Made by a program: the position numbers and the translations under genes
In this document: positions 1-53,817 of the stretch, piece by piece
Numbering within the stretch: position 1 is the first letter of the stretch
Layout of the letters: each line of letters begins with the position of its first letter
The notes under the pieces: generated by a model
Databases searched by the model: none
Told to the model about the DNA's origin: nothing
The model's input: only the letters and a program-made list of their open reading frames with translations
Assembly (NCBI GenBank): GCA_017615125.1
Contig: JAGAAS010000038.1
Span: forward strand, 1-53,817
Direction: 5' to 3'
Source: Bacteroidaceae bacterium
Lineage (GTDB): Bacteria > Bacteroidota > Bacteroidia > Bacteroidales > Bacteroidaceae
DNA: 53,817 bases

Positions 1-153
1 GGGCAAAAGTAATAAAAGCCAAGCGCAAATCAAAATAATAGGAAGCTTTTTTTTGCCCTTCCCGGAAAGTCCTAAAGGAACAGTCAAAAATATCCCCCAA
101 CAAGCAATTTCCGCTTTTTCTTTGCCAGACGAGCCCTTTCGCCAACAAAGTCG

Positions 154-171
154 AAAGTTTAGGTAAACTTT
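154..171. repeat. 8-bp inverted repeat AAAGTTTA-gg-TAAACTTT
   Basis: AAAGTTTA (154-161) and TAAACTTT (164-171) form a perfect dyad with a 2-nt centre. It lies just upstream of the 22-bp palindromic array, and its sequence resembles the GTTTAAC-type units found at 14291 and 45839. Its role is unknown. Confidence 0.6.
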
Positions 172-176
172 TTAGG

Positions 177-242
177 TTGCTCAACGCGTTGGGTAACCTT
201 GCTCAACGCGTTGGGTAACGTTGCTCAACGCGTTGAGCAACC
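177..242. repeat. Three tandem 22-bp palindromic repeats
   Basis: Units run 177-198, 199-220 and 221-242. Units 1 and 2 begin TTGCTCAACGCGTTGGGTAA. Unit 3 carries the perfect 20-bp palindrome TTGCTCAACGCGTTGAGCAA (221-240). The array lies about 190 bp upstream of the promoter of the secreted glycosidase gene. It is not a CRISPR array because the units abut with no spacers. The dyad symmetry would suit a dimeric DNA-binding protein or a cruciform or hairpin, but which is unknown. Confidence 0.85.
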
Positions 243-428
243 CCCAAAGTCAAAGGAAAAAAACCGAAGAAATGCGAAATAGGTTCCTTTGAGTAAAAAC
301 ACGAAAGAGGCAAGAGGTACGGCGGACACATCTTCCTCAAATCTGTTCCCACGCTAGGTTGAATATCATTGATTTCCGCCTCCCCACGACTTCACACTTG
401 TTAAAAATCGATTTTTCTCCCCGTTTGA

Positions 429-460
429 TTTGGTGCTTTTAAATTAATAAGGTATCTTTG
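429..460 (+). promoter_or_regulatory. Bacteroidetes-type promoter, TTTG-N20-TATCTTTG
   Basis: TTTG at 429-432 and TATCTTTG at 453-460 are 20 nt apart. This matches the known Bacteroidetes -33/-7 consensus (TTTG, N19-21, TAnnTTTG). It lies 53 bp upstream of the first gene at 514. The rest of 1-513 holds the palindromic repeats and no credible gene. Confidence 0.7.
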
Positions 461-513
461 CAGACCTAATATGTTTTATCCTTTGAAAGCTTAACCCGCC
501 AAAAAGCCATACC

Positions 514-3246
514 ATGAAGAGACTTCTTCTCCTCCCCTTGTCGCTGCTCATACTGTTTCCGACGGTTTCCGGCCAGGCTGCCAACGCCAAGCAGACCGTA
601 AGCCAGGTCACCGACGCTGTGTCGCTGACTACCGACGTCGACTACATCATTACCGGCACCGAGCCGTTCGCTACCGCCGGCAGCGTCGACATTGTCAATG
701 GGGAGCACGCCGTTGTCATCTTCAAGAACATCAAGCCCAGCATCGTCATCCGCGACTTCCTCACCAACGTCTACATCAACGGCGAGAAAGCCCGCAACGA
801 TGAAAACTGCCAGGTGAAAATGTATGCGCAAGGCGCTATTGTCTTCCCCTACGGGAAAGATTTCAAGCCACTTACCGTCTATTCCGAGCCTAACTTCGGA
901 GGAGAGTCGGTCGACAACTTCGGGCTTGAGAACTCGGGCGGGTTTATGAACACGCTCACCGACGCAAAGCTCAACAACCGCATCCGAAGCTTCAAGCTCA
1001 AGCGAGGCTATATGGTCACCTTTGCCCTAGGAACAGGCGGATGGGGATACAGCCGATGCTTCATTGCCGACCAAGAAGACCTGGAGGTAGCAGAAATGCC
1101 TGCCAATATGGACAGCCGCATCTCGTCGTACCGTCTCTTCAAATGGCAGAATGCGCAGAAGAAAGGACTCGCCAGCGATACCGGCTCGGGCGCGAACAGC
1201 GCGCTTAACTCCTCGTGGTGCTACACCTGGAGCACGGGGACAAACCGATACCCCGACACCGAGTGCGTTCCCAACCATATCTACGAAGACTGGCCCTCGC
1301 CCGCTTCATGCGGAGGCGTCACTTATTCGTGCCACTTGAAGACCAACAACGAACCCGGCAATTCCGCAGACGATCATCCGCAGGATGTTCAAACGGTGCT
1401 CGACAATTGGCAAAACCTGATGCGCACAGGACTTCGCCTCTGCTCCGAGACCTCCCACGACGGCAGCATGTCGCACCTCCAGCAGTTCTTCAAGGAAATA
1501 GACGCGCGCGGATGGAGATGCGACATCGTCGACTTGCATTGCTACTGGGCTTCCGGAACCTTCAACAGCCTCACGTGGTACAGCGACAACTACAGCAACG
1601 GGCGTCCCATCTGGATTTCGGAATGGCTCTGGGGAGCCTCGTGGAACAAAAACGGAATCTTCGGAGCCGTCAGCTCCAGCGACTGGGACAGCTTCTCCAG
1701 CGCGAACCAGAAGAAATGCTACGACGGGACCAAACCTATCCTCGACATTCTCAACAGCAACCCGCGCGTAGAGCGCTACGCCTACTGGAACAGCGAACGG
1801 AACTGCTCCAAAATCTACAAAGACGGCACCCTTTCCACGCTGGGAGAATACTATGCTAAAATGGAGTCAGGACTCGGCTATCGCGCCGAATTGCAGAAGA
1901 TACCCAATGTCGTTTACGTCGCTCCGACCAACCTCGCAGGAACCTATTCCAAGGACAACCGCACATACACGATGAAATGGAACGACGACAACGGGGACAT
2001 GTGCGATTCCATCGTTGTAGAGCGCATGCTGCCAGGCGAGGAGCAGTATACCCGCATCGCTACCCTGCAACCGAAAGACAAGACAAACGCAAATGGCGCT
2101 TCCTATTCGTATGTCGACACGCTTTCAGTTTCCGGCGTCTACACCTACCGAGTAGGCACCTATCCCATCGGGCAAAAAAATGCCAGATATTCGACAGCCG
2201 TCACTGTAGCAGCCAGCTATGCGGAGGGAGACGGAACCGTCCAGTTCGGCACAGTATCTGCCACAAACACCAACTACGTATACAGCTATTTCGGCACACC
2301 ATTCGAAGAACTTCCCGTAGTCATCCTTGGCCCTATCTCCTACAACAACACGTCTGTGCCTCTCTGTCATCATCTTCATACGTTGAAAAAAGATTATTTC
2401 CAATACCGCTTCTTCCCTTGGACTCTCTCCAGCAACCAGACGATGAGCAAAGAAGACAGAGCCAGCTACATAGCCCTCGCCCGAGGGAACGGCGACTTTG
2501 GAGGTTTGCGCTACGAAGCCAATCAGATTCAGGCAGAGCAGATGGATGAGAACTTCTTCACGAATAGCTATGGGAAGCTGAAGGGCGATACGGCCTTCAT
2601 CCATTTCAACCAGCCCTTTGAGCCGGGCGACACTCCCGTCGTGTTTGTTAATGTTCTCACAGCACGCGAAGCCTATCCGCTCATGTGGAAAGTCTTCGAT
2701 GTCACCCCCGAAGGATTCAAGATCTATCTTATGCGGGAAAAGGGCATCACAAGCGTATTCATCACCGAAAACGTTCAGTATCTTGCCATCCAGCGCGGGA
2801 CAGGATGTATTCTTGGGAAGAAACGCATCGACGTAGGGTTGGCAAGGGAAGCTGTCGGAGGCATTGTTGCTCGCACGGTGGAGTTTGGCGAAATTCTGGA
2901 GAACCCTATGTTGTGGGGAGAGCCGCAAACAGCGAAGGAAAGCAAAGCTGCTATCACGCGCTACGTGAAGCTCACGCCCTCTTCAGTGAGCATACGACGC
3001 TCTATCGACACAAGCGAATCGAACACCACCTCTTCCGTCCGAGAAGATTTCGGCTGGATGGTCATTTCCGATAGTGAGCTACCCGAATCTATCCTCCCCG
3101 CACAAAACCAAAAGGAGAAACATCCCATACGTATCGAATACTATTCCCTCGATGGAAAACTTGTCCGACAGCCTCAAAACGGCTTGTTCATCCAACGATA
3201 CATCTATAACGACGGAACATCAAAGGCGATAAAAAAGAAATTCTAA
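514..3246 (+). CDS. Secreted Asl1-like glycosyl hydrolase with beta/gamma-crystallin-like, FN3-like and sorting-tail regions
   Basis: A 910-residue exported protein with a signal peptide at about residues 1-22. Residues 112-211 look like a beta/gamma-crystallin domain (TVYSEPNFGG, then SRISSYRLF). Residues 212-455 resemble the Asl1-like glycosyl hydrolase catalytic region (GH128-like, clan GH-A). It has an NNEP motif giving a likely acid/base E280 and a WISEWLW motif giving a likely nucleophile E370. Residues 467-562 look like fibronectin III, followed by an unassigned beta-rich region. The last 40 residues (YYSLDGKLVRQP, NGLFIQRYIY) resemble the Bacteroidetes type IX sorting tail. The substrate is probably a beta-glucan-like polysaccharide by family analogy, but this is inference. 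The next gene follows after 63 bp and is probably co-transcribed. Activity is unproven. Confidence 0.75.
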   Translation: MKRLLLLPLSLLILFPTVSGQAANAKQTVSQVTDAVSLTTDVDYIITGTEPFATAGSVDIVNGEHAVVIFKNIKPSIVIRDFLTNVYINGEKARNDENCQVKMYAQGAIVFPYGKDFKPLTVYSEPNFGGESVDNFGLENSGGFMNTLTDAKLNNRIRSFKLKRGYMVTFALGTGGWGYSRCFIADQEDLEVAEMPANMDSRISSYRLFKWQNAQKKGLASDTGSGANSALNSSWCYTWSTGTNRYPDTECVPNHIYEDWPSPASCGGVTYSCHLKTNNEPGNSADDHPQDVQTVLDNWQNLMRTGLRLCSETSHDGSMSHLQQFFKEIDARGWRCDIVDLHCYWASGTFNSLTWYSDNYSNGRPIWISEWLWGASWNKNGIFGAVSSSDWDSFSSANQKKCYDGTKPILDILNSNPRVERYAYWNSERNCSKIYKDGTLSTLGEYYAKMESGLGYRAELQKIPNVVYVAPTNLAGTYSKDNRTYTMKWNDDNGDMCDSIVVERMLPGEEQYTRIATLQPKDKTNANGASYSYVDTLSVSGVYTYRVGTYPIGQKNARYSTAVTVAASYAEGDGTVQFGTVSATNTNYVYSYFGTPFEELPVVILGPISYNNTSVPLCHHLHTLKKDYFQYRFFPWTLSSNQTMSKEDRASYIALARGNGDFGGLRYEANQIQAEQMDENFFTNSYGKLKGDTAFIHFNQPFEPGDTPVVFVNVLTAREAYPLMWKVFDVTPEGFKIYLMREKGITSVFITENVQYLAIQRGTGCILGKKRIDVGLAREAVGGIVARTVEFGEILENPMLWGEPQTAKESKAAITRYVKLTPSSVSIRRSIDTSESNTTSSVREDFGWMVISDSELPESILPAQNQKEKHPIRIEYYSLDGKLVRQPQNGLFIQRYIYNDGTSKAIKKKF

Positions 3247-3309
3247 CATACAATCAGAAAAAGAAGAAGAAAACAACCCTCAATTATTAATCAATTACAT
3301 TTTTTACTT

Positions 3310-6300
3310 ATGAGAAAATTCTTTACACTTTGCGCAGTTGCGTTGACAGCCCTCGCTATCAACGCACAAACAGAGCAGCTGAAGACGGGAGACCATTTCA
3401 GCTACACCGGCTCTGACGGAGTAACAAGAGGTTACACCATCGTTGGTGACAACCTTATCCCAAACCCCAGCTTTGACAACGGTGTTGACAACTGGTTGGG
3501 AGGCGATGGCAACGCCCTTGGAAGCGCCACATGGAACTCAACTGGAGGCGTGGACGGCGGAGCTTACATCATCCCGCAGACAAACTCAGGTAAAGGAGGA
3601 AATGCCTCCATCGGTACAGCGTGGGCTCTTGAGATAGGAAAGACTTACGTCTTCAGCTACTACATCAACAACACCAGCAACACAGCAGCCGTTGAGAAAG
3701 AAGGCTATATCGTTACCTCGCAAACCAACACGCCGCGCGGAGACGAGACACTCACGCTGATGTATGCCCATGAAGATGCAGATTTGGCTTGGACACAAAA
3801 CATTGTCGTTACCGAAGCAAAGTACAACTACCTGCAGTTCTGCGCTCGCTGGCTGAATGGTGCTCACGGATTTGATGCTTTCATCCTTGCCGAAGTTGAG
3901 CAGGACGCCGATCCTACCGAATTGGCAGAACTCGTTGAGCTTTGCACCGAGGTTCTGGACTCTTATGACGAGCCCGACGAGGAATCCTATGCCACATTTG
4001 AGTCTATGATTTCCGAAGCCAACGGAATGGTTTTGGATTACACAGAGTTCACAGCCGTGCAGTTCAATGAGATGATTGCCGCTCTGAAGGAAGCTCTCCT
4101 TGACTATCAGATGGCAAACGCCGATGACGACCATATCGTGGATGTCACCGACAGATATATCAAGAACCCCAAGTTCGACAACGGTATGGTAGACTGGGAG
4201 CGGAACAATGATGCCGTGAACGGAGGAACAAACATCCGAGTACAACACTATTTCCAGGAAATAACCGACCGAGTACTTGAAATCAACGGACTTCCAGGAG
4301 TTGATACCTACATTCGTCAGTCAGTCAAAGGGCTTCCGAGAGGCTATTACATCTTCTCGGTACAATGCGTGATGACCCACTCAGCAGGAGAAACCGAACC
4401 TACGGGATGCTATATCTTCTGTAATGGTGCCGAGCAGGATATGAAGACTGCAGAGATGACTGGAAGCGATGCAGGTTACGCCGATTCTCATCCCGAGACG
4501 TTCTCCATTCGAGGCGTAGTGACTGAAGACTCTATCGTAGTCGGAATGATGGGTAAAACGGACGGTCTCTACTCTTACGTTGCTATCGACAACGTGAAAC
4601 TTGAATACGCAGGTTTCAATGTAGGTATCTACCTTCAGGCTCTCTGCGAGGAAATCGAAGAATATCTGGCAGAACATGCCGACGAAATCCTTCCTATGAT
4701 AGCTGCAGACCTTGAAGATGAGATGATTGAAGCCATGGGCGTTCTTGGCTCCGAGGATGATATTATGACTGCCGAATATGACAAGCTCAGCAACATCTAC
4801 AAGCAAGCCCAGAACTCCGTTTTGAAGATGCAAGAACTCAGCAATGTGAACGAGCAGTTGCTGGAACTCCTCAACAACACAACCTATCCTGGAGCAGAAG
4901 CGGCTCTCGCTGTTTACGAAGAAGCTCAGAATCTTATTGACGGAAACGACGACGAGGCTAAATACCAGGATATTCTTGACATGATTGCAAAAGTTGAGCA
5001 GGCTATCAAGGATTATAAGATGAGCCAAGAAGCCTCACACGACAACCCTGCTGACTATTCGTTCTTTATCACTAACCCTGAGCTCTACACCAGCAACGAA
5101 GGATGGACTGGAAGCAATCCTGGCTACCAATACAATGTTGCAGAATTCTACAACATGGATTGGGATATGTATCAGACTATCACAGGCCTTCCCAATGGTT
5201 TGTATGAAGTAGGTTTGACTGGCTTCTTCCGCACAGGAGCAAACGACGGAGGTGATGCCTACCGTGCAGGAAGCGAGAACCTGCTTGCAAAGCTTTATGC
5301 TAACAGCAGCGTAACAAGCATCATGTCGCTCTACACATTTACCTCAGGCGAGGCAGGCTGCTCCGATGATGGTGTAAACGGATACATCAACGTACGCCAG
5401 TATGCTGACGAAGCATTCACCAATGGATTCTACACAACAAATGCTGTTAAGGTAATTGTAACAGACGGCACGCTTAAGATTGGTGTTCGTGGAAGCAATC
5501 ACGAGAATACTAGCTGGTTTGCATTCAGAGACTTCACATTGAAGTACTTTGGCGAAGCTACCGATGAGGATAAGCAAGAAATGTGGAATTCAGCACAAAC
5601 GGAAGCCAACAGCATTCTTGAAGGACTTCTCCCCGGAGACAAGGCCGACTTCAATGAGGCAATCAATGCCGCTAAAGCTTTGAGTGATGTAATGGAAGGC
5701 TACGAGAAGCTTGTTGCTGCAAACGAAGAGTATGAAAAGATTGCTGCTGACACCAAGACGTTCCTTGCCGGCAATTACGCAACCGCTCAAGCTGCAAGCG
5801 ATGCTGTCAGTGCCGCAGCTGCTGCCTTCACGAAGGCTGCTATCGAGAAAGCTGACGCCAAATCAACCATCCTTGAGGGTATTGACACAAAGCTTGCCGC
5901 TTATCTGGATTATGCTGAATATGTAGCAGAAGTGAAAGATCTTGTTGCAGCTGCTGCAAAGAACAAATACGATGCTAAATATGTAACTGTAGTAACTGAT
6001 CTCTTGACAGCAAACGAGGATATCCTGAAAGAAGAGTTCCGCACAGCCGATGTTGTTGCCGACAGAAAAGCACGCCTCGAAGCTGCCGTTGCCGCAATGA
6101 AGAAGAGCGCGCTCACTTCTGTTGCCGCAGGAACCGACGTAAGTGATTTGCTCATCGCCAATCCGAATATCGACAGCGTTGACGGTTGGAGCATTATCCT
6201 CGGAACGGGCAACCAGCCAAGCATCACAGGACAGTATTGGACAGGCGACGCCAACAATCGCTACTTAGACAGTTGGAACGGAACAGCAGGCAAGCTTAAC

Positions 6301-6918
6301 TTTACAGCTTATCAGATTCTGACTGACATCCCTAACGGAACCTATACCCTTGAGTGTCACGGACGTTCTAGCGGCAACAATGCCTTCATGTTTGCCAACA
6401 CAGCTTCTTATGCTGACGAAAAGAACGACTCCACGATGGCTATCAACGTAGCTGGCGGCGACACCAAGTGGGCTCTCTTCCCCAACGACGCAGATACAGG
6501 CGGTGAGCTGTGGCTTGCCGACAGCCTGCTCTGGGTTAAGGACGGCACGACTACCGATGTCTTCAACGCACACGACGGCTCAGGCTTCGGATGGGCTATC
6601 CGCACCATTGAGGGCATCACAGTTACCGATCACGTAATGACGATAGGTATCACCTGCGACAGCACGCTCACAGGCAAGCCTTTCGACGGCACGTGGTTCT
6701 CGGCAGACGAATTCAGGCTCACCATTACCGCTTTGGGCGACAACAGCAACTGGACTATCGAGACGCAAGTTGCCAACATTGTGGCAGGCGAAGCCGAAAA
6801 GGTTGAATACTTCACTATTGACGGACGTCAAGCTGCTGAGCCCCAGAAGGGCCTCAACGTCATCCGCACGATTAACAAAGACGGAAGCATCAGCGTTAAG
6901 AAAGTATTCATCCGTTAA
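3310..6918 (+). CDS. Secreted multimodular protein, four galactose-binding-like modules alternating with helical linkers
   Basis: A 1202-residue protein with a signal peptide (MRKFFTLCAVALTALAINAQ). Four modules start with a similar phrase: LIPNPSFDNGVDNW (from about residue 50), YIKNPKFDNGMVDW (277), FFITNPELYTSNEGW (575) and LLIANPNIDSVDGW (940). They resemble CBM4/9-type jelly rolls. Between them lie helical, Ala/Glu-rich stretches (about 199-270, 439-575 and 756-935) of FIVAR-like or coiled-coil character. The C-terminus (YFTIDGRQAAEPQKGLNVI to the end) resembles a type IX sorting tail. No catalytic domain was recognised, so a surface-binding or adhesive role is inferred. Two modules of the CotH protein at 46051 share this style. 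A hairpin terminator follows at 6989. Confidence 0.7.
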   Translation: MRKFFTLCAVALTALAINAQTEQLKTGDHFSYTGSDGVTRGYTIVGDNLIPNPSFDNGVDNWLGGDGNALGSATWNSTGGVDGGAYIIPQTNSGKGGNASIGTAWALEIGKTYVFSYYINNTSNTAAVEKEGYIVTSQTNTPRGDETLTLMYAHEDADLAWTQNIVVTEAKYNYLQFCARWLNGAHGFDAFILAEVEQDADPTELAELVELCTEVLDSYDEPDEESYATFESMISEANGMVLDYTEFTAVQFNEMIAALKEALLDYQMANADDDHIVDVTDRYIKNPKFDNGMVDWERNNDAVNGGTNIRVQHYFQEITDRVLEINGLPGVDTYIRQSVKGLPRGYYIFSVQCVMTHSAGETEPTGCYIFCNGAEQDMKTAEMTGSDAGYADSHPETFSIRGVVTEDSIVVGMMGKTDGLYSYVAIDNVKLEYAGFNVGIYLQALCEEIEEYLAEHADEILPMIAADLEDEMIEAMGVLGSEDDIMTAEYDKLSNIYKQAQNSVLKMQELSNVNEQLLELLNNTTYPGAEAALAVYEEAQNLIDGNDDEAKYQDILDMIAKVEQAIKDYKMSQEASHDNPADYSFFITNPELYTSNEGWTGSNPGYQYNVAEFYNMDWDMYQTITGLPNGLYEVGLTGFFRTGANDGGDAYRAGSENLLAKLYANSSVTSIMSLYTFTSGEAGCSDDGVNGYINVRQYADEAFTNGFYTTNAVKVIVTDGTLKIGVRGSNHENTSWFAFRDFTLKYFGEATDEDKQEMWNSAQTEANSILEGLLPGDKADFNEAINAAKALSDVMEGYEKLVAANEEYEKIAADTKTFLAGNYATAQAASDAVSAAAAAFTKAAIEKADAKSTILEGIDTKLAAYLDYAEYVAEVKDLVAAAAKNKYDAKYVTVVTDLLTANEDILKEEFRTADVVADRKARLEAAVAAMKKSALTSVAAGTDVSDLLIANPNIDSVDGWSIILGTGNQPSITGQYWTGDANNRYLDSWNGTAGKLNFTAYQILTDIPNGTYTLECHGRSSGNNAFMFANTASYADEKNDSTMAINVAGGDTKWALFPNDADTGGELWLADSLLWVKDGTTTDVFNAHDGSGFGWAIRTIEGITVTDHVMTIGITCDSTLTGKPFDGTWFSADEFRLTITALGDNSNWTIETQVANIVAGEAEKVEYFTIDGRQAAEPQKGLNVIRTINKDGSISVKKVFIR

Positions 6919-6988
6919 GAAGGAACCGCACTGAGCTGGCTTTTAATACAAGTCAACATCAAAAGCGAAAACCCTATTTAAATAAGGA

Positions 6989-7024
6989 GGAGAGGAGCCC
7001 GCAAGAGCTTCTCTCCTTTTTCTT
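6989..7024 (+). terminator. Rho-independent terminator after the 514-6918 unit
   Basis: GGAGAGGAGC (6989-6998) pairs with GCTTCTCTCC (7007-7016) with one G-T wobble, and is followed by TTTTTCTTTCTT. It lies 71 bp after the stop of the 1202-residue protein gene. Confidence 0.75.
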
Positions 7025-7042
7025 TCTTCATACAGATTTTTT

Positions 7043-7093
7043 CCTTCTCCAAAAAAAATTATTCTTTCTTCATACGGCGAGATGTAGAAAGAA
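7043..7093. repeat. Dispersed CATACGGCG hairpin element, copy 1
   Basis: TTCTTTCT (7062-7069) and AGAAAGAA (7086-7093) flank a loop containing CATACGGCGAGAT (7071-7083). The 41 bases at 7043-7083 are identical to 27046-27086. It sits between a terminator and the promoter at 7159. Confidence 0.8.
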
Positions 7094-7158
7094 AAAAATT
7101 TTTTCCCTTCTTCATAATTTGCAGTTTTCCCTCGCAGGAAAACTTTTTGTCCTTTTTC

Positions 7159-7190
7159 TTTGTTTTTCTTTTCAGGAAGCCCTATTTTTG
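7159..7190 (+). promoter_or_regulatory. Bacteroidetes-type promoter, TTTG-N20-TATTTTTG
   Basis: TTTG at 7159-7162 and TATTTTTG at 7183-7190 are 20 nt apart, 32 bp upstream of the ATG at 7223. It should drive the four-gene unit that ends at the terminator at 14051. Confidence 0.7.
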
Positions 7191-7222
7191 CAAGATAATA
7201 CCATCGGGTTATTGATTTGCGT

Positions 7223-8515
7223 ATGAAAAAAACTATCTACCTATTGCTGTCGGTACTGTCAGGCCTGCTGTTGCTGAGCGGATGTTCCAAGGAATCACTG
7301 GATGAAACTCTGGACGCTGCCCTCACGCGCGACGACACGAACTCAGCGCCTACTGTCGTTACTATCGACACCGTCGACATAGATGTTGTTGCCAAAACCG
7401 TCAAGGCCTACGGGCGTGTCGTTTCCGAAGGCTCATCTGCCGTCACTAAACGAGGATTCCTGCTGTCGTCCACAACTGATTTGCCTGTATTAGGAATGAA
7501 AGCCTCGGAAGGAGTTCGTACTATCAGCGTAGGAAAAGGAATAGGTGATTTCAATAAGGTGATTACCGCCGTTGCTGCCGGCAAGACATATTTCCTGCGA
7601 GCGTTTGCCGTCAACGAAACAGATACCGCCTATGCTAATGTCTTCAGTTTCGACCAACGAGGCCCTCGCCCCGAAGTGGAAACATATCCCGTTGAGTTGC
7701 GCGTTCATAAGGCAGCTATCGTTTATGGGCATTTCATCAAATCAAGCGATTTAGTTTCGTTTGGCGTATGCCTAAGTCATGAGCCCAATCCAACCTTAGA
7801 TGACATCTGCGAATATGCTGCCGACACGTGCAAGATTAAAGGAATGACAGGAGAATTTGGCGTTTTGTTCGACGAGCTCGACTCCGAAAGGCTATATCAC
7901 GCCCGAGCCTTCGCCATTTCTTCTTCTGACACAGTTTATGGTCAAGACCGAATCTTCAAAACAGCACGTAAGGGTACCGTCAACTGGGGATGGTGGGGCA
8001 CCGAGGAAGAAGATGCGCGAGTTAATGGAAACGGAGCCGACGTGCGCATCCGAATAGCGATGGACAGCGCTTGCTACTACTACAACAACTATACAACCCT
8101 TGACAAATGGATTAACGTCAACTACGAGCCAGGAGTTCAAACAGCCGATTGCAACATTGACGGCTGGATGCGTTATGGGCCAGGTTCCTCCTATCAATGG
8201 GTTGGCACTTCGCAGCATGAGATTTCCCACGCGCTGGGCGTAGGAACATCGTCGAACTGGAATTCGCTGTTCGATTCTTCAGGGCTTTGGAAAGGTAAGA
8301 ACGCTAACCGCATCATACGGGCATGCTTCAACGACCAAAGTTACTACATACATATCTCTGGAGTGCATTTCTATCCCGGAGGTATTAACTACAGCAGCGA
8401 AGTAAACTCCGGAGAGAAGAACACACACGGCTTCGTCATCAAAGGGAAACGAATGCTGATTTCAAACGCCTTCATCCTGCATGGAATGCGTATGGACGGG
8501 ATGACAACGTATTAA
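7223..8515 (+). CDS. Lipoprotein with C-terminal HExxH metallopeptidase-like domain
   Basis: A 430-residue lipoprotein. The ATG at 7223 is preferred over an in-frame TTG at 7217 because it gives MKKTIYLLL with a lipobox ending at C21 (LLSGC). Two FN3-like repeats follow (around residues 45-135 and 140-250, with phrases such as YFLRAFAVN and YHARAFAIS). The C-terminal region (about 255-430) carries QHEISHALGVG, an HExxHxxG motif with H332, E333, H336 and G339. The usual metzincin third ligand three residues after the Gly is Thr, not His or Asp. H382 in HFYPGGINYSSE is a candidate replacement. A surface zinc peptidase or a degenerate relative is inferred. It is the first gene of the unit, 28 bp from the next. 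Confidence 0.65.
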   Translation: MKKTIYLLLSVLSGLLLLSGCSKESLDETLDAALTRDDTNSAPTVVTIDTVDIDVVAKTVKAYGRVVSEGSSAVTKRGFLLSSTTDLPVLGMKASEGVRTISVGKGIGDFNKVITAVAAGKTYFLRAFAVNETDTAYANVFSFDQRGPRPEVETYPVELRVHKAAIVYGHFIKSSDLVSFGVCLSHEPNPTLDDICEYAADTCKIKGMTGEFGVLFDELDSERLYHARAFAISSSDTVYGQDRIFKTARKGTVNWGWWGTEEEDARVNGNGADVRIRIAMDSACYYYNNYTTLDKWINVNYEPGVQTADCNIDGWMRYGPGSSYQWVGTSQHEISHALGVGTSSNWNSLFDSSGLWKGKNANRIIRACFNDQSYYIHISGVHFYPGGINYSSEVNSGEKNTHGFVIKGKRMLISNAFILHGMRMDGMTTY

Positions 8516-8543
8516 TGCATACAAAAAATCTCTTTAATCACCC

Positions 8544-10415
8544 ATGAAGAAATATTCTTTCAACATATGCCTATTTCTGTTAATGACAGGCAGCATACTG
8601 CCCTTATCTGCGCAGGAAGAAACAAAAGTCATCACCAAAGATACGCTCGGCAACAAATTCACATTAGCTGTCTTTGACCACACTCAAGAGCGCACCCAGC
8701 CTGTGACTGTCAAGATTTGTTTCCGATATGGTTCGCAAGCACGGCAGGCAACTATTCTTCTGAGTGAGGATGCTGCGAGCTACGTTTATGACAACGACAC
8801 CATTATGCTGATGAGGAACAGCATGCCAAACTATTGTCGGACAACTACATGGACTCTCGTCCGCAACTCCTCTCTTCGTCTGTATCAAGAAGGAGTTCTC
8901 TTGGGAACAGTAAAAGAGGAAACTCTGAAAGAAGATGTTCATTACGGATTCTATATCACAGGCTCTCCTGATAGAGTTTCCAAATTCGACGGTAGCATTA
9001 TCAGCCTTGATGACGCCATCACTCCGACAGAAGAAATTCCCGGAGGAGACAAAGGAACGGCACTCATCAACCATTCTGACAAGTTGAAGAATCTGGCTCC
9101 CGACCCTTGCTGTAACTATGGGCTTATCAGCAGTTTGCCAAGTGTTTACACGACAGCAAATGCCGCCTTCCGTGCAGCGTCCTCTGTCATCAGCACGACA
9201 GAAGCCTTTTCGGGACATTCAGCCATTCTTTGCGAAGATGGTGCAGAGGATGGAGAAATCGTCTTGTCCCAAAACATCGCCTTCGCCTCAGGAACGCCCT
9301 ACCTGATTCGCTTTATGGCACGTTCCGATGGTTATCGGGCACGTTTGTTGATTGAAGGAGAGAACAACTGGCTCGATATCCCCGACACCGATGACAAATG
9401 GACATTGATGGAGTGCGTCTTCACGCCAGTTTCTTCACGGACTAAACTCTCCTTGAAACACATTAGCAGCGAAACAGGAGCTTCTCTTATTCTTGACGAC
9501 TGGGAAGTTTACGCTGCATTGAGCGCGACTTCGAAAGTAGGCGCCAACACGTATGTATCTGGCGTTCAGCTCTCAACAGGCCAGAAGTGGGTTCCTGCTC
9601 ACGAAGTCGAGGCTCACTGGGTGGGATTCCGGAATAGTTCTACGCAATGCGCCACAATTGATACCGCTTTGGTAAAAGTTACGGGACTTACATCTCTTAC
9701 CCTACCCGTGAAGGGCTCTGCTCTCTATGCACTCGCTTTTCCTGGAGCTTTGAACGGAATGCAAGTAACGGGCACATACGATATGGCTTCGCACAACAAC
9801 GAGCAACTTATCAACGGTATCGATTACTTGTTGCAACGCTATGACTATCCCCGATTCGAGTTCATTGAACCGACTGAAGAAGATTCATCGCCTGCCCGTA
9901 TCTCTGCAGGATGCTATATTGTCCAATTCGTAGATAACCTTGAGGGTACAAACGTCACATTGAACTTTGCTTCCATAAATAAGGAGGCTTTTACGATGCT
10001 GGACACGAGCAGTGATTACTCCTTCGTAGGCAATCCTGTCTTTAATAAATACACGCCAGACGGCAAATTTCTTCGCTTCAATCCTCAGAAAAACCAGTTC
10101 GAACTGACACGCGATGAAGAATTAAATCCGTTTGAAGCATACATAGCCACAACAGCTTCGGCTCCAGTTGCTACAATTAGTACTGGCTACGACACACACA
10201 TCAAACAATTACAAACTCCAGACGGAGGACGTTTGGGTATCTCCCTCTCTCGCGGAAGCGTTACCTTGCGTGCTACGACAGATACAAACATCCAGATAAT
10301 CAATCTAACAGGCCAACAAATATGTCATCTGAACCTACTGGCAGGAGTTCCTACGACTATTTCCCTTCCAACAGGTTTCTATTTGATAGGTCAATCAAAA
10401 GTGTTTATTCAATAA
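8544..10415 (+). CDS. Secreted protein with jelly-roll-like domain and type IX-like C-terminal tail
   Basis: A 623-residue protein with a signal peptide (MKKYSFNICLFLLMTGS, cleavage near LSAQ). The N-terminal 150 residues are beta-rich and unassigned. Residues of about 180-335 (NLAPDPCCNYG through ASLILDDWEVY) resemble a carbohydrate-binding or galactose-binding jelly roll. The C-terminus includes IQIINLTGQQICHL and LPTGFYLIG with a lysine-containing end, typical of Por-type sorting domains. No enzyme motif was found. It may act with the adjacent HExxH lipoprotein at the surface, but this is inferred only from proximity. Confidence 0.6.
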   Translation: MKKYSFNICLFLLMTGSILPLSAQEETKVITKDTLGNKFTLAVFDHTQERTQPVTVKICFRYGSQARQATILLSEDAASYVYDNDTIMLMRNSMPNYCRTTTWTLVRNSSLRLYQEGVLLGTVKEETLKEDVHYGFYITGSPDRVSKFDGSIISLDDAITPTEEIPGGDKGTALINHSDKLKNLAPDPCCNYGLISSLPSVYTTANAAFRAASSVISTTEAFSGHSAILCEDGAEDGEIVLSQNIAFASGTPYLIRFMARSDGYRARLLIEGENNWLDIPDTDDKWTLMECVFTPVSSRTKLSLKHISSETGASLILDDWEVYAALSATSKVGANTYVSGVQLSTGQKWVPAHEVEAHWVGFRNSSTQCATIDTALVKVTGLTSLTLPVKGSALYALAFPGALNGMQVTGTYDMASHNNEQLINGIDYLLQRYDYPRFEFIEPTEEDSSPARISAGCYIVQFVDNLEGTNVTLNFASINKEAFTMLDTSSDYSFVGNPVFNKYTPDGKFLRFNPQKNQFELTRDEELNPFEAYIATTASAPVATISTGYDTHIKQLQTPDGGRLGISLSRGSVTLRATTDTNIQIINLTGQQICHLNLLAGVPTTISLPTGFYLIGQSKVFIQ

Positions 10416-10449
10416 TTCCATACTTTCCTTGAAGCAATCTTTCCCGCGT

Positions 10450-12519
10450 ATGAAAAAACATACAAAACTAATCACAGGTCTGTCATTCGCCATTCTTGTT
10501 TGGGCGCTTCTTATTCTCTTCGAGCACACGCTGCTCTTCCGTGCACAAGAATTATCCCTTTGGCTCCCAACGAAAATCTGGTTTGACGGATGCATGGCTG
10601 TTCCTGCTGGTTTTCTGACGTACATTGCAGAATTCTTTAATCAACTTCTTTATTATCCTTGGCTTGGCGCATTATTGTTAGTGCTTCTGTGGATAGCTGT
10701 TTATGCCTTGACATTACGCATCTTTACGATTCCCTCCAAATGGACAGCCATAGGCCTCATCCCATCCGCCTTGCTTGTGGCTTGTGCGATGGAGGTGGGT
10801 TACTGGATTTTCCAAATCAAAACTCCTGCCTATCTCTTCCATGCGACTTTGGGATTCCTGTTTACCCTTCTTGCTGTTCGTGGCTGGCAACTTCTTAGTA
10901 AAAACAGGAAACAAGTTGAAGTACCCAAGAAAGGTCTCCATTTCATTCTACAGGTAGTATATATCTGCGTTTTGTTTGCTTTTGGCTACCCTCTTTTTGG
11001 CTTTTACGCTCTGTTAGCTGGTGCCACTATATTAGCTTTAGCTATTACCGACAACCCGAAAACTGGTATTGTCACAGCATTAGCTTGCCTTGTAGGTATC
11101 ATCGTGACGCCTGCCATTTACTACTTCTCCTACACCTCTGTACGCAAGCCTTTGATGTATACTGCTGGCATGCCTGCCTTCGAATTCATTACAAAGCATA
11201 TCCGCTTTTGGATTCCATATATTCTTCTATATCTCAGCCCGATAGTCCTTGCTTTCTTCTTTCGTAAGCCCGAAAAAGAACAAGACGGGATTCTTCCTTC
11301 TTCCACAAAAGGGAAAGCGAAAGCGAAACGCAACCTCAAGCCGTGCATCTACAACAGTTCCATCCTACTTATCCTAGCTGTTTTCGTTGCCTTATTCTGG
11401 TACAAAGACTATAACTTCCATACAGAATTGAAGGTTGAGGCAGCTATGGATTGTACTAATTATAAAGAGGTATTACGCCTTATCAAAAAGCAGAATGCCC
11501 ATATGGCGAAAGCTGTTCCCCACTTTATCAAACCAACGAAAAAAGCAAACGACGCCATCATTGAGCTGAAGAACGATCTTGCAAAGGGAACCATTACACA
11601 AGAAGAATACGACGAGTTGGAAAAGCCTTATCAAAAGCAACTCGACAAGATTCATCATAAGACAGAGCCTACTCGATTACTCGTCCTTGCCAAAAATCTG
11701 GCGCTTCTCAAACTCGGAAGAGCCGGAGACGAGATGTTCCGCTATCTTGACGGAGGAGCAAAGCCTAACACGCCTTTAGACATCCGCATGATGCAAGTAG
11801 GAGGAAAAATGTTATACTATAACTATGCCCGATTCAACTTCTGCTATCGCTGGTGTCTCGAAGATGGTGTGGAATATGGATGGAAAGCCGAATACCTCAA
11901 GTATATGACAAAGACCTCCATCATGCAAGGCGACTACGATGCCGCTCACAAATACATCAACACGCTCAGTAAAACCATCTTCCACAGGAAATGGGCCAAG
12001 AAGTATCAAGCTCTTGCCGATAATCCGAAGCTCATTCCAAACGACAAAGAGTTTGCATCCATTCTGCCGCTCTATTGCTATACCGATCAGCTTGATGGTG
12101 ACAACTCTCTTGTAGAGATTTATCTTCTCAATTATTTTTCTCATTCCTTTGCAGAAAACACCACTCCTCTATTTGATGAAATGGGGCTGATGTGTGCCTT
12201 AACCCTAAAAGACATTCCCACTTTCTGGCAAAACTTCTTCCGTTATGCCAACAGCCATCGTACCGATCGTATGCCCACGCATTACCAGGAAGCAGCCCTC
12301 TTGTTTGGCAACCTTGAGCCAGGCAATGTCGATATCAGCAAAATGCCTTTCGACAAATCCGTTCAAGTGAAGTTCAAAGCATTCATGGAGTATGCTCGGA
12401 AATATGCCGTATCGGAAAACATAGAAAGGAACCCGGAAATCAAGAAAATCTTCTATGATAGTTTCGGCGACACCTACTACTATTTCTATTTCTTCATCCG
12501 AGATGTAAAGTCCTATTGA
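10450..12519 (+). CDS. Polytopic membrane protein, DUF6057-like
   Basis: A 689-residue protein starting at the ATG at 10450; an in-frame TTG at 10429 is less likely. The first roughly 325 residues hold about nine or ten hydrophobic segments (for example LITGLSFAILVWALLILF and LLILAVFVALFWY), with a short basic loop KGKAKAKRNLK. The remaining 360 residues are soluble, helical and TPR-like. The architecture and opening motif match my memory of the Bacteroidetes DUF6057 family, whose function is not known. It lies 31 bp upstream of the CxxCH propeller lipoprotein, so the two may work together. Confidence 0.6.
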   Translation: MKKHTKLITGLSFAILVWALLILFEHTLLFRAQELSLWLPTKIWFDGCMAVPAGFLTYIAEFFNQLLYYPWLGALLLVLLWIAVYALTLRIFTIPSKWTAIGLIPSALLVACAMEVGYWIFQIKTPAYLFHATLGFLFTLLAVRGWQLLSKNRKQVEVPKKGLHFILQVVYICVLFAFGYPLFGFYALLAGATILALAITDNPKTGIVTALACLVGIIVTPAIYYFSYTSVRKPLMYTAGMPAFEFITKHIRFWIPYILLYLSPIVLAFFFRKPEKEQDGILPSSTKGKAKAKRNLKPCIYNSSILLILAVFVALFWYKDYNFHTELKVEAAMDCTNYKEVLRLIKKQNAHMAKAVPHFIKPTKKANDAIIELKNDLAKGTITQEEYDELEKPYQKQLDKIHHKTEPTRLLVLAKNLALLKLGRAGDEMFRYLDGGAKPNTPLDIRMMQVGGKMLYYNYARFNFCYRWCLEDGVEYGWKAEYLKYMTKTSIMQGDYDAAHKYINTLSKTIFHRKWAKKYQALADNPKLIPNDKEFASILPLYCYTDQLDGDNSLVEIYLLNYFSHSFAENTTPLFDEMGLMCALTLKDIPTFWQNFFRYANSHRTDRMPTHYQEAALLFGNLEPGNVDISKMPFDKSVQVKFKAFMEYARKYAVSENIERNPEIKKIFYDSFGDTYYYFYFFIRDVKSY

Positions 12520-12550
12520 TGTAGTCCCATTATAAAGCACAGAAATCATC

Positions 12551-14044
12551 ATGAAACATTTCAGATACATTCCCGTCGTTTTTGCATGCCTGCTTTTCGG
12601 TTGTACAGCACAGATTCCAAATGAATTTACTGCTGTGGAAGAGAAACCATCCATCTGTCCCGACTATACCGATCTGATTATCCCGCCTAACATTGCTCCG
12701 CTTCCTTTTGCCTACCAGATTCCCGATGCAAAAAGTGCTGTCACCATATATAAATATGGAGAGGAATCCATCATAGTCAAAGGGCTTAAAGCCAAACCTG
12801 ACATAAAAAAGTGGCACAAAATGCTGGAGTCAGCTAAAGGCAAAAATATCAATGTGATATCGTACGTTAAGACAGACAAATGGTATCGCTATAAAGAATA
12901 CTTCCTTCACGTAGCAGAAGAGCCCGTTGATCCCTATATTAGTTACCGACTGATTGCCCCTTCATACGTTACCTACGAGGATCTTACTATCAACCAACGT
13001 TGCCTTGAGAATTTCGACGAGAGCGTTATCTTCTGCAATATGCTTGTCGGCACCGAAAACAGCGGACAATGCATCAATTGCCATTCGTGCCGCAACAACA
13101 ATCCCGACAGCCTCCAGTTCCACGCCCGTCAATACAAGGGCGGTACGGTTATGTCCTTCAACGGAGACATCCGAAAAATCAATCTCAAGACCGACAGTAC
13201 CCTCTCGGCAGGAGTTTATCCCGCTTGGCATCCTACACATCATTACATCGCATACTCTGTGAACAACACAGGGCAGTCGTTCCACACGCTTGACAATGAA
13301 AAGATTGAAGTTCAGGATATTGCCAGCGATCTTATCCTCTACGACATAGACCTCAACGAGGTAACAACTGTTGAGAATGACACTCTTGAGTGGGAATGCT
13401 TCCCCTGCTGGTCTCCCGACGGCAAATACCTCTACTTTGTGTCAGCTCACTTTGAGGTTCAGGACTACAGCATCCGCGAGCGGGAAATCATTGACAGATA
13501 CCAGGAGTTCAAATACAACCTCTACCGCAAGCCTTTCGATCCCGAGACAAAGCATTTCGGTCCGAAAGAATTGGTCTATGATGCCTCGTCTGTAGGAAAG
13601 AGCATCACCCTGCCGCGCGTCAGTCCCGACGGAAGATATCTGCTAGCAACGATTGGAGACTACGGCGTTTTCCACATCTGGCACCGCAGCGCCGACCTGA
13701 TGCTTTTCGACTTGGAAAGCGGTACTTCTCGGCTGTTGCGCGAGTCAAACAGCAACGACACAGAGAGTTTCCACAACTGGAGCACAAACGGGCGATGGAT
13801 CATCTTCAGCTCACGGCGTGACGACGGTTCATTCACACGACTTTACCTCACCTATTTCGATAAGCGAGGACGAGCCCGCAAGCCCTTCGTCATCCCGCAG
13901 AAAGACCCTGATTTCTACCTCAATTTCTATCGTTCATACAACATTCCCGAATTCATGACAGGCCCGGTAACTATCACGCCACACGAAATAGCCAAATGCT
14001 TGAATGGCGACGTCACAGGAGCCGTCTACCACGAAGCCTACTGA
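12551..14044 (+). CDS. TolB/PD40-type propeller lipoprotein with a CxxCH haem motif
   Basis: A 497-residue lipoprotein with a lipobox ending at C18 (LLFGC). Residues 174-178 are CINCH, the c-type cytochrome haem-attachment motif, and C180 follows it. The region after about residue 210 contains WD40-like propeller repeats of the PD40 type: YPAWHPTHHYIAYS, PCWSPDGKYLYFVS, PRVSPDGRYLLATI and HNWSTNGRWIIFSS. If haem is attached, the protein would be a periplasmic or outer-membrane mono-haem protein. The motif might instead bind metal or form disulfides. It is the last gene of the 7223-14044 unit, directly before a strong terminator. Confidence 0.65.
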   Translation: MKHFRYIPVVFACLLFGCTAQIPNEFTAVEEKPSICPDYTDLIIPPNIAPLPFAYQIPDAKSAVTIYKYGEESIIVKGLKAKPDIKKWHKMLESAKGKNINVISYVKTDKWYRYKEYFLHVAEEPVDPYISYRLIAPSYVTYEDLTINQRCLENFDESVIFCNMLVGTENSGQCINCHSCRNNNPDSLQFHARQYKGGTVMSFNGDIRKINLKTDSTLSAGVYPAWHPTHHYIAYSVNNTGQSFHTLDNEKIEVQDIASDLILYDIDLNEVTTVENDTLEWECFPCWSPDGKYLYFVSAHFEVQDYSIREREIIDRYQEFKYNLYRKPFDPETKHFGPKELVYDASSVGKSITLPRVSPDGRYLLATIGDYGVFHIWHRSADLMLFDLESGTSRLLRESNSNDTESFHNWSTNGRWIIFSSRRDDGSFTRLYLTYFDKRGRARKPFVIPQKDPDFYLNFYRSYNIPEFMTGPVTITPHEIAKCLNGDVTGAVYHEAY

Positions 14045-14050
14045 TAACGA

Positions 14051-14090
14051 GCGAGCCTCTTCCCAACTTCGAGAAGAGGCTCGCATTTTT
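14051..14090 (+). terminator. Strong Rho-independent terminator
   Basis: GCGAGCCTCTTC (14051-14062) and GAAGAGGCTCGC (14073-14084) form a perfect 12-bp stem followed by ATTTTT. It begins 7 bp after the stop at 14044. Confidence 0.9.
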
Positions 14091-14104
14091 AAAGGAAAAG
14101 AATC

Positions 14105-14207
14105 GTGTAGTAAATGTGTAGTAATCGTGTAGTAAATATGGGGGAAATAAAGTGAAAATCAATTATCCTTCAGCAATATACGAAAGAAACCGTGTAGTGT
14201 GTAGTAA
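14105..14207. repeat. Four scattered copies of GTGTAGTAA
   Basis: Exact GTGTAGTAA copies lie at 14105-14113, 14116-14124, 14127-14135 and 14199-14207, with a partial copy at 14192-14198. GTGTAG words also occur at 51376-51465 in another non-coding gap. They may be remnants of a repeated intergenic sequence. No function is visible. Confidence 0.6.
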
Positions 14208-14290
14208 ATATCTGAAAAACTGATTTTGCCTGCCTCTATAATCAAGCTCTTTACCTTTATAGAACGTGTGCAAACAGGGAGGAAAAAATA

Positions 14291-14360
14291 GTTAAACTCC
14301 AGCGTGCTAGAGTTTAACTCTAACGCGACGAAGTTTAACTCTAACGAGCGAAAGTTAAAC
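14291..14360. repeat. Three tandem 21-bp GTTTAACTC repeats plus a half unit
   Basis: Units run 14291-14311, 14312-14332 and 14333-14353, closed by GTTAAAC (14354-14360). Units begin GTTAAACTC or GTTTAACTC. TAGAGTTTAACTCTA (14308-14322) is a perfect odd palindrome. The same 21-bp layout recurs at 45839-45908. The array lies about 230 bp upstream of the promoter of the FAS1/SusCD block. Confidence 0.85.
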
Positions 14361-14365
14361 ATTAA

Positions 14366-14425
14366 TTTTTCCCTTCTTCATACGGCGAGATTCTTTCTTC
14401 ATATCGCGCGCTGAAGAAAGAAAAA
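14366..14425. repeat. Dispersed CATACGGCG hairpin element, copy 2
   Basis: The copy contains TTCATACGGCGAGATTC, immediately followed by a perfect 11-bp stem: TTCTTTCTTCA (14391-14401) with TGAAGAAAGAA (14412-14422) around a variant loop tatcgcgcgc. It belongs to the same family as 7043, 27046 and 44464. Confidence 0.8.
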
Positions 14426-14592
14426 TCCGAGGTTGTTTTTCATCTGCCGAAGAAGCCTTTCCTCCCCCACTTCAGCACAAGAAAAAAGTCGCCTTTTCCC
14501 TTTCTTCATCTTCTTTCCGACGTCACAATAATGCCGTTTTTTTGCCTGCATCACCTTGCGGTGAAAAATATTTTCCACAAAAGGACATTTTT

Positions 14593-14635
14593 TTTGTTAA
14601 AAAAATTTTCGGAATCTTATTTTTGTTTATATTTG
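14593..14635 (+). promoter_or_regulatory. Bacteroidetes-type promoter of the FAS1/SusCD block
   Basis: TTTG at 14593-14596 is 21 nt upstream of TATTTTTG (14618-14625). A second -7 word, TATATTTG, overlaps downstream at 14628-14635. The ATG lies at 14717, leaving a leader of about 75 nt. The 14045-14716 gap otherwise holds the terminator and repeats listed separately, and no gene. Confidence 0.65.
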
Positions 14636-14716
14636 CACCTTGTAATATCCAATGCTAATGCCGTAGGCCTGCCTATAAGACCTTAGTTTGAACAAATATT
14701 AACCTAAAATAACAGT

Positions 14717-17629
14717 ATGAGTACCTGGAAACATCATGGTAACACGCGCGCCCTCTCATGGGTTGCGAGCCTGCTGCTTTTGTGTGTTGCTGCGCAGTCA
14801 TGTAAAGATGAGTATTTTTACGATGACGTAGAACCCGACTGGTTGGGCGCCAGCATCTACAACTATCTTGAAGAGCAAGGCAATTTCACTCTTTTCCTAA
14901 AAGTCATCGACGACCTCAACTACACCGAAGTCCTCTCGAAGACAGGTAGCAAAACGCTGTTTGCAGCCAACGATGAAGCCTTCCTCAAAGGCATCAAGGA
15001 TTCGTGGGGCCTCGACAGCTACGAACAGCTTTCTTCGGCTCAGAAGAAAATCATCCTCTACAACAGCATGCTTGACAATGCCTACTTGCTGGAGATGATG
15101 TCTTCGACAGCTGCATCGAGCGTATCATCCGACCCCGTCGAAGGACGATGCCTGCGTCAGGTCACCTCCGCTAACATCGTCGACTCCATCGGCTACTTCT
15201 ACGAGGAAGACCTGCCCAAGAACAACCAGTTCTGGGACGGCTTCCGCGAGAAAGGCATCCGCCTCGCCACCGACGGGACAAGCACCATGATGGTCCACTT
15301 CCTCGACGAGCAGCTCTACCAGAACAACATCAAGACTTCTGACCTGGAAGTGCTCTTCAACCACAGGTATGAAGGGATCACCTCCAACGATGCTTTCATC
15401 TTCGACAAGAAAGTCATCGATCAGAACGTCACCTGCAAGAACGGTTACGTGCACCAGCTTGATGGTCTTCTCATTCCGCCGTCGAACATGGCCGAAGAGA
15501 TTCGCCGCAATCCTAAGACACAGCTGTTCAGCAGACTGCTCGACCGTTTCTCCGCACCTGTCAAGAACCAGGAGCTGACCGATGATTACAACCGTCTCTT
15601 CCATTACGGCGACGACGCCTCTGCCGAAACCGTCTATGAGAAACGTTACTTCACGTCAGGAAGCAACCGAGGCTCAAGCAACTCAAGCTTCACCACGTTC
15701 ACCGATGAGAACGGTACGACGCAGAGCACCAAGGGTTCTCTTCTCTACGACCCGGGATGGAACAACTACAAGTCGGGAACGTCAGCCACCTCTTCTGCCG
15801 AGAACGATATGGGAGCCATGTTCATCCCCAACGATGCCACGCTGGAGATGTACTTCGAGAACGGAAAGGGTAAGGCCCTCATCGAGCGCTATGGAACGCC
15901 GGGCAAGTCTCTGGAAGAGAATATGGACTCCATTCCTCTTGACGTTGTTCAGGCTCTCGTCCGCAACGTCATGAAGACCTCCTTCAACAGCACCGTTCCC
16001 AGCAAGTTCGAGAGCATCATGAACGATGCACGCGAGAGCATGCACGTCTATGAAAAGGACATCGACGAAGTGATGATTTGCAACAACGGTGCCGTTTACG
16101 TCATGAACGAGGTTTACAGCCCCGCCCGTTACGTAGCCGTCATCGCTCCTGTCATGCTGAGCGAAAACACGCGCATCGCCTACTGGGCTATCAACCAGTA
16201 CGAATACGACAAGTACCTCCTTGCAATGGACAGCCGTTTCAGCTTCGTTGTTCCTACCGACGATTACTTCTGGTACTACGATGTTCCCACCCTCAAGAAC
16301 GCATCCACAGCTAATCCTCCCAGCCTTTACATCTTCCGATACAACGAGAAGGCCAAGACAGAGAAAGCAAAGGTTTATGCCGAGGAATGGCATTACGACC
16401 CCGTCACACGCGAACGGCTCGACAGCGTGGGCACACTTACCACCGAAGGAACCATCAAGAACCTCCTGCAGCAGATGATGGAATATTATATAGTAGTAGG
16501 AGACTTCCAGGATGGCAACAAGTACCACATGGCTAAGGGCTACGGAACCATCAAGGTTGAGACTGGCTCTCAGATTGACAGCAACGAAAAGCCTGTGGTT
16601 GAAAAGCTCTACGGAGGTTACGAAGTTCAGGAAGAAACAGGTGGACTCGTTCCCAGCAACATTTACCTTCAGGAGAACGGTAACACCTACTTCATCGACG
16701 GCATGATCATGCCACCGACGCAGTCCGTATACAAAGTTCTCAGCACGAATCCCGAATTCTCCGAATACTTCGCGATGGCGGGAACACCCTCCGAGGTAGC
16801 AGAGCTCCTCTCCGCAAAGAATGAAAAGGGAGAAGCTATCACAGACAGCCTTGCCCGATTCTTCACCTTCTGGGATATGGGAGGTATTGACTACAACATT
16901 CGTACCTTCAACACCTACCACTACACCGTCTATGTTCCTACCAACGACGCTATGGAGGAGGCACATCAGAATGGACTCCCCTACTGGGAAGACATTGAAG
17001 ACGACACGGAAGCTGTTAACAATGCGAAGGATGAAATCAACGACAACACAGTCGCTATCGGAGAGCTGCAGAACGACATTCTGCTGCTGAAGGCTAACGG
17101 AGCCTCACAGATAGAGATCGATGCCAAACAGGCAGAAGTCGATGCTCTCCTTGCAAAGAACGAAGAACTGGAAGAATACATCGCTGAGCTGACTGAAAGC
17201 ATCCGCAAGCGCACAATGCTCATTACCGACTTCGTTAAATACCACATCCAAGATAATTCAGTCTATGTCGACAACAAGCCGCACATGTTGATTGAAGGCG
17301 ACAAGACCTATTATCAGGTTAACTACGAAACAGCTACTCTCGACACCCAGACCAAGCGATTCAGCAAGGTCACCGTTGAGACAAAGGCAGGACCTTACGA
17401 CGGCAACACCATCTCCGTCAAGGGCGACATCGACGAAATCGACAACACCTGCTTTGTTGTGAACACGCCTGGTACGGAAGGCACGATGTTCAACATCATG
17501 ACTCGTGACCTCGAATTCTCGGGCAGAACTATCGAAACCTCTTCATTTGCCGTTGTTCATCAGATTGATGGCTACCTCGTAAACAGCCGTATTTTCAAGA
17601 ATGGCAAGTTCACAACCGAAAACGAATAA
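14717..17629 (+). CDS. FAS1 (fasciclin) domain lipoprotein with internal coiled coil
   Basis: A 970-residue lipoprotein with a lipobox ending at C29 (AAQSC). Several fasciclin-like domains are visible: the first at about residues 48-245 (KTLFAANDEAFL, then YVHQLDGLLIPP) and later ones with FIPNDATLEMY, VYVPTNDAMEE and VVHQIDGYLV. FAS1 domains typically mediate adhesion or ligand binding outside the cell. Residues of about 764-833 are strongly heptad-like (IGELQNDILLLKANG, ALLAKNEELEEYIAELTES) and appear inserted within the last FAS1 domain. It is the first gene of the block, 12 bp before susC. It probably forms a surface-exposed accessory of the SusCD complex, which is inferred from context. 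Confidence 0.8.
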   Translation: MSTWKHHGNTRALSWVASLLLLCVAAQSCKDEYFYDDVEPDWLGASIYNYLEEQGNFTLFLKVIDDLNYTEVLSKTGSKTLFAANDEAFLKGIKDSWGLDSYEQLSSAQKKIILYNSMLDNAYLLEMMSSTAASSVSSDPVEGRCLRQVTSANIVDSIGYFYEEDLPKNNQFWDGFREKGIRLATDGTSTMMVHFLDEQLYQNNIKTSDLEVLFNHRYEGITSNDAFIFDKKVIDQNVTCKNGYVHQLDGLLIPPSNMAEEIRRNPKTQLFSRLLDRFSAPVKNQELTDDYNRLFHYGDDASAETVYEKRYFTSGSNRGSSNSSFTTFTDENGTTQSTKGSLLYDPGWNNYKSGTSATSSAENDMGAMFIPNDATLEMYFENGKGKALIERYGTPGKSLEENMDSIPLDVVQALVRNVMKTSFNSTVPSKFESIMNDARESMHVYEKDIDEVMICNNGAVYVMNEVYSPARYVAVIAPVMLSENTRIAYWAINQYEYDKYLLAMDSRFSFVVPTDDYFWYYDVPTLKNASTANPPSLYIFRYNEKAKTEKAKVYAEEWHYDPVTRERLDSVGTLTTEGTIKNLLQQMMEYYIVVGDFQDGNKYHMAKGYGTIKVETGSQIDSNEKPVVEKLYGGYEVQEETGGLVPSNIYLQENGNTYFIDGMIMPPTQSVYKVLSTNPEFSEYFAMAGTPSEVAELLSAKNEKGEAITDSLARFFTFWDMGGIDYNIRTFNTYHYTVYVPTNDAMEEAHQNGLPYWEDIEDDTEAVNNAKDEINDNTVAIGELQNDILLLKANGASQIEIDAKQAEVDALLAKNEELEEYIAELTESIRKRTMLITDFVKYHIQDNSVYVDNKPHMLIEGDKTYYQVNYETATLDTQTKRFSKVTVETKAGPYDGNTISVKGDIDEIDNTCFVVNTPGTEGTMFNIMTRDLEFSGRTIETSSFAVVHQIDGYLVNSRIFKNGKFTTENE

Positions 17630-17641
17630 AACTCAGGTATT

Positions 17642-20600
17642 ATGAAAATATATAAGTATATTCTCACAGCCGTTATGTGCCTGCTGGCGTCCGGCACTTT
17701 CGCACAGACGCGTATCTCAGGTAACGTCAGCGACGACTTTGGTCCAATGATGGCAGTAAACGTCGTTGAATTAGACAAAGACAATCGTATCGTTGAACAT
17801 GCCACAACCGACTTCGACGGAAACTTCGTTATGCTGGTCAAGAACACCAAGGATAAGCTGAAGATTTCGTACGTAGGTTACAAGGAGCAAGTGCTCGAAA
17901 TTGGCACACGCACCGTGTTCAACATCAAGATGAAAGACGACAACCAACTCGATGTGGTTGAAATTACAGCCAAGCCCCGTAGCGATACCAACGGATTGAA
18001 CATCCTCGAACGAGAAGTATCTGTGGCAAAGCAGACTTTCAACATGAGCGAGATGGAAGGTCTTTCGTTCCAGTCTGTTGACGAAGCTCTTCAGGGACAG
18101 ATTGCCGGTCTGGACATCGTGTTCAACTCGGGTGACCTCGGTAGCGGCACGCAGATGCGTTTGCGTGGTACTTCCACTATCAACGGTAATGCCGAGCCTC
18201 TGATTGTCGTAAACGGTAACATCTTTGAAATGCCTTCGGGACAGGAGGACTTCGACTTCTCTACTGCCAACGAAGAGTCATTCGCCCAGCTGCTGACGGT
18301 CAACCCCGAAGACATCGAGAGCATCGAAGTACTGAAAGATGCTTCCGCCTGCGCCATTTGGGGTTCTCGTGGTTCGAATGGTGTCATCCAGATTAAGACG
18401 AAACGTGGTACCCGTGGTAAGACACGCGTAACCTATAGTTATCGTTACTCTAACAGCTGGCTGCCAAAGGGACTGAACCTTCTGAATGGTGACAACTACA
18501 CGATGTTGCTGAAAGAGGAACACTTCAACCCCCGCCAGAGTAGCACAGCATCTGATGCAGAGGAGTTGAACTACAACCCCACTTTCTCAGAGTATGAGAA
18601 CTACAACAACAACACCGACTGGGTTTCGGCCATCAGTCAGCACGGACAGACTCACGACCACAACATCTCCCTCACGGGAGGTGGCGACCGTGCTACATTC
18701 CGCGTCAGCGGTGCCTACTATCACCAGACAGGTTCGGTGATTAAGCAGGAGTTAGACCGTCTTTCTACTCGTATGGCACTTGACTATTTCGTCAGCGACC
18801 GTATCAAGGTTTCTTCTGACTTTGCCCTTACCTATACCGACAATCCCTCGAACTATTCCGGTCTACTTTCGGCAGCACAGATTATTATGCCGAACATGAG
18901 CATCTTTGCCCAAGACCCGCAAGGCAACGACACTCAGGACTATTACATCATGCTGCAGACCGCAAGCTCTATTTTCGACAACAACCAGAAGACGACTCTC
19001 AACCCTGTTGCTGTCGGTAATCTGGCTTGGAAGAACACGAAGAGCTACCGCATCACGCCGCAGATCTCTATGGACTACAACCTGCTGGGATTAAATAACG
19101 ACGAGACGCAGCTCAAGTATTATGGTATGGTCTACATGGATTATGCAACAACCGCAGATGCAGACTACTTCCCCATCTCTCTTTCCACAAAGGGATGGAC
19201 CGATAGCGGCAACAACAAGAGTTCAACCAGCGACAACAAAACATTGTCGTTCAACACACGTCATCGTCTGAACTTTACGCCTCACTTCTCGAACGAGAAG
19301 CACTTCTTCACGATGATGGGACAATGGGAAATGACGATTGGTAACGGTTCAAGCCAGGGTGCAAGCTCGTATGGCATACCTACCCACATCACCAGCCCGA
19401 CAACTGGCTCCTATTTGTCAACCAGTTCCACCAGCACCTGGCAATGGCGTTCGATGGCTATGTCGTTCTCTGCCGTTTATTCCTACATGGGCGGACGTTA
19501 TAGTGCTACTGCCACTCTGCGTCGCGACGGCTCAACCAAGTTCGGTGCAGCACACAAATGGGGCAACTTCCCGGGCTTCTCCGTTCGTTGGAACATCGTC
19601 GATGAACCTTGGATGAAATGGTCTCGTGAAAAAGCCAAATTGTCCATGCTCTCCATCCGTTCCGGTGTCGGTCAGTCTGGTTCACAGCCTGGAAGCGAAT
19701 ACCTACATTACACCGTCTATGGTGAGGCTGGTAAGTACATGGATATGACCGCAATGCAGCAAGGCGGTCTTCGACTCACCGACCTCAAGTGGGCAAGAAA
19801 GACTGAAACAAACGTCGGTACGGATATCGGATTCTTCGACGACCGACTCACAGCAGACGTGAATGTTTACTGGAACAACACCACCGACCAGTTGATGAAT
19901 AACTACAACATTCCATCCTCGAATGGTTACACAAGCCTTGCCTATCGCAACACGGGTACCGTAAGCAATCATGGTTGGGAATTAACCGTCAACGGTAATA
20001 AATTCATCAAGATTGGGGACTTCTCCATGAACTGCTACGTGAATGTCGGCCAGAACTTCAACCGCATTGAAGAAATGGAGGAAACCATCTTGAGCAACCA
20101 GAACGAAGATTACAACTTCAGCAATAGCAAATACCTGGGACGAATTCAGGTACACAATCCTCTGGGCTCCTTCTACGGATTCCACTATCTGGGCGTGTAT
20201 GAATATAGCTACAAGAACTGGGAGAAAGCTTTGGCCAAGTTGGATGATCCCGACTACACTCCCAGCCGTATCGTAGCCTACGAGAAAGACGCATTAGGAA
20301 ATGCCACTACTCCCATTTATGGAGCCAGCTGTCCTATTGCATACGATGATGAAGGTAAAGTTATCTATGGTGCCAACGGTAAGCCGCTTCAGATGGTATT
20401 CGGCTATGAAGAAGGTTCTTCCATCTACTCCTTCCGCGGAGGTGACGCCATCTACGAGGATATCAACCACGATGGTAACATCAACGAACTTGACATCGTC
20501 TACCTCGGCAACTCCAACCCTGCTGCACAAGGAGGTTTCGGTTTAACCTTCATGTACAAGCGCTTGCAGCTTAAGACTCAGTTCACCTATCGCTATGGCG

Positions 20601-21007
20601 TAGACGTTGTCAATGCTGCGCGAATGAACGTAGAGAATATGTACACCAACAACAACCAGAGTATCGCCGTTAACTGGCGCTGGCGCAAAGAAGGCGACCA
20701 GACTTTGATGCCGCGTGCATTGTACAATACCGGTTACAATTTCTTGGGTAGCGACAGATATGTGGAAGATGCTTCCTATGTACGTTTCTCTTACCTGCAG
20801 CTTTCATATAGCTTCGATCCTCAGTTCGTGAAGAAGCTCCGCCTTAACAGCCTCTATCTCTCTGGCTCTGCCAACAACTTGTTCGTATGGTCTAACTATA
20901 CAGGTCTTGATCCTGAGATTCCTGTCGGAGGATGGGGTTGCGCAACTGACAATTCAAAGACTCCGCGTTCAAAATCGTTTACGCTGGCTCTTACTGTCGG
21001 ATTCTAA
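17642..21007 (+). CDS. SusC/RagA-family TonB-dependent outer-membrane transporter
   Basis: A 1121-residue protein with a signal peptide ending near TFAQ. A carboxypeptidase-regulatory-like domain covers about 22-100 (ISGNVSDDFGPMMAVNVVEL). The plug domain covers about 115-265 (IAGLDIVFNSGDLGSG, LRGTSTINGNAEPLIVV, IEVLKDASACAIWGSRG, GVIQIKTKRG), and a long beta-barrel with aromatic C-terminus (TLALTVGF) follows. It imports a ligand captured by its SusD partner, using TonB energy. The barrel has normal SusC length. It is followed after 29 bp by susD. No hybrid two-component or ECF sigma regulator is adjacent. Confidence 0.92.
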   Translation: MKIYKYILTAVMCLLASGTFAQTRISGNVSDDFGPMMAVNVVELDKDNRIVEHATTDFDGNFVMLVKNTKDKLKISYVGYKEQVLEIGTRTVFNIKMKDDNQLDVVEITAKPRSDTNGLNILEREVSVAKQTFNMSEMEGLSFQSVDEALQGQIAGLDIVFNSGDLGSGTQMRLRGTSTINGNAEPLIVVNGNIFEMPSGQEDFDFSTANEESFAQLLTVNPEDIESIEVLKDASACAIWGSRGSNGVIQIKTKRGTRGKTRVTYSYRYSNSWLPKGLNLLNGDNYTMLLKEEHFNPRQSSTASDAEELNYNPTFSEYENYNNNTDWVSAISQHGQTHDHNISLTGGGDRATFRVSGAYYHQTGSVIKQELDRLSTRMALDYFVSDRIKVSSDFALTYTDNPSNYSGLLSAAQIIMPNMSIFAQDPQGNDTQDYYIMLQTASSIFDNNQKTTLNPVAVGNLAWKNTKSYRITPQISMDYNLLGLNNDETQLKYYGMVYMDYATTADADYFPISLSTKGWTDSGNNKSSTSDNKTLSFNTRHRLNFTPHFSNEKHFFTMMGQWEMTIGNGSSQGASSYGIPTHITSPTTGSYLSTSSTSTWQWRSMAMSFSAVYSYMGGRYSATATLRRDGSTKFGAAHKWGNFPGFSVRWNIVDEPWMKWSREKAKLSMLSIRSGVGQSGSQPGSEYLHYTVYGEAGKYMDMTAMQQGGLRLTDLKWARKTETNVGTDIGFFDDRLTADVNVYWNNTTDQLMNNYNIPSSNGYTSLAYRNTGTVSNHGWELTVNGNKFIKIGDFSMNCYVNVGQNFNRIEEMEETILSNQNEDYNFSNSKYLGRIQVHNPLGSFYGFHYLGVYEYSYKNWEKALAKLDDPDYTPSRIVAYEKDALGNATTPIYGASCPIAYDDEGKVIYGANGKPLQMVFGYEEGSSIYSFRGGDAIYEDINHDGNINELDIVYLGNSNPAAQGGFGLTFMYKRLQLKTQFTYRYGVDVVNAARMNVENMYTNNNQSIAVNWRWRKEGDQTLMPRALYNTGYNFLGSDRYVEDASYVRFSYLQLSYSFDPQFVKKLRLNSLYLSGSANNLFVWSNYTGLDPEIPVGGWGCATDNSKTPRSKSFTLALTVGF

Positions 21008-21036
21008 AAAACGCCTTCTATTATATAAATATTTAA

Positions 21037-22806
21037 ATGAAAGGAACAATGAAACATTCATTCAAAATATTTTCCATTGCAGCCGTAGTAACTATGGCCC
21101 TGATGATGTCGGGATGTCAGGACTTCCTTACCATCTATCCTACAGACAAGGTGGTTCTTGAGAATTACTGGAAAAACAAGAACGACGTTGAAACAATGGT
21201 TGCCAACAGCTATCGCAAATTGGCAGAGAATGACTTTATTACCCGCCTTTTGGTATGGGGAGAACTGCGCTCCGACGATGTATGCGAAGGCAGCAACCTT
21301 GGTACAGAGCTGAAATATATCAACGATGCCAACCTGCTCCCAACCAACTCCTATTGCTCATGGGAGATTTTCTACTCGGCCATCAACAATTGCAACATTG
21401 TCATGAAATTCGCCCCAACGGTGCTTGAGGAAGACCCCGACTTCACGCAGGGCGATATGGATGTAATTCGCGGTGAGATGTTAGCCATCCGCGCATTGTG
21501 CCATTTCTATCTGGTTCGTACCTTCCGTGATATACCTCTCTTGAAAGAAGCTATGGTGGACGACACTCAGGACTTGTTCCAAGACCAGGTTCCTCCTCTT
21601 GAAGCACTTGACTTCATCTTGGAAGACCTCTACGAAGCAGAAGGACTTGTGATGACCTCTGGTGCATACGCTGACCTTAACTACAACAAGGGACGCATCA
21701 CGGCAGATGCAGTACGCGCAATGATTGCAGACGTAATGCTTTGGAAAGCAGCCTTCACGCAGTACAAGAACAAAAGCGACGGAAGTGATTGCTATGAGTA
21801 CTACACCACCTGTATCAACTACTGCGAGCGTATCATCAACGACCGTAATAATTATATAGAGGAGTATGAGAAGAAGAACAACAACGGACGTGTCACGAGC
21901 GGAGGAGAAGGGGCTGGAAATCCTTCAGTCATTGGATACCCGCTTAACACATATCCTCAAATGATGGGTATGTCGAGTGATACCGATCCCTATTCTTCTC
22001 TCTTCGGCGAGGACCAAAACGACCTTAAAGAAAGTATCTTCGAGATTCAAGGACATATAAACAACAATCCTCATTACGCCACTAATCAATTATATGGTTA
22101 CCAGAATAATGCTGCCCTATTCAATGCCACCAGCCTGCTGGGTGGACAAGGAACGGACATCAATCTCTATAAGAAGACTGACTTGAGACGTTACTCCTAT
22201 ACGAAAGAGGGAGGAGAAGAAGACGTATATAATGTTGCAAAATACACGCAAACAAATGTTAATTATACGACGACCAGCAATCCTCCTTACAAGACCAGCT
22301 ACACTCCTCGTCAGACCAATAGTGACGGTAGTTCTTCCACTAACTGGATTGTCTATCGTATAACAGACGTCATGCTGATGGAAGCCGAAGCTCTTGCTTT
22401 GCGTAACGACACCACGTTGGGCGACGAAGCCAAAGCATTCAAGCTGGTAAAGGCAACATACTATCGTTCCAATCCTCCAGCCGTTAAGGTTGCTCGTGCT
22501 GACTCTATTAACTTGAACAATGGTATCGTTCCTTTGGTTCGTGATGAACGCCAGCGTGAACTTTGCTTTGAAGGCAAGCGTTGGTACGACCTGGTTCGTT
22601 GGGCTCTTCGCGACGGAAACACCACATCCATGTTGAACGAACTGGTTTCACGCAAATATGAAACCAATCAGAATGCAGTAAAGAGCAAGATGGCTAACAT
22701 CGACAAGCTCTTCTTCCCTATCTCTGAAAGTCAGATTAAGACCAGCAATGGACACCTGAAGCAGAATCCTTCGTACAATACGGAAGATGTTTATCAGAAA
22801 AACTAA
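21037..22806 (+). CDS. SusD/RagB-family outer-membrane lipoprotein
   Basis: A 589-residue lipoprotein with a lipobox ending at C27 (MMSGCQDFLTIYPTD), the typical SusD opening. A second ATG at 21049 would give a neater signal peptide; the upstream start is given here. The family hallmarks YWKNKNDVETMVANSYR and GEMLAIRALCHFYLVRTF are present, and the C-terminal region with QRELCFEGKRWYDLVRW is classic. It caps the SusC barrel and binds the substrate. The partner is the preceding susC, and the downstream FAS1 gene starts after 12 bp. Confidence 0.92.
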   Translation: MKGTMKHSFKIFSIAAVVTMALMMSGCQDFLTIYPTDKVVLENYWKNKNDVETMVANSYRKLAENDFITRLLVWGELRSDDVCEGSNLGTELKYINDANLLPTNSYCSWEIFYSAINNCNIVMKFAPTVLEEDPDFTQGDMDVIRGEMLAIRALCHFYLVRTFRDIPLLKEAMVDDTQDLFQDQVPPLEALDFILEDLYEAEGLVMTSGAYADLNYNKGRITADAVRAMIADVMLWKAAFTQYKNKSDGSDCYEYYTTCINYCERIINDRNNYIEEYEKKNNNGRVTSGGEGAGNPSVIGYPLNTYPQMMGMSSDTDPYSSLFGEDQNDLKESIFEIQGHINNNPHYATNQLYGYQNNAALFNATSLLGGQGTDINLYKKTDLRRYSYTKEGGEEDVYNVAKYTQTNVNYTTTSNPPYKTSYTPRQTNSDGSSSTNWIVYRITDVMLMEAEALALRNDTTLGDEAKAFKLVKATYYRSNPPAVKVARADSINLNNGIVPLVRDERQRELCFEGKRWYDLVRWALRDGNTTSMLNELVSRKYETNQNAVKSKMANIDKLFFPISESQIKTSNGHLKQNPSYNTEDVYQKN

Positions 22807-22818
22807 AAATTTATTATC

Positions 22819-24945
22819 GTGAAAACGAAACGTTTCTCCCAAATAAGAAAGACAATAGGCTCAACCATTCTGGTTGCTGCCTTGATGATGCTATTCGGTT
22901 GTCGAGAAGAAATCGACACCAGCAACCGCTATACATTTGTGGGAAACACGGTTGCAAGCTTCCTAGAGGAGCATGAAGACTTATATGGAGATTTCATCTA
23001 CATCCTGAAACGCGGTGAGAAATGGAACCTAATGAAAGCATACGGAACATACACCTGCTTTGCTCCAACCAACGATGCAATTGAACGATATCTGAAAGAA
23101 CAGGATTCCATCTACTGGGATTCAAAGGCGCGTCACGATGCGGATGGGAAGACGAAGATTAAATGGACAGGGATCACTTCTCCCAAATTGGAAGACATGT
23201 CAGACTCCATGTGTACCATCGTTGCTCAGACGCATATTCTCCCTGCCACATATCTCACGACAGAGATGGAAGGAGATATCGTTCCAACCATGAACCTCAA
23301 CGACCGTTATCTGACAATGACCTATGGCGTGGATTCATTGCTGAAGAGCATTCTTTACATCAATGGGGCACAAGTCATTGCTGCTGACGAGGAAGTGGAG
23401 AACGGAGTCGTACACACTCTCTCCGCTGTGATGAATCCTTCGTCAGAAACAGTTCCCACTATTATTGAGAATATGAAGTTCCTCTCCATCTTCTCTGAGG
23501 CGCTGGATGTGACTGGTTTGACCGATAAGTTGCAAGCCTATAAGGATTATTCTTATACCGACGGAGATAAAGTAACTGTAAACATTTATAATGATCGTTT
23601 CAATGTACCCTACCCGCCAAGTCGGTATTACGGCTTTACTGCCTTCGTCGAGCCAGATTCCGTATACCAAGCTGCGGGAATATACAGCATAGACGATTTA
23701 TATAAGCAATGTAAGATTTGGTATCCGAATGCAACCGATCCAGACTTCAAGAGTGAGAACAATGCGCTGCACAAGTTCATCTCCTATCACCTGCTGGATC
23801 GCAAACTGCTCTACTCTCGTCTTACTTGCTACAAAATCACTTGCGGAGGCTACTTCAATTCGGAATCTGTCTTTCTGACTCGTGCAGACCGTTACGATTA
23901 TTTCGAAACCATGCAAGGAACGTTGCTGAAGGTTATTCGTCCACTCAGCAATGCTACTCGTGGCATCTGCGATGACGGAGTAGAACGTTCATACAACCAA
24001 TGCATTTTCTTGAATTATACGAATGATCCAGATGTGCTTTCTGCTAGTACAGGTGCATTCAATGTAACATGCGGTCCAAGAAACGTTCCCGTTAATATCC
24101 GCGTTATGGATCCGTCTGTGGTTTCAAGTGACAAAGTCAAATACCCCAACTTCTTACAGGAAGCGCTCAATGGTTCCATCCATCTTATAGACCACTTCTT
24201 GGTTTATGATGAGGACGTGATGTCGGGTTTTGTACTTAACGGCATCATCCGCATCGATTTCTCTTCGATTGCTCCCGAATACACCAATAACAATATTCGC
24301 TGGAGCGATGGAAAAGGTATAACTTTTGCAGACAGAGGAGACTATGAGTTCTATATTCCTGGCACATATAGCGACCGAATCAAATACAATCACGACAAAG
24401 CTCGCTTGTATTATCTGAGCCCGCACAACAGTTGGACAAACTATATGGGCGACGAGTGTATGTGCATAGGCCCTATCGACATTAGCTATCGTCTGCCGCA
24501 CGTTCCTCCTGGGACCTACGAGATGCGCTTCGGCTATCAAGGTATACCCCAAAGAGGAATATCCCAGTTCTATTTCGACGATGAGATTACAGGCATCCCT
24601 GTAGACCTACGATTAAGTGCAAGGGAGAATCCACGTGTCGGCTGGGTTTCGGATGCCCAGACAGATGACAATGGAGTCGTCAACGACAAGCAAATGAAGA
24701 ACCGCGGCTTCCTGAAGGGTAGCACCCAATATAATGCCTACGGTCATTTGGCCCGTCATGAACCAACGGTTATCCGTGTTGTGCTGACGACGAAATACCT
24801 TGACGGAGGAGATCATTGGTTCCGTGCCAAGAACGTCAATGAATCAGACGACGGACTAGACCAGTTCATGCACGACTATATTGAGTTTGTCCCTGTCGGA
24901 TGGCTTCGAAACGAAAACATCTCTCTTGAAGAGAAACGAAAATAA
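22819..24945 (+). CDS. FAS1-domain lipoprotein, paralogue 1 of 3
   Basis: A 708-residue lipoprotein starting at GTG (22819), 12 bp after susD, with a lipobox ending at C28 (MMLFGC). The FAS1 domain at about 35-205 has the H1-like motif YTCFAPTNDAIERYL and the H2-like NGVVHTLSAVMNPS. A second FAS1-like region covers about 215-475 (FLSIFSEALDVTGL, NALHKFISYHLL, NGSIHLIDHFLVY). The C-terminal 230 residues are beta-rich (DDEITGIPVDLRL, VPVGWLRNENISLEEKRK) and shared with the next two genes. It is probably a surface adhesion or ligand-binding accessory to SusCD. Confidence 0.8.
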   Translation: MKTKRFSQIRKTIGSTILVAALMMLFGCREEIDTSNRYTFVGNTVASFLEEHEDLYGDFIYILKRGEKWNLMKAYGTYTCFAPTNDAIERYLKEQDSIYWDSKARHDADGKTKIKWTGITSPKLEDMSDSMCTIVAQTHILPATYLTTEMEGDIVPTMNLNDRYLTMTYGVDSLLKSILYINGAQVIAADEEVENGVVHTLSAVMNPSSETVPTIIENMKFLSIFSEALDVTGLTDKLQAYKDYSYTDGDKVTVNIYNDRFNVPYPPSRYYGFTAFVEPDSVYQAAGIYSIDDLYKQCKIWYPNATDPDFKSENNALHKFISYHLLDRKLLYSRLTCYKITCGGYFNSESVFLTRADRYDYFETMQGTLLKVIRPLSNATRGICDDGVERSYNQCIFLNYTNDPDVLSASTGAFNVTCGPRNVPVNIRVMDPSVVSSDKVKYPNFLQEALNGSIHLIDHFLVYDEDVMSGFVLNGIIRIDFSSIAPEYTNNNIRWSDGKGITFADRGDYEFYIPGTYSDRIKYNHDKARLYYLSPHNSWTNYMGDECMCIGPIDISYRLPHVPPGTYEMRFGYQGIPQRGISQFYFDDEITGIPVDLRLSARENPRVGWVSDAQTDDNGVVNDKQMKNRGFLKGSTQYNAYGHLARHEPTVIRVVLTTKYLDGGDHWFRAKNVNESDDGLDQFMHDYIEFVPVGWLRNENISLEEKRK

Positions 24946-24963
24946 CAAGCAAACGAAAAGAAA

Positions 24964-27015
24964 ATGAGAAAACGGTTCCTTTCCATAGCCTTGAGTGCTC
25001 TCCTTGTGGCATTTGGCTTAACGGTATTCAGCTGTGTCGATGAAATTGACACCAGCAACCGCTATACCTTCACGGGACACACCGTCGCAAGTTTCCTCGA
25101 AGAACATAGTGATCTGTACAGCAGTTTCATCACCATTCTCAACCGAGGAGGCAAGATGAACCTGTTGAAAGCCTATGGAACGTACACCTGCTTTGCTCCT
25201 ACCAACGATGCAGTTGAACGCTTTTTGATAGAACAAGACTCTATCTATAAGGCCTCATTGCTTCCCGGCTCTAAAAAAGTTGTCTGGACGGGTGTCACCT
25301 CACCCAGGCTCGAGGATCTGTCGGATTCAATGTGTACTGTCATCTCGCAGACTCACATCCTCCCCGCCACGTATCTCACGACGGAAATGGAAGGCGACGT
25401 CATCCCGACGATGAACCTGAACGACAGATATCTGACAATGACTTACGGAGTGGATGAAAACCAAAATGCAGTTCTTTATATCAATGGTGCTAAAGTGATT
25501 GTCCTTGACGAAGAAGTGGAAAACGGCGTCGTGCATACGATTGCAGATGTCATGAACCCCTCTTCCAATACCGTTTCTGCTCAGATCGAGAGCATGAAGT
25601 TCCTCTCATTGTTCTCCGAGGCGCTGGAAAAGACAGGACTTGACAACAAGCTTCAGGACTACAAGGACTACAGCTACACCGAAGGCAACAAACGAGGCAT
25701 AGGCATTTACGGAGACGTAACTGTTCCCTACCCTCTGAACCGCTACTTCGGCTTCACGGCTTTCTGCGAGACAGACCAGACGTTCAACGATTTAGGCATC
25801 TACAATCTGGACGACTTGTATAAAAAATGCAAAGAGTGGTATCCAAAAGCTACCGATCCTGACTTTACAAGCGAGGACAATGCACTCAACAAGTTCATCT
25901 CCTATCATTTAGTAAACAAGAAACTGTTGTACTCCCGACTCGTCTGCTACAACATCAAGGTAATGGGAATCTACAATTCCGAGTCAAACTATCCCAAGCG
26001 TGCCGACAGATACGAGTATTACGAGACGTTGCAAGGGACATTGTTGAAGGTGACAAGGCCTATCAGCAATGCAGCCTACTCGACGGACCTGCTTATCAAC
26101 TACACGCCGATGCTCTCAAATTCCGCAGATCCCTATCAAGTCGAGTACAACGGGATACCTGTCAACATCAAGATTCTTGATCCTACTGATGTGAAAGCCG
26201 ACACAACGCATTACAAAGGATTCACACAAGAGGCGCTTAACGGCTCCATCCACCTTATTGCCCACCCGCTCATCTATAACGAAGATGTGATGGCAGGTTA
26301 TGTGCTGAACGAAATCATGCGCTTCGACTTCTCATCATTGCTTCCAGAGCTGACGAACAACGACATCCGCTGGACATCCGGCAACAATGTGGTGTTTGGC
26401 ACGAGGGGCGACTACGAATTCTACCTGCCTGACGGCTACTGCAAGAATTCGATTTATAATACAGCCGAAACTCGGCTCTACTATCTGAGTCCGCATACAT
26501 CCTGGGCCAACTATCAGGGAGACGAAATGATGTGCCTCGGAGCTTTCGATTTTGAATATCGCTTGCCGCACGTGCCAGCTGGGACATACGAAATCCGTAT
26601 GGGCTACTCAGCAAACGGAAACAGGCATATCGTTCAATTCTATGTAGATGACGAAATTGCCGGCATCCCAGTAGACCTCCGAATCACAGCCAATAATGCC
26701 ATCATCGGATGGGTTTCAGATGCCAATACCGATGATAACGGCGTCGCCAACGATAAGGAAATGAAGAACCGCGGATACCTTAAGGGTCCCACCACCTTCT
26801 ATTATGGAGGAAGCACCTTGGCTCGCAACTATAACGGAGACATCCGTAAGGTCATCACGACTAAATATTTAGGTACTGGTGATCATTGGATCCGCTTCAA
26901 GAATGTAAAAGAAGACGATGACGGAAAAGCCCAGTTCATGCACGACTACCTGGAGATAGTTCCTGTTGGCTGGTTACGCCGCGAAGACATCTCCTTAGAG
27001 GAAAAACGTAAATAA
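24964..27015 (+). CDS. FAS1-domain lipoprotein, paralogue 2 of 3
   Basis: A 683-residue lipoprotein with a lipobox ending at C24 (TVFSC). Its domain order matches its neighbours: CVDEIDTSNRYTF, FAS1 (YGTYTCFAPTNDAVERFL, NGVVHTIADVMNPS), a second FAS1-like region, and a beta-rich C-terminal domain ending VPVGWLRREDISLEEKRK. It begins 18 bp after paralogue 1 and arose by tandem duplication. It shares more of its C-terminal phrases with paralogue 3 (SANGNRHIVQFYVDDE, NRGYLKGPTT) than with paralogue 1. Confidence 0.8.
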   Translation: MRKRFLSIALSALLVAFGLTVFSCVDEIDTSNRYTFTGHTVASFLEEHSDLYSSFITILNRGGKMNLLKAYGTYTCFAPTNDAVERFLIEQDSIYKASLLPGSKKVVWTGVTSPRLEDLSDSMCTVISQTHILPATYLTTEMEGDVIPTMNLNDRYLTMTYGVDENQNAVLYINGAKVIVLDEEVENGVVHTIADVMNPSSNTVSAQIESMKFLSLFSEALEKTGLDNKLQDYKDYSYTEGNKRGIGIYGDVTVPYPLNRYFGFTAFCETDQTFNDLGIYNLDDLYKKCKEWYPKATDPDFTSEDNALNKFISYHLVNKKLLYSRLVCYNIKVMGIYNSESNYPKRADRYEYYETLQGTLLKVTRPISNAAYSTDLLINYTPMLSNSADPYQVEYNGIPVNIKILDPTDVKADTTHYKGFTQEALNGSIHLIAHPLIYNEDVMAGYVLNEIMRFDFSSLLPELTNNDIRWTSGNNVVFGTRGDYEFYLPDGYCKNSIYNTAETRLYYLSPHTSWANYQGDEMMCLGAFDFEYRLPHVPAGTYEIRMGYSANGNRHIVQFYVDDEIAGIPVDLRITANNAIIGWVSDANTDDNGVANDKEMKNRGYLKGPTTFYYGGSTLARNYNGDIRKVITTKYLGTGDHWIRFKNVKEDDDGKAQFMHDYLEIVPVGWLRREDISLEEKRK

Positions 27016-27045
27016 AAAATTATGTTCAAAGAATAAAAAATTTTC

Positions 27046-27095
27046 CCTTCTCCAAAAAAAATTATTCTTTCTTCATACGGCGAGATTCCTTCTCC
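27046..27095. repeat. Dispersed CATACGGCG element, copy 3, inside the FAS1 operon
   Basis: The 41 bases at 27046-27086 are identical to 7043-7083 and include TTCTTTCTTCATACGGCGAG. The trailing arm differs (CCTTCTCCAAAAA rather than AGAAAGAA). It fills most of the 110-bp gap between paralogues 2 and 3, whereas other gaps in this block are 12-50 bp. Confidence 0.8.
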
Positions 27096-27125
27096 AAAAA
27101 TTAATATAAAGAAATAAGGAAAACG

Positions 27126-29186
27126 ATGAAACAACTTACCATACTCAAACGACTTACAGCAAGCATACTCGTACTTGCTGCGGGGTTCTGTGTGGTAAGC
27201 TGCGTTGAGACAATTGACCAGAGCAACCGATACACCTTTACCGGCAACACGATAGCCAGCTTCCTTGAAGAGCACAATGAAATGTATAGCGATTTCATCT
27301 ACATCCTCAAACGGGGCGGAAAGTTCAGCCTGCTCGAAGCCTACGGCACCTACACGTGCTTCGCTCCGACGAACGATGCTATAAAGAGGTATCTGTTCAA
27401 GCAAGACTCCATTTACTGGGATTCGAAAGCGCGGCATGATGCCGACGGCAAGTCCAAGATCATCTGGACAGGTATTACTTCGCCCAACCTTGAGGAACTC
27501 TCCGACTCAATGTGCACCGTGATTGCCCAAACTCATCTGCTGCCGCAGAACTACCTCACTACGGAAATGGAAGGAGACGTTATACCGACTATGAACCTGA
27601 ACGACAGATACCTGACGCTCTCTACGAGCAGCGACAGTACCGGGCGCTTCCAGCTCTTTGTCAACGGAGCGCTTGTCATTGCCTCCGACGAAAAGGTTCA
27701 GAACGGTATCCTGCATACGATCAGCGACGTCCTGAATCCCTCCTCCAACACCGTACCGGCTCAGATCGAAGATATGCCGTTCCTTTCCATCTTCTCCGAA
27801 GCATTAGAAAAGACAGGATTGAGCAATAAGCTACAAGCATATAAGGACTTCTCCTATGTAGATGGTGAAAAGACCGCAGGCAACTTCGACGGTGACGGAT
27901 TGAGCCCCTACCCCATGACGAAGTATTACGGATTCACAGCCTTCGTAGAGCCTGATGCCGTTTATCAGGCCGAAGGAATCTATTCCATCGAAGACTTGTA
28001 TGAAAAGTGCAAGGAATGGTATCCCGAAGCTACGGATGCCGACTTCACAAGCGCCAATAATGCTCTCAACAAGTTCGTTGCCTACCACTTAGTCAACAAG
28101 AAACTGCTGTTTACCCGACTCGTTTGCTACAACATCCAGCAAACAGACTTCAATTCCGAAACGAATCTGGTAAAGCGCTCCGACAGGTTTGAGTACTACG
28201 AGACGTTCCAGAACACGCTGCTTAAGGTGACTCGTCCTCTCAGCAACGCTATGTATCAGTCAGACGTGCTTATCAACTATTCCAGAGACATCCCCACAAA
28301 CGGGAAGCCTTACGAAGTGACGATGAACAACATTCCCGTCAACATCAAGATACTTGATCCGAGCAACATCAAAGTCAACAAAGAAAAATACCCCAACTAC
28401 AACAACGAAGCCATCAATGGTACAATACAGTTGATTCAGCACCTGCTCATCTATAACGAAAACATAATGAGCGGTTATGTCCTGAATGAAACGATGCGTT
28501 TTGACTTCTCATCGCTTGCGCCTGAGTTTACCAACAACAACGTTCGCTGGTGCCCACGAGGGCAAGCAGGGATTCTTAACGAGTTGGAGTACTACATCCC
28601 CAATGGCTACGCCTCTACTATTATTTACAATACTGAAGAGACACGCCTCTATTATCTCTGCCCGCAACAAAGCTGGCACAACTATCAAGGAGACGAAATG
28701 ATGGGACTGGGAGCCTTTGACTTCAAATACAAACTCCCCCCTGTTCCAGAAGGGACATACGAACTGCGAATGGGATATTCTGCCAACAACAACAGACATA
28801 TCGTTCAGTTCTATGTCGATGATGAAGTAACGGGAATCCCCGTTGACCTGCGCATTCTTCTTAGTGATCCAAATATCGGATACGTTGCCGACAGCAACAC
28901 CGACGACAACGGTATTGCCAACGACAAGGAAATGAAGAACCGCGGATACCTGAAAGGCCCTACTACCTATTATTATAATGGTAGCACCCTAGCCCGTAAT
29001 GACAACTCAGTAGTCCGTAAAGTCATCACCACCAAGTATCTCGGAAAAGGAGATCATTGGCTACGTTTCAAGAATGTAAAGGAAGATGACAACGGAAAGG
29101 CACAATTCATGCACGACTATCTGGAGATAGTTCCCGTTGGATGGATGCGCCGTGAAGATATTTCGCTTGAGGATAAACGTAAATAA
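27126..29186 (+). CDS. FAS1-domain lipoprotein, paralogue 3 of 3
   Basis: A 686-residue lipoprotein with a lipobox ending at C26 (CVVSC). The FAS1 motifs YGTYTCFAPTNDAIKRYL and NGILHTISDVLNPS are present. The second FAS1-like region and the beta-rich C-terminal domain (YSANNNRHIVQFYVDDE, NRGYLKGPTTYYY, ending VPVGWMRREDISLEDKRK) match the two preceding genes. It is separated from paralogue 2 by a dispersed repeat and from the next FAS1 gene by 42 bp. Divergence between the three copies is concentrated in the second FAS1-like region and the loop sequences, as expected if they bind different ligands; that is inference. Confidence 0.8.
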   Translation: MKQLTILKRLTASILVLAAGFCVVSCVETIDQSNRYTFTGNTIASFLEEHNEMYSDFIYILKRGGKFSLLEAYGTYTCFAPTNDAIKRYLFKQDSIYWDSKARHDADGKSKIIWTGITSPNLEELSDSMCTVIAQTHLLPQNYLTTEMEGDVIPTMNLNDRYLTLSTSSDSTGRFQLFVNGALVIASDEKVQNGILHTISDVLNPSSNTVPAQIEDMPFLSIFSEALEKTGLSNKLQAYKDFSYVDGEKTAGNFDGDGLSPYPMTKYYGFTAFVEPDAVYQAEGIYSIEDLYEKCKEWYPEATDADFTSANNALNKFVAYHLVNKKLLFTRLVCYNIQQTDFNSETNLVKRSDRFEYYETFQNTLLKVTRPLSNAMYQSDVLINYSRDIPTNGKPYEVTMNNIPVNIKILDPSNIKVNKEKYPNYNNEAINGTIQLIQHLLIYNENIMSGYVLNETMRFDFSSLAPEFTNNNVRWCPRGQAGILNELEYYIPNGYASTIIYNTEETRLYYLCPQQSWHNYQGDEMMGLGAFDFKYKLPPVPEGTYELRMGYSANNNRHIVQFYVDDEVTGIPVDLRILLSDPNIGYVADSNTDDNGIANDKEMKNRGYLKGPTTYYYNGSTLARNDNSVVRKVITTKYLGKGDHWLRFKNVKEDDNGKAQFMHDYLEIVPVGWMRREDISLEDKRK

Positions 29187-29228
29187 CATATACAGCATCA
29201 ACAAAGACAATAAATCAATCCAACCAAT

Positions 29229-30941
29229 ATGATGAAAAAGAGTATCATTCAAAACACAGTGTTAGTTATTCTCCTCGTCAGCGGACTCACGGCCTGCAAC
29301 GACTCATGGGACGATCACTACGGGGTGAAAGAAACTTTGAATCCGACAGAGACTCTGTGGGACGCTATCAGTAGCCGCAGCGAACTTAGTGAATTCGCTA
29401 ACCTACTCTCACGTACCGACTACAAAGATCTGTTTCAGCAGGATCGCTACTTTACCGTTTGGGCTCCTTCTAACGGATTTGGCTATTCGGAAGACAACGA
29501 CAGCCTCTTGCAGGCTGAGTTCGTAGAAAACCATGTGGCAGACTTCAGTCATGTGGCTTCAGGAACGCTAACTGACAATCAGATTAAGATGATTAACGGG
29601 AAGTACATCTTCTTTAACGGGGCCAACGGAAGCTACACGTTCAAGGGACACCCGCTAACATCTAAGAATATTGCCACAAAGAACGGCATTCTTCACATCA
29701 TCACCGGGTATGCCAACTTCACGTCAAATCTTTGGGAGAATCTGGCAAAAATTGATTCCCTCTCCGAAGTCAATTCTTTCCTGAAATCATTCAACAAAGA
29801 ATACTTCGACAAGAACAACAGTGTGGCAGGCCCCATCATCAATGGTCAGCAAACCTATCTTGACTCTGTTGTCATCGAAAATAACGAGTGGTTCGGGCGC
29901 ATAGGATATCTTGCACGCGAAGACAGTTCATATATAATGATTGCGCCTACGAACAAAGCATGGCGTGAACAGTTCGAGATTGCACGTCAGTATTATAAGT
30001 ATCCTTCAACGAAAGCCGACGGAGATTCTCTTCAAGACCTGAATGCAAAACGGGCTATCTGCAATCATCTTGTATTCAGCAAAGCTGTCAACCATCTCAA
30101 GGCAGAAGACAATAGCGACATTCTCTCGCAACTCTCCATCCACAACGGAGATTCACTCATCTCTAATTATAACTATCGTGGCGGTTCTTGGAGAAACACA
30201 ACCATCTTCTATGAGAAGAAGAACCAAGAGTTGAGCAAGCTCTTTGAGAACAAGATAGGAGAATACGAATTGAGCAATGGTTCGATGTACGTAGTTGACA
30301 AGCTCAACTATTCACCGCTGAAATGCTGGCACGATACCATCACTTTGGAAGGTGAGAACCAATTCAACATTAGCGTACAATATGCATCGCCAGATAATGT
30401 AGTCATTAGCAGAGACAGCACAGCACTTCGCAAACGCATTCCAAGCGGCGCGTATTGCGTGTTCAATCCCTCTTCTGGTACCAGTAACCCGAAAATCACG
30501 GCTACGTTGAATAACGTTCTGTCTGCTCCGTATCTTATCAAGATTGTCTTTGTTCCTGCCAACCTTATTGACAAGAGCGTTGATCCCCTCTATCCGAATG
30601 TAATCACCATTCAGCTTCAGTACAAAGACGCAAACGGAAAATCACAGACGGCTACGCTTGCAAGCAAGGTTGAAAACGATCCCACAAAGATTGACACTAT
30701 GGTAGTTAGTGCTGCCGGTATCAAGGGTAACCCGACGGATTACTTCCGCTTCCCTGTCAACGAATATAATCTTGAGAATGGCGAAGAAGCTATGACTAAG
30801 TTAGTCATCACGGGACAAGTAACATCTCGTCAGAAAGATAAAGACCGTACAATCCGCATCGACAAGATCTTCCTTGAGCCTATCGATGCAGATGCCTATG
30901 ACAAAGAACATGCCAACGATAATGAAGAAGGCAACGAATAA
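29229..30941 (+). CDS. FAS1-domain lipoprotein (fifth FAS1 protein of the block)
   Basis: A 570-residue lipoprotein with a lipobox ending at C23 (SGLTAC), followed by NDSWDDHYG. Two FAS1 domains are visible. The first covers about residues 38-160 (FTVWAPSNGFGY, NGILHIITGYANF). The second covers about 170-365 (YIMIAPTNKAWREQF, SNGSMYVVDKLNYSP). A beta-sandwich C-terminal region of about 200 residues follows (KIVFVPANLIDKSVDP). It is more distant from the three paralogues and lacks their terminal VPVGW segment. It lies 33 bp before the second susC. Confidence 0.78.
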   Translation: MMKKSIIQNTVLVILLVSGLTACNDSWDDHYGVKETLNPTETLWDAISSRSELSEFANLLSRTDYKDLFQQDRYFTVWAPSNGFGYSEDNDSLLQAEFVENHVADFSHVASGTLTDNQIKMINGKYIFFNGANGSYTFKGHPLTSKNIATKNGILHIITGYANFTSNLWENLAKIDSLSEVNSFLKSFNKEYFDKNNSVAGPIINGQQTYLDSVVIENNEWFGRIGYLAREDSSYIMIAPTNKAWREQFEIARQYYKYPSTKADGDSLQDLNAKRAICNHLVFSKAVNHLKAEDNSDILSQLSIHNGDSLISNYNYRGGSWRNTTIFYEKKNQELSKLFENKIGEYELSNGSMYVVDKLNYSPLKCWHDTITLEGENQFNISVQYASPDNVVISRDSTALRKRIPSGAYCVFNPSSGTSNPKITATLNNVLSAPYLIKIVFVPANLIDKSVDPLYPNVITIQLQYKDANGKSQTATLASKVENDPTKIDTMVVSAAGIKGNPTDYFRFPVNEYNLENGEEAMTKLVITGQVTSRQKDKDRTIRIDKIFLEPIDADAYDKEHANDNEEGNE

Positions 30942-30974
30942 TAACTGTTCCTATAACCTAAAAAAAGAAAAACA

Positions 30975-33900
30975 ATGAAGACAAATATGAAGAAACAATT
31001 AAGATTAGCAATAGCTTTCACATTCTGTTTCGCTTGTTTCGCAGGGACAGTTCTTACTTATGCTGGAAATAATAGCACAGCAGCGCCTTCGTGCATCCAA
31101 AGCGCTATGGTTATTGAGCAGTATGCCCCAGGTGAAAACGTAACGATTCAATTTGACGTTTATTTCCCTCTTGATTCATACGAGATTGACCCAAAGTACA
31201 TGGGCAATGCTGAATCATTGAAGAAACTGGCTGACGCAATCAAGACTGTCGGAGCCGAAAACATCTCCTCCATCGATGTCGTTTCCAAAGCTTCGCCAGA
31301 AGGACCGTTCAACAGAAATAACTGGCTTGCTCAGAAACGTTCTGAAGCTGTTAAAGCCTATTTTGCCAAGAACTATCCCTCCCTTAAGGGAAAACTGAAA
31401 ACACAGAGTGATGGCGAAGCATGGGATGAACTCCGTGATCAGATCAAGAAGGATCAGAAGCTCTCCGAAAGCACCAAATCACGCATCTACAAAGTCATTG
31501 ACAATCCGGCAAACCGCAAACAGGAACTCAAAGAAGTGTTAGGGAGCGACGCCAATGTAGGTGATGTATATGAGTATCTTTTCGACACTTATTATCCTTA
31601 CCTGCGTAAGTCGAACATTTCAGTTGAAAGCCCTGCACCAAAGAAACAAGAGCCTGTTGTTGTAGAAGAGCCTGTAGTATTAGAAGAAGAGAAACCTGTG
31701 GTGGAAGAACCCGTTGTTGTTGACGTTCCTGTTATTGCTGAAGAACCCGTTGAAGAACAAGTCAAAGTGGCAGAACAGCCTGTGCCTGCCAATATGACCA
31801 AACTGACGGGTAGAATTGTTGATGCCGTAACGAAAGAACCGCTTCCTGGTGTTCGTGTTGAAGGTTTCGGCAACAACCGCTACACATCAATGACAGGAGA
31901 AGATGGCACATTCAGCCTCAACATTCCTGAAGCAGTTACTTCACTCTATGTTTCCACTCCTGGATACAACAGCGTTGTTATTCCTGCTCGTCAGCCGGAA
32001 AAAGACATAGAGATTTACGATGAAGTCTTTTCCGCTTTCGCAAAGAATGAATTTGACGTCACTGCCAAAGCTTTCACAGACGTTGACTTAACAACCGTTC
32101 TTTCTGCAGAAGGCGAGTTACAACGTAAATTAGGTGCCGATGTCCGCACCATCACAAGATCTGGAACTCCAGGCATGGGAGCTCTCATGCTCATTCAAGG
32201 TGTTAACTCATTGAACACGTCTGCACAGCCGTTGGTTGTCCTCGACGGCGTTATTCAGGACTTGCAAGATGGCTATAGCGCTGTTCACGAGGGATTCTTT
32301 AACAATATCCTCGCTGGCATTGACGTTGACGATATTGACAACATCAGTGTTTTGAAGAATGGGACAGCCTTCTATGGCGCAAAAGGCGCTAACGGCGTTA
32401 TCCTCATCAATACGAAGCGAGGCCACAGCATGGCAACCCGTATTGACGTGAAGGCTTACGGAGGATATACGATGAAGCCACTCCTCCCCGAGATGATGAA
32501 TGCTTCCCAGTATCGTACGTACGCAAACGAGCTGATGGGCGGCGTAACTACCACAAAGACCCGCTTCCCGTTCCTTTGGAATGATCCGAACAACTATTAT
32601 TATAATATGTATCATAATGAGACCAACTGGTCTGATTATGTCTACAGAGGAGCATGGTCACAGAATTACAAGGTTAATGTACAAGGAGGTGACGAAGCTG
32701 CTATGTACAACTTCTCTCTCGGATATTCCGATGCGCAGAGTACTGTCAAGTGCAACGACTTTAATCGTCTGAACATCCGCTTCAACACCGACATTATCTT
32801 ATCTGATAAGTTGAAGACCCGTTTTGACATTGCATTCTCACGTATTGCCCGTGATTTGAGAAACGACGGAATTCCATCTAACCTCAACGCAGAACCGGTA
32901 TCCTCTCCTGGATTCCTTGCCCTCATCAAGGCACCATTCCTCAGCCCATATAAATACAGCAGCATTGGAACATTAACCAGTGCATACGAGGGAGCTGACG
33001 TCTTTGCTAACTTTGATGTTAATTCAAGGAATAATAGCTACGCTAACCCGTTGTCCATTTTTGAATTTGGCGCTGGAAACAACAAGAACAATCAGGAGTA
33101 TACTGTTTTCGATGTAACAATTGCTCCCGAGTGGTCGTTAGGCAAAGGATTCACAGCATACGCACTTTTCAACTACACGCTCCATCGCACAAATGAGAAG
33201 TACTTCCGTCCATTGACAGGTTCTCCCAAATTCTACATTGCAGGTCTCGGATACTCCGAAAATGAAGTTCGCTCATTCTTCTCCAAAGAGAGCAGCGTTT
33301 TCGGAAATATCCACCTTGATTGGACTAAGCGCTTTGGGGATCATACCGTCTATGCTACCGCAGGAAGTCGCTTCTCGAATTTCGCTTACGATTCTAAGTA
33401 TCAGTCTTGCCACAATACCGGTAACGATAAATTGCCCGACATCAGCGCAGCGTATGACTTCCTCGATCAGGAAGGACTCTACGATGTATGGCGTAACCTT
33501 GCCTATTATGTAAATGCAGATTACAATTATCGCAATAAGTATTTCCTCCAGGGAACTCTCACTGCCGAGACATCTTCTCGCTTCGGTCGTGATACAGAAT
33601 CCGGCTTAAAGGCTGCTGGGGTATGCTGGGGTATCTTCCCGGGCATTCAAGCAGGATGGCTGATTAGCGCAGAACCTTGGTTCTCAACAAAGGTTGTTGA
33701 TTTCTTAAAGCTTACCGCTGGATTTGAGCAGTCTGGAAACGACAATGTAGGCAACAATGCTGCATTTGCTTACTTCGGCACCGTAAAATACCAAGGAAAG
33801 GCAATGGGTCTCTCTCTAAAGAAAATTGGAAACCAGTCCATTCAATGGGAAACCACCAACAGAGCAAATGTAGGCCTTGAAACCGTTCTCTTTAACAACA

Positions 33901-34916
33901 GAGTTAAAATCAATACGGATTTCTATCATAATGTAACTAACAACCTTCTGACGACAAAAACGCTTAACAGCATCTCTGGTATACAAGACTATTGGTGCAA
34001 TGGAGGTTCGTTAGAGAACAATGGCTTTGACGTTAATGTCTTGGGTAGAATCATTAACACCAAGAACTGGAAGTGGGAACTTGGAGCTAGCGCCGCACAT
34101 TACCGCAACGCCATCACTTCTCTCCCCGATGGAGATACGTATATGAACGGAAAAGATGGAGAGCTCTATGGCTATACGACTTCCATTTATGACGGAACCA
34201 TCCTTACAGCTGTGGGCCAGCCTGTAGGCGTTTTCTATGGCTACGCAACAGACGGAGTCTATTCAACAGCAGAAGACGTTCCCTCACAAAACGGAGTAAT
34301 GCTTTCTACCTTGAATACCGTAACAGGAAAGACGACTCAATTCGGAGCTGGCGATGTTAAATTCATCAACCAGAATAACGACAACGTTATTGACGAGAAA
34401 GACAGAGTCATCATCGGCAATCCCAACCCCGACTTGTTTGGAAACATTATTTCGAACCTTTCATACCGTCATTTCACTCTGAGTGCTATTGTGAACTATG
34501 TATATGGAAATGATGTGTACAACTATCAGCGTAGCTTGCTTGAAAGCGGTAGCACCTTCTATAACCAGACCGTAGCAGTATGCAACCGTTGGCAAACCGA
34601 AGGTGATGTAACATCCATTCCTAAGACTTCTTACGGAGATCCTATTGGAAACAACCGCTTCTCTGACCGATGGATTGAAGACGGATCGTACCTCCGTCTT
34701 AGGAACTTGACCCTCTCATATAAGGTTCCCGTATCTCTCTCATGGCTCCAAGGCCTTACTGTATGGTGCGAAGCTAACAACCTCTTCACTCTTACCAATT
34801 ACCTGGGTAGTGATCCTGAGTTCTCGTTTAGCAACAATGTCCTCTATCAAGGTATTGATGCAGGTTTACTTGGACAAAGCAGGAGTTTCCACCTTGGCAT
34901 GAAGATCAACCTCTAG
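30975..34916 (+). CDS. SusC-family transporter with N-terminal OmpA-like domain
   Basis: A 1313-residue protein, about 200 longer than the first SusC here. After the signal peptide, residues 45-135 look OmpA/Pal-like (VTIQFDVYFPLDSYEIDP, SKASPEGPFNRNN, LAQKRSEAVKAYF). Residues 215-273 are a Val/Glu/Pro-rich linker (EPVVVEEPVVLEEEKPVV). Residues 274-350 are carboxypeptidase-regulatory-like (MTKLTGRIVDAVTKEPLPGV), and about 375-483 is the plug (MLIQGVNSLNTSAQPLVVL, ISVLKNGTAFYGAKGANG, GVILINTKRG), followed by the barrel. OmpA-like domains usually contact peptidoglycan, so the fusion could tether or gate the transporter. Its SusD follows after 51 bp. A second ATG at 30987 is possible. Confidence 0.85.
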   Translation: MKTNMKKQLRLAIAFTFCFACFAGTVLTYAGNNSTAAPSCIQSAMVIEQYAPGENVTIQFDVYFPLDSYEIDPKYMGNAESLKKLADAIKTVGAENISSIDVVSKASPEGPFNRNNWLAQKRSEAVKAYFAKNYPSLKGKLKTQSDGEAWDELRDQIKKDQKLSESTKSRIYKVIDNPANRKQELKEVLGSDANVGDVYEYLFDTYYPYLRKSNISVESPAPKKQEPVVVEEPVVLEEEKPVVEEPVVVDVPVIAEEPVEEQVKVAEQPVPANMTKLTGRIVDAVTKEPLPGVRVEGFGNNRYTSMTGEDGTFSLNIPEAVTSLYVSTPGYNSVVIPARQPEKDIEIYDEVFSAFAKNEFDVTAKAFTDVDLTTVLSAEGELQRKLGADVRTITRSGTPGMGALMLIQGVNSLNTSAQPLVVLDGVIQDLQDGYSAVHEGFFNNILAGIDVDDIDNISVLKNGTAFYGAKGANGVILINTKRGHSMATRIDVKAYGGYTMKPLLPEMMNASQYRTYANELMGGVTTTKTRFPFLWNDPNNYYYNMYHNETNWSDYVYRGAWSQNYKVNVQGGDEAAMYNFSLGYSDAQSTVKCNDFNRLNIRFNTDIILSDKLKTRFDIAFSRIARDLRNDGIPSNLNAEPVSSPGFLALIKAPFLSPYKYSSIGTLTSAYEGADVFANFDVNSRNNSYANPLSIFEFGAGNNKNNQEYTVFDVTIAPEWSLGKGFTAYALFNYTLHRTNEKYFRPLTGSPKFYIAGLGYSENEVRSFFSKESSVFGNIHLDWTKRFGDHTVYATAGSRFSNFAYDSKYQSCHNTGNDKLPDISAAYDFLDQEGLYDVWRNLAYYVNADYNYRNKYFLQGTLTAETSSRFGRDTESGLKAAGVCWGIFPGIQAGWLISAEPWFSTKVVDFLKLTAGFEQSGNDNVGNNAAFAYFGTVKYQGKAMGLSLKKIGNQSIQWETTNRANVGLETVLFNNRVKINTDFYHNVTNNLLTTKTLNSISGIQDYWCNGGSLENNGFDVNVLGRIINTKNWKWELGASAAHYRNAITSLPDGDTYMNGKDGELYGYTTSIYDGTILTAVGQPVGVFYGYATDGVYSTAEDVPSQNGVMLSTLNTVTGKTTQFGAGDVKFINQNNDNVIDEKDRVIIGNPNPDLFGNIISNLSYRHFTLSAIVNYVYGNDVYNYQRSLLESGSTFYNQTVAVCNRWQTEGDVTSIPKTSYGDPIGNNRFSDRWIEDGSYLRLRNLTLSYKVPVSLSWLQGLTVWCEANNLFTLTNYLGSDPEFSFSNNVLYQGIDAGLLGQSRSFHLGMKINL

Positions 34917-34967
34917 TATTAGCATCATCTAGTGTGTAACTAACTATTAAAAAACAATTCACACAAT

Positions 34968-36749
34968 ATGAAAAGAAAATCATCCATAATCGTACGTCTA
35001 ACGTCAGTCGTAATAGCGTTGACAATGGTATCATGTGCCGATATGTTCGACATCAGTTCCAATAGTGTCGTTTATGAGAAAGTAAATGACCTTGGAAGCA
35101 CAGCTGACTCCATTTACTCTACGCTTGGTATTCTTCACAACCTGCAACAGATAGCAGACCGTTATATCATCCTTGGTGAAGTACGTGGTGATCTCGTTGA
35201 CATTAACGACAATACGAAGGCTTCTCTCCGTAACATCTCTGAGTTTAACTTCGATGCTGATAACGAGTATCTCAATGTGCGTGACTACTATGCCGTTATC
35301 AACAATTGTAACTACCTCATCGCCCACATGGATACGACTCTGGCACATAACAACAAGAAAGTTATGCTCGATGAGTACGTAGCTGCATTGGCTGTTCGAG
35401 CTTGGACTTATCTCCAGCTTGCCATCAACTATGGAAAAGTTCCCTTCTTCACACAGCCCATTATGACTGTTGCGGAATCGGAGGCTGACTATCCCAAGCT
35501 TGATGTTGCAGAAATCGGAGCCAAGCTCATTCCCGAGCTGCTTCCTTTTGTCAGCAAAGACTACGAGTTACCCTCCTGGACTGGTATCTCCAATAGCGGT
35601 GGAAGTGCACAGAACCTCTTCCCTCCCCTTCAGCTTGTCATTGGCGACTACTACTTATGGTCACAAGATTACCAGAATGCTTGGGATACATATTACGCCT
35701 ATCTGACCAAGAATTTTGACATCTTCGCAAATCTCCCCACAGGAGGTGAAACTACTAAATTCCCAGGACTCGTTCCCTTGGGCTCAGGGCGTGCTTACCT
35801 TTATGACAATCGTTCAACATCTCCCTCTACGATGAATTATGGATATACCAGTTTCCTTAATATCTCCATATTAGGTAGTGGATCAGAGGCTCTGATGGTA
35901 ACGCCTATGGAAAACAGCACTGAAGACGGAACTGTATCTGAAGTTGCCAGTCTTTTCTATGCAGACGAGAACACGCATCAGCTTATTGGATCAAACCTTT
36001 GGGAAGAGATTAGCGACAAGCAAGCATACTGCATGGGTTCCAACGATGCTACTAAGCCAAATGAATTTACCCTTTATTCCAGCAAGGGGGATCAACGTCG
36101 TGAAACGGTGATTACTGAAGTAAAAGACGATGAGCTGGAGTATGAGATGATTAATAAGTTTGCATCCAGCACTGCCCTTTCGCCTGACGGTAGACGTATC
36201 GCCGTATCGCGCTACTTGATATTCTATCGTCGTGCCCTTGTCTACCTGCGTGCAGCTGAAGCGCTCAACTGCCTGGCTGAGCAGCAAGGCGACGGAGAAA
36301 AGGCTCTGCAGGCTTTCAGTTTGCTGAAGGACCCGTTTGACCTCCTTTTCCCCATCGGAGGCGAAAATGATTCATACCGTCCCTATCGCACAGATATGCG
36401 TCGGTCTTTACTTGGAGTTCATGCACGCGGATGCGGAGAGACCTATCTCGATACCACCATCTATGTAGTGAACCCGACAGCTATTGCCCTCTACTATAAC
36501 TATGATCCAGAACAGACAATTACCTTCTCCGATACTATCCACTACGTTGAGGACCGAATTGTTGACGAGCTGGCTCTTGAGATGCCGTTTGAGGGTAACC
36601 GCTTTACAGACCTTGTCCGTATAGCCAATCATCGCGGCGCAGAATACCTCGCAAACAAAGTAGCTTGCAGGAAGGGTTCGGAGAATCGCGACGAAACATT
36701 GTACAACAAACTGCTCAACAAAGAAAACTGGTATCTGCCATTCAAATAA
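34968..36749 (+). CDS. SusD/RagB-family outer-membrane lipoprotein (second pair)
   Basis: A 593-residue lipoprotein with a lipobox ending at C23 (ALTMVSC). SusD features include the TPR-like helices AALAVRAWTYLQLAINYGKVP, the mid-region YLIFYRRALVYLRAAEALN, and the C-terminal LEMPFEGNRFTDLVRIANHRG. It is the expected lid of the OmpA-SusC barrel encoded just upstream. It is the last surface gene of the block, and the amidase gene starts only 12 bp after its stop. Confidence 0.88.
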   Translation: MKRKSSIIVRLTSVVIALTMVSCADMFDISSNSVVYEKVNDLGSTADSIYSTLGILHNLQQIADRYIILGEVRGDLVDINDNTKASLRNISEFNFDADNEYLNVRDYYAVINNCNYLIAHMDTTLAHNNKKVMLDEYVAALAVRAWTYLQLAINYGKVPFFTQPIMTVAESEADYPKLDVAEIGAKLIPELLPFVSKDYELPSWTGISNSGGSAQNLFPPLQLVIGDYYLWSQDYQNAWDTYYAYLTKNFDIFANLPTGGETTKFPGLVPLGSGRAYLYDNRSTSPSTMNYGYTSFLNISILGSGSEALMVTPMENSTEDGTVSEVASLFYADENTHQLIGSNLWEEISDKQAYCMGSNDATKPNEFTLYSSKGDQRRETVITEVKDDELEYEMINKFASSTALSPDGRRIAVSRYLIFYRRALVYLRAAEALNCLAEQQGDGEKALQAFSLLKDPFDLLFPIGGENDSYRPYRTDMRRSLLGVHARGCGETYLDTTIYVVNPTAIALYYNYDPEQTITFSDTIHYVEDRIVDELALEMPFEGNRFTDLVRIANHRGAEYLANKVACRKGSENRDETLYNKLLNKENWYLPFK

Positions 36750-36761
36750 AATGACAACCTG

Positions 36762-37991
36762 ATGAGAAAGCTTTTTCTCATACTCCTTATGACGATCTCC
36801 TCGGTAGCATTTGCCGCCGAGGAGTTCGTTGTCGTCATAGATGCAGGTCATGGGGGAAAAGATCCTGGTGCCCAAAGTGCAGGAAGGAAAGTCAACGAGA
36901 AAGACATTGCGCTGAATGTCGCCCTCCGAACGGGAGAGCTAATCCATAAGCGTCACCCCGAAGTCAAAGTCGTCTATACAAGGAAGAAAGATGTCTATGT
37001 CACTTTGAAAGGGCGTGCCGACATTGCCAATAAAGCAAAGGCCGACTTGTTTATTTCCATTCACACGAATGCTGCCGAGAACCGTCAGGCTCACGGAACG
37101 GAGGTCTTTGTTCTTGGAACGGAAGACAACCGAACTTCTGCCAACCTGAATGTGGCAAAACGGGAAAACAGCGTTATTCTGCTTGAGAAGGACTACCAGA
37201 AAAACTATCAAGGCTACGATCCTAATTCTCCGGAAAGTACCATCATTTTCGAGTTCATGCAAAGCGAGTACCTCAACGAGAGTATTCGGTTCGCGGAGCA
37301 AGTACAGAAAGAGCTGTGTTCGGTAGGAGGAAGATATAACCGAGGAGTACATCAGGCTGGTTTTCTTGTTCTTCATGCCACTTCTATGCCGAGCATTCTC
37401 GTAGAGCTTGGATTTATAAGCAATGCGAATGAATGTACTTTCTTGAACTCCGCAAACGGGCAGGAAAAGAGCAGCCGAGGAATCGCCAATGCCTTTGATA
37501 CTTACTACGCAGACTTGCAGAAAGACCAGCAGAAATCAACGGAGATAAAACCGAGTCAGAAAGCCCAAGAGGAAACAAACAAGGAGCAGATTTCTTCTAA
37601 AGAAATTATCGAGAAGGAAAACGGCGAGGAGAAGAAAGAAAACGGCGAGATGAAGAAAGAAAAATCTGAGGAAGTCAAAGCACCTTCTCAGGAGGAGCAG
37701 ACAGAGCCCAAGAAAGAAGACTCGGCTATCATCTTCAAAGTACAATTCCTCTACTCCGAGAAGGAGCTTCCTTCGGGCAGCAGTCAATTCAAAGGAATCA
37801 CTCCCGATGGATGTTATACCGAAAACGGAAGCTATAAATACACCAAAGGAGAATCCACCGATCTGAAGGAAATACAACAACTGAAGAAAACCATCAGTCA
37901 GACGTTCAACGATGCCTTCATCGTTGCTTTCCGAAATGGGAAACGGATGAATATCAAAGAGGCTATAGATGAATACAATGCATCCCACTAA
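36762..37991 (+). CDS. N-acetylmuramoyl-L-alanine amidase (Amidase_3)
   Basis: A 409-residue exported zinc amidase that cleaves the amide between MurNAc and L-Ala in peptidoglycan. The signal peptide ends near VAFAAE. Catalytic residues are visible: H30 (VIDAGHGGKDPG), E46 (NEKDIALN), H101 (ISIHTNA) and E215 (ILVELGF). The catalytic domain covers about 22-250. A Lys/Glu-rich linker (about 255-325) leads to a C-terminal region (IIFKVQFLYSEKELP to the end) that resembles Bacteroidetes SPOR-like extensions. It starts 12 bp after susD, so it may share that transcript. The MCE gene follows after 103 bp. Confidence 0.9.
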   Translation: MRKLFLILLMTISSVAFAAEEFVVVIDAGHGGKDPGAQSAGRKVNEKDIALNVALRTGELIHKRHPEVKVVYTRKKDVYVTLKGRADIANKAKADLFISIHTNAAENRQAHGTEVFVLGTEDNRTSANLNVAKRENSVILLEKDYQKNYQGYDPNSPESTIIFEFMQSEYLNESIRFAEQVQKELCSVGGRYNRGVHQAGFLVLHATSMPSILVELGFISNANECTFLNSANGQEKSSRGIANAFDTYYADLQKDQQKSTEIKPSQKAQEETNKEQISSKEIIEKENGEEKKENGEMKKEKSEEVKAPSQEEQTEPKKEDSAIIFKVQFLYSEKELPSGSSQFKGITPDGCYTENGSYKYTKGESTDLKEIQQLKKTISQTFNDAFIVAFRNGKRMNIKEAIDEYNASH

Positions 37992-38094
37992 CACGTTTGC
38001 ACCGTCATTCTCCGAATAGCCATTCTCATAGTCTCCTAACACCTCACACAGTACAAGGGCAGTATAAGGAAACAGAAACTCCAACATACAAACA

Positions 38095-38985
38095 ATGAAC
38101 AAGGCAAAAGAAATAACCATAGCCCTCATATTCATCATTGCCCTTGCTCTGCTATATGTAGGCATTGAGTTCCTGAAAGGGAAAAACCTGTTTTCCCACC
38201 ACAACATCTACTATGCCTGCTACAACGATGTTACGGGGTTGTCAAATACGACTCCTGTCTTCACGAATGGAGTACGTGTGGGAATCATCGACGGCATCAA
38301 CTATGACTACAATCATCCTGACAACATCGTCGTCCGCCTCAAGATAAACAAGAAGCTGCCTATTCCGACAGGCAGCATAGCAGTCATCGAAACGGAACTA
38401 CTCGGAAGCGTCAATGTCAATCTTCTCTTGGCAAAAGACAGTCAACACATCCTTGCGTCTGGAGATACCCTTTCAGGGCGTATCGACAAAGGGACAATGT
38501 CGAACATATCCGAAATGATTCCGACGATAGCAGCCCTCGTCCCCACCCTCGATTCCATTCTCGTTTCCATCCAATCCATTACGAGCGACTCCTCCTTAGT
38601 ACGCTCACTTCACAACGCAGAGACACTTACTGCAAACGCCAACAAAGCAGTCAACCGCATCAACACACTCACAACGCCCGCGGAAAATCTGATTGCTAAA
38701 CTCAATAGCGTAGTCGACAACCTCAACGCCGTTTCCAGCCAGCTAACTCAGGCAACCGACGAAATAGATGCGAAGGAACTTGCCAGTCGACTCAACACGA
38801 CTATTGAAAACTTCGAAAACGTCTCGTCACAATTAAGCAACGGTGAAGGAACAGCCGGGAAGCTTCTCTCCGACAGCACCCTTTTCGAAAACTTAAACAA
38901 AGTTTGTACCGACGCACAAACTCTTGTCAACGACATCCGGGAACATCCTTTGCGTTACATTAAATTCTGGAAAAAATCGGAGTAA
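38095..38985 (+). CDS. MCE/MlaD-family phospholipid transport protein
   Basis: A 296-residue protein with one N-terminal membrane helix (ITIALIFIIALALLYVGI) and an MCE domain at about residues 36-115 (VTGLSNTTPVFTNGVRVGII, TGSIAVIETELLGSVNV). The long helical C-terminal region is rich in Asn/Thr/Leu heptads (LIAKLNSVVDNLNAVSSQL). It is the inner-membrane-anchored ring subunit of Mla-type systems that move lipids between membranes. No permease or ATPase gene lies beside it. The amidase-MCE-dnaA order seems to be a housekeeping arrangement rather than part of the surface operon. Confidence 0.88.
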   Translation: MNKAKEITIALIFIIALALLYVGIEFLKGKNLFSHHNIYYACYNDVTGLSNTTPVFTNGVRVGIIDGINYDYNHPDNIVVRLKINKKLPIPTGSIAVIETELLGSVNVNLLLAKDSQHILASGDTLSGRIDKGTMSNISEMIPTIAALVPTLDSILVSIQSITSDSSLVRSLHNAETLTANANKAVNRINTLTTPAENLIAKLNSVVDNLNAVSSQLTQATDEIDAKELASRLNTTIENFENVSSQLSNGEGTAGKLLSDSTLFENLNKVCTDAQTLVNDIREHPLRYIKFWKKSE

Positions 38986-39521
38986 ATCCAGCCTTTCCTG
39001 CATCAAGGAAATCACAACAATTCTATCCAGACATAATCCCAAATAGCACCTATCAACAGACGCTAAAAGGCTCTGTTTTTGCTGTCAAAAAAAGTACTTT
39101 CATTCTCTCATTTTTTCGCCTAATCTAAAGTTGTTCTAAATAATAAGAAGAAAAGAAGAGACTTGAAAAAACATATATAAATGGTTGAGGAGGCACATTT
39201 TACAACGTTTAAAAGATACATTTTTAGGGCTTAACAATAGCTGCAAGCATAAGCATCAATCATCTAATTGCCAAGTAGATACAAATCTGCAAGAGTTTGT
39301 TTAAGCCTACTTGAAAGACGATTAGCACAAACTTAAAAAACAGAGAGTTAGAAACACCAAAAAAAACAGGAAGAAAAACCTCTTGCACAGAAGAAAAAAA
39401 AGGCCGAAATTTGCAGAGTAGAAAGTTTGAACATCCTCCCCGGATACATAAGCTCAATCATGCATCGCCTCAAGTGAATGTATGCGTTTTGCGCCCTATC
39501 CGAAGAAGGAAACAGAAAAAG
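38986..39521. other. AT-rich intergenic region upstream of dnaA
   Basis: This is 536 bp without a credible gene. It is AT-rich and contains one weak dyad, CAAGTAG (39272-39278) with CTACTTG (39307-39313). I saw no TTATCCACA-type DnaA box and no clear TAnnTTTG promoter, so neither an origin nor the dnaA promoter can be placed here. Confidence 0.5.
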
Positions 39522-40934
39522 ATGACGATACCTGAACTGGAATATAAATGGAAAGAATGCTTGTCAATCATAAGTGACAACATTCCGGAATCCGCATACA
39601 GAATGTGGTTCGCAAACATCAGCCCGCTGAAGTTCGAGAACAACACTCTGTGGATTGCCATACCCAGCCAGTTTGTCTACGAATACATCGAAGAACACTA
39701 TATTGATCTTCTCTACGCTACCATTGGACGAGTATTCGGGCAAGAGACCGACCTCATGTACAGCGTGCTCACCGACAAGGCAAACAATCTCGTCGTTGAA
39801 CAAGCATCTGAGAACAAGCACTCCAGCACTACTAAGCAACAAGGAGATGCCCTGAAGAGCACCAACAAGGGTCCCACAGCTTTGGATGCTGTGGTGGAGG
39901 ATCTGAACCCGATGCTCCGTCCTAACTACAGCTTTGAAAACTTTATCGAAGGAGAAAGCAACAAACTCCCGCGTGCTGCAGGCGAAAGCGTATCCAAAAA
40001 CCCTGAACGCAACATCTTCAACCCCCTCTTCCTCTATGGAACCAGCGGCGTAGGAAAAACACACCTGCTAAACGCCATTGGATTGCGCGTCAAGGAGATA
40101 TACCCGAAGAAACGCGTGCTCTACGTATCTGCCCACCTCTTTAAGGTACAGTATATGGATGCTGTACGGAAAAACACGCTCACCGACTTCATCAATTTCT
40201 ACCAGACGATAGACGTATTACTCATTGACGACATCCAGGAGTTTGTAGGAGCAGAGAAAACGCAGAACACGTTCTTCCACATCTTCAACCACCTGCATCA
40301 GAACGGGAAACAGTTAGTCATGTCTTGCGACCGCATGCCCGCATCCTTACAAGGAATTGAAGACAGGCTGATTACACGTTTCAAATGGGGGTTGGTAGCT
40401 GAGATTGAACGCCCGAACCTCGCACTGCGCCGTGCTATCCTCAGCAGCAAGGTCCGTCACGATGGACTAAGCGTTTCCGACGATGTTCTGGACTATATCG
40501 CAGAGAATGTAACCGACAGCATTCGCGAGCTGGAAGGAAGCCTCAATTCCATCATAGCCCACGCTACCGTCTTCAACCGCGAGCCCGATGTGGCGTTGGC
40601 TGAAAGAATCATCAACCAAGCCATCAAACGTACTCCACGAGAGGTAACCATCGACATGATTATCAAAAGCGTTTGCGACAACTATCATGTCACCAACGAG
40701 GAGCTTTCCTCTACCAGCCGAAAGAGAACTATCGTTTTGGCACGACAGGTTGCCATGTATCTCTCACACAAGCACATCAAGAACATCACCTACGCGCGCA
40801 TCGGCGAGTACATAGGGAAAAAGGACCATACTACCGTTCTTCACTCATGCACCCAAGTCATCCAGCAGATGGACTATGACAAGAAGTTGTCATCTGCTAT
40901 CAGCGCCATCGAAAAAGAGATTCTCAGCCGATAG
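39522..40934 (+). CDS. dnaA: Chromosomal replication initiator protein DnaA
   Basis: A 470-residue AAA+ initiator that binds oriC DnaA boxes and melts origin DNA. The ATG at 39522 is chosen because the protein then opens with the family N-terminal domain (WKECLSIISDNIPESAYRMW). An upstream TTG (39411) would add 37 basic, low-complexity residues. Walker A GTSGVGKT is at 173-180, Walker B LLIDD at about 233-237, and the C-terminal DnaA signature has YIGKKDHTTVLHSC. A variable linker (domain II) lies at about residues 85-130. It is followed by a terminator at 41110. Confidence 0.97.
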   Translation: MTIPELEYKWKECLSIISDNIPESAYRMWFANISPLKFENNTLWIAIPSQFVYEYIEEHYIDLLYATIGRVFGQETDLMYSVLTDKANNLVVEQASENKHSSTTKQQGDALKSTNKGPTALDAVVEDLNPMLRPNYSFENFIEGESNKLPRAAGESVSKNPERNIFNPLFLYGTSGVGKTHLLNAIGLRVKEIYPKKRVLYVSAHLFKVQYMDAVRKNTLTDFINFYQTIDVLLIDDIQEFVGAEKTQNTFFHIFNHLHQNGKQLVMSCDRMPASLQGIEDRLITRFKWGLVAEIERPNLALRRAILSSKVRHDGLSVSDDVLDYIAENVTDSIRELEGSLNSIIAHATVFNREPDVALAERIINQAIKRTPREVTIDMIIKSVCDNYHVTNEELSSTSRKRTIVLARQVAMYLSHKHIKNITYARIGEYIGKKDHTTVLHSCTQVIQQMDYDKKLSSAISAIEKEILSR

Positions 40935-41109
40935 AGAAACATCATCCTTTGCCAGACAAAAAAAGGATCGGTTCAATCGACAGTTTTCATTGCAAATTAC
41001 TTCCTCATTCTTTCCCGTAATCAAAATAGGAATCAAACAAAAAAGAATCGTACAAAAATCAACCGAAAAAAAACGCCTGCCGCAATTAGCGACGTCATCT
41101 TCAAAGAAT

Positions 41110-41138
41110 CTCCCCCGCAAAGGGGAGTTTTTCTTTTT
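41110..41138 (+). terminator. Rho-independent terminator after dnaA
   Basis: CTCCCC (41110-41115) and GGGGAG (41122-41127) form the stem, with TTTTTCTTTTT following. It lies 175 bp after the dnaA stop, in the 408-bp gap before the ribonucleotide reductase gene. Confidence 0.8.
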
Positions 41139-41243
41139 GGAAAACTTCCTCTTCTAAGCAAATTTGCAACACGCTGATTATCAGCCTTCGTTAAGATTCT
41201 TTTGGAAAACTTTTCTTTTTCCTTAAAAAAACTTTCGTTTTAT

Positions 41244-41274
41244 TTTGTCATATTGAAAAAGCTAAGTAGCTTTG
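41244..41274 (+). promoter_or_regulatory. Bacteroidetes-type promoter of nrdJ, TTTG-N19-TAGCTTTG
   Basis: TTTG at 41244-41247 and TAGCTTTG at 41267-41274 are 19 nt apart, 68 bp upstream of the GTG start at 41343. No cobalamin-riboswitch B12 box was recognised in the gap at 40935-41342. Confidence 0.65.
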
Positions 41275-41342
41275 CAACGTTTTTGCCAATAGCAACTTTT
41301 TGAAAAGAAAAACTATTCCGATAATCAATAAAAACAGATACC

Positions 41343-43895
41343 GTGGAAAAGAAAACTTACAGTTTCAACGAAGCTTATCAAGCATCATGCGAATACTTTA
41401 ACGGAGACGAGCTGGCTGCAAAAGTATGGGTCAACAAATACGCAATGAAAGACTCGTACGGCAACATCTACGAAAAGACTCCGACAGACATGCATTGGCG
41501 CATCGCCAACGAAATTGCTCGTGTAGAAAAGAAGTACGCCAACCCGATGAGCGCACAGGAAATCTTCGACCTCCTCGACCATTTCCGCTACATCGTGCCT
41601 CAGGGAAGCCCGATGACTGGAATCGGCAACGACTACCAGATTGCATCCCTCTCCAACTGCTTCGTCATCGGAATGGATGGAAATGCCGATTCATACGGAG
41701 CCATCATCCGCATCGACGAAGAGCAGGTTCAGCTCATGAAGCGCCGCGGAGGCGTTGGGCACGACCTGTCGCACATCCGCCCCAAAGGCTCTCCCGTGAA
41801 GAACTCTGCGCTCACCTCCACAGGACTTGTTCCTTTCATGCAGCGCTATTCCAACAGCACGCGAGAAGTCGCTCAGGACGGACGAAGAGGTGCGCTCATG
41901 CTGACTGTCTCCATTGAGCATCCCGATGCCGAGTCGTTCATCGATGCAAAGATGGAGGAAGGGAAAGTGACAGGAGCCAACGTTTCCGTCAAGATGTCGG
42001 ACGACTTCATGAAAGCCGCCGTCGAGAACCGCAGCTTCCTCCAGACCTACCCCATTGGCAGTAAAGACCCTATCTTTACAAAAGAAGTCGATGCATCCAA
42101 GCTGTGGCGCAAGATCATTCACAACGCCTGGAAATCGGCTGAGCCCGGCGTTCTCTTCTGGGACACCATCTTACGCGAGAGCATCCCCGACTGCTACGCC
42201 GACCTGGGCTTCCGCACCGTAAGCACCAATCCCTGCGGCGAGATACCCCTCTGCCCCTACGACAGCTGCCGCCTCCTCGCCATCAACCTCTACAGCTACG
42301 TCAAGAATCCTTTCACCCCGCAAGCCTCTTTCGACTACGAGCTTCTTCGCGATCATACCGCAAAGGCACAGCGCATCATGGACGACATCATCGACCTTGA
42401 GATAGAGAAGATTCAGAAGATCCAGGAGAAGATTGAAAGCGATCCCGAGAGCGAGGAGATCAAGTTCTCGGAGCGTAACCTCTGGAAGAAGATCATGAGC
42501 AAGAGTACGAAGGGACGCCGCACGGGTGTGGGCATCACCGCCGAAGGCGACATGCTCGCCGCTATGGGGCTCACCTACGGCTCTGACGAAGCAACGGAAT
42601 TTTCTACCGACGTCCACAAGCGCATCGCCCTCGCTGCCTATCGTTCCTCCGTCTCTATGGCTCAGGAGCGCGGGGCCTTCGAAATCTACGATGCCGAGCG
42701 CGAGAAGGACAATCCCTTCATCAACCGCCTGCGCGAAGCCGATCCGCAGCTCTATGCCGATATGGTGAAGTACGGGCGTCGCAACATCGCCTGCCTCACC
42801 ATCGCGCCTACGGGCACCGTCAGCATCCTCACCCAGACAACCAGCGGCATCGAGCCCGTCTTCATGCCCGTTTACAAGCGCCGCAGGAAGGTCAACAAGG
42901 ACGATCCAGACGTTCACATCGATCATGTCGACGAGACGGGCGACTGCTTCGAGGAGTTCATCGTTTATCACCACAAATTCCTTGATTGGATGAAGATAAA
43001 CGGTTACGACACCACCAAGAAGTACACGCAGGAGGAGATCGACGAGCTGCTTGCAAAGAGCCCCTACTACCACGCCTCCGCCAACGACATCGACTGGCTG
43101 CACAAGGTGCAGATGCAGGGCAGCATCCAGAAATGGGTCGACCACAGCATTAGCGTCACCATCAACCTCCCCGAAAGCGTCAGCGAAGACCTGGTAAACG
43201 ACCTATACCTTGAAGCCTGGCGCTGCGGTTGCAAGGGATGCACCGTATATCGCGACGGAAGCCGCAGCGGCGTCCTCATCAGCACCGACGACAAGAAGAA
43301 AGACGACAAGAAAGAGCCTTGCGTGCCCTGCGACTGCCGTCAGCCCGTCGTGGAAGTACGCCCGAAGATACTCAAGTGCGACGTCGTACGCTTCCAAAAC
43401 AACCGCGAGAAATGGGTGGCCTTCGTAGGACTCATGGACGGACGTCCCTACGAGATCTTCACCGGACTTCAGGACGACGACGAGGGCATCCTGCTCCCCA
43501 AGTCCGTCACCGAAGGATACATCGTCAAGAACATCGACGAGAACGGCGTCAAGCACTACGACTTCCAGTTCACCAACAAGCGCGGCTACAAGACCACCAT
43601 CGAAGGCCTCTCCGAGAAGTTCAACAAGGAGTACTGGAACTATGCCAAGCTCATCAGCGGCGTCCTCCGCTACCGTCTCCCCATCGACCAGGTTATCAAG
43701 ATGGTCAGCTCCCTCCAGATGGACAACGAGAGCATCAACACATGGAAGGTAGGCGTCGAAAGAGCCCTCAAAAAATATATCGTCGACGGCACCCCCGTCA
43801 AGGACCAGGCCTGCCCCAGCTGCGGAGAGCACACGCTTGTCTACGAAGAAGGATGCCTCCATTGCACCAGCTGCGGGTATTCCCGCTGCGGATAA
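41343..43895 (+). CDS. nrdJ: Adenosylcobalamin-dependent (class II) ribonucleotide reductase
   Basis: An 850-residue enzyme that reduces ribonucleotides to deoxyribonucleotides using a B12-derived radical. It starts at GTG (41343). The active-site redox pair is C106 (SLSNCFVIG) with C309 (YDSCRLLAINL). The thiyl-radical Cys is C298 and the Glu is E300 (TNPCGEIPL). The APTGTVSILTQTTSGIEP loop is conserved. The C-terminus is a Cys-rich zinc-ribbon-like tail (ACPSCGEHT, LHCTSCGYSRCG) that probably re-reduces the active site. Length fits the class II diphosphate-reductase type. The later part of the gene is visibly richer in C-ending codons than dnaA. It has its own promoter and a downstream hairpin. 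Confidence 0.93.
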   Translation: MEKKTYSFNEAYQASCEYFNGDELAAKVWVNKYAMKDSYGNIYEKTPTDMHWRIANEIARVEKKYANPMSAQEIFDLLDHFRYIVPQGSPMTGIGNDYQIASLSNCFVIGMDGNADSYGAIIRIDEEQVQLMKRRGGVGHDLSHIRPKGSPVKNSALTSTGLVPFMQRYSNSTREVAQDGRRGALMLTVSIEHPDAESFIDAKMEEGKVTGANVSVKMSDDFMKAAVENRSFLQTYPIGSKDPIFTKEVDASKLWRKIIHNAWKSAEPGVLFWDTILRESIPDCYADLGFRTVSTNPCGEIPLCPYDSCRLLAINLYSYVKNPFTPQASFDYELLRDHTAKAQRIMDDIIDLEIEKIQKIQEKIESDPESEEIKFSERNLWKKIMSKSTKGRRTGVGITAEGDMLAAMGLTYGSDEATEFSTDVHKRIALAAYRSSVSMAQERGAFEIYDAEREKDNPFINRLREADPQLYADMVKYGRRNIACLTIAPTGTVSILTQTTSGIEPVFMPVYKRRRKVNKDDPDVHIDHVDETGDCFEEFIVYHHKFLDWMKINGYDTTKKYTQEEIDELLAKSPYYHASANDIDWLHKVQMQGSIQKWVDHSISVTINLPESVSEDLVNDLYLEAWRCGCKGCTVYRDGSRSGVLISTDDKKKDDKKEPCVPCDCRQPVVEVRPKILKCDVVRFQNNREKWVAFVGLMDGRPYEIFTGLQDDDEGILLPKSVTEGYIVKNIDENGVKHYDFQFTNKRGYKTTIEGLSEKFNKEYWNYAKLISGVLRYRLPIDQVIKMVSSLQMDNESINTWKVGVERALKKYIVDGTPVKDQACPSCGEHTLVYEEGCLHCTSCGYSRCG

Positions 43896-43917
43896 CAGCT
43901 GCGACAACGATACACAC

Positions 43918-43947
43918 CGACAGCCCGAGCCCTTCGGGCTGTCGTGT
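43918..43947 (+). terminator. Hairpin after nrdJ, possible terminator
   Basis: CGACAGCCCGA (43918-43928) and TCGGGCTGTCG (43934-43944) form a perfect 11-bp GC-rich stem with a 5-nt loop. The T-tract is weak (TGTTTCC), so termination may be partial and folB may be reached by read-through. Confidence 0.65.
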
Positions 43948-44027
43948 TTCCAGCAGACGAGCAGCAGGAAGGAACCGCCTTGCAAGCCAGCTTGGGCATC
44001 AGACATTAGAAACGAGTATTATTTAAA

Positions 44028-44033
44028 AGGAGA
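44028..44033 (+). promoter_or_regulatory. Shine-Dalgarno-like site of folB
   Basis: AGGAGAG-like purine stretch 4-9 nt before the ATG at 44037. It is clearer than at most genes here, where Shine-Dalgarno sequences are weak, as is usual in Bacteroidetes. Confidence 0.55.
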
Positions 44034-44036
44034 GAA

Positions 44037-44411
44037 ATGACGACAACCATCGAAATAGACCACATAGTCTTCCACGCCTATCACGGCGTGATGCCGCAAG
44101 AACACATCGTCGGGGGCACCTACACCGTCGACCTCCGTCTACAAGGCGATTTCAGCAAAGCCTGCGCGAGCGACGAACTTGCCGACAGCGTCGACTACGG
44201 AGCCGTGTGCCTTGCCGTCAAGGAAGAAATGGCCCTCCCCTCCTCCCTCATCGAGCATGTCGCAGCGCGCATCGCCAAGAGGCTGCTCCGCACGTTTGGA
44301 AGCATCGAAGCCGTTGACATCCGCCTATGCAAGCAGACGCCTCCCATCCCGGGCGTTGAGTTGCAACAAGCCTGCTTCCACGCTGTCTTCAGCAGGGAAG
44401 ACACCGAATAA
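44037..44411 (+). CDS. folB: Dihydroneopterin aldolase
   Basis: A 124-residue cytoplasmic enzyme of folate synthesis that converts dihydroneopterin to 6-hydroxymethyl-dihydropterin and glycolaldehyde. The family residues fall at canonical positions: E22 (HGVMPQE), Y54 (SVDYGAV) and K99 (CKQTPPIPG). The length is normal. It follows nrdJ by 141 bp on the same strand. The repeat-rich gap from 44412 follows it. Confidence 0.93.
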   Translation: MTTTIEIDHIVFHAYHGVMPQEHIVGGTYTVDLRLQGDFSKACASDELADSVDYGAVCLAVKEEMALPSSLIEHVAARIAKRLLRTFGSIEAVDIRLCKQTPPIPGVELQQACFHAVFSREDTE

Positions 44412-44463
44412 CCTTCGTCCCACATCCCCGAACTCCCCTGGAATTATCCTTTCTCCAAAAAGA

Positions 44464-44545
44464 TTTTTCCCTTCTCCATACGGCGCGCTCGAGAAGGGAA
44501 AAATTGTTTTTCTTTCTACATACGGCGAGATTCTTTCTTCATAAT
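44464..44545. repeat. Dispersed CATACGGCG hairpin element, copies 4 and 5
   Basis: TTTTTCCCTTCTC (44464-44476) and GAGAAGGGAAAAA (44491-44503) form a perfect 13-bp stem around the loop catacggcgcgctc. A second copy follows directly: TTTCTACATACGGCGAGATT then CTTTCTTCATA. The first hairpin, followed by T-rich sequence, may also terminate folB transcription. Confidence 0.8.
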
Positions 44546-44736
44546 TCTTTTTTCTCCTAGCAAAATCTGCGCTTGCGCATCTGGTTTATCAACGCTTTCA
44601 CGCTTAGCTATAGGCCTATGAGTTAATCATTCAAAGAAAACATTGAAAACCCTTCCCCAAAGGAAGAAAAGCCCCGCTCCGCTGAAAACCGTTTTTTGAT
44701 GAACGAACACTAATTTTACGGCACCTCCGTGGAGGT

Positions 44737-45153
44737 GGAAATCTTCCAAAAATCTTATACAAAATCTCACACTCGGCAGTCCGCTGGGCGGTTGTGAGTC
44801 CTTTGGACTCTCTGACGGCTCCTTGCCTGTCATCACCCAAGCGAGCTTGGTGCTGCCTTTCAAGTAGCCGTACATCCGCGCGTTGCGACGATTATCCACC
44901 GCCCTGCTGCCTGATTGCTATCTGCCTGCGGAGGGATATTTTCTGCATTAAAGAGCCCTCGCTTGCCGTGTTTGCGTTCAGCACGGATGTCGTTTGCTAG
45001 GCCATCGGATACCGATGGGCAGTCGGCATGCTGCATGACAGAGCCAGGCTTGCATGAGCTCAGCCGTGCAGGAGGCAGACAGGACGAAGTTCGGCAAACG
45101 ACAGACGAGCTGCTCGGTGTCAGATTTTTGTATAAGATTTTTGAGAGATTTCC
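44737..45153. mobile_element. Possible degenerate element flanked by about 44-bp inverted repeats
   Basis: The left arm (44737-44779) and right arm (45110-45153) are imperfect inverted repeats sharing CAAAAATCTTATACAAA, with flanking matches GGAAATCT and ACAC-CGGCAG/ACACCGAGCAG. They enclose about 330 bp with no convincing gene. Short open frames across the arms encode similar peptides (RFCIRFLEDF and RFLYKIFERF). It may be a MITE-like or decayed element. No transposase is seen. Confidence 0.4.
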
Positions 45154-45508
45154 GGCTGTAGGCCGCTAAAAGAGTTGAGGCAATAGCTTGTTTTCTCTGT
45201 TTTTCTTTCATCGATGAAAGAGTTTTCTGGGTTTTTGTTATCGTCCTTTCGCGGTGCATTTCCCGCTACTTGACGATCAGTTCTGCCACTTTATCCCCTC
45301 AAAAGTGAGTTTTGCCATACGTTTTTCGCAGCGAGACATGAGTGCCAAGTAGAGAAAAAAGTGTTAAAACGTGGGTTTTTGCCTGTTTTTTGACGTCAAA
45401 AAGGCCGTTTTTGGAGCCTTATTTGTCCTTTTTTGAGGCATTTTCGGGATTGATGAGAAATTACAGACAACGTATTGCATTGTTTTACAGCCTTTTAAGA
45501 GAAATTTT

Positions 45509-45680
45509 GTTTCAGTTTCAGTTATTTCAGTTATTTTTTAAGGGGGTATCTAACTCCCCTTTTTCTATATATTCTATATATAATATATTAATTATTAATT
45601 AGTTATATTATAAAAAAGAGGCGTTTTCGCTTTTTGCATACCCTCTTAATTTTAACTGAAATAACTGAAACAACTGAAAC
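45509..45680. repeat. Long imperfect inverted repeat with TTTCAGTTA iterons around an A/T core
   Basis: The left arm (45509-45550) carries GTTTCAG and two direct TTTCAGTTA words (45516-45524, 45525-45533). The right arm (45636-45680) carries two TAACTGAAA words (45653-45661, 45662-45670) and AACTGAAAC (45672-45680). The inner parts also match (AAGGGGGTATC with GCATACCCTCTT). About 50 bp of the spacer is almost pure A/T. It could be an origin-like structure, a regulatory region or an element remnant. Confidence 0.7.
45540..45566 (+). terminator. Small hairpin with T-tract inside the inverted repeat
   Basis: AAGGGG (45540-45545) pairs with CCCCTT (45556-45561), followed by TTTCT. It is terminator-like, but no gene that it would end is apparent. 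Confidence 0.4.
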
Positions 45681-45838
45681 GCTCTCCCTGTCGGTTTGCT
45701 CTGCTTAGGGTTTTCTTCCCTACAAAGCCAGCCGAGATGAGGAGCTACTTAGTAACAACGCAAGCCCCGCGCATTTATCCTCGAGACTGCGGATGTGAAC
45801 CGCGATGGGTACAGTACACCAAAGAATAGTCTGATAAA

Positions 45839-45908
45839 GTTAAAGAATAAATCCACGAAGTTTAACTCTAAATCCGTAGAGTTTAACTCCAGCAGCGTAG
45901 AGTTAAAC
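45839..45908. repeat. Three tandem 21-bp GTTTAACTC repeats plus a half unit (second locus)
   Basis: Units run 45839-45859, 45860-45880 and 45881-45901, closed by GTTAAAC (45902-45908). The period, first-unit variant (GTTAAA) and closing half unit are the same as at 14291-14360. It lies about 87 bp upstream of the -33 element of the CotH gene promoter. Confidence 0.85.
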
Positions 45909-45995
45909 AAAAAAAATCGCGAAGCTGAATCACTTCCAAAAGCAGCATGCTTGAGAAGGGGAAATGCTAAAAAATGCAACGAAAGGTCCCATCCG

Positions 45996-46027
45996 TTTGG
46001 TAATGTGGAAAATACAAAGTATTTTTG
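45996..46027 (+). promoter_or_regulatory. Bacteroidetes-type promoter of the CotH protein gene, TTTG-N20-TATTTTTG
   Basis: TTTG at 45996-45999 and TATTTTTG at 46020-46027 are 20 nt apart and only 23 bp before the ATG at 46051. The short leader also argues against the in-frame TTG at 46036 as the start. Confidence 0.7.
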
Positions 46028-46050
46028 CGAGCTAATTGGAAAGTTTTCGT

Positions 46051-49000
46051 ATGAAGAAAAAAGGGTTGCTCCTTGCATGCGCGATGCTGGCGTCTGTTCT
46101 CGTCCAAGCCGAGACCTCTCCCTGGACGGGCTCGATGGTAGGCGAAGGGGTGTACTATCTGTATAATGTGGGGACAGGCCTGTGGCTGCAGAACAACGAC
46201 AATAAAGCGCTGAACCAATGGTCCACGCGTGCCGAAGCAGGCTCCCGGGGACTTGACATCTCTGTCAGCCCCATTGAGGGAGGCTGGCAGCTCAACCCGC
46301 GCTTTGGCGGCAATCACAGCATCAACGGCTACGACAATGCGGGATACCTCGACACCTCCTCGTCCGTAACCGCTTGGAAGCTGATGGCCCGTCATGTGCA
46401 AGGCGTGAGCAACGCCTACACCATCTCCTCCGGGACAACGACGCTCGGCGTTGACGACGACGGATTCCTCACCTTCGACGGCAGCGGCTCCGTTGCCTGG
46501 CAGCTGGTGACACGCGAGGAGCGTATCGCCAACCTTCTCACCGCTTCCACAGACAATCCTCTTGACGCCTCGTGGCTCATCCAGAATCCCGACTTCGCTC
46601 TTAATGACGAGCGATATAGCGCGTGGAACATCAAGAGCTCGGGAGGCAACACCGTGCGAGGAGGGACCTCAAGCGACAGGCCTTACCTCAGCTGTCACGA
46701 GAGCTGGAACTCGTCGTTCATCAACTTCAGCCAGACCATCGAGAATATCCCCCTCGGCATCTACCGCCTGAGCGTGCAGGGCTTCTATCGCGACGGCTCC
46801 GCAGGCATCGTCGGTGCTACACGCAATACAGGCAACGAGACCATACGCTCGGTCTATTTCGCCAATGAAGTGAGCGCACCTCTCCTGTCCATCTGCGACA
46901 ACGGGCTGACGGAGGGCATTGCAGCTATGGCCAACTTCAACAGCGACGGATATTGGATTCCCGACCATACCGACGGCTACAGCGCGCTGCAAAACGCAGC
47001 ATACTGCTTCAACAACGGCCTTTATCAGAATCCCGAGATAGAAGTGCTCGTCACCGACGGAACGCTCACCATCGGCATCCGAAAGGACGAACATGTCAGC
47101 GACGACTGGACCGTCTTCGATTCCTTCACCCTCACCTACTGCGGCACAGGCACCGACCGATTCTCGTGGGTGGATGTCACCAGCGACTACATCGTCAATC
47201 CCTCGTATGACAACGACAGCAACGACGGCTGGGAGGGAACCGACATTGGGCATGCCCAAGCTGTGAGTGCAGGAGAGCATTGGAACAAGACATTTGACAC
47301 CTATCAGACCATTCGCGACCTACCCAACGGTGCCTACCGCATCTCCGTACAAACATACTATCGTCAGCACGACCCAAGCCAGAACGACCTGAACAGCTAT
47401 CTGGATGGCAACGACAACGTGAATGCCTACCTCTATGCGAACAACGACGAGAAGAAGCTTATCAGCTATTACTCCGAATACAGCGAAGAAGAGCTTCCCG
47501 GCACGGTTTCGTGGCTCTACAACAGCGAAGCGGGTGCCAACGTCTGCTATCCCCACTCCATGATCGCCGGAGTAGCAGCCTTCGAGAAAGGGATGTATTG
47601 GAACAGCATCGAAACAGAGGTTACCGAGAACATTCTCACCATAGGGCTCTATTGCGACGTCTACGAAGCGCAGAACTGGTGCCTGTTCGACAACTGGAAG
47701 CTGGAGTACTGGACGAGCGTGATTGACGTGAAGGGAATAAGCCTGACGGAAGACAACATTGAGCTGGGCATCGGCGACACCTACGAGTTGTCAGCCGAAG
47801 TCTCCCCCTATTATGCTACCTTCAAAGGTGTCACCTGGACAAGCAGCGATCCCTCCGTCGCCTCTATTGACAGGAACGGAATGGTCACTGCCCTCAAGTC
47901 GGGAACCGTCGTAATAACGGCACGCTCAGTACAATTTGCAGACCTTCTGGCACAGTGTCTCGTGCGCGTCGTGCGGAATGACTTATTGGCGTCTTCGCTG
48001 GTCGTCAACGAGATAATGTCAGCAAACATCGACTCGTATCTCGACCCCTCTTGGAACTATGGCGGCTTTGTGGAACTCTACAATCCTACCGATGCTTCAG
48101 CCAACCTGGCAGGCTGCTATATCAGCGACGATCTCCTGCACCCGCTGAAGTGGCACATGCCTCTCACGATGGGCAGCATTCCAGCACACGGCTACAAGAC
48201 CATATGGTTCGACCATTACGATGCTAAATACGGACCTTATCAGGCAAACTTCAAGCTCAACACAGAAGGCGGCACCGTATGCATCAGCGACGACCAGGGG
48301 AACCTTCTCGTTACCTGCGAATACCCTGCTGCCCTCACGCGCTGCGCCTGGGCTCGCACCTCCGACGGTGCCGATGAATGGAAATGGACGTCAACGCCCA
48401 CGCCGGGGAAAACGAACAACGGCAGCACCTTTGCCGACGAGCAGCTGGAGGCTCCTACCGTAAGCCGCCAGTCATGTGGCTTTAACAACCAGCTCGCATT
48501 CAGCGTGCGCATTCCTGACGGCTGTACGCTACGATACACCACCGACGGCTCTACTCCCACAATGACAAACGGGACGACAAACTTCTCCGGTTCGTTCAAA
48601 GCCGAGAAGACGACCGTTTACCGCTTCCGCCTGTTCAAAGACGGAACGCTCCCAAGTCCTGTTGTCACGCGAACTTTCTATAAAAGAGAACGCGACTACA
48701 AGCTTCCCATCCTCTCCGTCGTAGCCAACAACGCAGACCTCTACGGAAGCGAGCACGGAATCTTTGCTACCGGCCCCAACGGGCGCGCAGGCAACGGAAG
48801 AAACGACAAGTGCAACTGGAACATGGACTGGGACCGTCCTGCCAACTTCGAACTTATCGATGAGAAGGGAAACATGGTTGTCAATCAGGAAGTGGACATC
48901 GCTGTCTGCGGAGGCTGGAGCCGTGCGTGGAATCCCCGTTCTTTCAAGCTCAAGGCACAGAAGCAATACGAAGGGAAAGGTTATATCGACTATACCCTTT

Positions 49001-51318
49001 TCGAGGAGAAGCCCTACATCCGCAACAAGACCATCCAAGTACGCAACGGAGGCAACGACAAAGACTGCCGCATCAAGGATGCTGCGTTGCAGAGGATTGT
49101 GTCCACCTCGGGGCTTGACGTCGATTATCAGGCCTACCTGCCCGTACACCATTTCATCAACGGGCAGTACAAGGGCGTCATCAATATGCGCGAGCCCAAC
49201 AACAAGCATTTCGTGCTTGCCAACTATGGCTACGACACCGACGAGATAGACCAGTTCGAGATTTCGCCCGACTCCAACTACATCCAGATGACAGGCACGA
49301 AGGAGAGCTTCGACCGATGGTATGAGCTGGCTGCGAACGCTGCCGATGACGACACCTACGCCGAGCTGTGCAAGATGGTCGACATCGACGAGTTTATCAA
49401 CTACATCGCGGTGGAATTCTATCTGGGCAACTGGGACTGGCCGAAGAACAATCTCAAGGGCTACCGTCCCCGCACCGAGGACGGACGGTTCCGACTCGTT
49501 CTCTTCGACCTCGACGGAGCGTTCAACATAGGCAACCCGTTCACCACCTTCGAGGGGAAGCGCATTTTCACGTTCGATGCGCTGCGGGGCGACTACTCCG
49601 GACAGCTGACGGCAGAGATACAGATTGTCACCATCTTCCTCAACATGCTGCAGAACGACCAGTTCCGCAAGCAGTTCATCGACTCCTATTGCCTGATAAC
49701 AGGTTCCGTTTTTGAACCCTCGCGCTGTGCCGAGATCGTCAGCGAGATGGCCAACTTTGTTTCCACTGAGATGAGCTACAACAACGAGTCCCCCTGGAGC
49801 ACAGCTAACGACCTGATCAACCGGCTCAACAGCAACTACCAGTCGACGAATATCCGCTACCTCAAGAACTACTCGCGCATGAAGCTCTCCGGCACTCAGT
49901 CTATTCAGGCAACCCTCATGAGCGACATCGACGAGGCAAGGCTTCTCGTCAACGGGCTTCCTGTGCCGACGGGTGAATTCAGCGGGGAGCTCTTCCCACC
50001 TATCACCGTCAGCGCGCAGGCTCCCGCAGGCTATGTGTTCAAGGGATGGAAAAGCACCAGCTCGTCTGCCGTAAAGGTTCTCTTCTCAAAGGGCAGCACG
50101 TGGAAGTACTACGATCAGGGCTCACTCGACGGGAAGAGCTGGCAGAGCACCGCCTATAACGACCAGTCGTGGAAGAGTGGACAGGCTCCGCTGGGCTACT
50201 TCACGTCTGACGCAAACAATCAGCGCGGGTACAAGACCTTCCTCGACTACGGCGGCAACACGTCGTCGAAGCGTCCTACCTATTATTTCCGCAAGAACCT
50301 CACGCTGAGCAACGCTCCTGCCTCTACGGATGTGTTCACGCTTAACTTCACCTGCGACGACGGCTTTGTCATCTACGTCAACGGGACAAAAGCAGGCAGC
50401 TACCTGATGCCCTCCAGCTACAACTACAGCAGCTATGCCAGCACATACGCTCCCGACAACCCCGATAGCGGCACGCTGACGCTCAGCCCCTCGCTCTTCC
50501 GAAAGGGAGACAACCTCATCGCTGTCGAGGTGCATAACAACAGCGCTTCTTCTACCGACATCTACTGGGACGGGGAGATAACGCAGACGAAGCTGTCCAC
50601 CTCCTTCGTCTCCACCGAGACTGAATACGAGCTGCCCAGCACGGGTCCCATCAACCTGATGGCCTGCTACGAGGAAGATTCCTCACCTCAGTATGCCGAA
50701 GGAGGAATGCCCATACGCATCAACGAAGTTAGCCCCGCCAACGACATCTTCGTGAACGAGTATTGGAAGCGCAACGACTGGATTGAACTCTACAACGCTT
50801 CAGGGAAAGATGTTGACATCACAGGGATGTATCTCTCCGACGATGTGGAAGACCCCTTGCAGTTCCAGATTACGAAAGTCGATGGTGTCAACAACGTCAT
50901 CCCTGCCCACGGATTCGCTGTTGTCTGGTGCGACAAGCTCGAGCCTATCAACACCATCCACACGAGTTTCAAGCTTGCTTCCGAAGGGGGCTATGTCATC
51001 CTCACATCCGAAGACGAAGTTTGGGGCGACACCTTGCAATATTGCGCCTGCGACAGCAAGCACAGCGTCGGGCTCTATCCCGACGGAGGAGCAAGCACCT
51101 ATATGATGAACCGCGTCACCATCGGCGCCTCCAACCAGATTACTACTGCCGACACCATTCATACGCAGACACGTCCGGAAGGAGGCTCGGAAATCATCGC
51201 CCTGCCTGAGGAGCCAACCCGTACCGACGACGTCATCTACGACTTGTTCGGACGTCGCGTCCTCCATCCTCAGCGAGGCACCATCTACATCATCAATGGC
51301 CGCAAGAAAGTATTCTAG
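46051..51318 (+). CDS. Secreted multimodular CotH-domain surface protein
   Basis: A 1755-residue protein with a signal peptide (LLLACAMLASVLVQA). Approximate modules: unassigned beta domain 25-150; two galactose-binding-like modules 170-365 and 372-555; bacterial Ig-like (Big_2) 558-643; lamin-tail-like (LTD) 645-790; chitobiase C-like 797-877 (LRYTTDGSTPTM). CotH spans about 880-1280, with NWDWPKNN (N1127-D1129) and LFDLDGAFN (D1153, D1155), the family's conserved acidic motifs. A jelly roll follows at 1348-1515 and a second LTD at 1550-1693. The tail YDLFGRRVLHPQRGTIYII resembles a type IX sorting signal. CotH proteins of spores are protein kinases; whether this secreted one phosphorylates anything is unknown. 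It appears monocistronic. Confidence 0.8.
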   Translation: MKKKGLLLACAMLASVLVQAETSPWTGSMVGEGVYYLYNVGTGLWLQNNDNKALNQWSTRAEAGSRGLDISVSPIEGGWQLNPRFGGNHSINGYDNAGYLDTSSSVTAWKLMARHVQGVSNAYTISSGTTTLGVDDDGFLTFDGSGSVAWQLVTREERIANLLTASTDNPLDASWLIQNPDFALNDERYSAWNIKSSGGNTVRGGTSSDRPYLSCHESWNSSFINFSQTIENIPLGIYRLSVQGFYRDGSAGIVGATRNTGNETIRSVYFANEVSAPLLSICDNGLTEGIAAMANFNSDGYWIPDHTDGYSALQNAAYCFNNGLYQNPEIEVLVTDGTLTIGIRKDEHVSDDWTVFDSFTLTYCGTGTDRFSWVDVTSDYIVNPSYDNDSNDGWEGTDIGHAQAVSAGEHWNKTFDTYQTIRDLPNGAYRISVQTYYRQHDPSQNDLNSYLDGNDNVNAYLYANNDEKKLISYYSEYSEEELPGTVSWLYNSEAGANVCYPHSMIAGVAAFEKGMYWNSIETEVTENILTIGLYCDVYEAQNWCLFDNWKLEYWTSVIDVKGISLTEDNIELGIGDTYELSAEVSPYYATFKGVTWTSSDPSVASIDRNGMVTALKSGTVVITARSVQFADLLAQCLVRVVRNDLLASSLVVNEIMSANIDSYLDPSWNYGGFVELYNPTDASANLAGCYISDDLLHPLKWHMPLTMGSIPAHGYKTIWFDHYDAKYGPYQANFKLNTEGGTVCISDDQGNLLVTCEYPAALTRCAWARTSDGADEWKWTSTPTPGKTNNGSTFADEQLEAPTVSRQSCGFNNQLAFSVRIPDGCTLRYTTDGSTPTMTNGTTNFSGSFKAEKTTVYRFRLFKDGTLPSPVVTRTFYKRERDYKLPILSVVANNADLYGSEHGIFATGPNGRAGNGRNDKCNWNMDWDRPANFELIDEKGNMVVNQEVDIAVCGGWSRAWNPRSFKLKAQKQYEGKGYIDYTLFEEKPYIRNKTIQVRNGGNDKDCRIKDAALQRIVSTSGLDVDYQAYLPVHHFINGQYKGVINMREPNNKHFVLANYGYDTDEIDQFEISPDSNYIQMTGTKESFDRWYELAANAADDDTYAELCKMVDIDEFINYIAVEFYLGNWDWPKNNLKGYRPRTEDGRFRLVLFDLDGAFNIGNPFTTFEGKRIFTFDALRGDYSGQLTAEIQIVTIFLNMLQNDQFRKQFIDSYCLITGSVFEPSRCAEIVSEMANFVSTEMSYNNESPWSTANDLINRLNSNYQSTNIRYLKNYSRMKLSGTQSIQATLMSDIDEARLLVNGLPVPTGEFSGELFPPITVSAQAPAGYVFKGWKSTSSSAVKVLFSKGSTWKYYDQGSLDGKSWQSTAYNDQSWKSGQAPLGYFTSDANNQRGYKTFLDYGGNTSSKRPTYYFRKNLTLSNAPASTDVFTLNFTCDDGFVIYVNGTKAGSYLMPSSYNYSSYASTYAPDNPDSGTLTLSPSLFRKGDNLIAVEVHNNSASSTDIYWDGEITQTKLSTSFVSTETEYELPSTGPINLMACYEEDSSPQYAEGGMPIRINEVSPANDIFVNEYWKRNDWIELYNASGKDVDITGMYLSDDVEDPLQFQITKVDGVNNVIPAHGFAVVWCDKLEPINTIHTSFKLASEGGYVILTSEDEVWGDTLQYCACDSKHSVGLYPDGGASTYMMNRVTIGASNQITTADTIHTQTRPEGGSEIIALPEEPTRTDDVIYDLFGRRVLHPQRGTIYIINGRKKVF

Positions 51319-51375
51319 AGCTTAGGTCTTAGTTGATTTCAGGAAAAAGCATCATGAACTTCTCCCCTTTTCTTG

Positions 51376-51465
51376 GTGTAGATGGGTGTAGATAATTTGG
51401 CTATCTACATCGGGATAACAAGGTGTGAATCAAGACTTTTTACTGCCTGGTGTAGGAGTGTAGAT
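51376..51465. repeat. GTGTAG repeats with a short dyad
   Basis: GTGTAGAT occurs at 51376-51383, 51386-51393 and 51458-51465, with a further GTGTAG at 51450-51455. TGTAGATA (51387-51394) and TATCTACA (51402-51409) form an 8-bp dyad. The words resemble GTGTAGTAA at 14105-14207. Confidence 0.55.
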
Positions 51466-51481
51466 AAATTTTTAAAAAACA

Positions 51482-51506
51482 GGAAAAAAGAGTATCTGTT
51501 TTTCCT
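51482..51506. terminator. A/T-rich hairpin between convergent genes
   Basis: AGGAAAAA (51482-51489) pairs with TTTTTCCT (51499-51506). It could act as a weak bidirectional terminator for the convergent genes ending at 51318 and 51846. Confidence 0.35.
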
Positions 51507-51539
51507 ATATGTCACTATTGTTTTACAAAAACTATAAAA

Positions 51540-51587
51540 GACGCCCCCTTTTATATAAAAGCCAGCCCTTTTTATATAAAAGGCGTC
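51540..51587. repeat. Inverted repeat GACGCC...CTTTTATATAAAA...GGCGTC
   Basis: Two near-identical TTTTATATAAAA blocks are bounded by GACGCC (51540-51545) and GGCGTC (51582-51587), giving a near-perfect dyad of about 20 bp per arm. A further partial copy (GCTTTTATAAAAA) follows. It lies in the 527-bp gap between convergent genes, which contains no credible gene. Confidence 0.65.
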
Positions 51588-51845
51588 CGCTTTTATAAAA
51601 ATCTCTTTAGCCCCCGCAAGCCGTAAAAAAATTGCCGGAATACACTCCTTTGCCAAGAAAAACGAGGAAGAAAGACTTCTTTAATCGGAGCAGAGATAAT
51701 GAAAAAAAGCAGCAGAGCCGACGATAAGAGTGTCAGCTCCGCGTTGTAGGAAGAAAGAAGGCAGGGCTTGCTTTTGTGTCTGGAAAGGATTACTCTTTTT
51801 TACGTTTATGAAAATCCAGACTTGCAGCCTTGCCTCTTAGATTCT

Positions 51846-52532
51846 TTAGAAGGCGATGCGTAAGCTCAAACCCGTCGAAAGGCCGCCCGGCATGTGGCAG
51901 GCATACTCGGGAACTTCGTAGCTAAGTGAGGGACGGCAACCTACGGATACGCCGTTGCCGACGTCTATCATCGCATAGCCGTTCTCGCGGTTCACGGCTC
52001 TCGCACCCTTCACGGCATTAACGATAGAGCAGATCTCGTTTGCAGAACCCCAAATAACACCAGCAAGAACCATAGATAATCCTGTACGGGCAAGACCCTC
52101 ATTTACATAGCTGACATGTTGATTTGTTGCAGCGACGTTGTTTGAATACAAGTTTGCACCTATACGCAGCAGAAGAATGGCAGCCACTTCTTCGCCAAGG
52201 TCTATCCAGCCCAGTTGGTTGTTGCCGTAATAGAACTGTCCTGCTCCCGGGAGGAGGAACGAGAGTATACCTGCGAGGGCGGGCGATTTCTCCGATGCAA
52301 CGGGTGCCTGCACGACGGCTTCCTCAGCGGCTGTCCGCTCCACTTCGTCCATCTTGTAGACAAAGATACTGCCGTCAGAAGTCTGTATAGATATCGATTC
52401 CGAAGGCTTCAGCTCCGTGATGGTTCCGCGTATCACACTTCCGTTTTTCAGATACACGACATCCTGCATTTTCTGCGCAAAGGCAAACGTTGCGCACAAT
52501 AGGCAAATAAAAAGAAGAATTGTCTTTTTCAT
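51846..52532 (-). CDS. Small exported/membrane protein, DUF5683-like
   Basis: A 228-residue protein starting at the ATG at 52532 (an upstream TTG at 52544 is unlikely). The signal peptide ends near TFAFAQ. Residues 21-70 form a small beta domain common in Bacteroides proteins (VVYLKNGSVIRGTITEL, DGSIFVYKMDEVE). Two or three hydrophobic segments follow (LAGILSFLLPGAGQFYYG, LSMVLAGVIWGSANEI), resembling the DUF5683 family, whose role is not known. It is the last gene of the minus-strand group, 33 bp after the lipoprotein gene at 52566. Confidence 0.6.
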   Translation of the reverse strand: MKKTILLFICLLCATFAFAQKMQDVVYLKNGSVIRGTITELKPSESISIQTSDGSIFVYKMDEVERTAAEEAVVQAPVASEKSPALAGILSFLLPGAGQFYYGNNQLGWIDLGEEVAAILLLRIGANLYSNNVAATNQHVSYVNEGLARTGLSMVLAGVIWGSANEICSIVNAVKGARAVNRENGYAMIDVGNGVSVGCRPSLSYEVPEYACHMPGGLSTGLSLRIAF

Positions 52533-52565
52533 AATAAATAACAATTATGGCGTTAGCTTTGTTGT

Positions 52566-53312
52566 CTAATCCCTGTTGTCTATTCGGAATTCATGTTCCT
52601 TGCATCTGTCGTTATCTCCCGGCAGGCTGCCGACTGGGGCAATCAACATGCTGTCGGCAATTTGAAGATCGTACCTTAGGCTTATTTGACTGCTGCTATA
52701 CAAATGTAGCACGTTTTCGTCTCTCTTCCAGAAGCCTTTCGAGAGGAGTAGATTAAAATAGTAGAGTCTGTATTCCCCTGCTTTATGCAACTCCAGAAGA
52801 TATTCTTTGAAGCTTCCTGTTGCAAAATACTTGCCCATTTGAAGCTCAAAGGGTTCTGGGTTTTCTTCTTTGTACTTAGCTATTCTAGTTTGGGCATCTT
52901 CCCCGTAAATGGGTATGAAGTTCTCGAGATAATCCTTTTCAAACTTGAATCTCTTGAAATGCTTTCCATTCATGAAAGGGAAAGAGTACAGTACTGTCAA
53001 CGAGCGCAGTCCGTTCTTTTCAAGAATAGTTTCTACACCATTCATGGAGTCATGTAGAAAGAGCTCTTTTCTTGTGCGAGAATACTCCCCATACGCAATA
53101 GGCTCTTCAAAGAAGAAATCACCCACACCTCCCGGTATCGTAATATAGAACGAGTCTTTGGACAGGTAAATGGCACAATCTACGTGACTGTCGTCAAAAT
53201 AGCCCAAACGGTCTAACTGAGGTAGTTCTTCCTCAATCCAGTAGCCTTTCCACTTGGAACAGGAAGAGAAACAAACCAGCGAGAGAAGTAAAATGAAGAT
53301 TGTCTTTTTCAT
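52566..53312 (-). CDS. Lipoprotein of unknown function
   Basis: A 248-residue protein with a clear lipobox ending at C18 (LVCFSSC), followed by SKWKGYW. The mature part is mixed alpha/beta with no motif I recognise. The phrase IAYGEYSRTRKELFLHD resembles LSEGSYKRDKNTLILND in the upstream gene at 53324, which hints at a distant paralogue pair. It is co-directional with its neighbours (gaps of 33 and 11 bp), so it is probably one operon whose promoter lies beyond the window. Confidence 0.65.
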   Translation of the reverse strand: MKKTIFILLLSLVCFSSCSKWKGYWIEEELPQLDRLGYFDDSHVDCAIYLSKDSFYITIPGGVGDFFFEEPIAYGEYSRTRKELFLHDSMNGVETILEKNGLRSLTVLYSFPFMNGKHFKRFKFEKDYLENFIPIYGEDAQTRIAKYKEENPEPFELQMGKYFATGSFKEYLLELHKAGEYRLYYFNLLLSKGFWKRDENVLHLYSSSQISLRYDLQIADSMLIAPVGSLPGDNDRCKEHEFRIDNRD

Positions 53313-53323
53313 AATGAGTTAGA

Positions 53324-53809
53324 TTATTTGCTGTAAAAAAAATCTACTGCTTCTATATGAAAGGGAAGGAAGATTCCTGTTATTTTCCCATCCTTAATGA
53401 GTGCATAGAAAGAACAGCGCAGGTAGTCATCATTCAGAATCAACGTATTCTTGTCTCGTTTATACGAGCCTTCCGAAAGCGGCCTGTCTTTGTAGCAGAG
53501 ATCATACGTTTCGTTCTCATTCAGCTGTAGAGAGAATCTCCATTCACTCGTTTCCTGCACTTTGTAAAACCCGTATGGTAAAGGTAATTCCTTCCGCTGC
53601 TCTTTGTTGTAGGCAAGTATCGCTTCCTCTAATTGATCTTTTGTTTTCACTTCCTTAGTAAGCCATTCTTCCTCATAACTGGAAGTTTTTGCAAATCGTT
53701 TCTGTATGAGAAACTTATAGGAATGTAACATAACGAGTTCATCATCTGTTTCCTCCAACAAAAGGGTGTAGTCTTGAGAGAGGTCTTTCAGTATATAGTA
53801 ACGTCCATT
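53324..53809 (-). CDS. Partial, probably frameshifted gene of unknown function
   Basis: The frame is open from 53809 to the stop at 53324, but it is closed upstream by an in-frame TAA (53810-53812) and has no ATG. The only conventional start is a TTG at 53761. Residues before that TTG (NGRYYILKDLSQDYTLLL) look coding. Restoring one base in the four-base homopolymer at 53808-53811 would join the frame to VDK upstream and remove the stop. So this is either a real frameshift, a sequence error or a TTG-started gene. The product resembles the neighbouring lipoprotein in parts and is otherwise unrecognised. Confidence 0.55.
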   Translation of the reverse strand, partial: NGRYYILKDLSQDYTLLLEETDDELVMLHSYKFLIQKRFAKTSSYEEEWLTKEVKTKDQLEEAILAYNKEQRKELPLPYGFYKVQETSEWRFSLQLNENETYDLCYKDRPLSEGSYKRDKNTLILNDDYLRCSFYALIKDGKITGIFLPFHIEAVDFFYSK

Positions 53810-53817
53810 TTATCAAC

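Follow-up and report, generated by a model that had tools for sequence, protein, structure and literature searches.

The closest described systems are the SusCD polysaccharide utilization loci (PULs), or "utilisomes," with which the locus analyzed here shares SusC barrels, SusD partners, and extra surface lipoproteins. The two best SusC matches of known structure for both of its SusC proteins are 8aa4 and 5t3r, which belong to the levan and dextran systems. In Segatella copri, the locus NQ544_01765-01830 is described as having a single SGBP-B and two SusCD pairs separated by a gene fragment, as lying near CE8, GH95, PL1, and GH28 genes, and as being raised on homogalacturonan and rhamnogalacturonan I, one of its SusCD pairs only weakly (PMC11784079). 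Tandem SusCD pairs are also known in a xylan locus according to the same source (PMC11784079). In Gramella portivictoriae, a FAS1 gene is labeled in the SusD-containing locus of a cellulose/hemicellulose-like PUL (PMC4891872).

The window, the 53,817-nucleotide stretch of Bacteroidaceae DNA that was analyzed, carries nine plus-strand open reading frames at 14717-36749, in the order FAS1, SusC, SusD, three FAS1, FAS1, OmpA-SusC, and SusD. An earlier note had singled out these nine same-strand genes, and their coordinates, families, and gaps of 12 to 110 bp all hold. The FAS1 lipoprotein gene F1 (14717-17629; 970 aa) is followed by C1, encoding a SusC/RagA TonB-dependent transporter (17642-21007; 1121 aa), and by the SusD lipoprotein gene D1 (21037-22806; 589 aa). 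Four more FAS1 lipoprotein genes come next: F2 (22819-24945; 708 aa, GTG start), F3 (24964-27015; 683 aa), F4 (27126-29186; 686 aa), and F5 (29229-30941; 570 aa). The block ends with a second SusC gene, C2 (30975-34916; 1313 aa with an OmpA domain), and a second SusD gene, D2 (34968-36749; 593 aa).

Pfam PF02469 (cut-off, 22 bits) was exceeded by all five FAS1 proteins, at 55.2, 50.4, 56.9, 54.0, and 48.4 bits for F1 to F5. C1 and C2 scored 639.5 and 565.0 bits with the SusC/RagA model TIGR04056 of NCBIfam (cut-off, 368.25 bits) and 56.9 and 40.9 bits with the TIGR04057 signature (cut-off, 46.2 bits). The Pfam Plug domain was found in both, at 53.7 and 27.3 bits (cut-off, 23.9 bits). D1 and D2, each encoded beside a SusC gene, exceeded the cut-off of SusD_RagB (PF07980; 23.1 bits) with 90.7 and 31.4 bits. 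A stricter lipobox pattern was found in F4, F5, D1, and D2; in F1 to F3 it missed a cysteine that is preceded by a hydrophobic stretch.

No enzyme domain was found in the nine proteins with Pfam at an E value of 0.01 or with NCBIfam, as the earlier note had stated for degradative enzymes. The nine genes thus contain SusCD but not the degradative enzymes that a PUL has in the same locus. The nearest enzyme candidate, a protein with a glycosyl-hydrolase catalytic core (PF11790; 514-3246), lies upstream of the promoter motif and the terminator-like hairpin described below. The upstream neighbors of the block on the plus strand are genes for a DUF6057 membrane protein (10429-12519), kept in the subclade of the window, and for a PD40 beta-propeller lipoprotein with a CxxCH heme-type motif (12551-14044), which adjoins F1. 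A lipoprotein encoded at 7217-8515, without a Pfam match at an E value of 0.01 and 88% identical in a relative (G005), has an HEISHALG stretch that resembles a zinc-metallopeptidase motif. Rfam gave no match within the window.

A plus-strand hairpin at 14051-14090, directly 3' of the PD40 gene, has a 12-bp perfect stem and a 10-nt loop followed by ATTTTT. It was read from the sequence, as the automated hairpin scan covers only loops of 3 to 8, and this terminator-like element separates the upstream genes from the block. At 14594-14635 on the same strand, about 80 bp 5' of F1, lies a promoter motif of the Bacteroidota type (TTTG/TATATTTG; TAnnTTTG), with TTTG near -33 and TATATTTG near -7. TAnnTTTG occurs three times on the plus strand anywhere in 14717-36749 and is absent from all internal gaps (12, 29, 12, 18, 110, 42, 33, and 51 bp from F1 to D2). 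Separate promoters for the parts, which the earlier note would have counted against a single machine, are thus not indicated by any motif in these gaps. A generic sigma-70 scan was uninformative (32 sites versus 26.5 expected). Because of the motif before F1, the short gaps, and the lack of an internal motif, the block appears to form a single transcription unit, which would be transcribed from the one promoter before F1. An amidase gene (Amidase_3; 36762-37991), the tenth on this strand, starts 12 bp 3' of D2 with no TAnnTTTG between and is possibly cotranscribed with the block.

The FAS1 proteins represent three types and not five, since F2, F3, and F4 belong to a single type repeated in tandem (identity to F3, 64% for F2 and 67% for F4). 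The earlier remark that FAS1 proteins outnumber SusD proteins is right as a count (five versus two), but the excess is a local triplication of F2. In F1, FAS1 was matched by hhalign at residues 49-258 and 675-753 and weakly at 368 and 508; the protein has no fewer than two FAS1 repeats, probably four. No PDB sequence match to F1 was found at an E value of 0.01. In the AlphaFold models (pLDDT 88.0 for each), two FAS1 domains span residues 37-439 of F3 and 38-368 of F5, and a CBM-like domain covers residues 448-671 and 367-555, respectively.

In structural comparisons of the F3 and F5 models, the FAS1 domains matched TGFBIp and periostin, and the C-terminal beta-sandwiches had as their closest matches a domain of a xanthan lyase and the xanthan-binding module MiXBM. 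CBM35 modules, some of them solved with uronic acids, ranked lower. The beta-sandwich fold is present in both models, and no CBM Pfam family was found in F1 to F5 at an E value of 0.01. Since Cry-toxin and laminin sandwiches were also among the matches of F5, the fold by itself is no proof of sugar binding. Across 64 aligned proteins, the invariant basic or polar residues of the last domain of F3 (R453, R545, R554, K598, N602, R628, and R644) would suit an acidic glycan. The earlier note had proposed capture, adhesion, or lid functions for the FAS1 proteins. Substrate capture is a sensible role because both models, F3 and F5, have CBM-like domains at the C terminus, and a lid role is unlikely because each SusC already has its own SusD beside it.

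C2 has about 225 extra residues (approximately 26-250), comprising an OmpA domain (PF00691; 25.9 bits, just below the 27.2-bit cut-off) and a Pro/Glu-rich linker, between the signal peptide and the usual N-terminal extension. This insertion is absent from C2 of the two genus relatives aligned. No other C2 examined has the fusion, and all are far shorter (at most 1112 aa in named loci and up to 1151 aa in other modules examined). Among 19 genomes of the genus, the best match to the OmpA cassette outside the window is 63% identical and sits on a different, unrelated SusC (G003; L148:10289-14032), which suggests that the cassette moves from one SusC gene to another. The join is less likely to stem from an assembly error, since it is in frame directly after the signal peptide in both proteins.

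The module is one of many copies of a gene set that has the same order in many Bacteroidota. The genome of origin (a 3.03-Mb draft, 87% complete, with 20 FAS1 matches) contains five copies of the core F1-C1-D1-F2-F5-C2-D2, in the window and on contigs 80, 40, 24, and 88, the last without a called F1. Seven of its 17 PF07980 matches lie in FAS1-SusCD modules, and a BLAST search around the modules only found three more module SusD genes missed by the PF07980 model. Orphan F2-like genes are located on contigs 32 and 98. The orphan F2-type genes at L013:9208-13533 and L012:8340-10445 are 50 to 56% identical to F2-F4, with no SusCD genes in the stretches examined. CotH-kinase proteins are encoded near FAS1 modules or orphan FAS1 genes (46036-51318, L009:2-2368, L012:5401-8316, and, by BLAST only, L052 and L055); one has a dockerin and one has ricin-type lectin domains.

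Gene order was compared over 128 further groups of stretches. It was complete and canonical in 88 groups, lacked only F2 in 10, and was a same-order subset in 30, which are incomplete or have uncalled genes, many of them stopping at a contig or stretch end. A shuffled order was found in none of the 128 groups, and this recurrence indicates that the block is more than a chance association. The linkage, whose conservation the earlier note had left to a survey, is kept far beyond close relatives. It is highly improbable that two independent SusCD loci became neighbors of each other and of FAS1 genes by chance. Such an origin would agree with the different SusC lineages of C1 and C2 and with the tandem pairs of the xylan locus (PMC11784079), but it is already contradicted by the single order that all 128 groups fit, and the internal gaps have no promoter motif.

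The distribution of the module was studied at several levels. An F5 match was found in 26 of 61 related genomes and in 17 of 19 of the genus (own genome counted). In a C1 scan of named genomes, the best 80 of 476 loci came, by title, mainly from Bacteroidaceae, Prevotellaceae, and other Bacteroidales metagenome-assembled genomes and included the named isolates Paraprevotella xylaniphila YIT 11841 and Prevotella communis E15-14. In a phylum survey, the F5 model matched 135 of 395 genomes at an E value of 0.001, mostly through short FAS1 matches; the follow-up was restricted to strong, long matches, and all seven distant genomes with such a match had the full order. The full order was also present in one genome from another family of the order. 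A class survey gave a match at an E value of 1e-20 in 14 of 395 genomes, and the eight more modules examined from it all had the full order, one being the same as L081. Both the phylum and the class surveys scored three candidates per genome. A family survey with a second F5 type gave a match in 43 of 201 genomes, many of them weak, and the ten modules taken from it were all in order. One of these stretches (L242/L243) has no called D1, and in L244/L245 no F5 was called, though the family survey places F5 there.

In a tree of 27 C1, 27 C2, and 16 other SusC proteins, C1 and C2 each formed a clade with a support of 1.0, and the 16 others grouped together with a support of only 0.56. The pairwise distances of F1, C1, D1, F5, C2, and D2 over 98 modules were correlated with r values of 0.90 to 0.98. 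This is support and not proof, because the correlation includes shared descent and close relatives. That the FAS1 lipoproteins and the SusCD pairs are one conserved unit is supported by these observations.

Enzyme genes adjoin some copies of the module. The copy on contig 24 is flanked by genes for two pectinesterases, GH28, a hybrid two-component regulator, an alpha-L-rhamnosidase, and a protein outside all Pfam families whose match of known structure is a pectate lyase (E value, 3.6e-70). The copy on contig 40 is flanked by genes for a DUF4450 protein, a weak GH95 match, and a pectate-lyase-like protein. Neighbors were scored with a panel of 15 families, whose seed proteins came from previously examined flanks. 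For PL11, GH10, GH43, and GH51, the seeds were identified by eye before Pfam confirmed them (for GH43 and CE12, in the seeds scanned); the PL1 seeds were backed by PDB sequence matches, and the second also matches the lyase VexL.

Pectin-type genes were found in the fetched stretches of 12 of the 14 B-type copies scored (own contigs 24, 40, and 88, G026, and ten more), compared with one of nine control SusCD loci of the same genome outside FAS1 modules, whose stretches were shorter than those of the modules. The sole positive control had a CE12-type esterase. Without contigs 24 and 40, which supplied seeds, the count was 10 of 12, and it was 9 of 10 for the ten more; a PL1-type match alone underlies four of these twelve copies (G026, L244, L250, and L256). 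Pectin-type genes also lie by 6 of 16 other copies, a count that is partly circular because five of the six supplied panel seeds. Searches for the B-type found none in Prevotella communis (G492) and two weak matches in Paraprevotella xylaniphila (G491), and no named cultured B-type carrier was secured from these two genomes.

In G133, rhamnose genes outside the panel families lie by the module. In G351, rhamnulose-phosphate aldolase, RhaT, mannonate dehydratase, and KduI scored above their cut-offs and rhamnose isomerase below, with GH88/105, GDSL esterase, GH28, and GH106 genes on the other side. GH10 and GH43 adjoin four Paraprevotella-type loci, GH92 lies by three copies, GH125 was checked in one, and GH51 lies by one. 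No panel gene was found beside several copies, including those on own contigs 80 and 88. In the best 80 of 476 named loci, whose stretches have little downstream flank, 12 had a panel match, 9 an enzyme, and 4 a pectin-type gene. The xylan (GH10/GH43), mannose-glycan (GH92 and GH125), and enzyme-free neighborhoods speak against a single substrate for all copies. The absence of enzymes stressed in the earlier note therefore applies to the window copy and many A-type copies, but not to most B-type and several distant copies, which pectin or rhamnogalacturonan genes adjoin.

A constant enzyme partner and the genome-wide markers GH106 and RhaA were considered and rejected. Such a partner of the C1-found copies was not seen among 78 upstream neighbors scanned of 104 selected (the two nearest per locus, at least 220 aa, not counting DUF6057 and PD40); chorismate synthase was the most frequent Pfam family (8 of 78), and GH67 and RGL11_C were found in 3 and 2. 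GH106, the sole copy in the genome, adjoins the module in G107 and G351, but it failed as a genome-wide marker, being far off or on another contig in G133, G250, G302, G121, G441, G043, and G026. RhaA is uninformative in G351 and G133, as the Pfam model misses their isomerase type.

If the FAS1 lipoproteins mainly fastened the cell to plant particles or other cells, with SusCD sharing the patch independently, they would form an adhesion machine. We regard this as unlikely, since the fixed order with two SusCD pairs is kept in 98 of 128 groups (complete or without F2 only), FAS1 divergence correlates with that of SusC and SusD, and pectin-type genes stand beside most B-type copies. For the ligand, the earlier note had left a protein, a glycan, or a host surface; a glycan is favored by the CBM-like ends and the pectin-type neighbors, and nothing was found for the other two. 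The ligands are most likely polysaccharides of the plant cell wall; where neighbors are informative, they most often indicate pectin or rhamnogalacturonan I. The window copy would probably take up a glycan as well.

The window copy could instead carry a non-glycan cargo, such as a peptide, a cofactor, or a cell-wall fragment, and differ in this from its pectin-linked relatives. RagAB, a SusCD relative, imports peptides. The window operon has no enzyme, and in each of the 10 genomes of the genus that were examined the amidase gene lies 3' of the module, with a small ORF between in two. The DUF6057 and PD40 genes that precede the module point the same way; the pair precedes F1 in 15 of the best 80 of 476 named loci, although DUF6057 is common (54 of 101 genomes) and so not specific to the module. 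Against such a cargo, the CBM-like domains are kept in the window F3 and F5 models, and the amidase adjoins mlaD in the same genomes, so that a functional link is not required. The module sits before the amidase and MlaD genes (36762-40934), dnaA being next in six of the 10 genomes, with other genes in that place in three and one stretch ending earlier. Overall, we consider a non-glycan cargo rather unlikely.

The block is probably a copy of a conserved two-transporter glycan uptake operon in which FAS1-CBM lipoproteins do the work of SusE, SusF, and surface glycan-binding proteins (SGBPs). The interpretation in the earlier note is borne out in part and broadened. C1D1 and C2D2 would each act as a TonB-driven pedal-bin importer, and the FAS1 proteins would stand on the cell surface around them in place of SusE/SusF/SGBP-type proteins, possibly in a complex. 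The FAS1 parts may act as spacers and make contact with other proteins, and the CBM-like parts may capture polysaccharide chains. Oligosaccharides cut outside by enzymes encoded next door would then be handed to SusCD; the window copy, having no local enzyme, would depend on enzymes encoded elsewhere or on fragments from neighbors. A further-reaching and more doubtful possibility is that the two barrels, of ancient separate lineages, are bridged by the three FAS1 lipoprotein kinds, two of them CBM ended, into one obligate complex. This would be a second glycan-importer architecture besides SusCDEFG in several Bacteroidota families, with acidic plant glycans as its first substrates and a later retuning to xylan, mannose glycans, and others, to which the window lineage adds a peptidoglycan anchor through OmpA-SusC.

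If the uptake operon is as proposed, much of the SusCD repertoire of this gut genome (7 of the 17 SusD-family matches and the three missed module SusD proteins) belongs to one unrecognized importer type, which is overlooked when FAS1 genes are labeled as adhesion proteins. FAS1-SusC-SusD-FAS1-FAS1-SusC-SusD could then be annotated as one unit. Bacterial FAS1 domains would gain a testable role, which may explain FAS1 genes in published plant-fiber loci, and two-barrel complexes would become a structural target.

No description of the FAS1-SusCD unit was found in the open library searched; its parts are known, and the combination is apparently undescribed there, so the earlier word "undescribed" holds within that scope. 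The Segatella copri pectin-backbone locus resembles the B-type copies on contigs 24 and 40, and its identity with the B-type module is a lead; the main text of its published description does not use "FAS1" or "fasciclin" (PMC11784079). For the Gramella portivictoriae PUL, the passages that label the FAS1 gene give neither its order nor its role (PMC4891872). TGFBIp, periostin, and other FAS1 proteins (reviewed in PMC6032426) have the FAS1 fold and tandem FAS1 domains in common with the module proteins, but the latter are bacterial lipoproteins with a CBM-like end and a linkage to SusCD. The BtuB-BtuG vitamin B12 importers likewise combine a TonB-dependent transporter with surface lipoprotein partners (PMC10404256); they differ in their ligand and in that the lipoprotein is the lid, whereas each module SusC already has a SusD. 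Compared with SusCD PULs, the window module has no enzyme or regulator within the unit, unites two different SusCD pairs in one fixed arrangement, and has FAS1-CBM proteins instead of SusE, SusF, or SGBPs.
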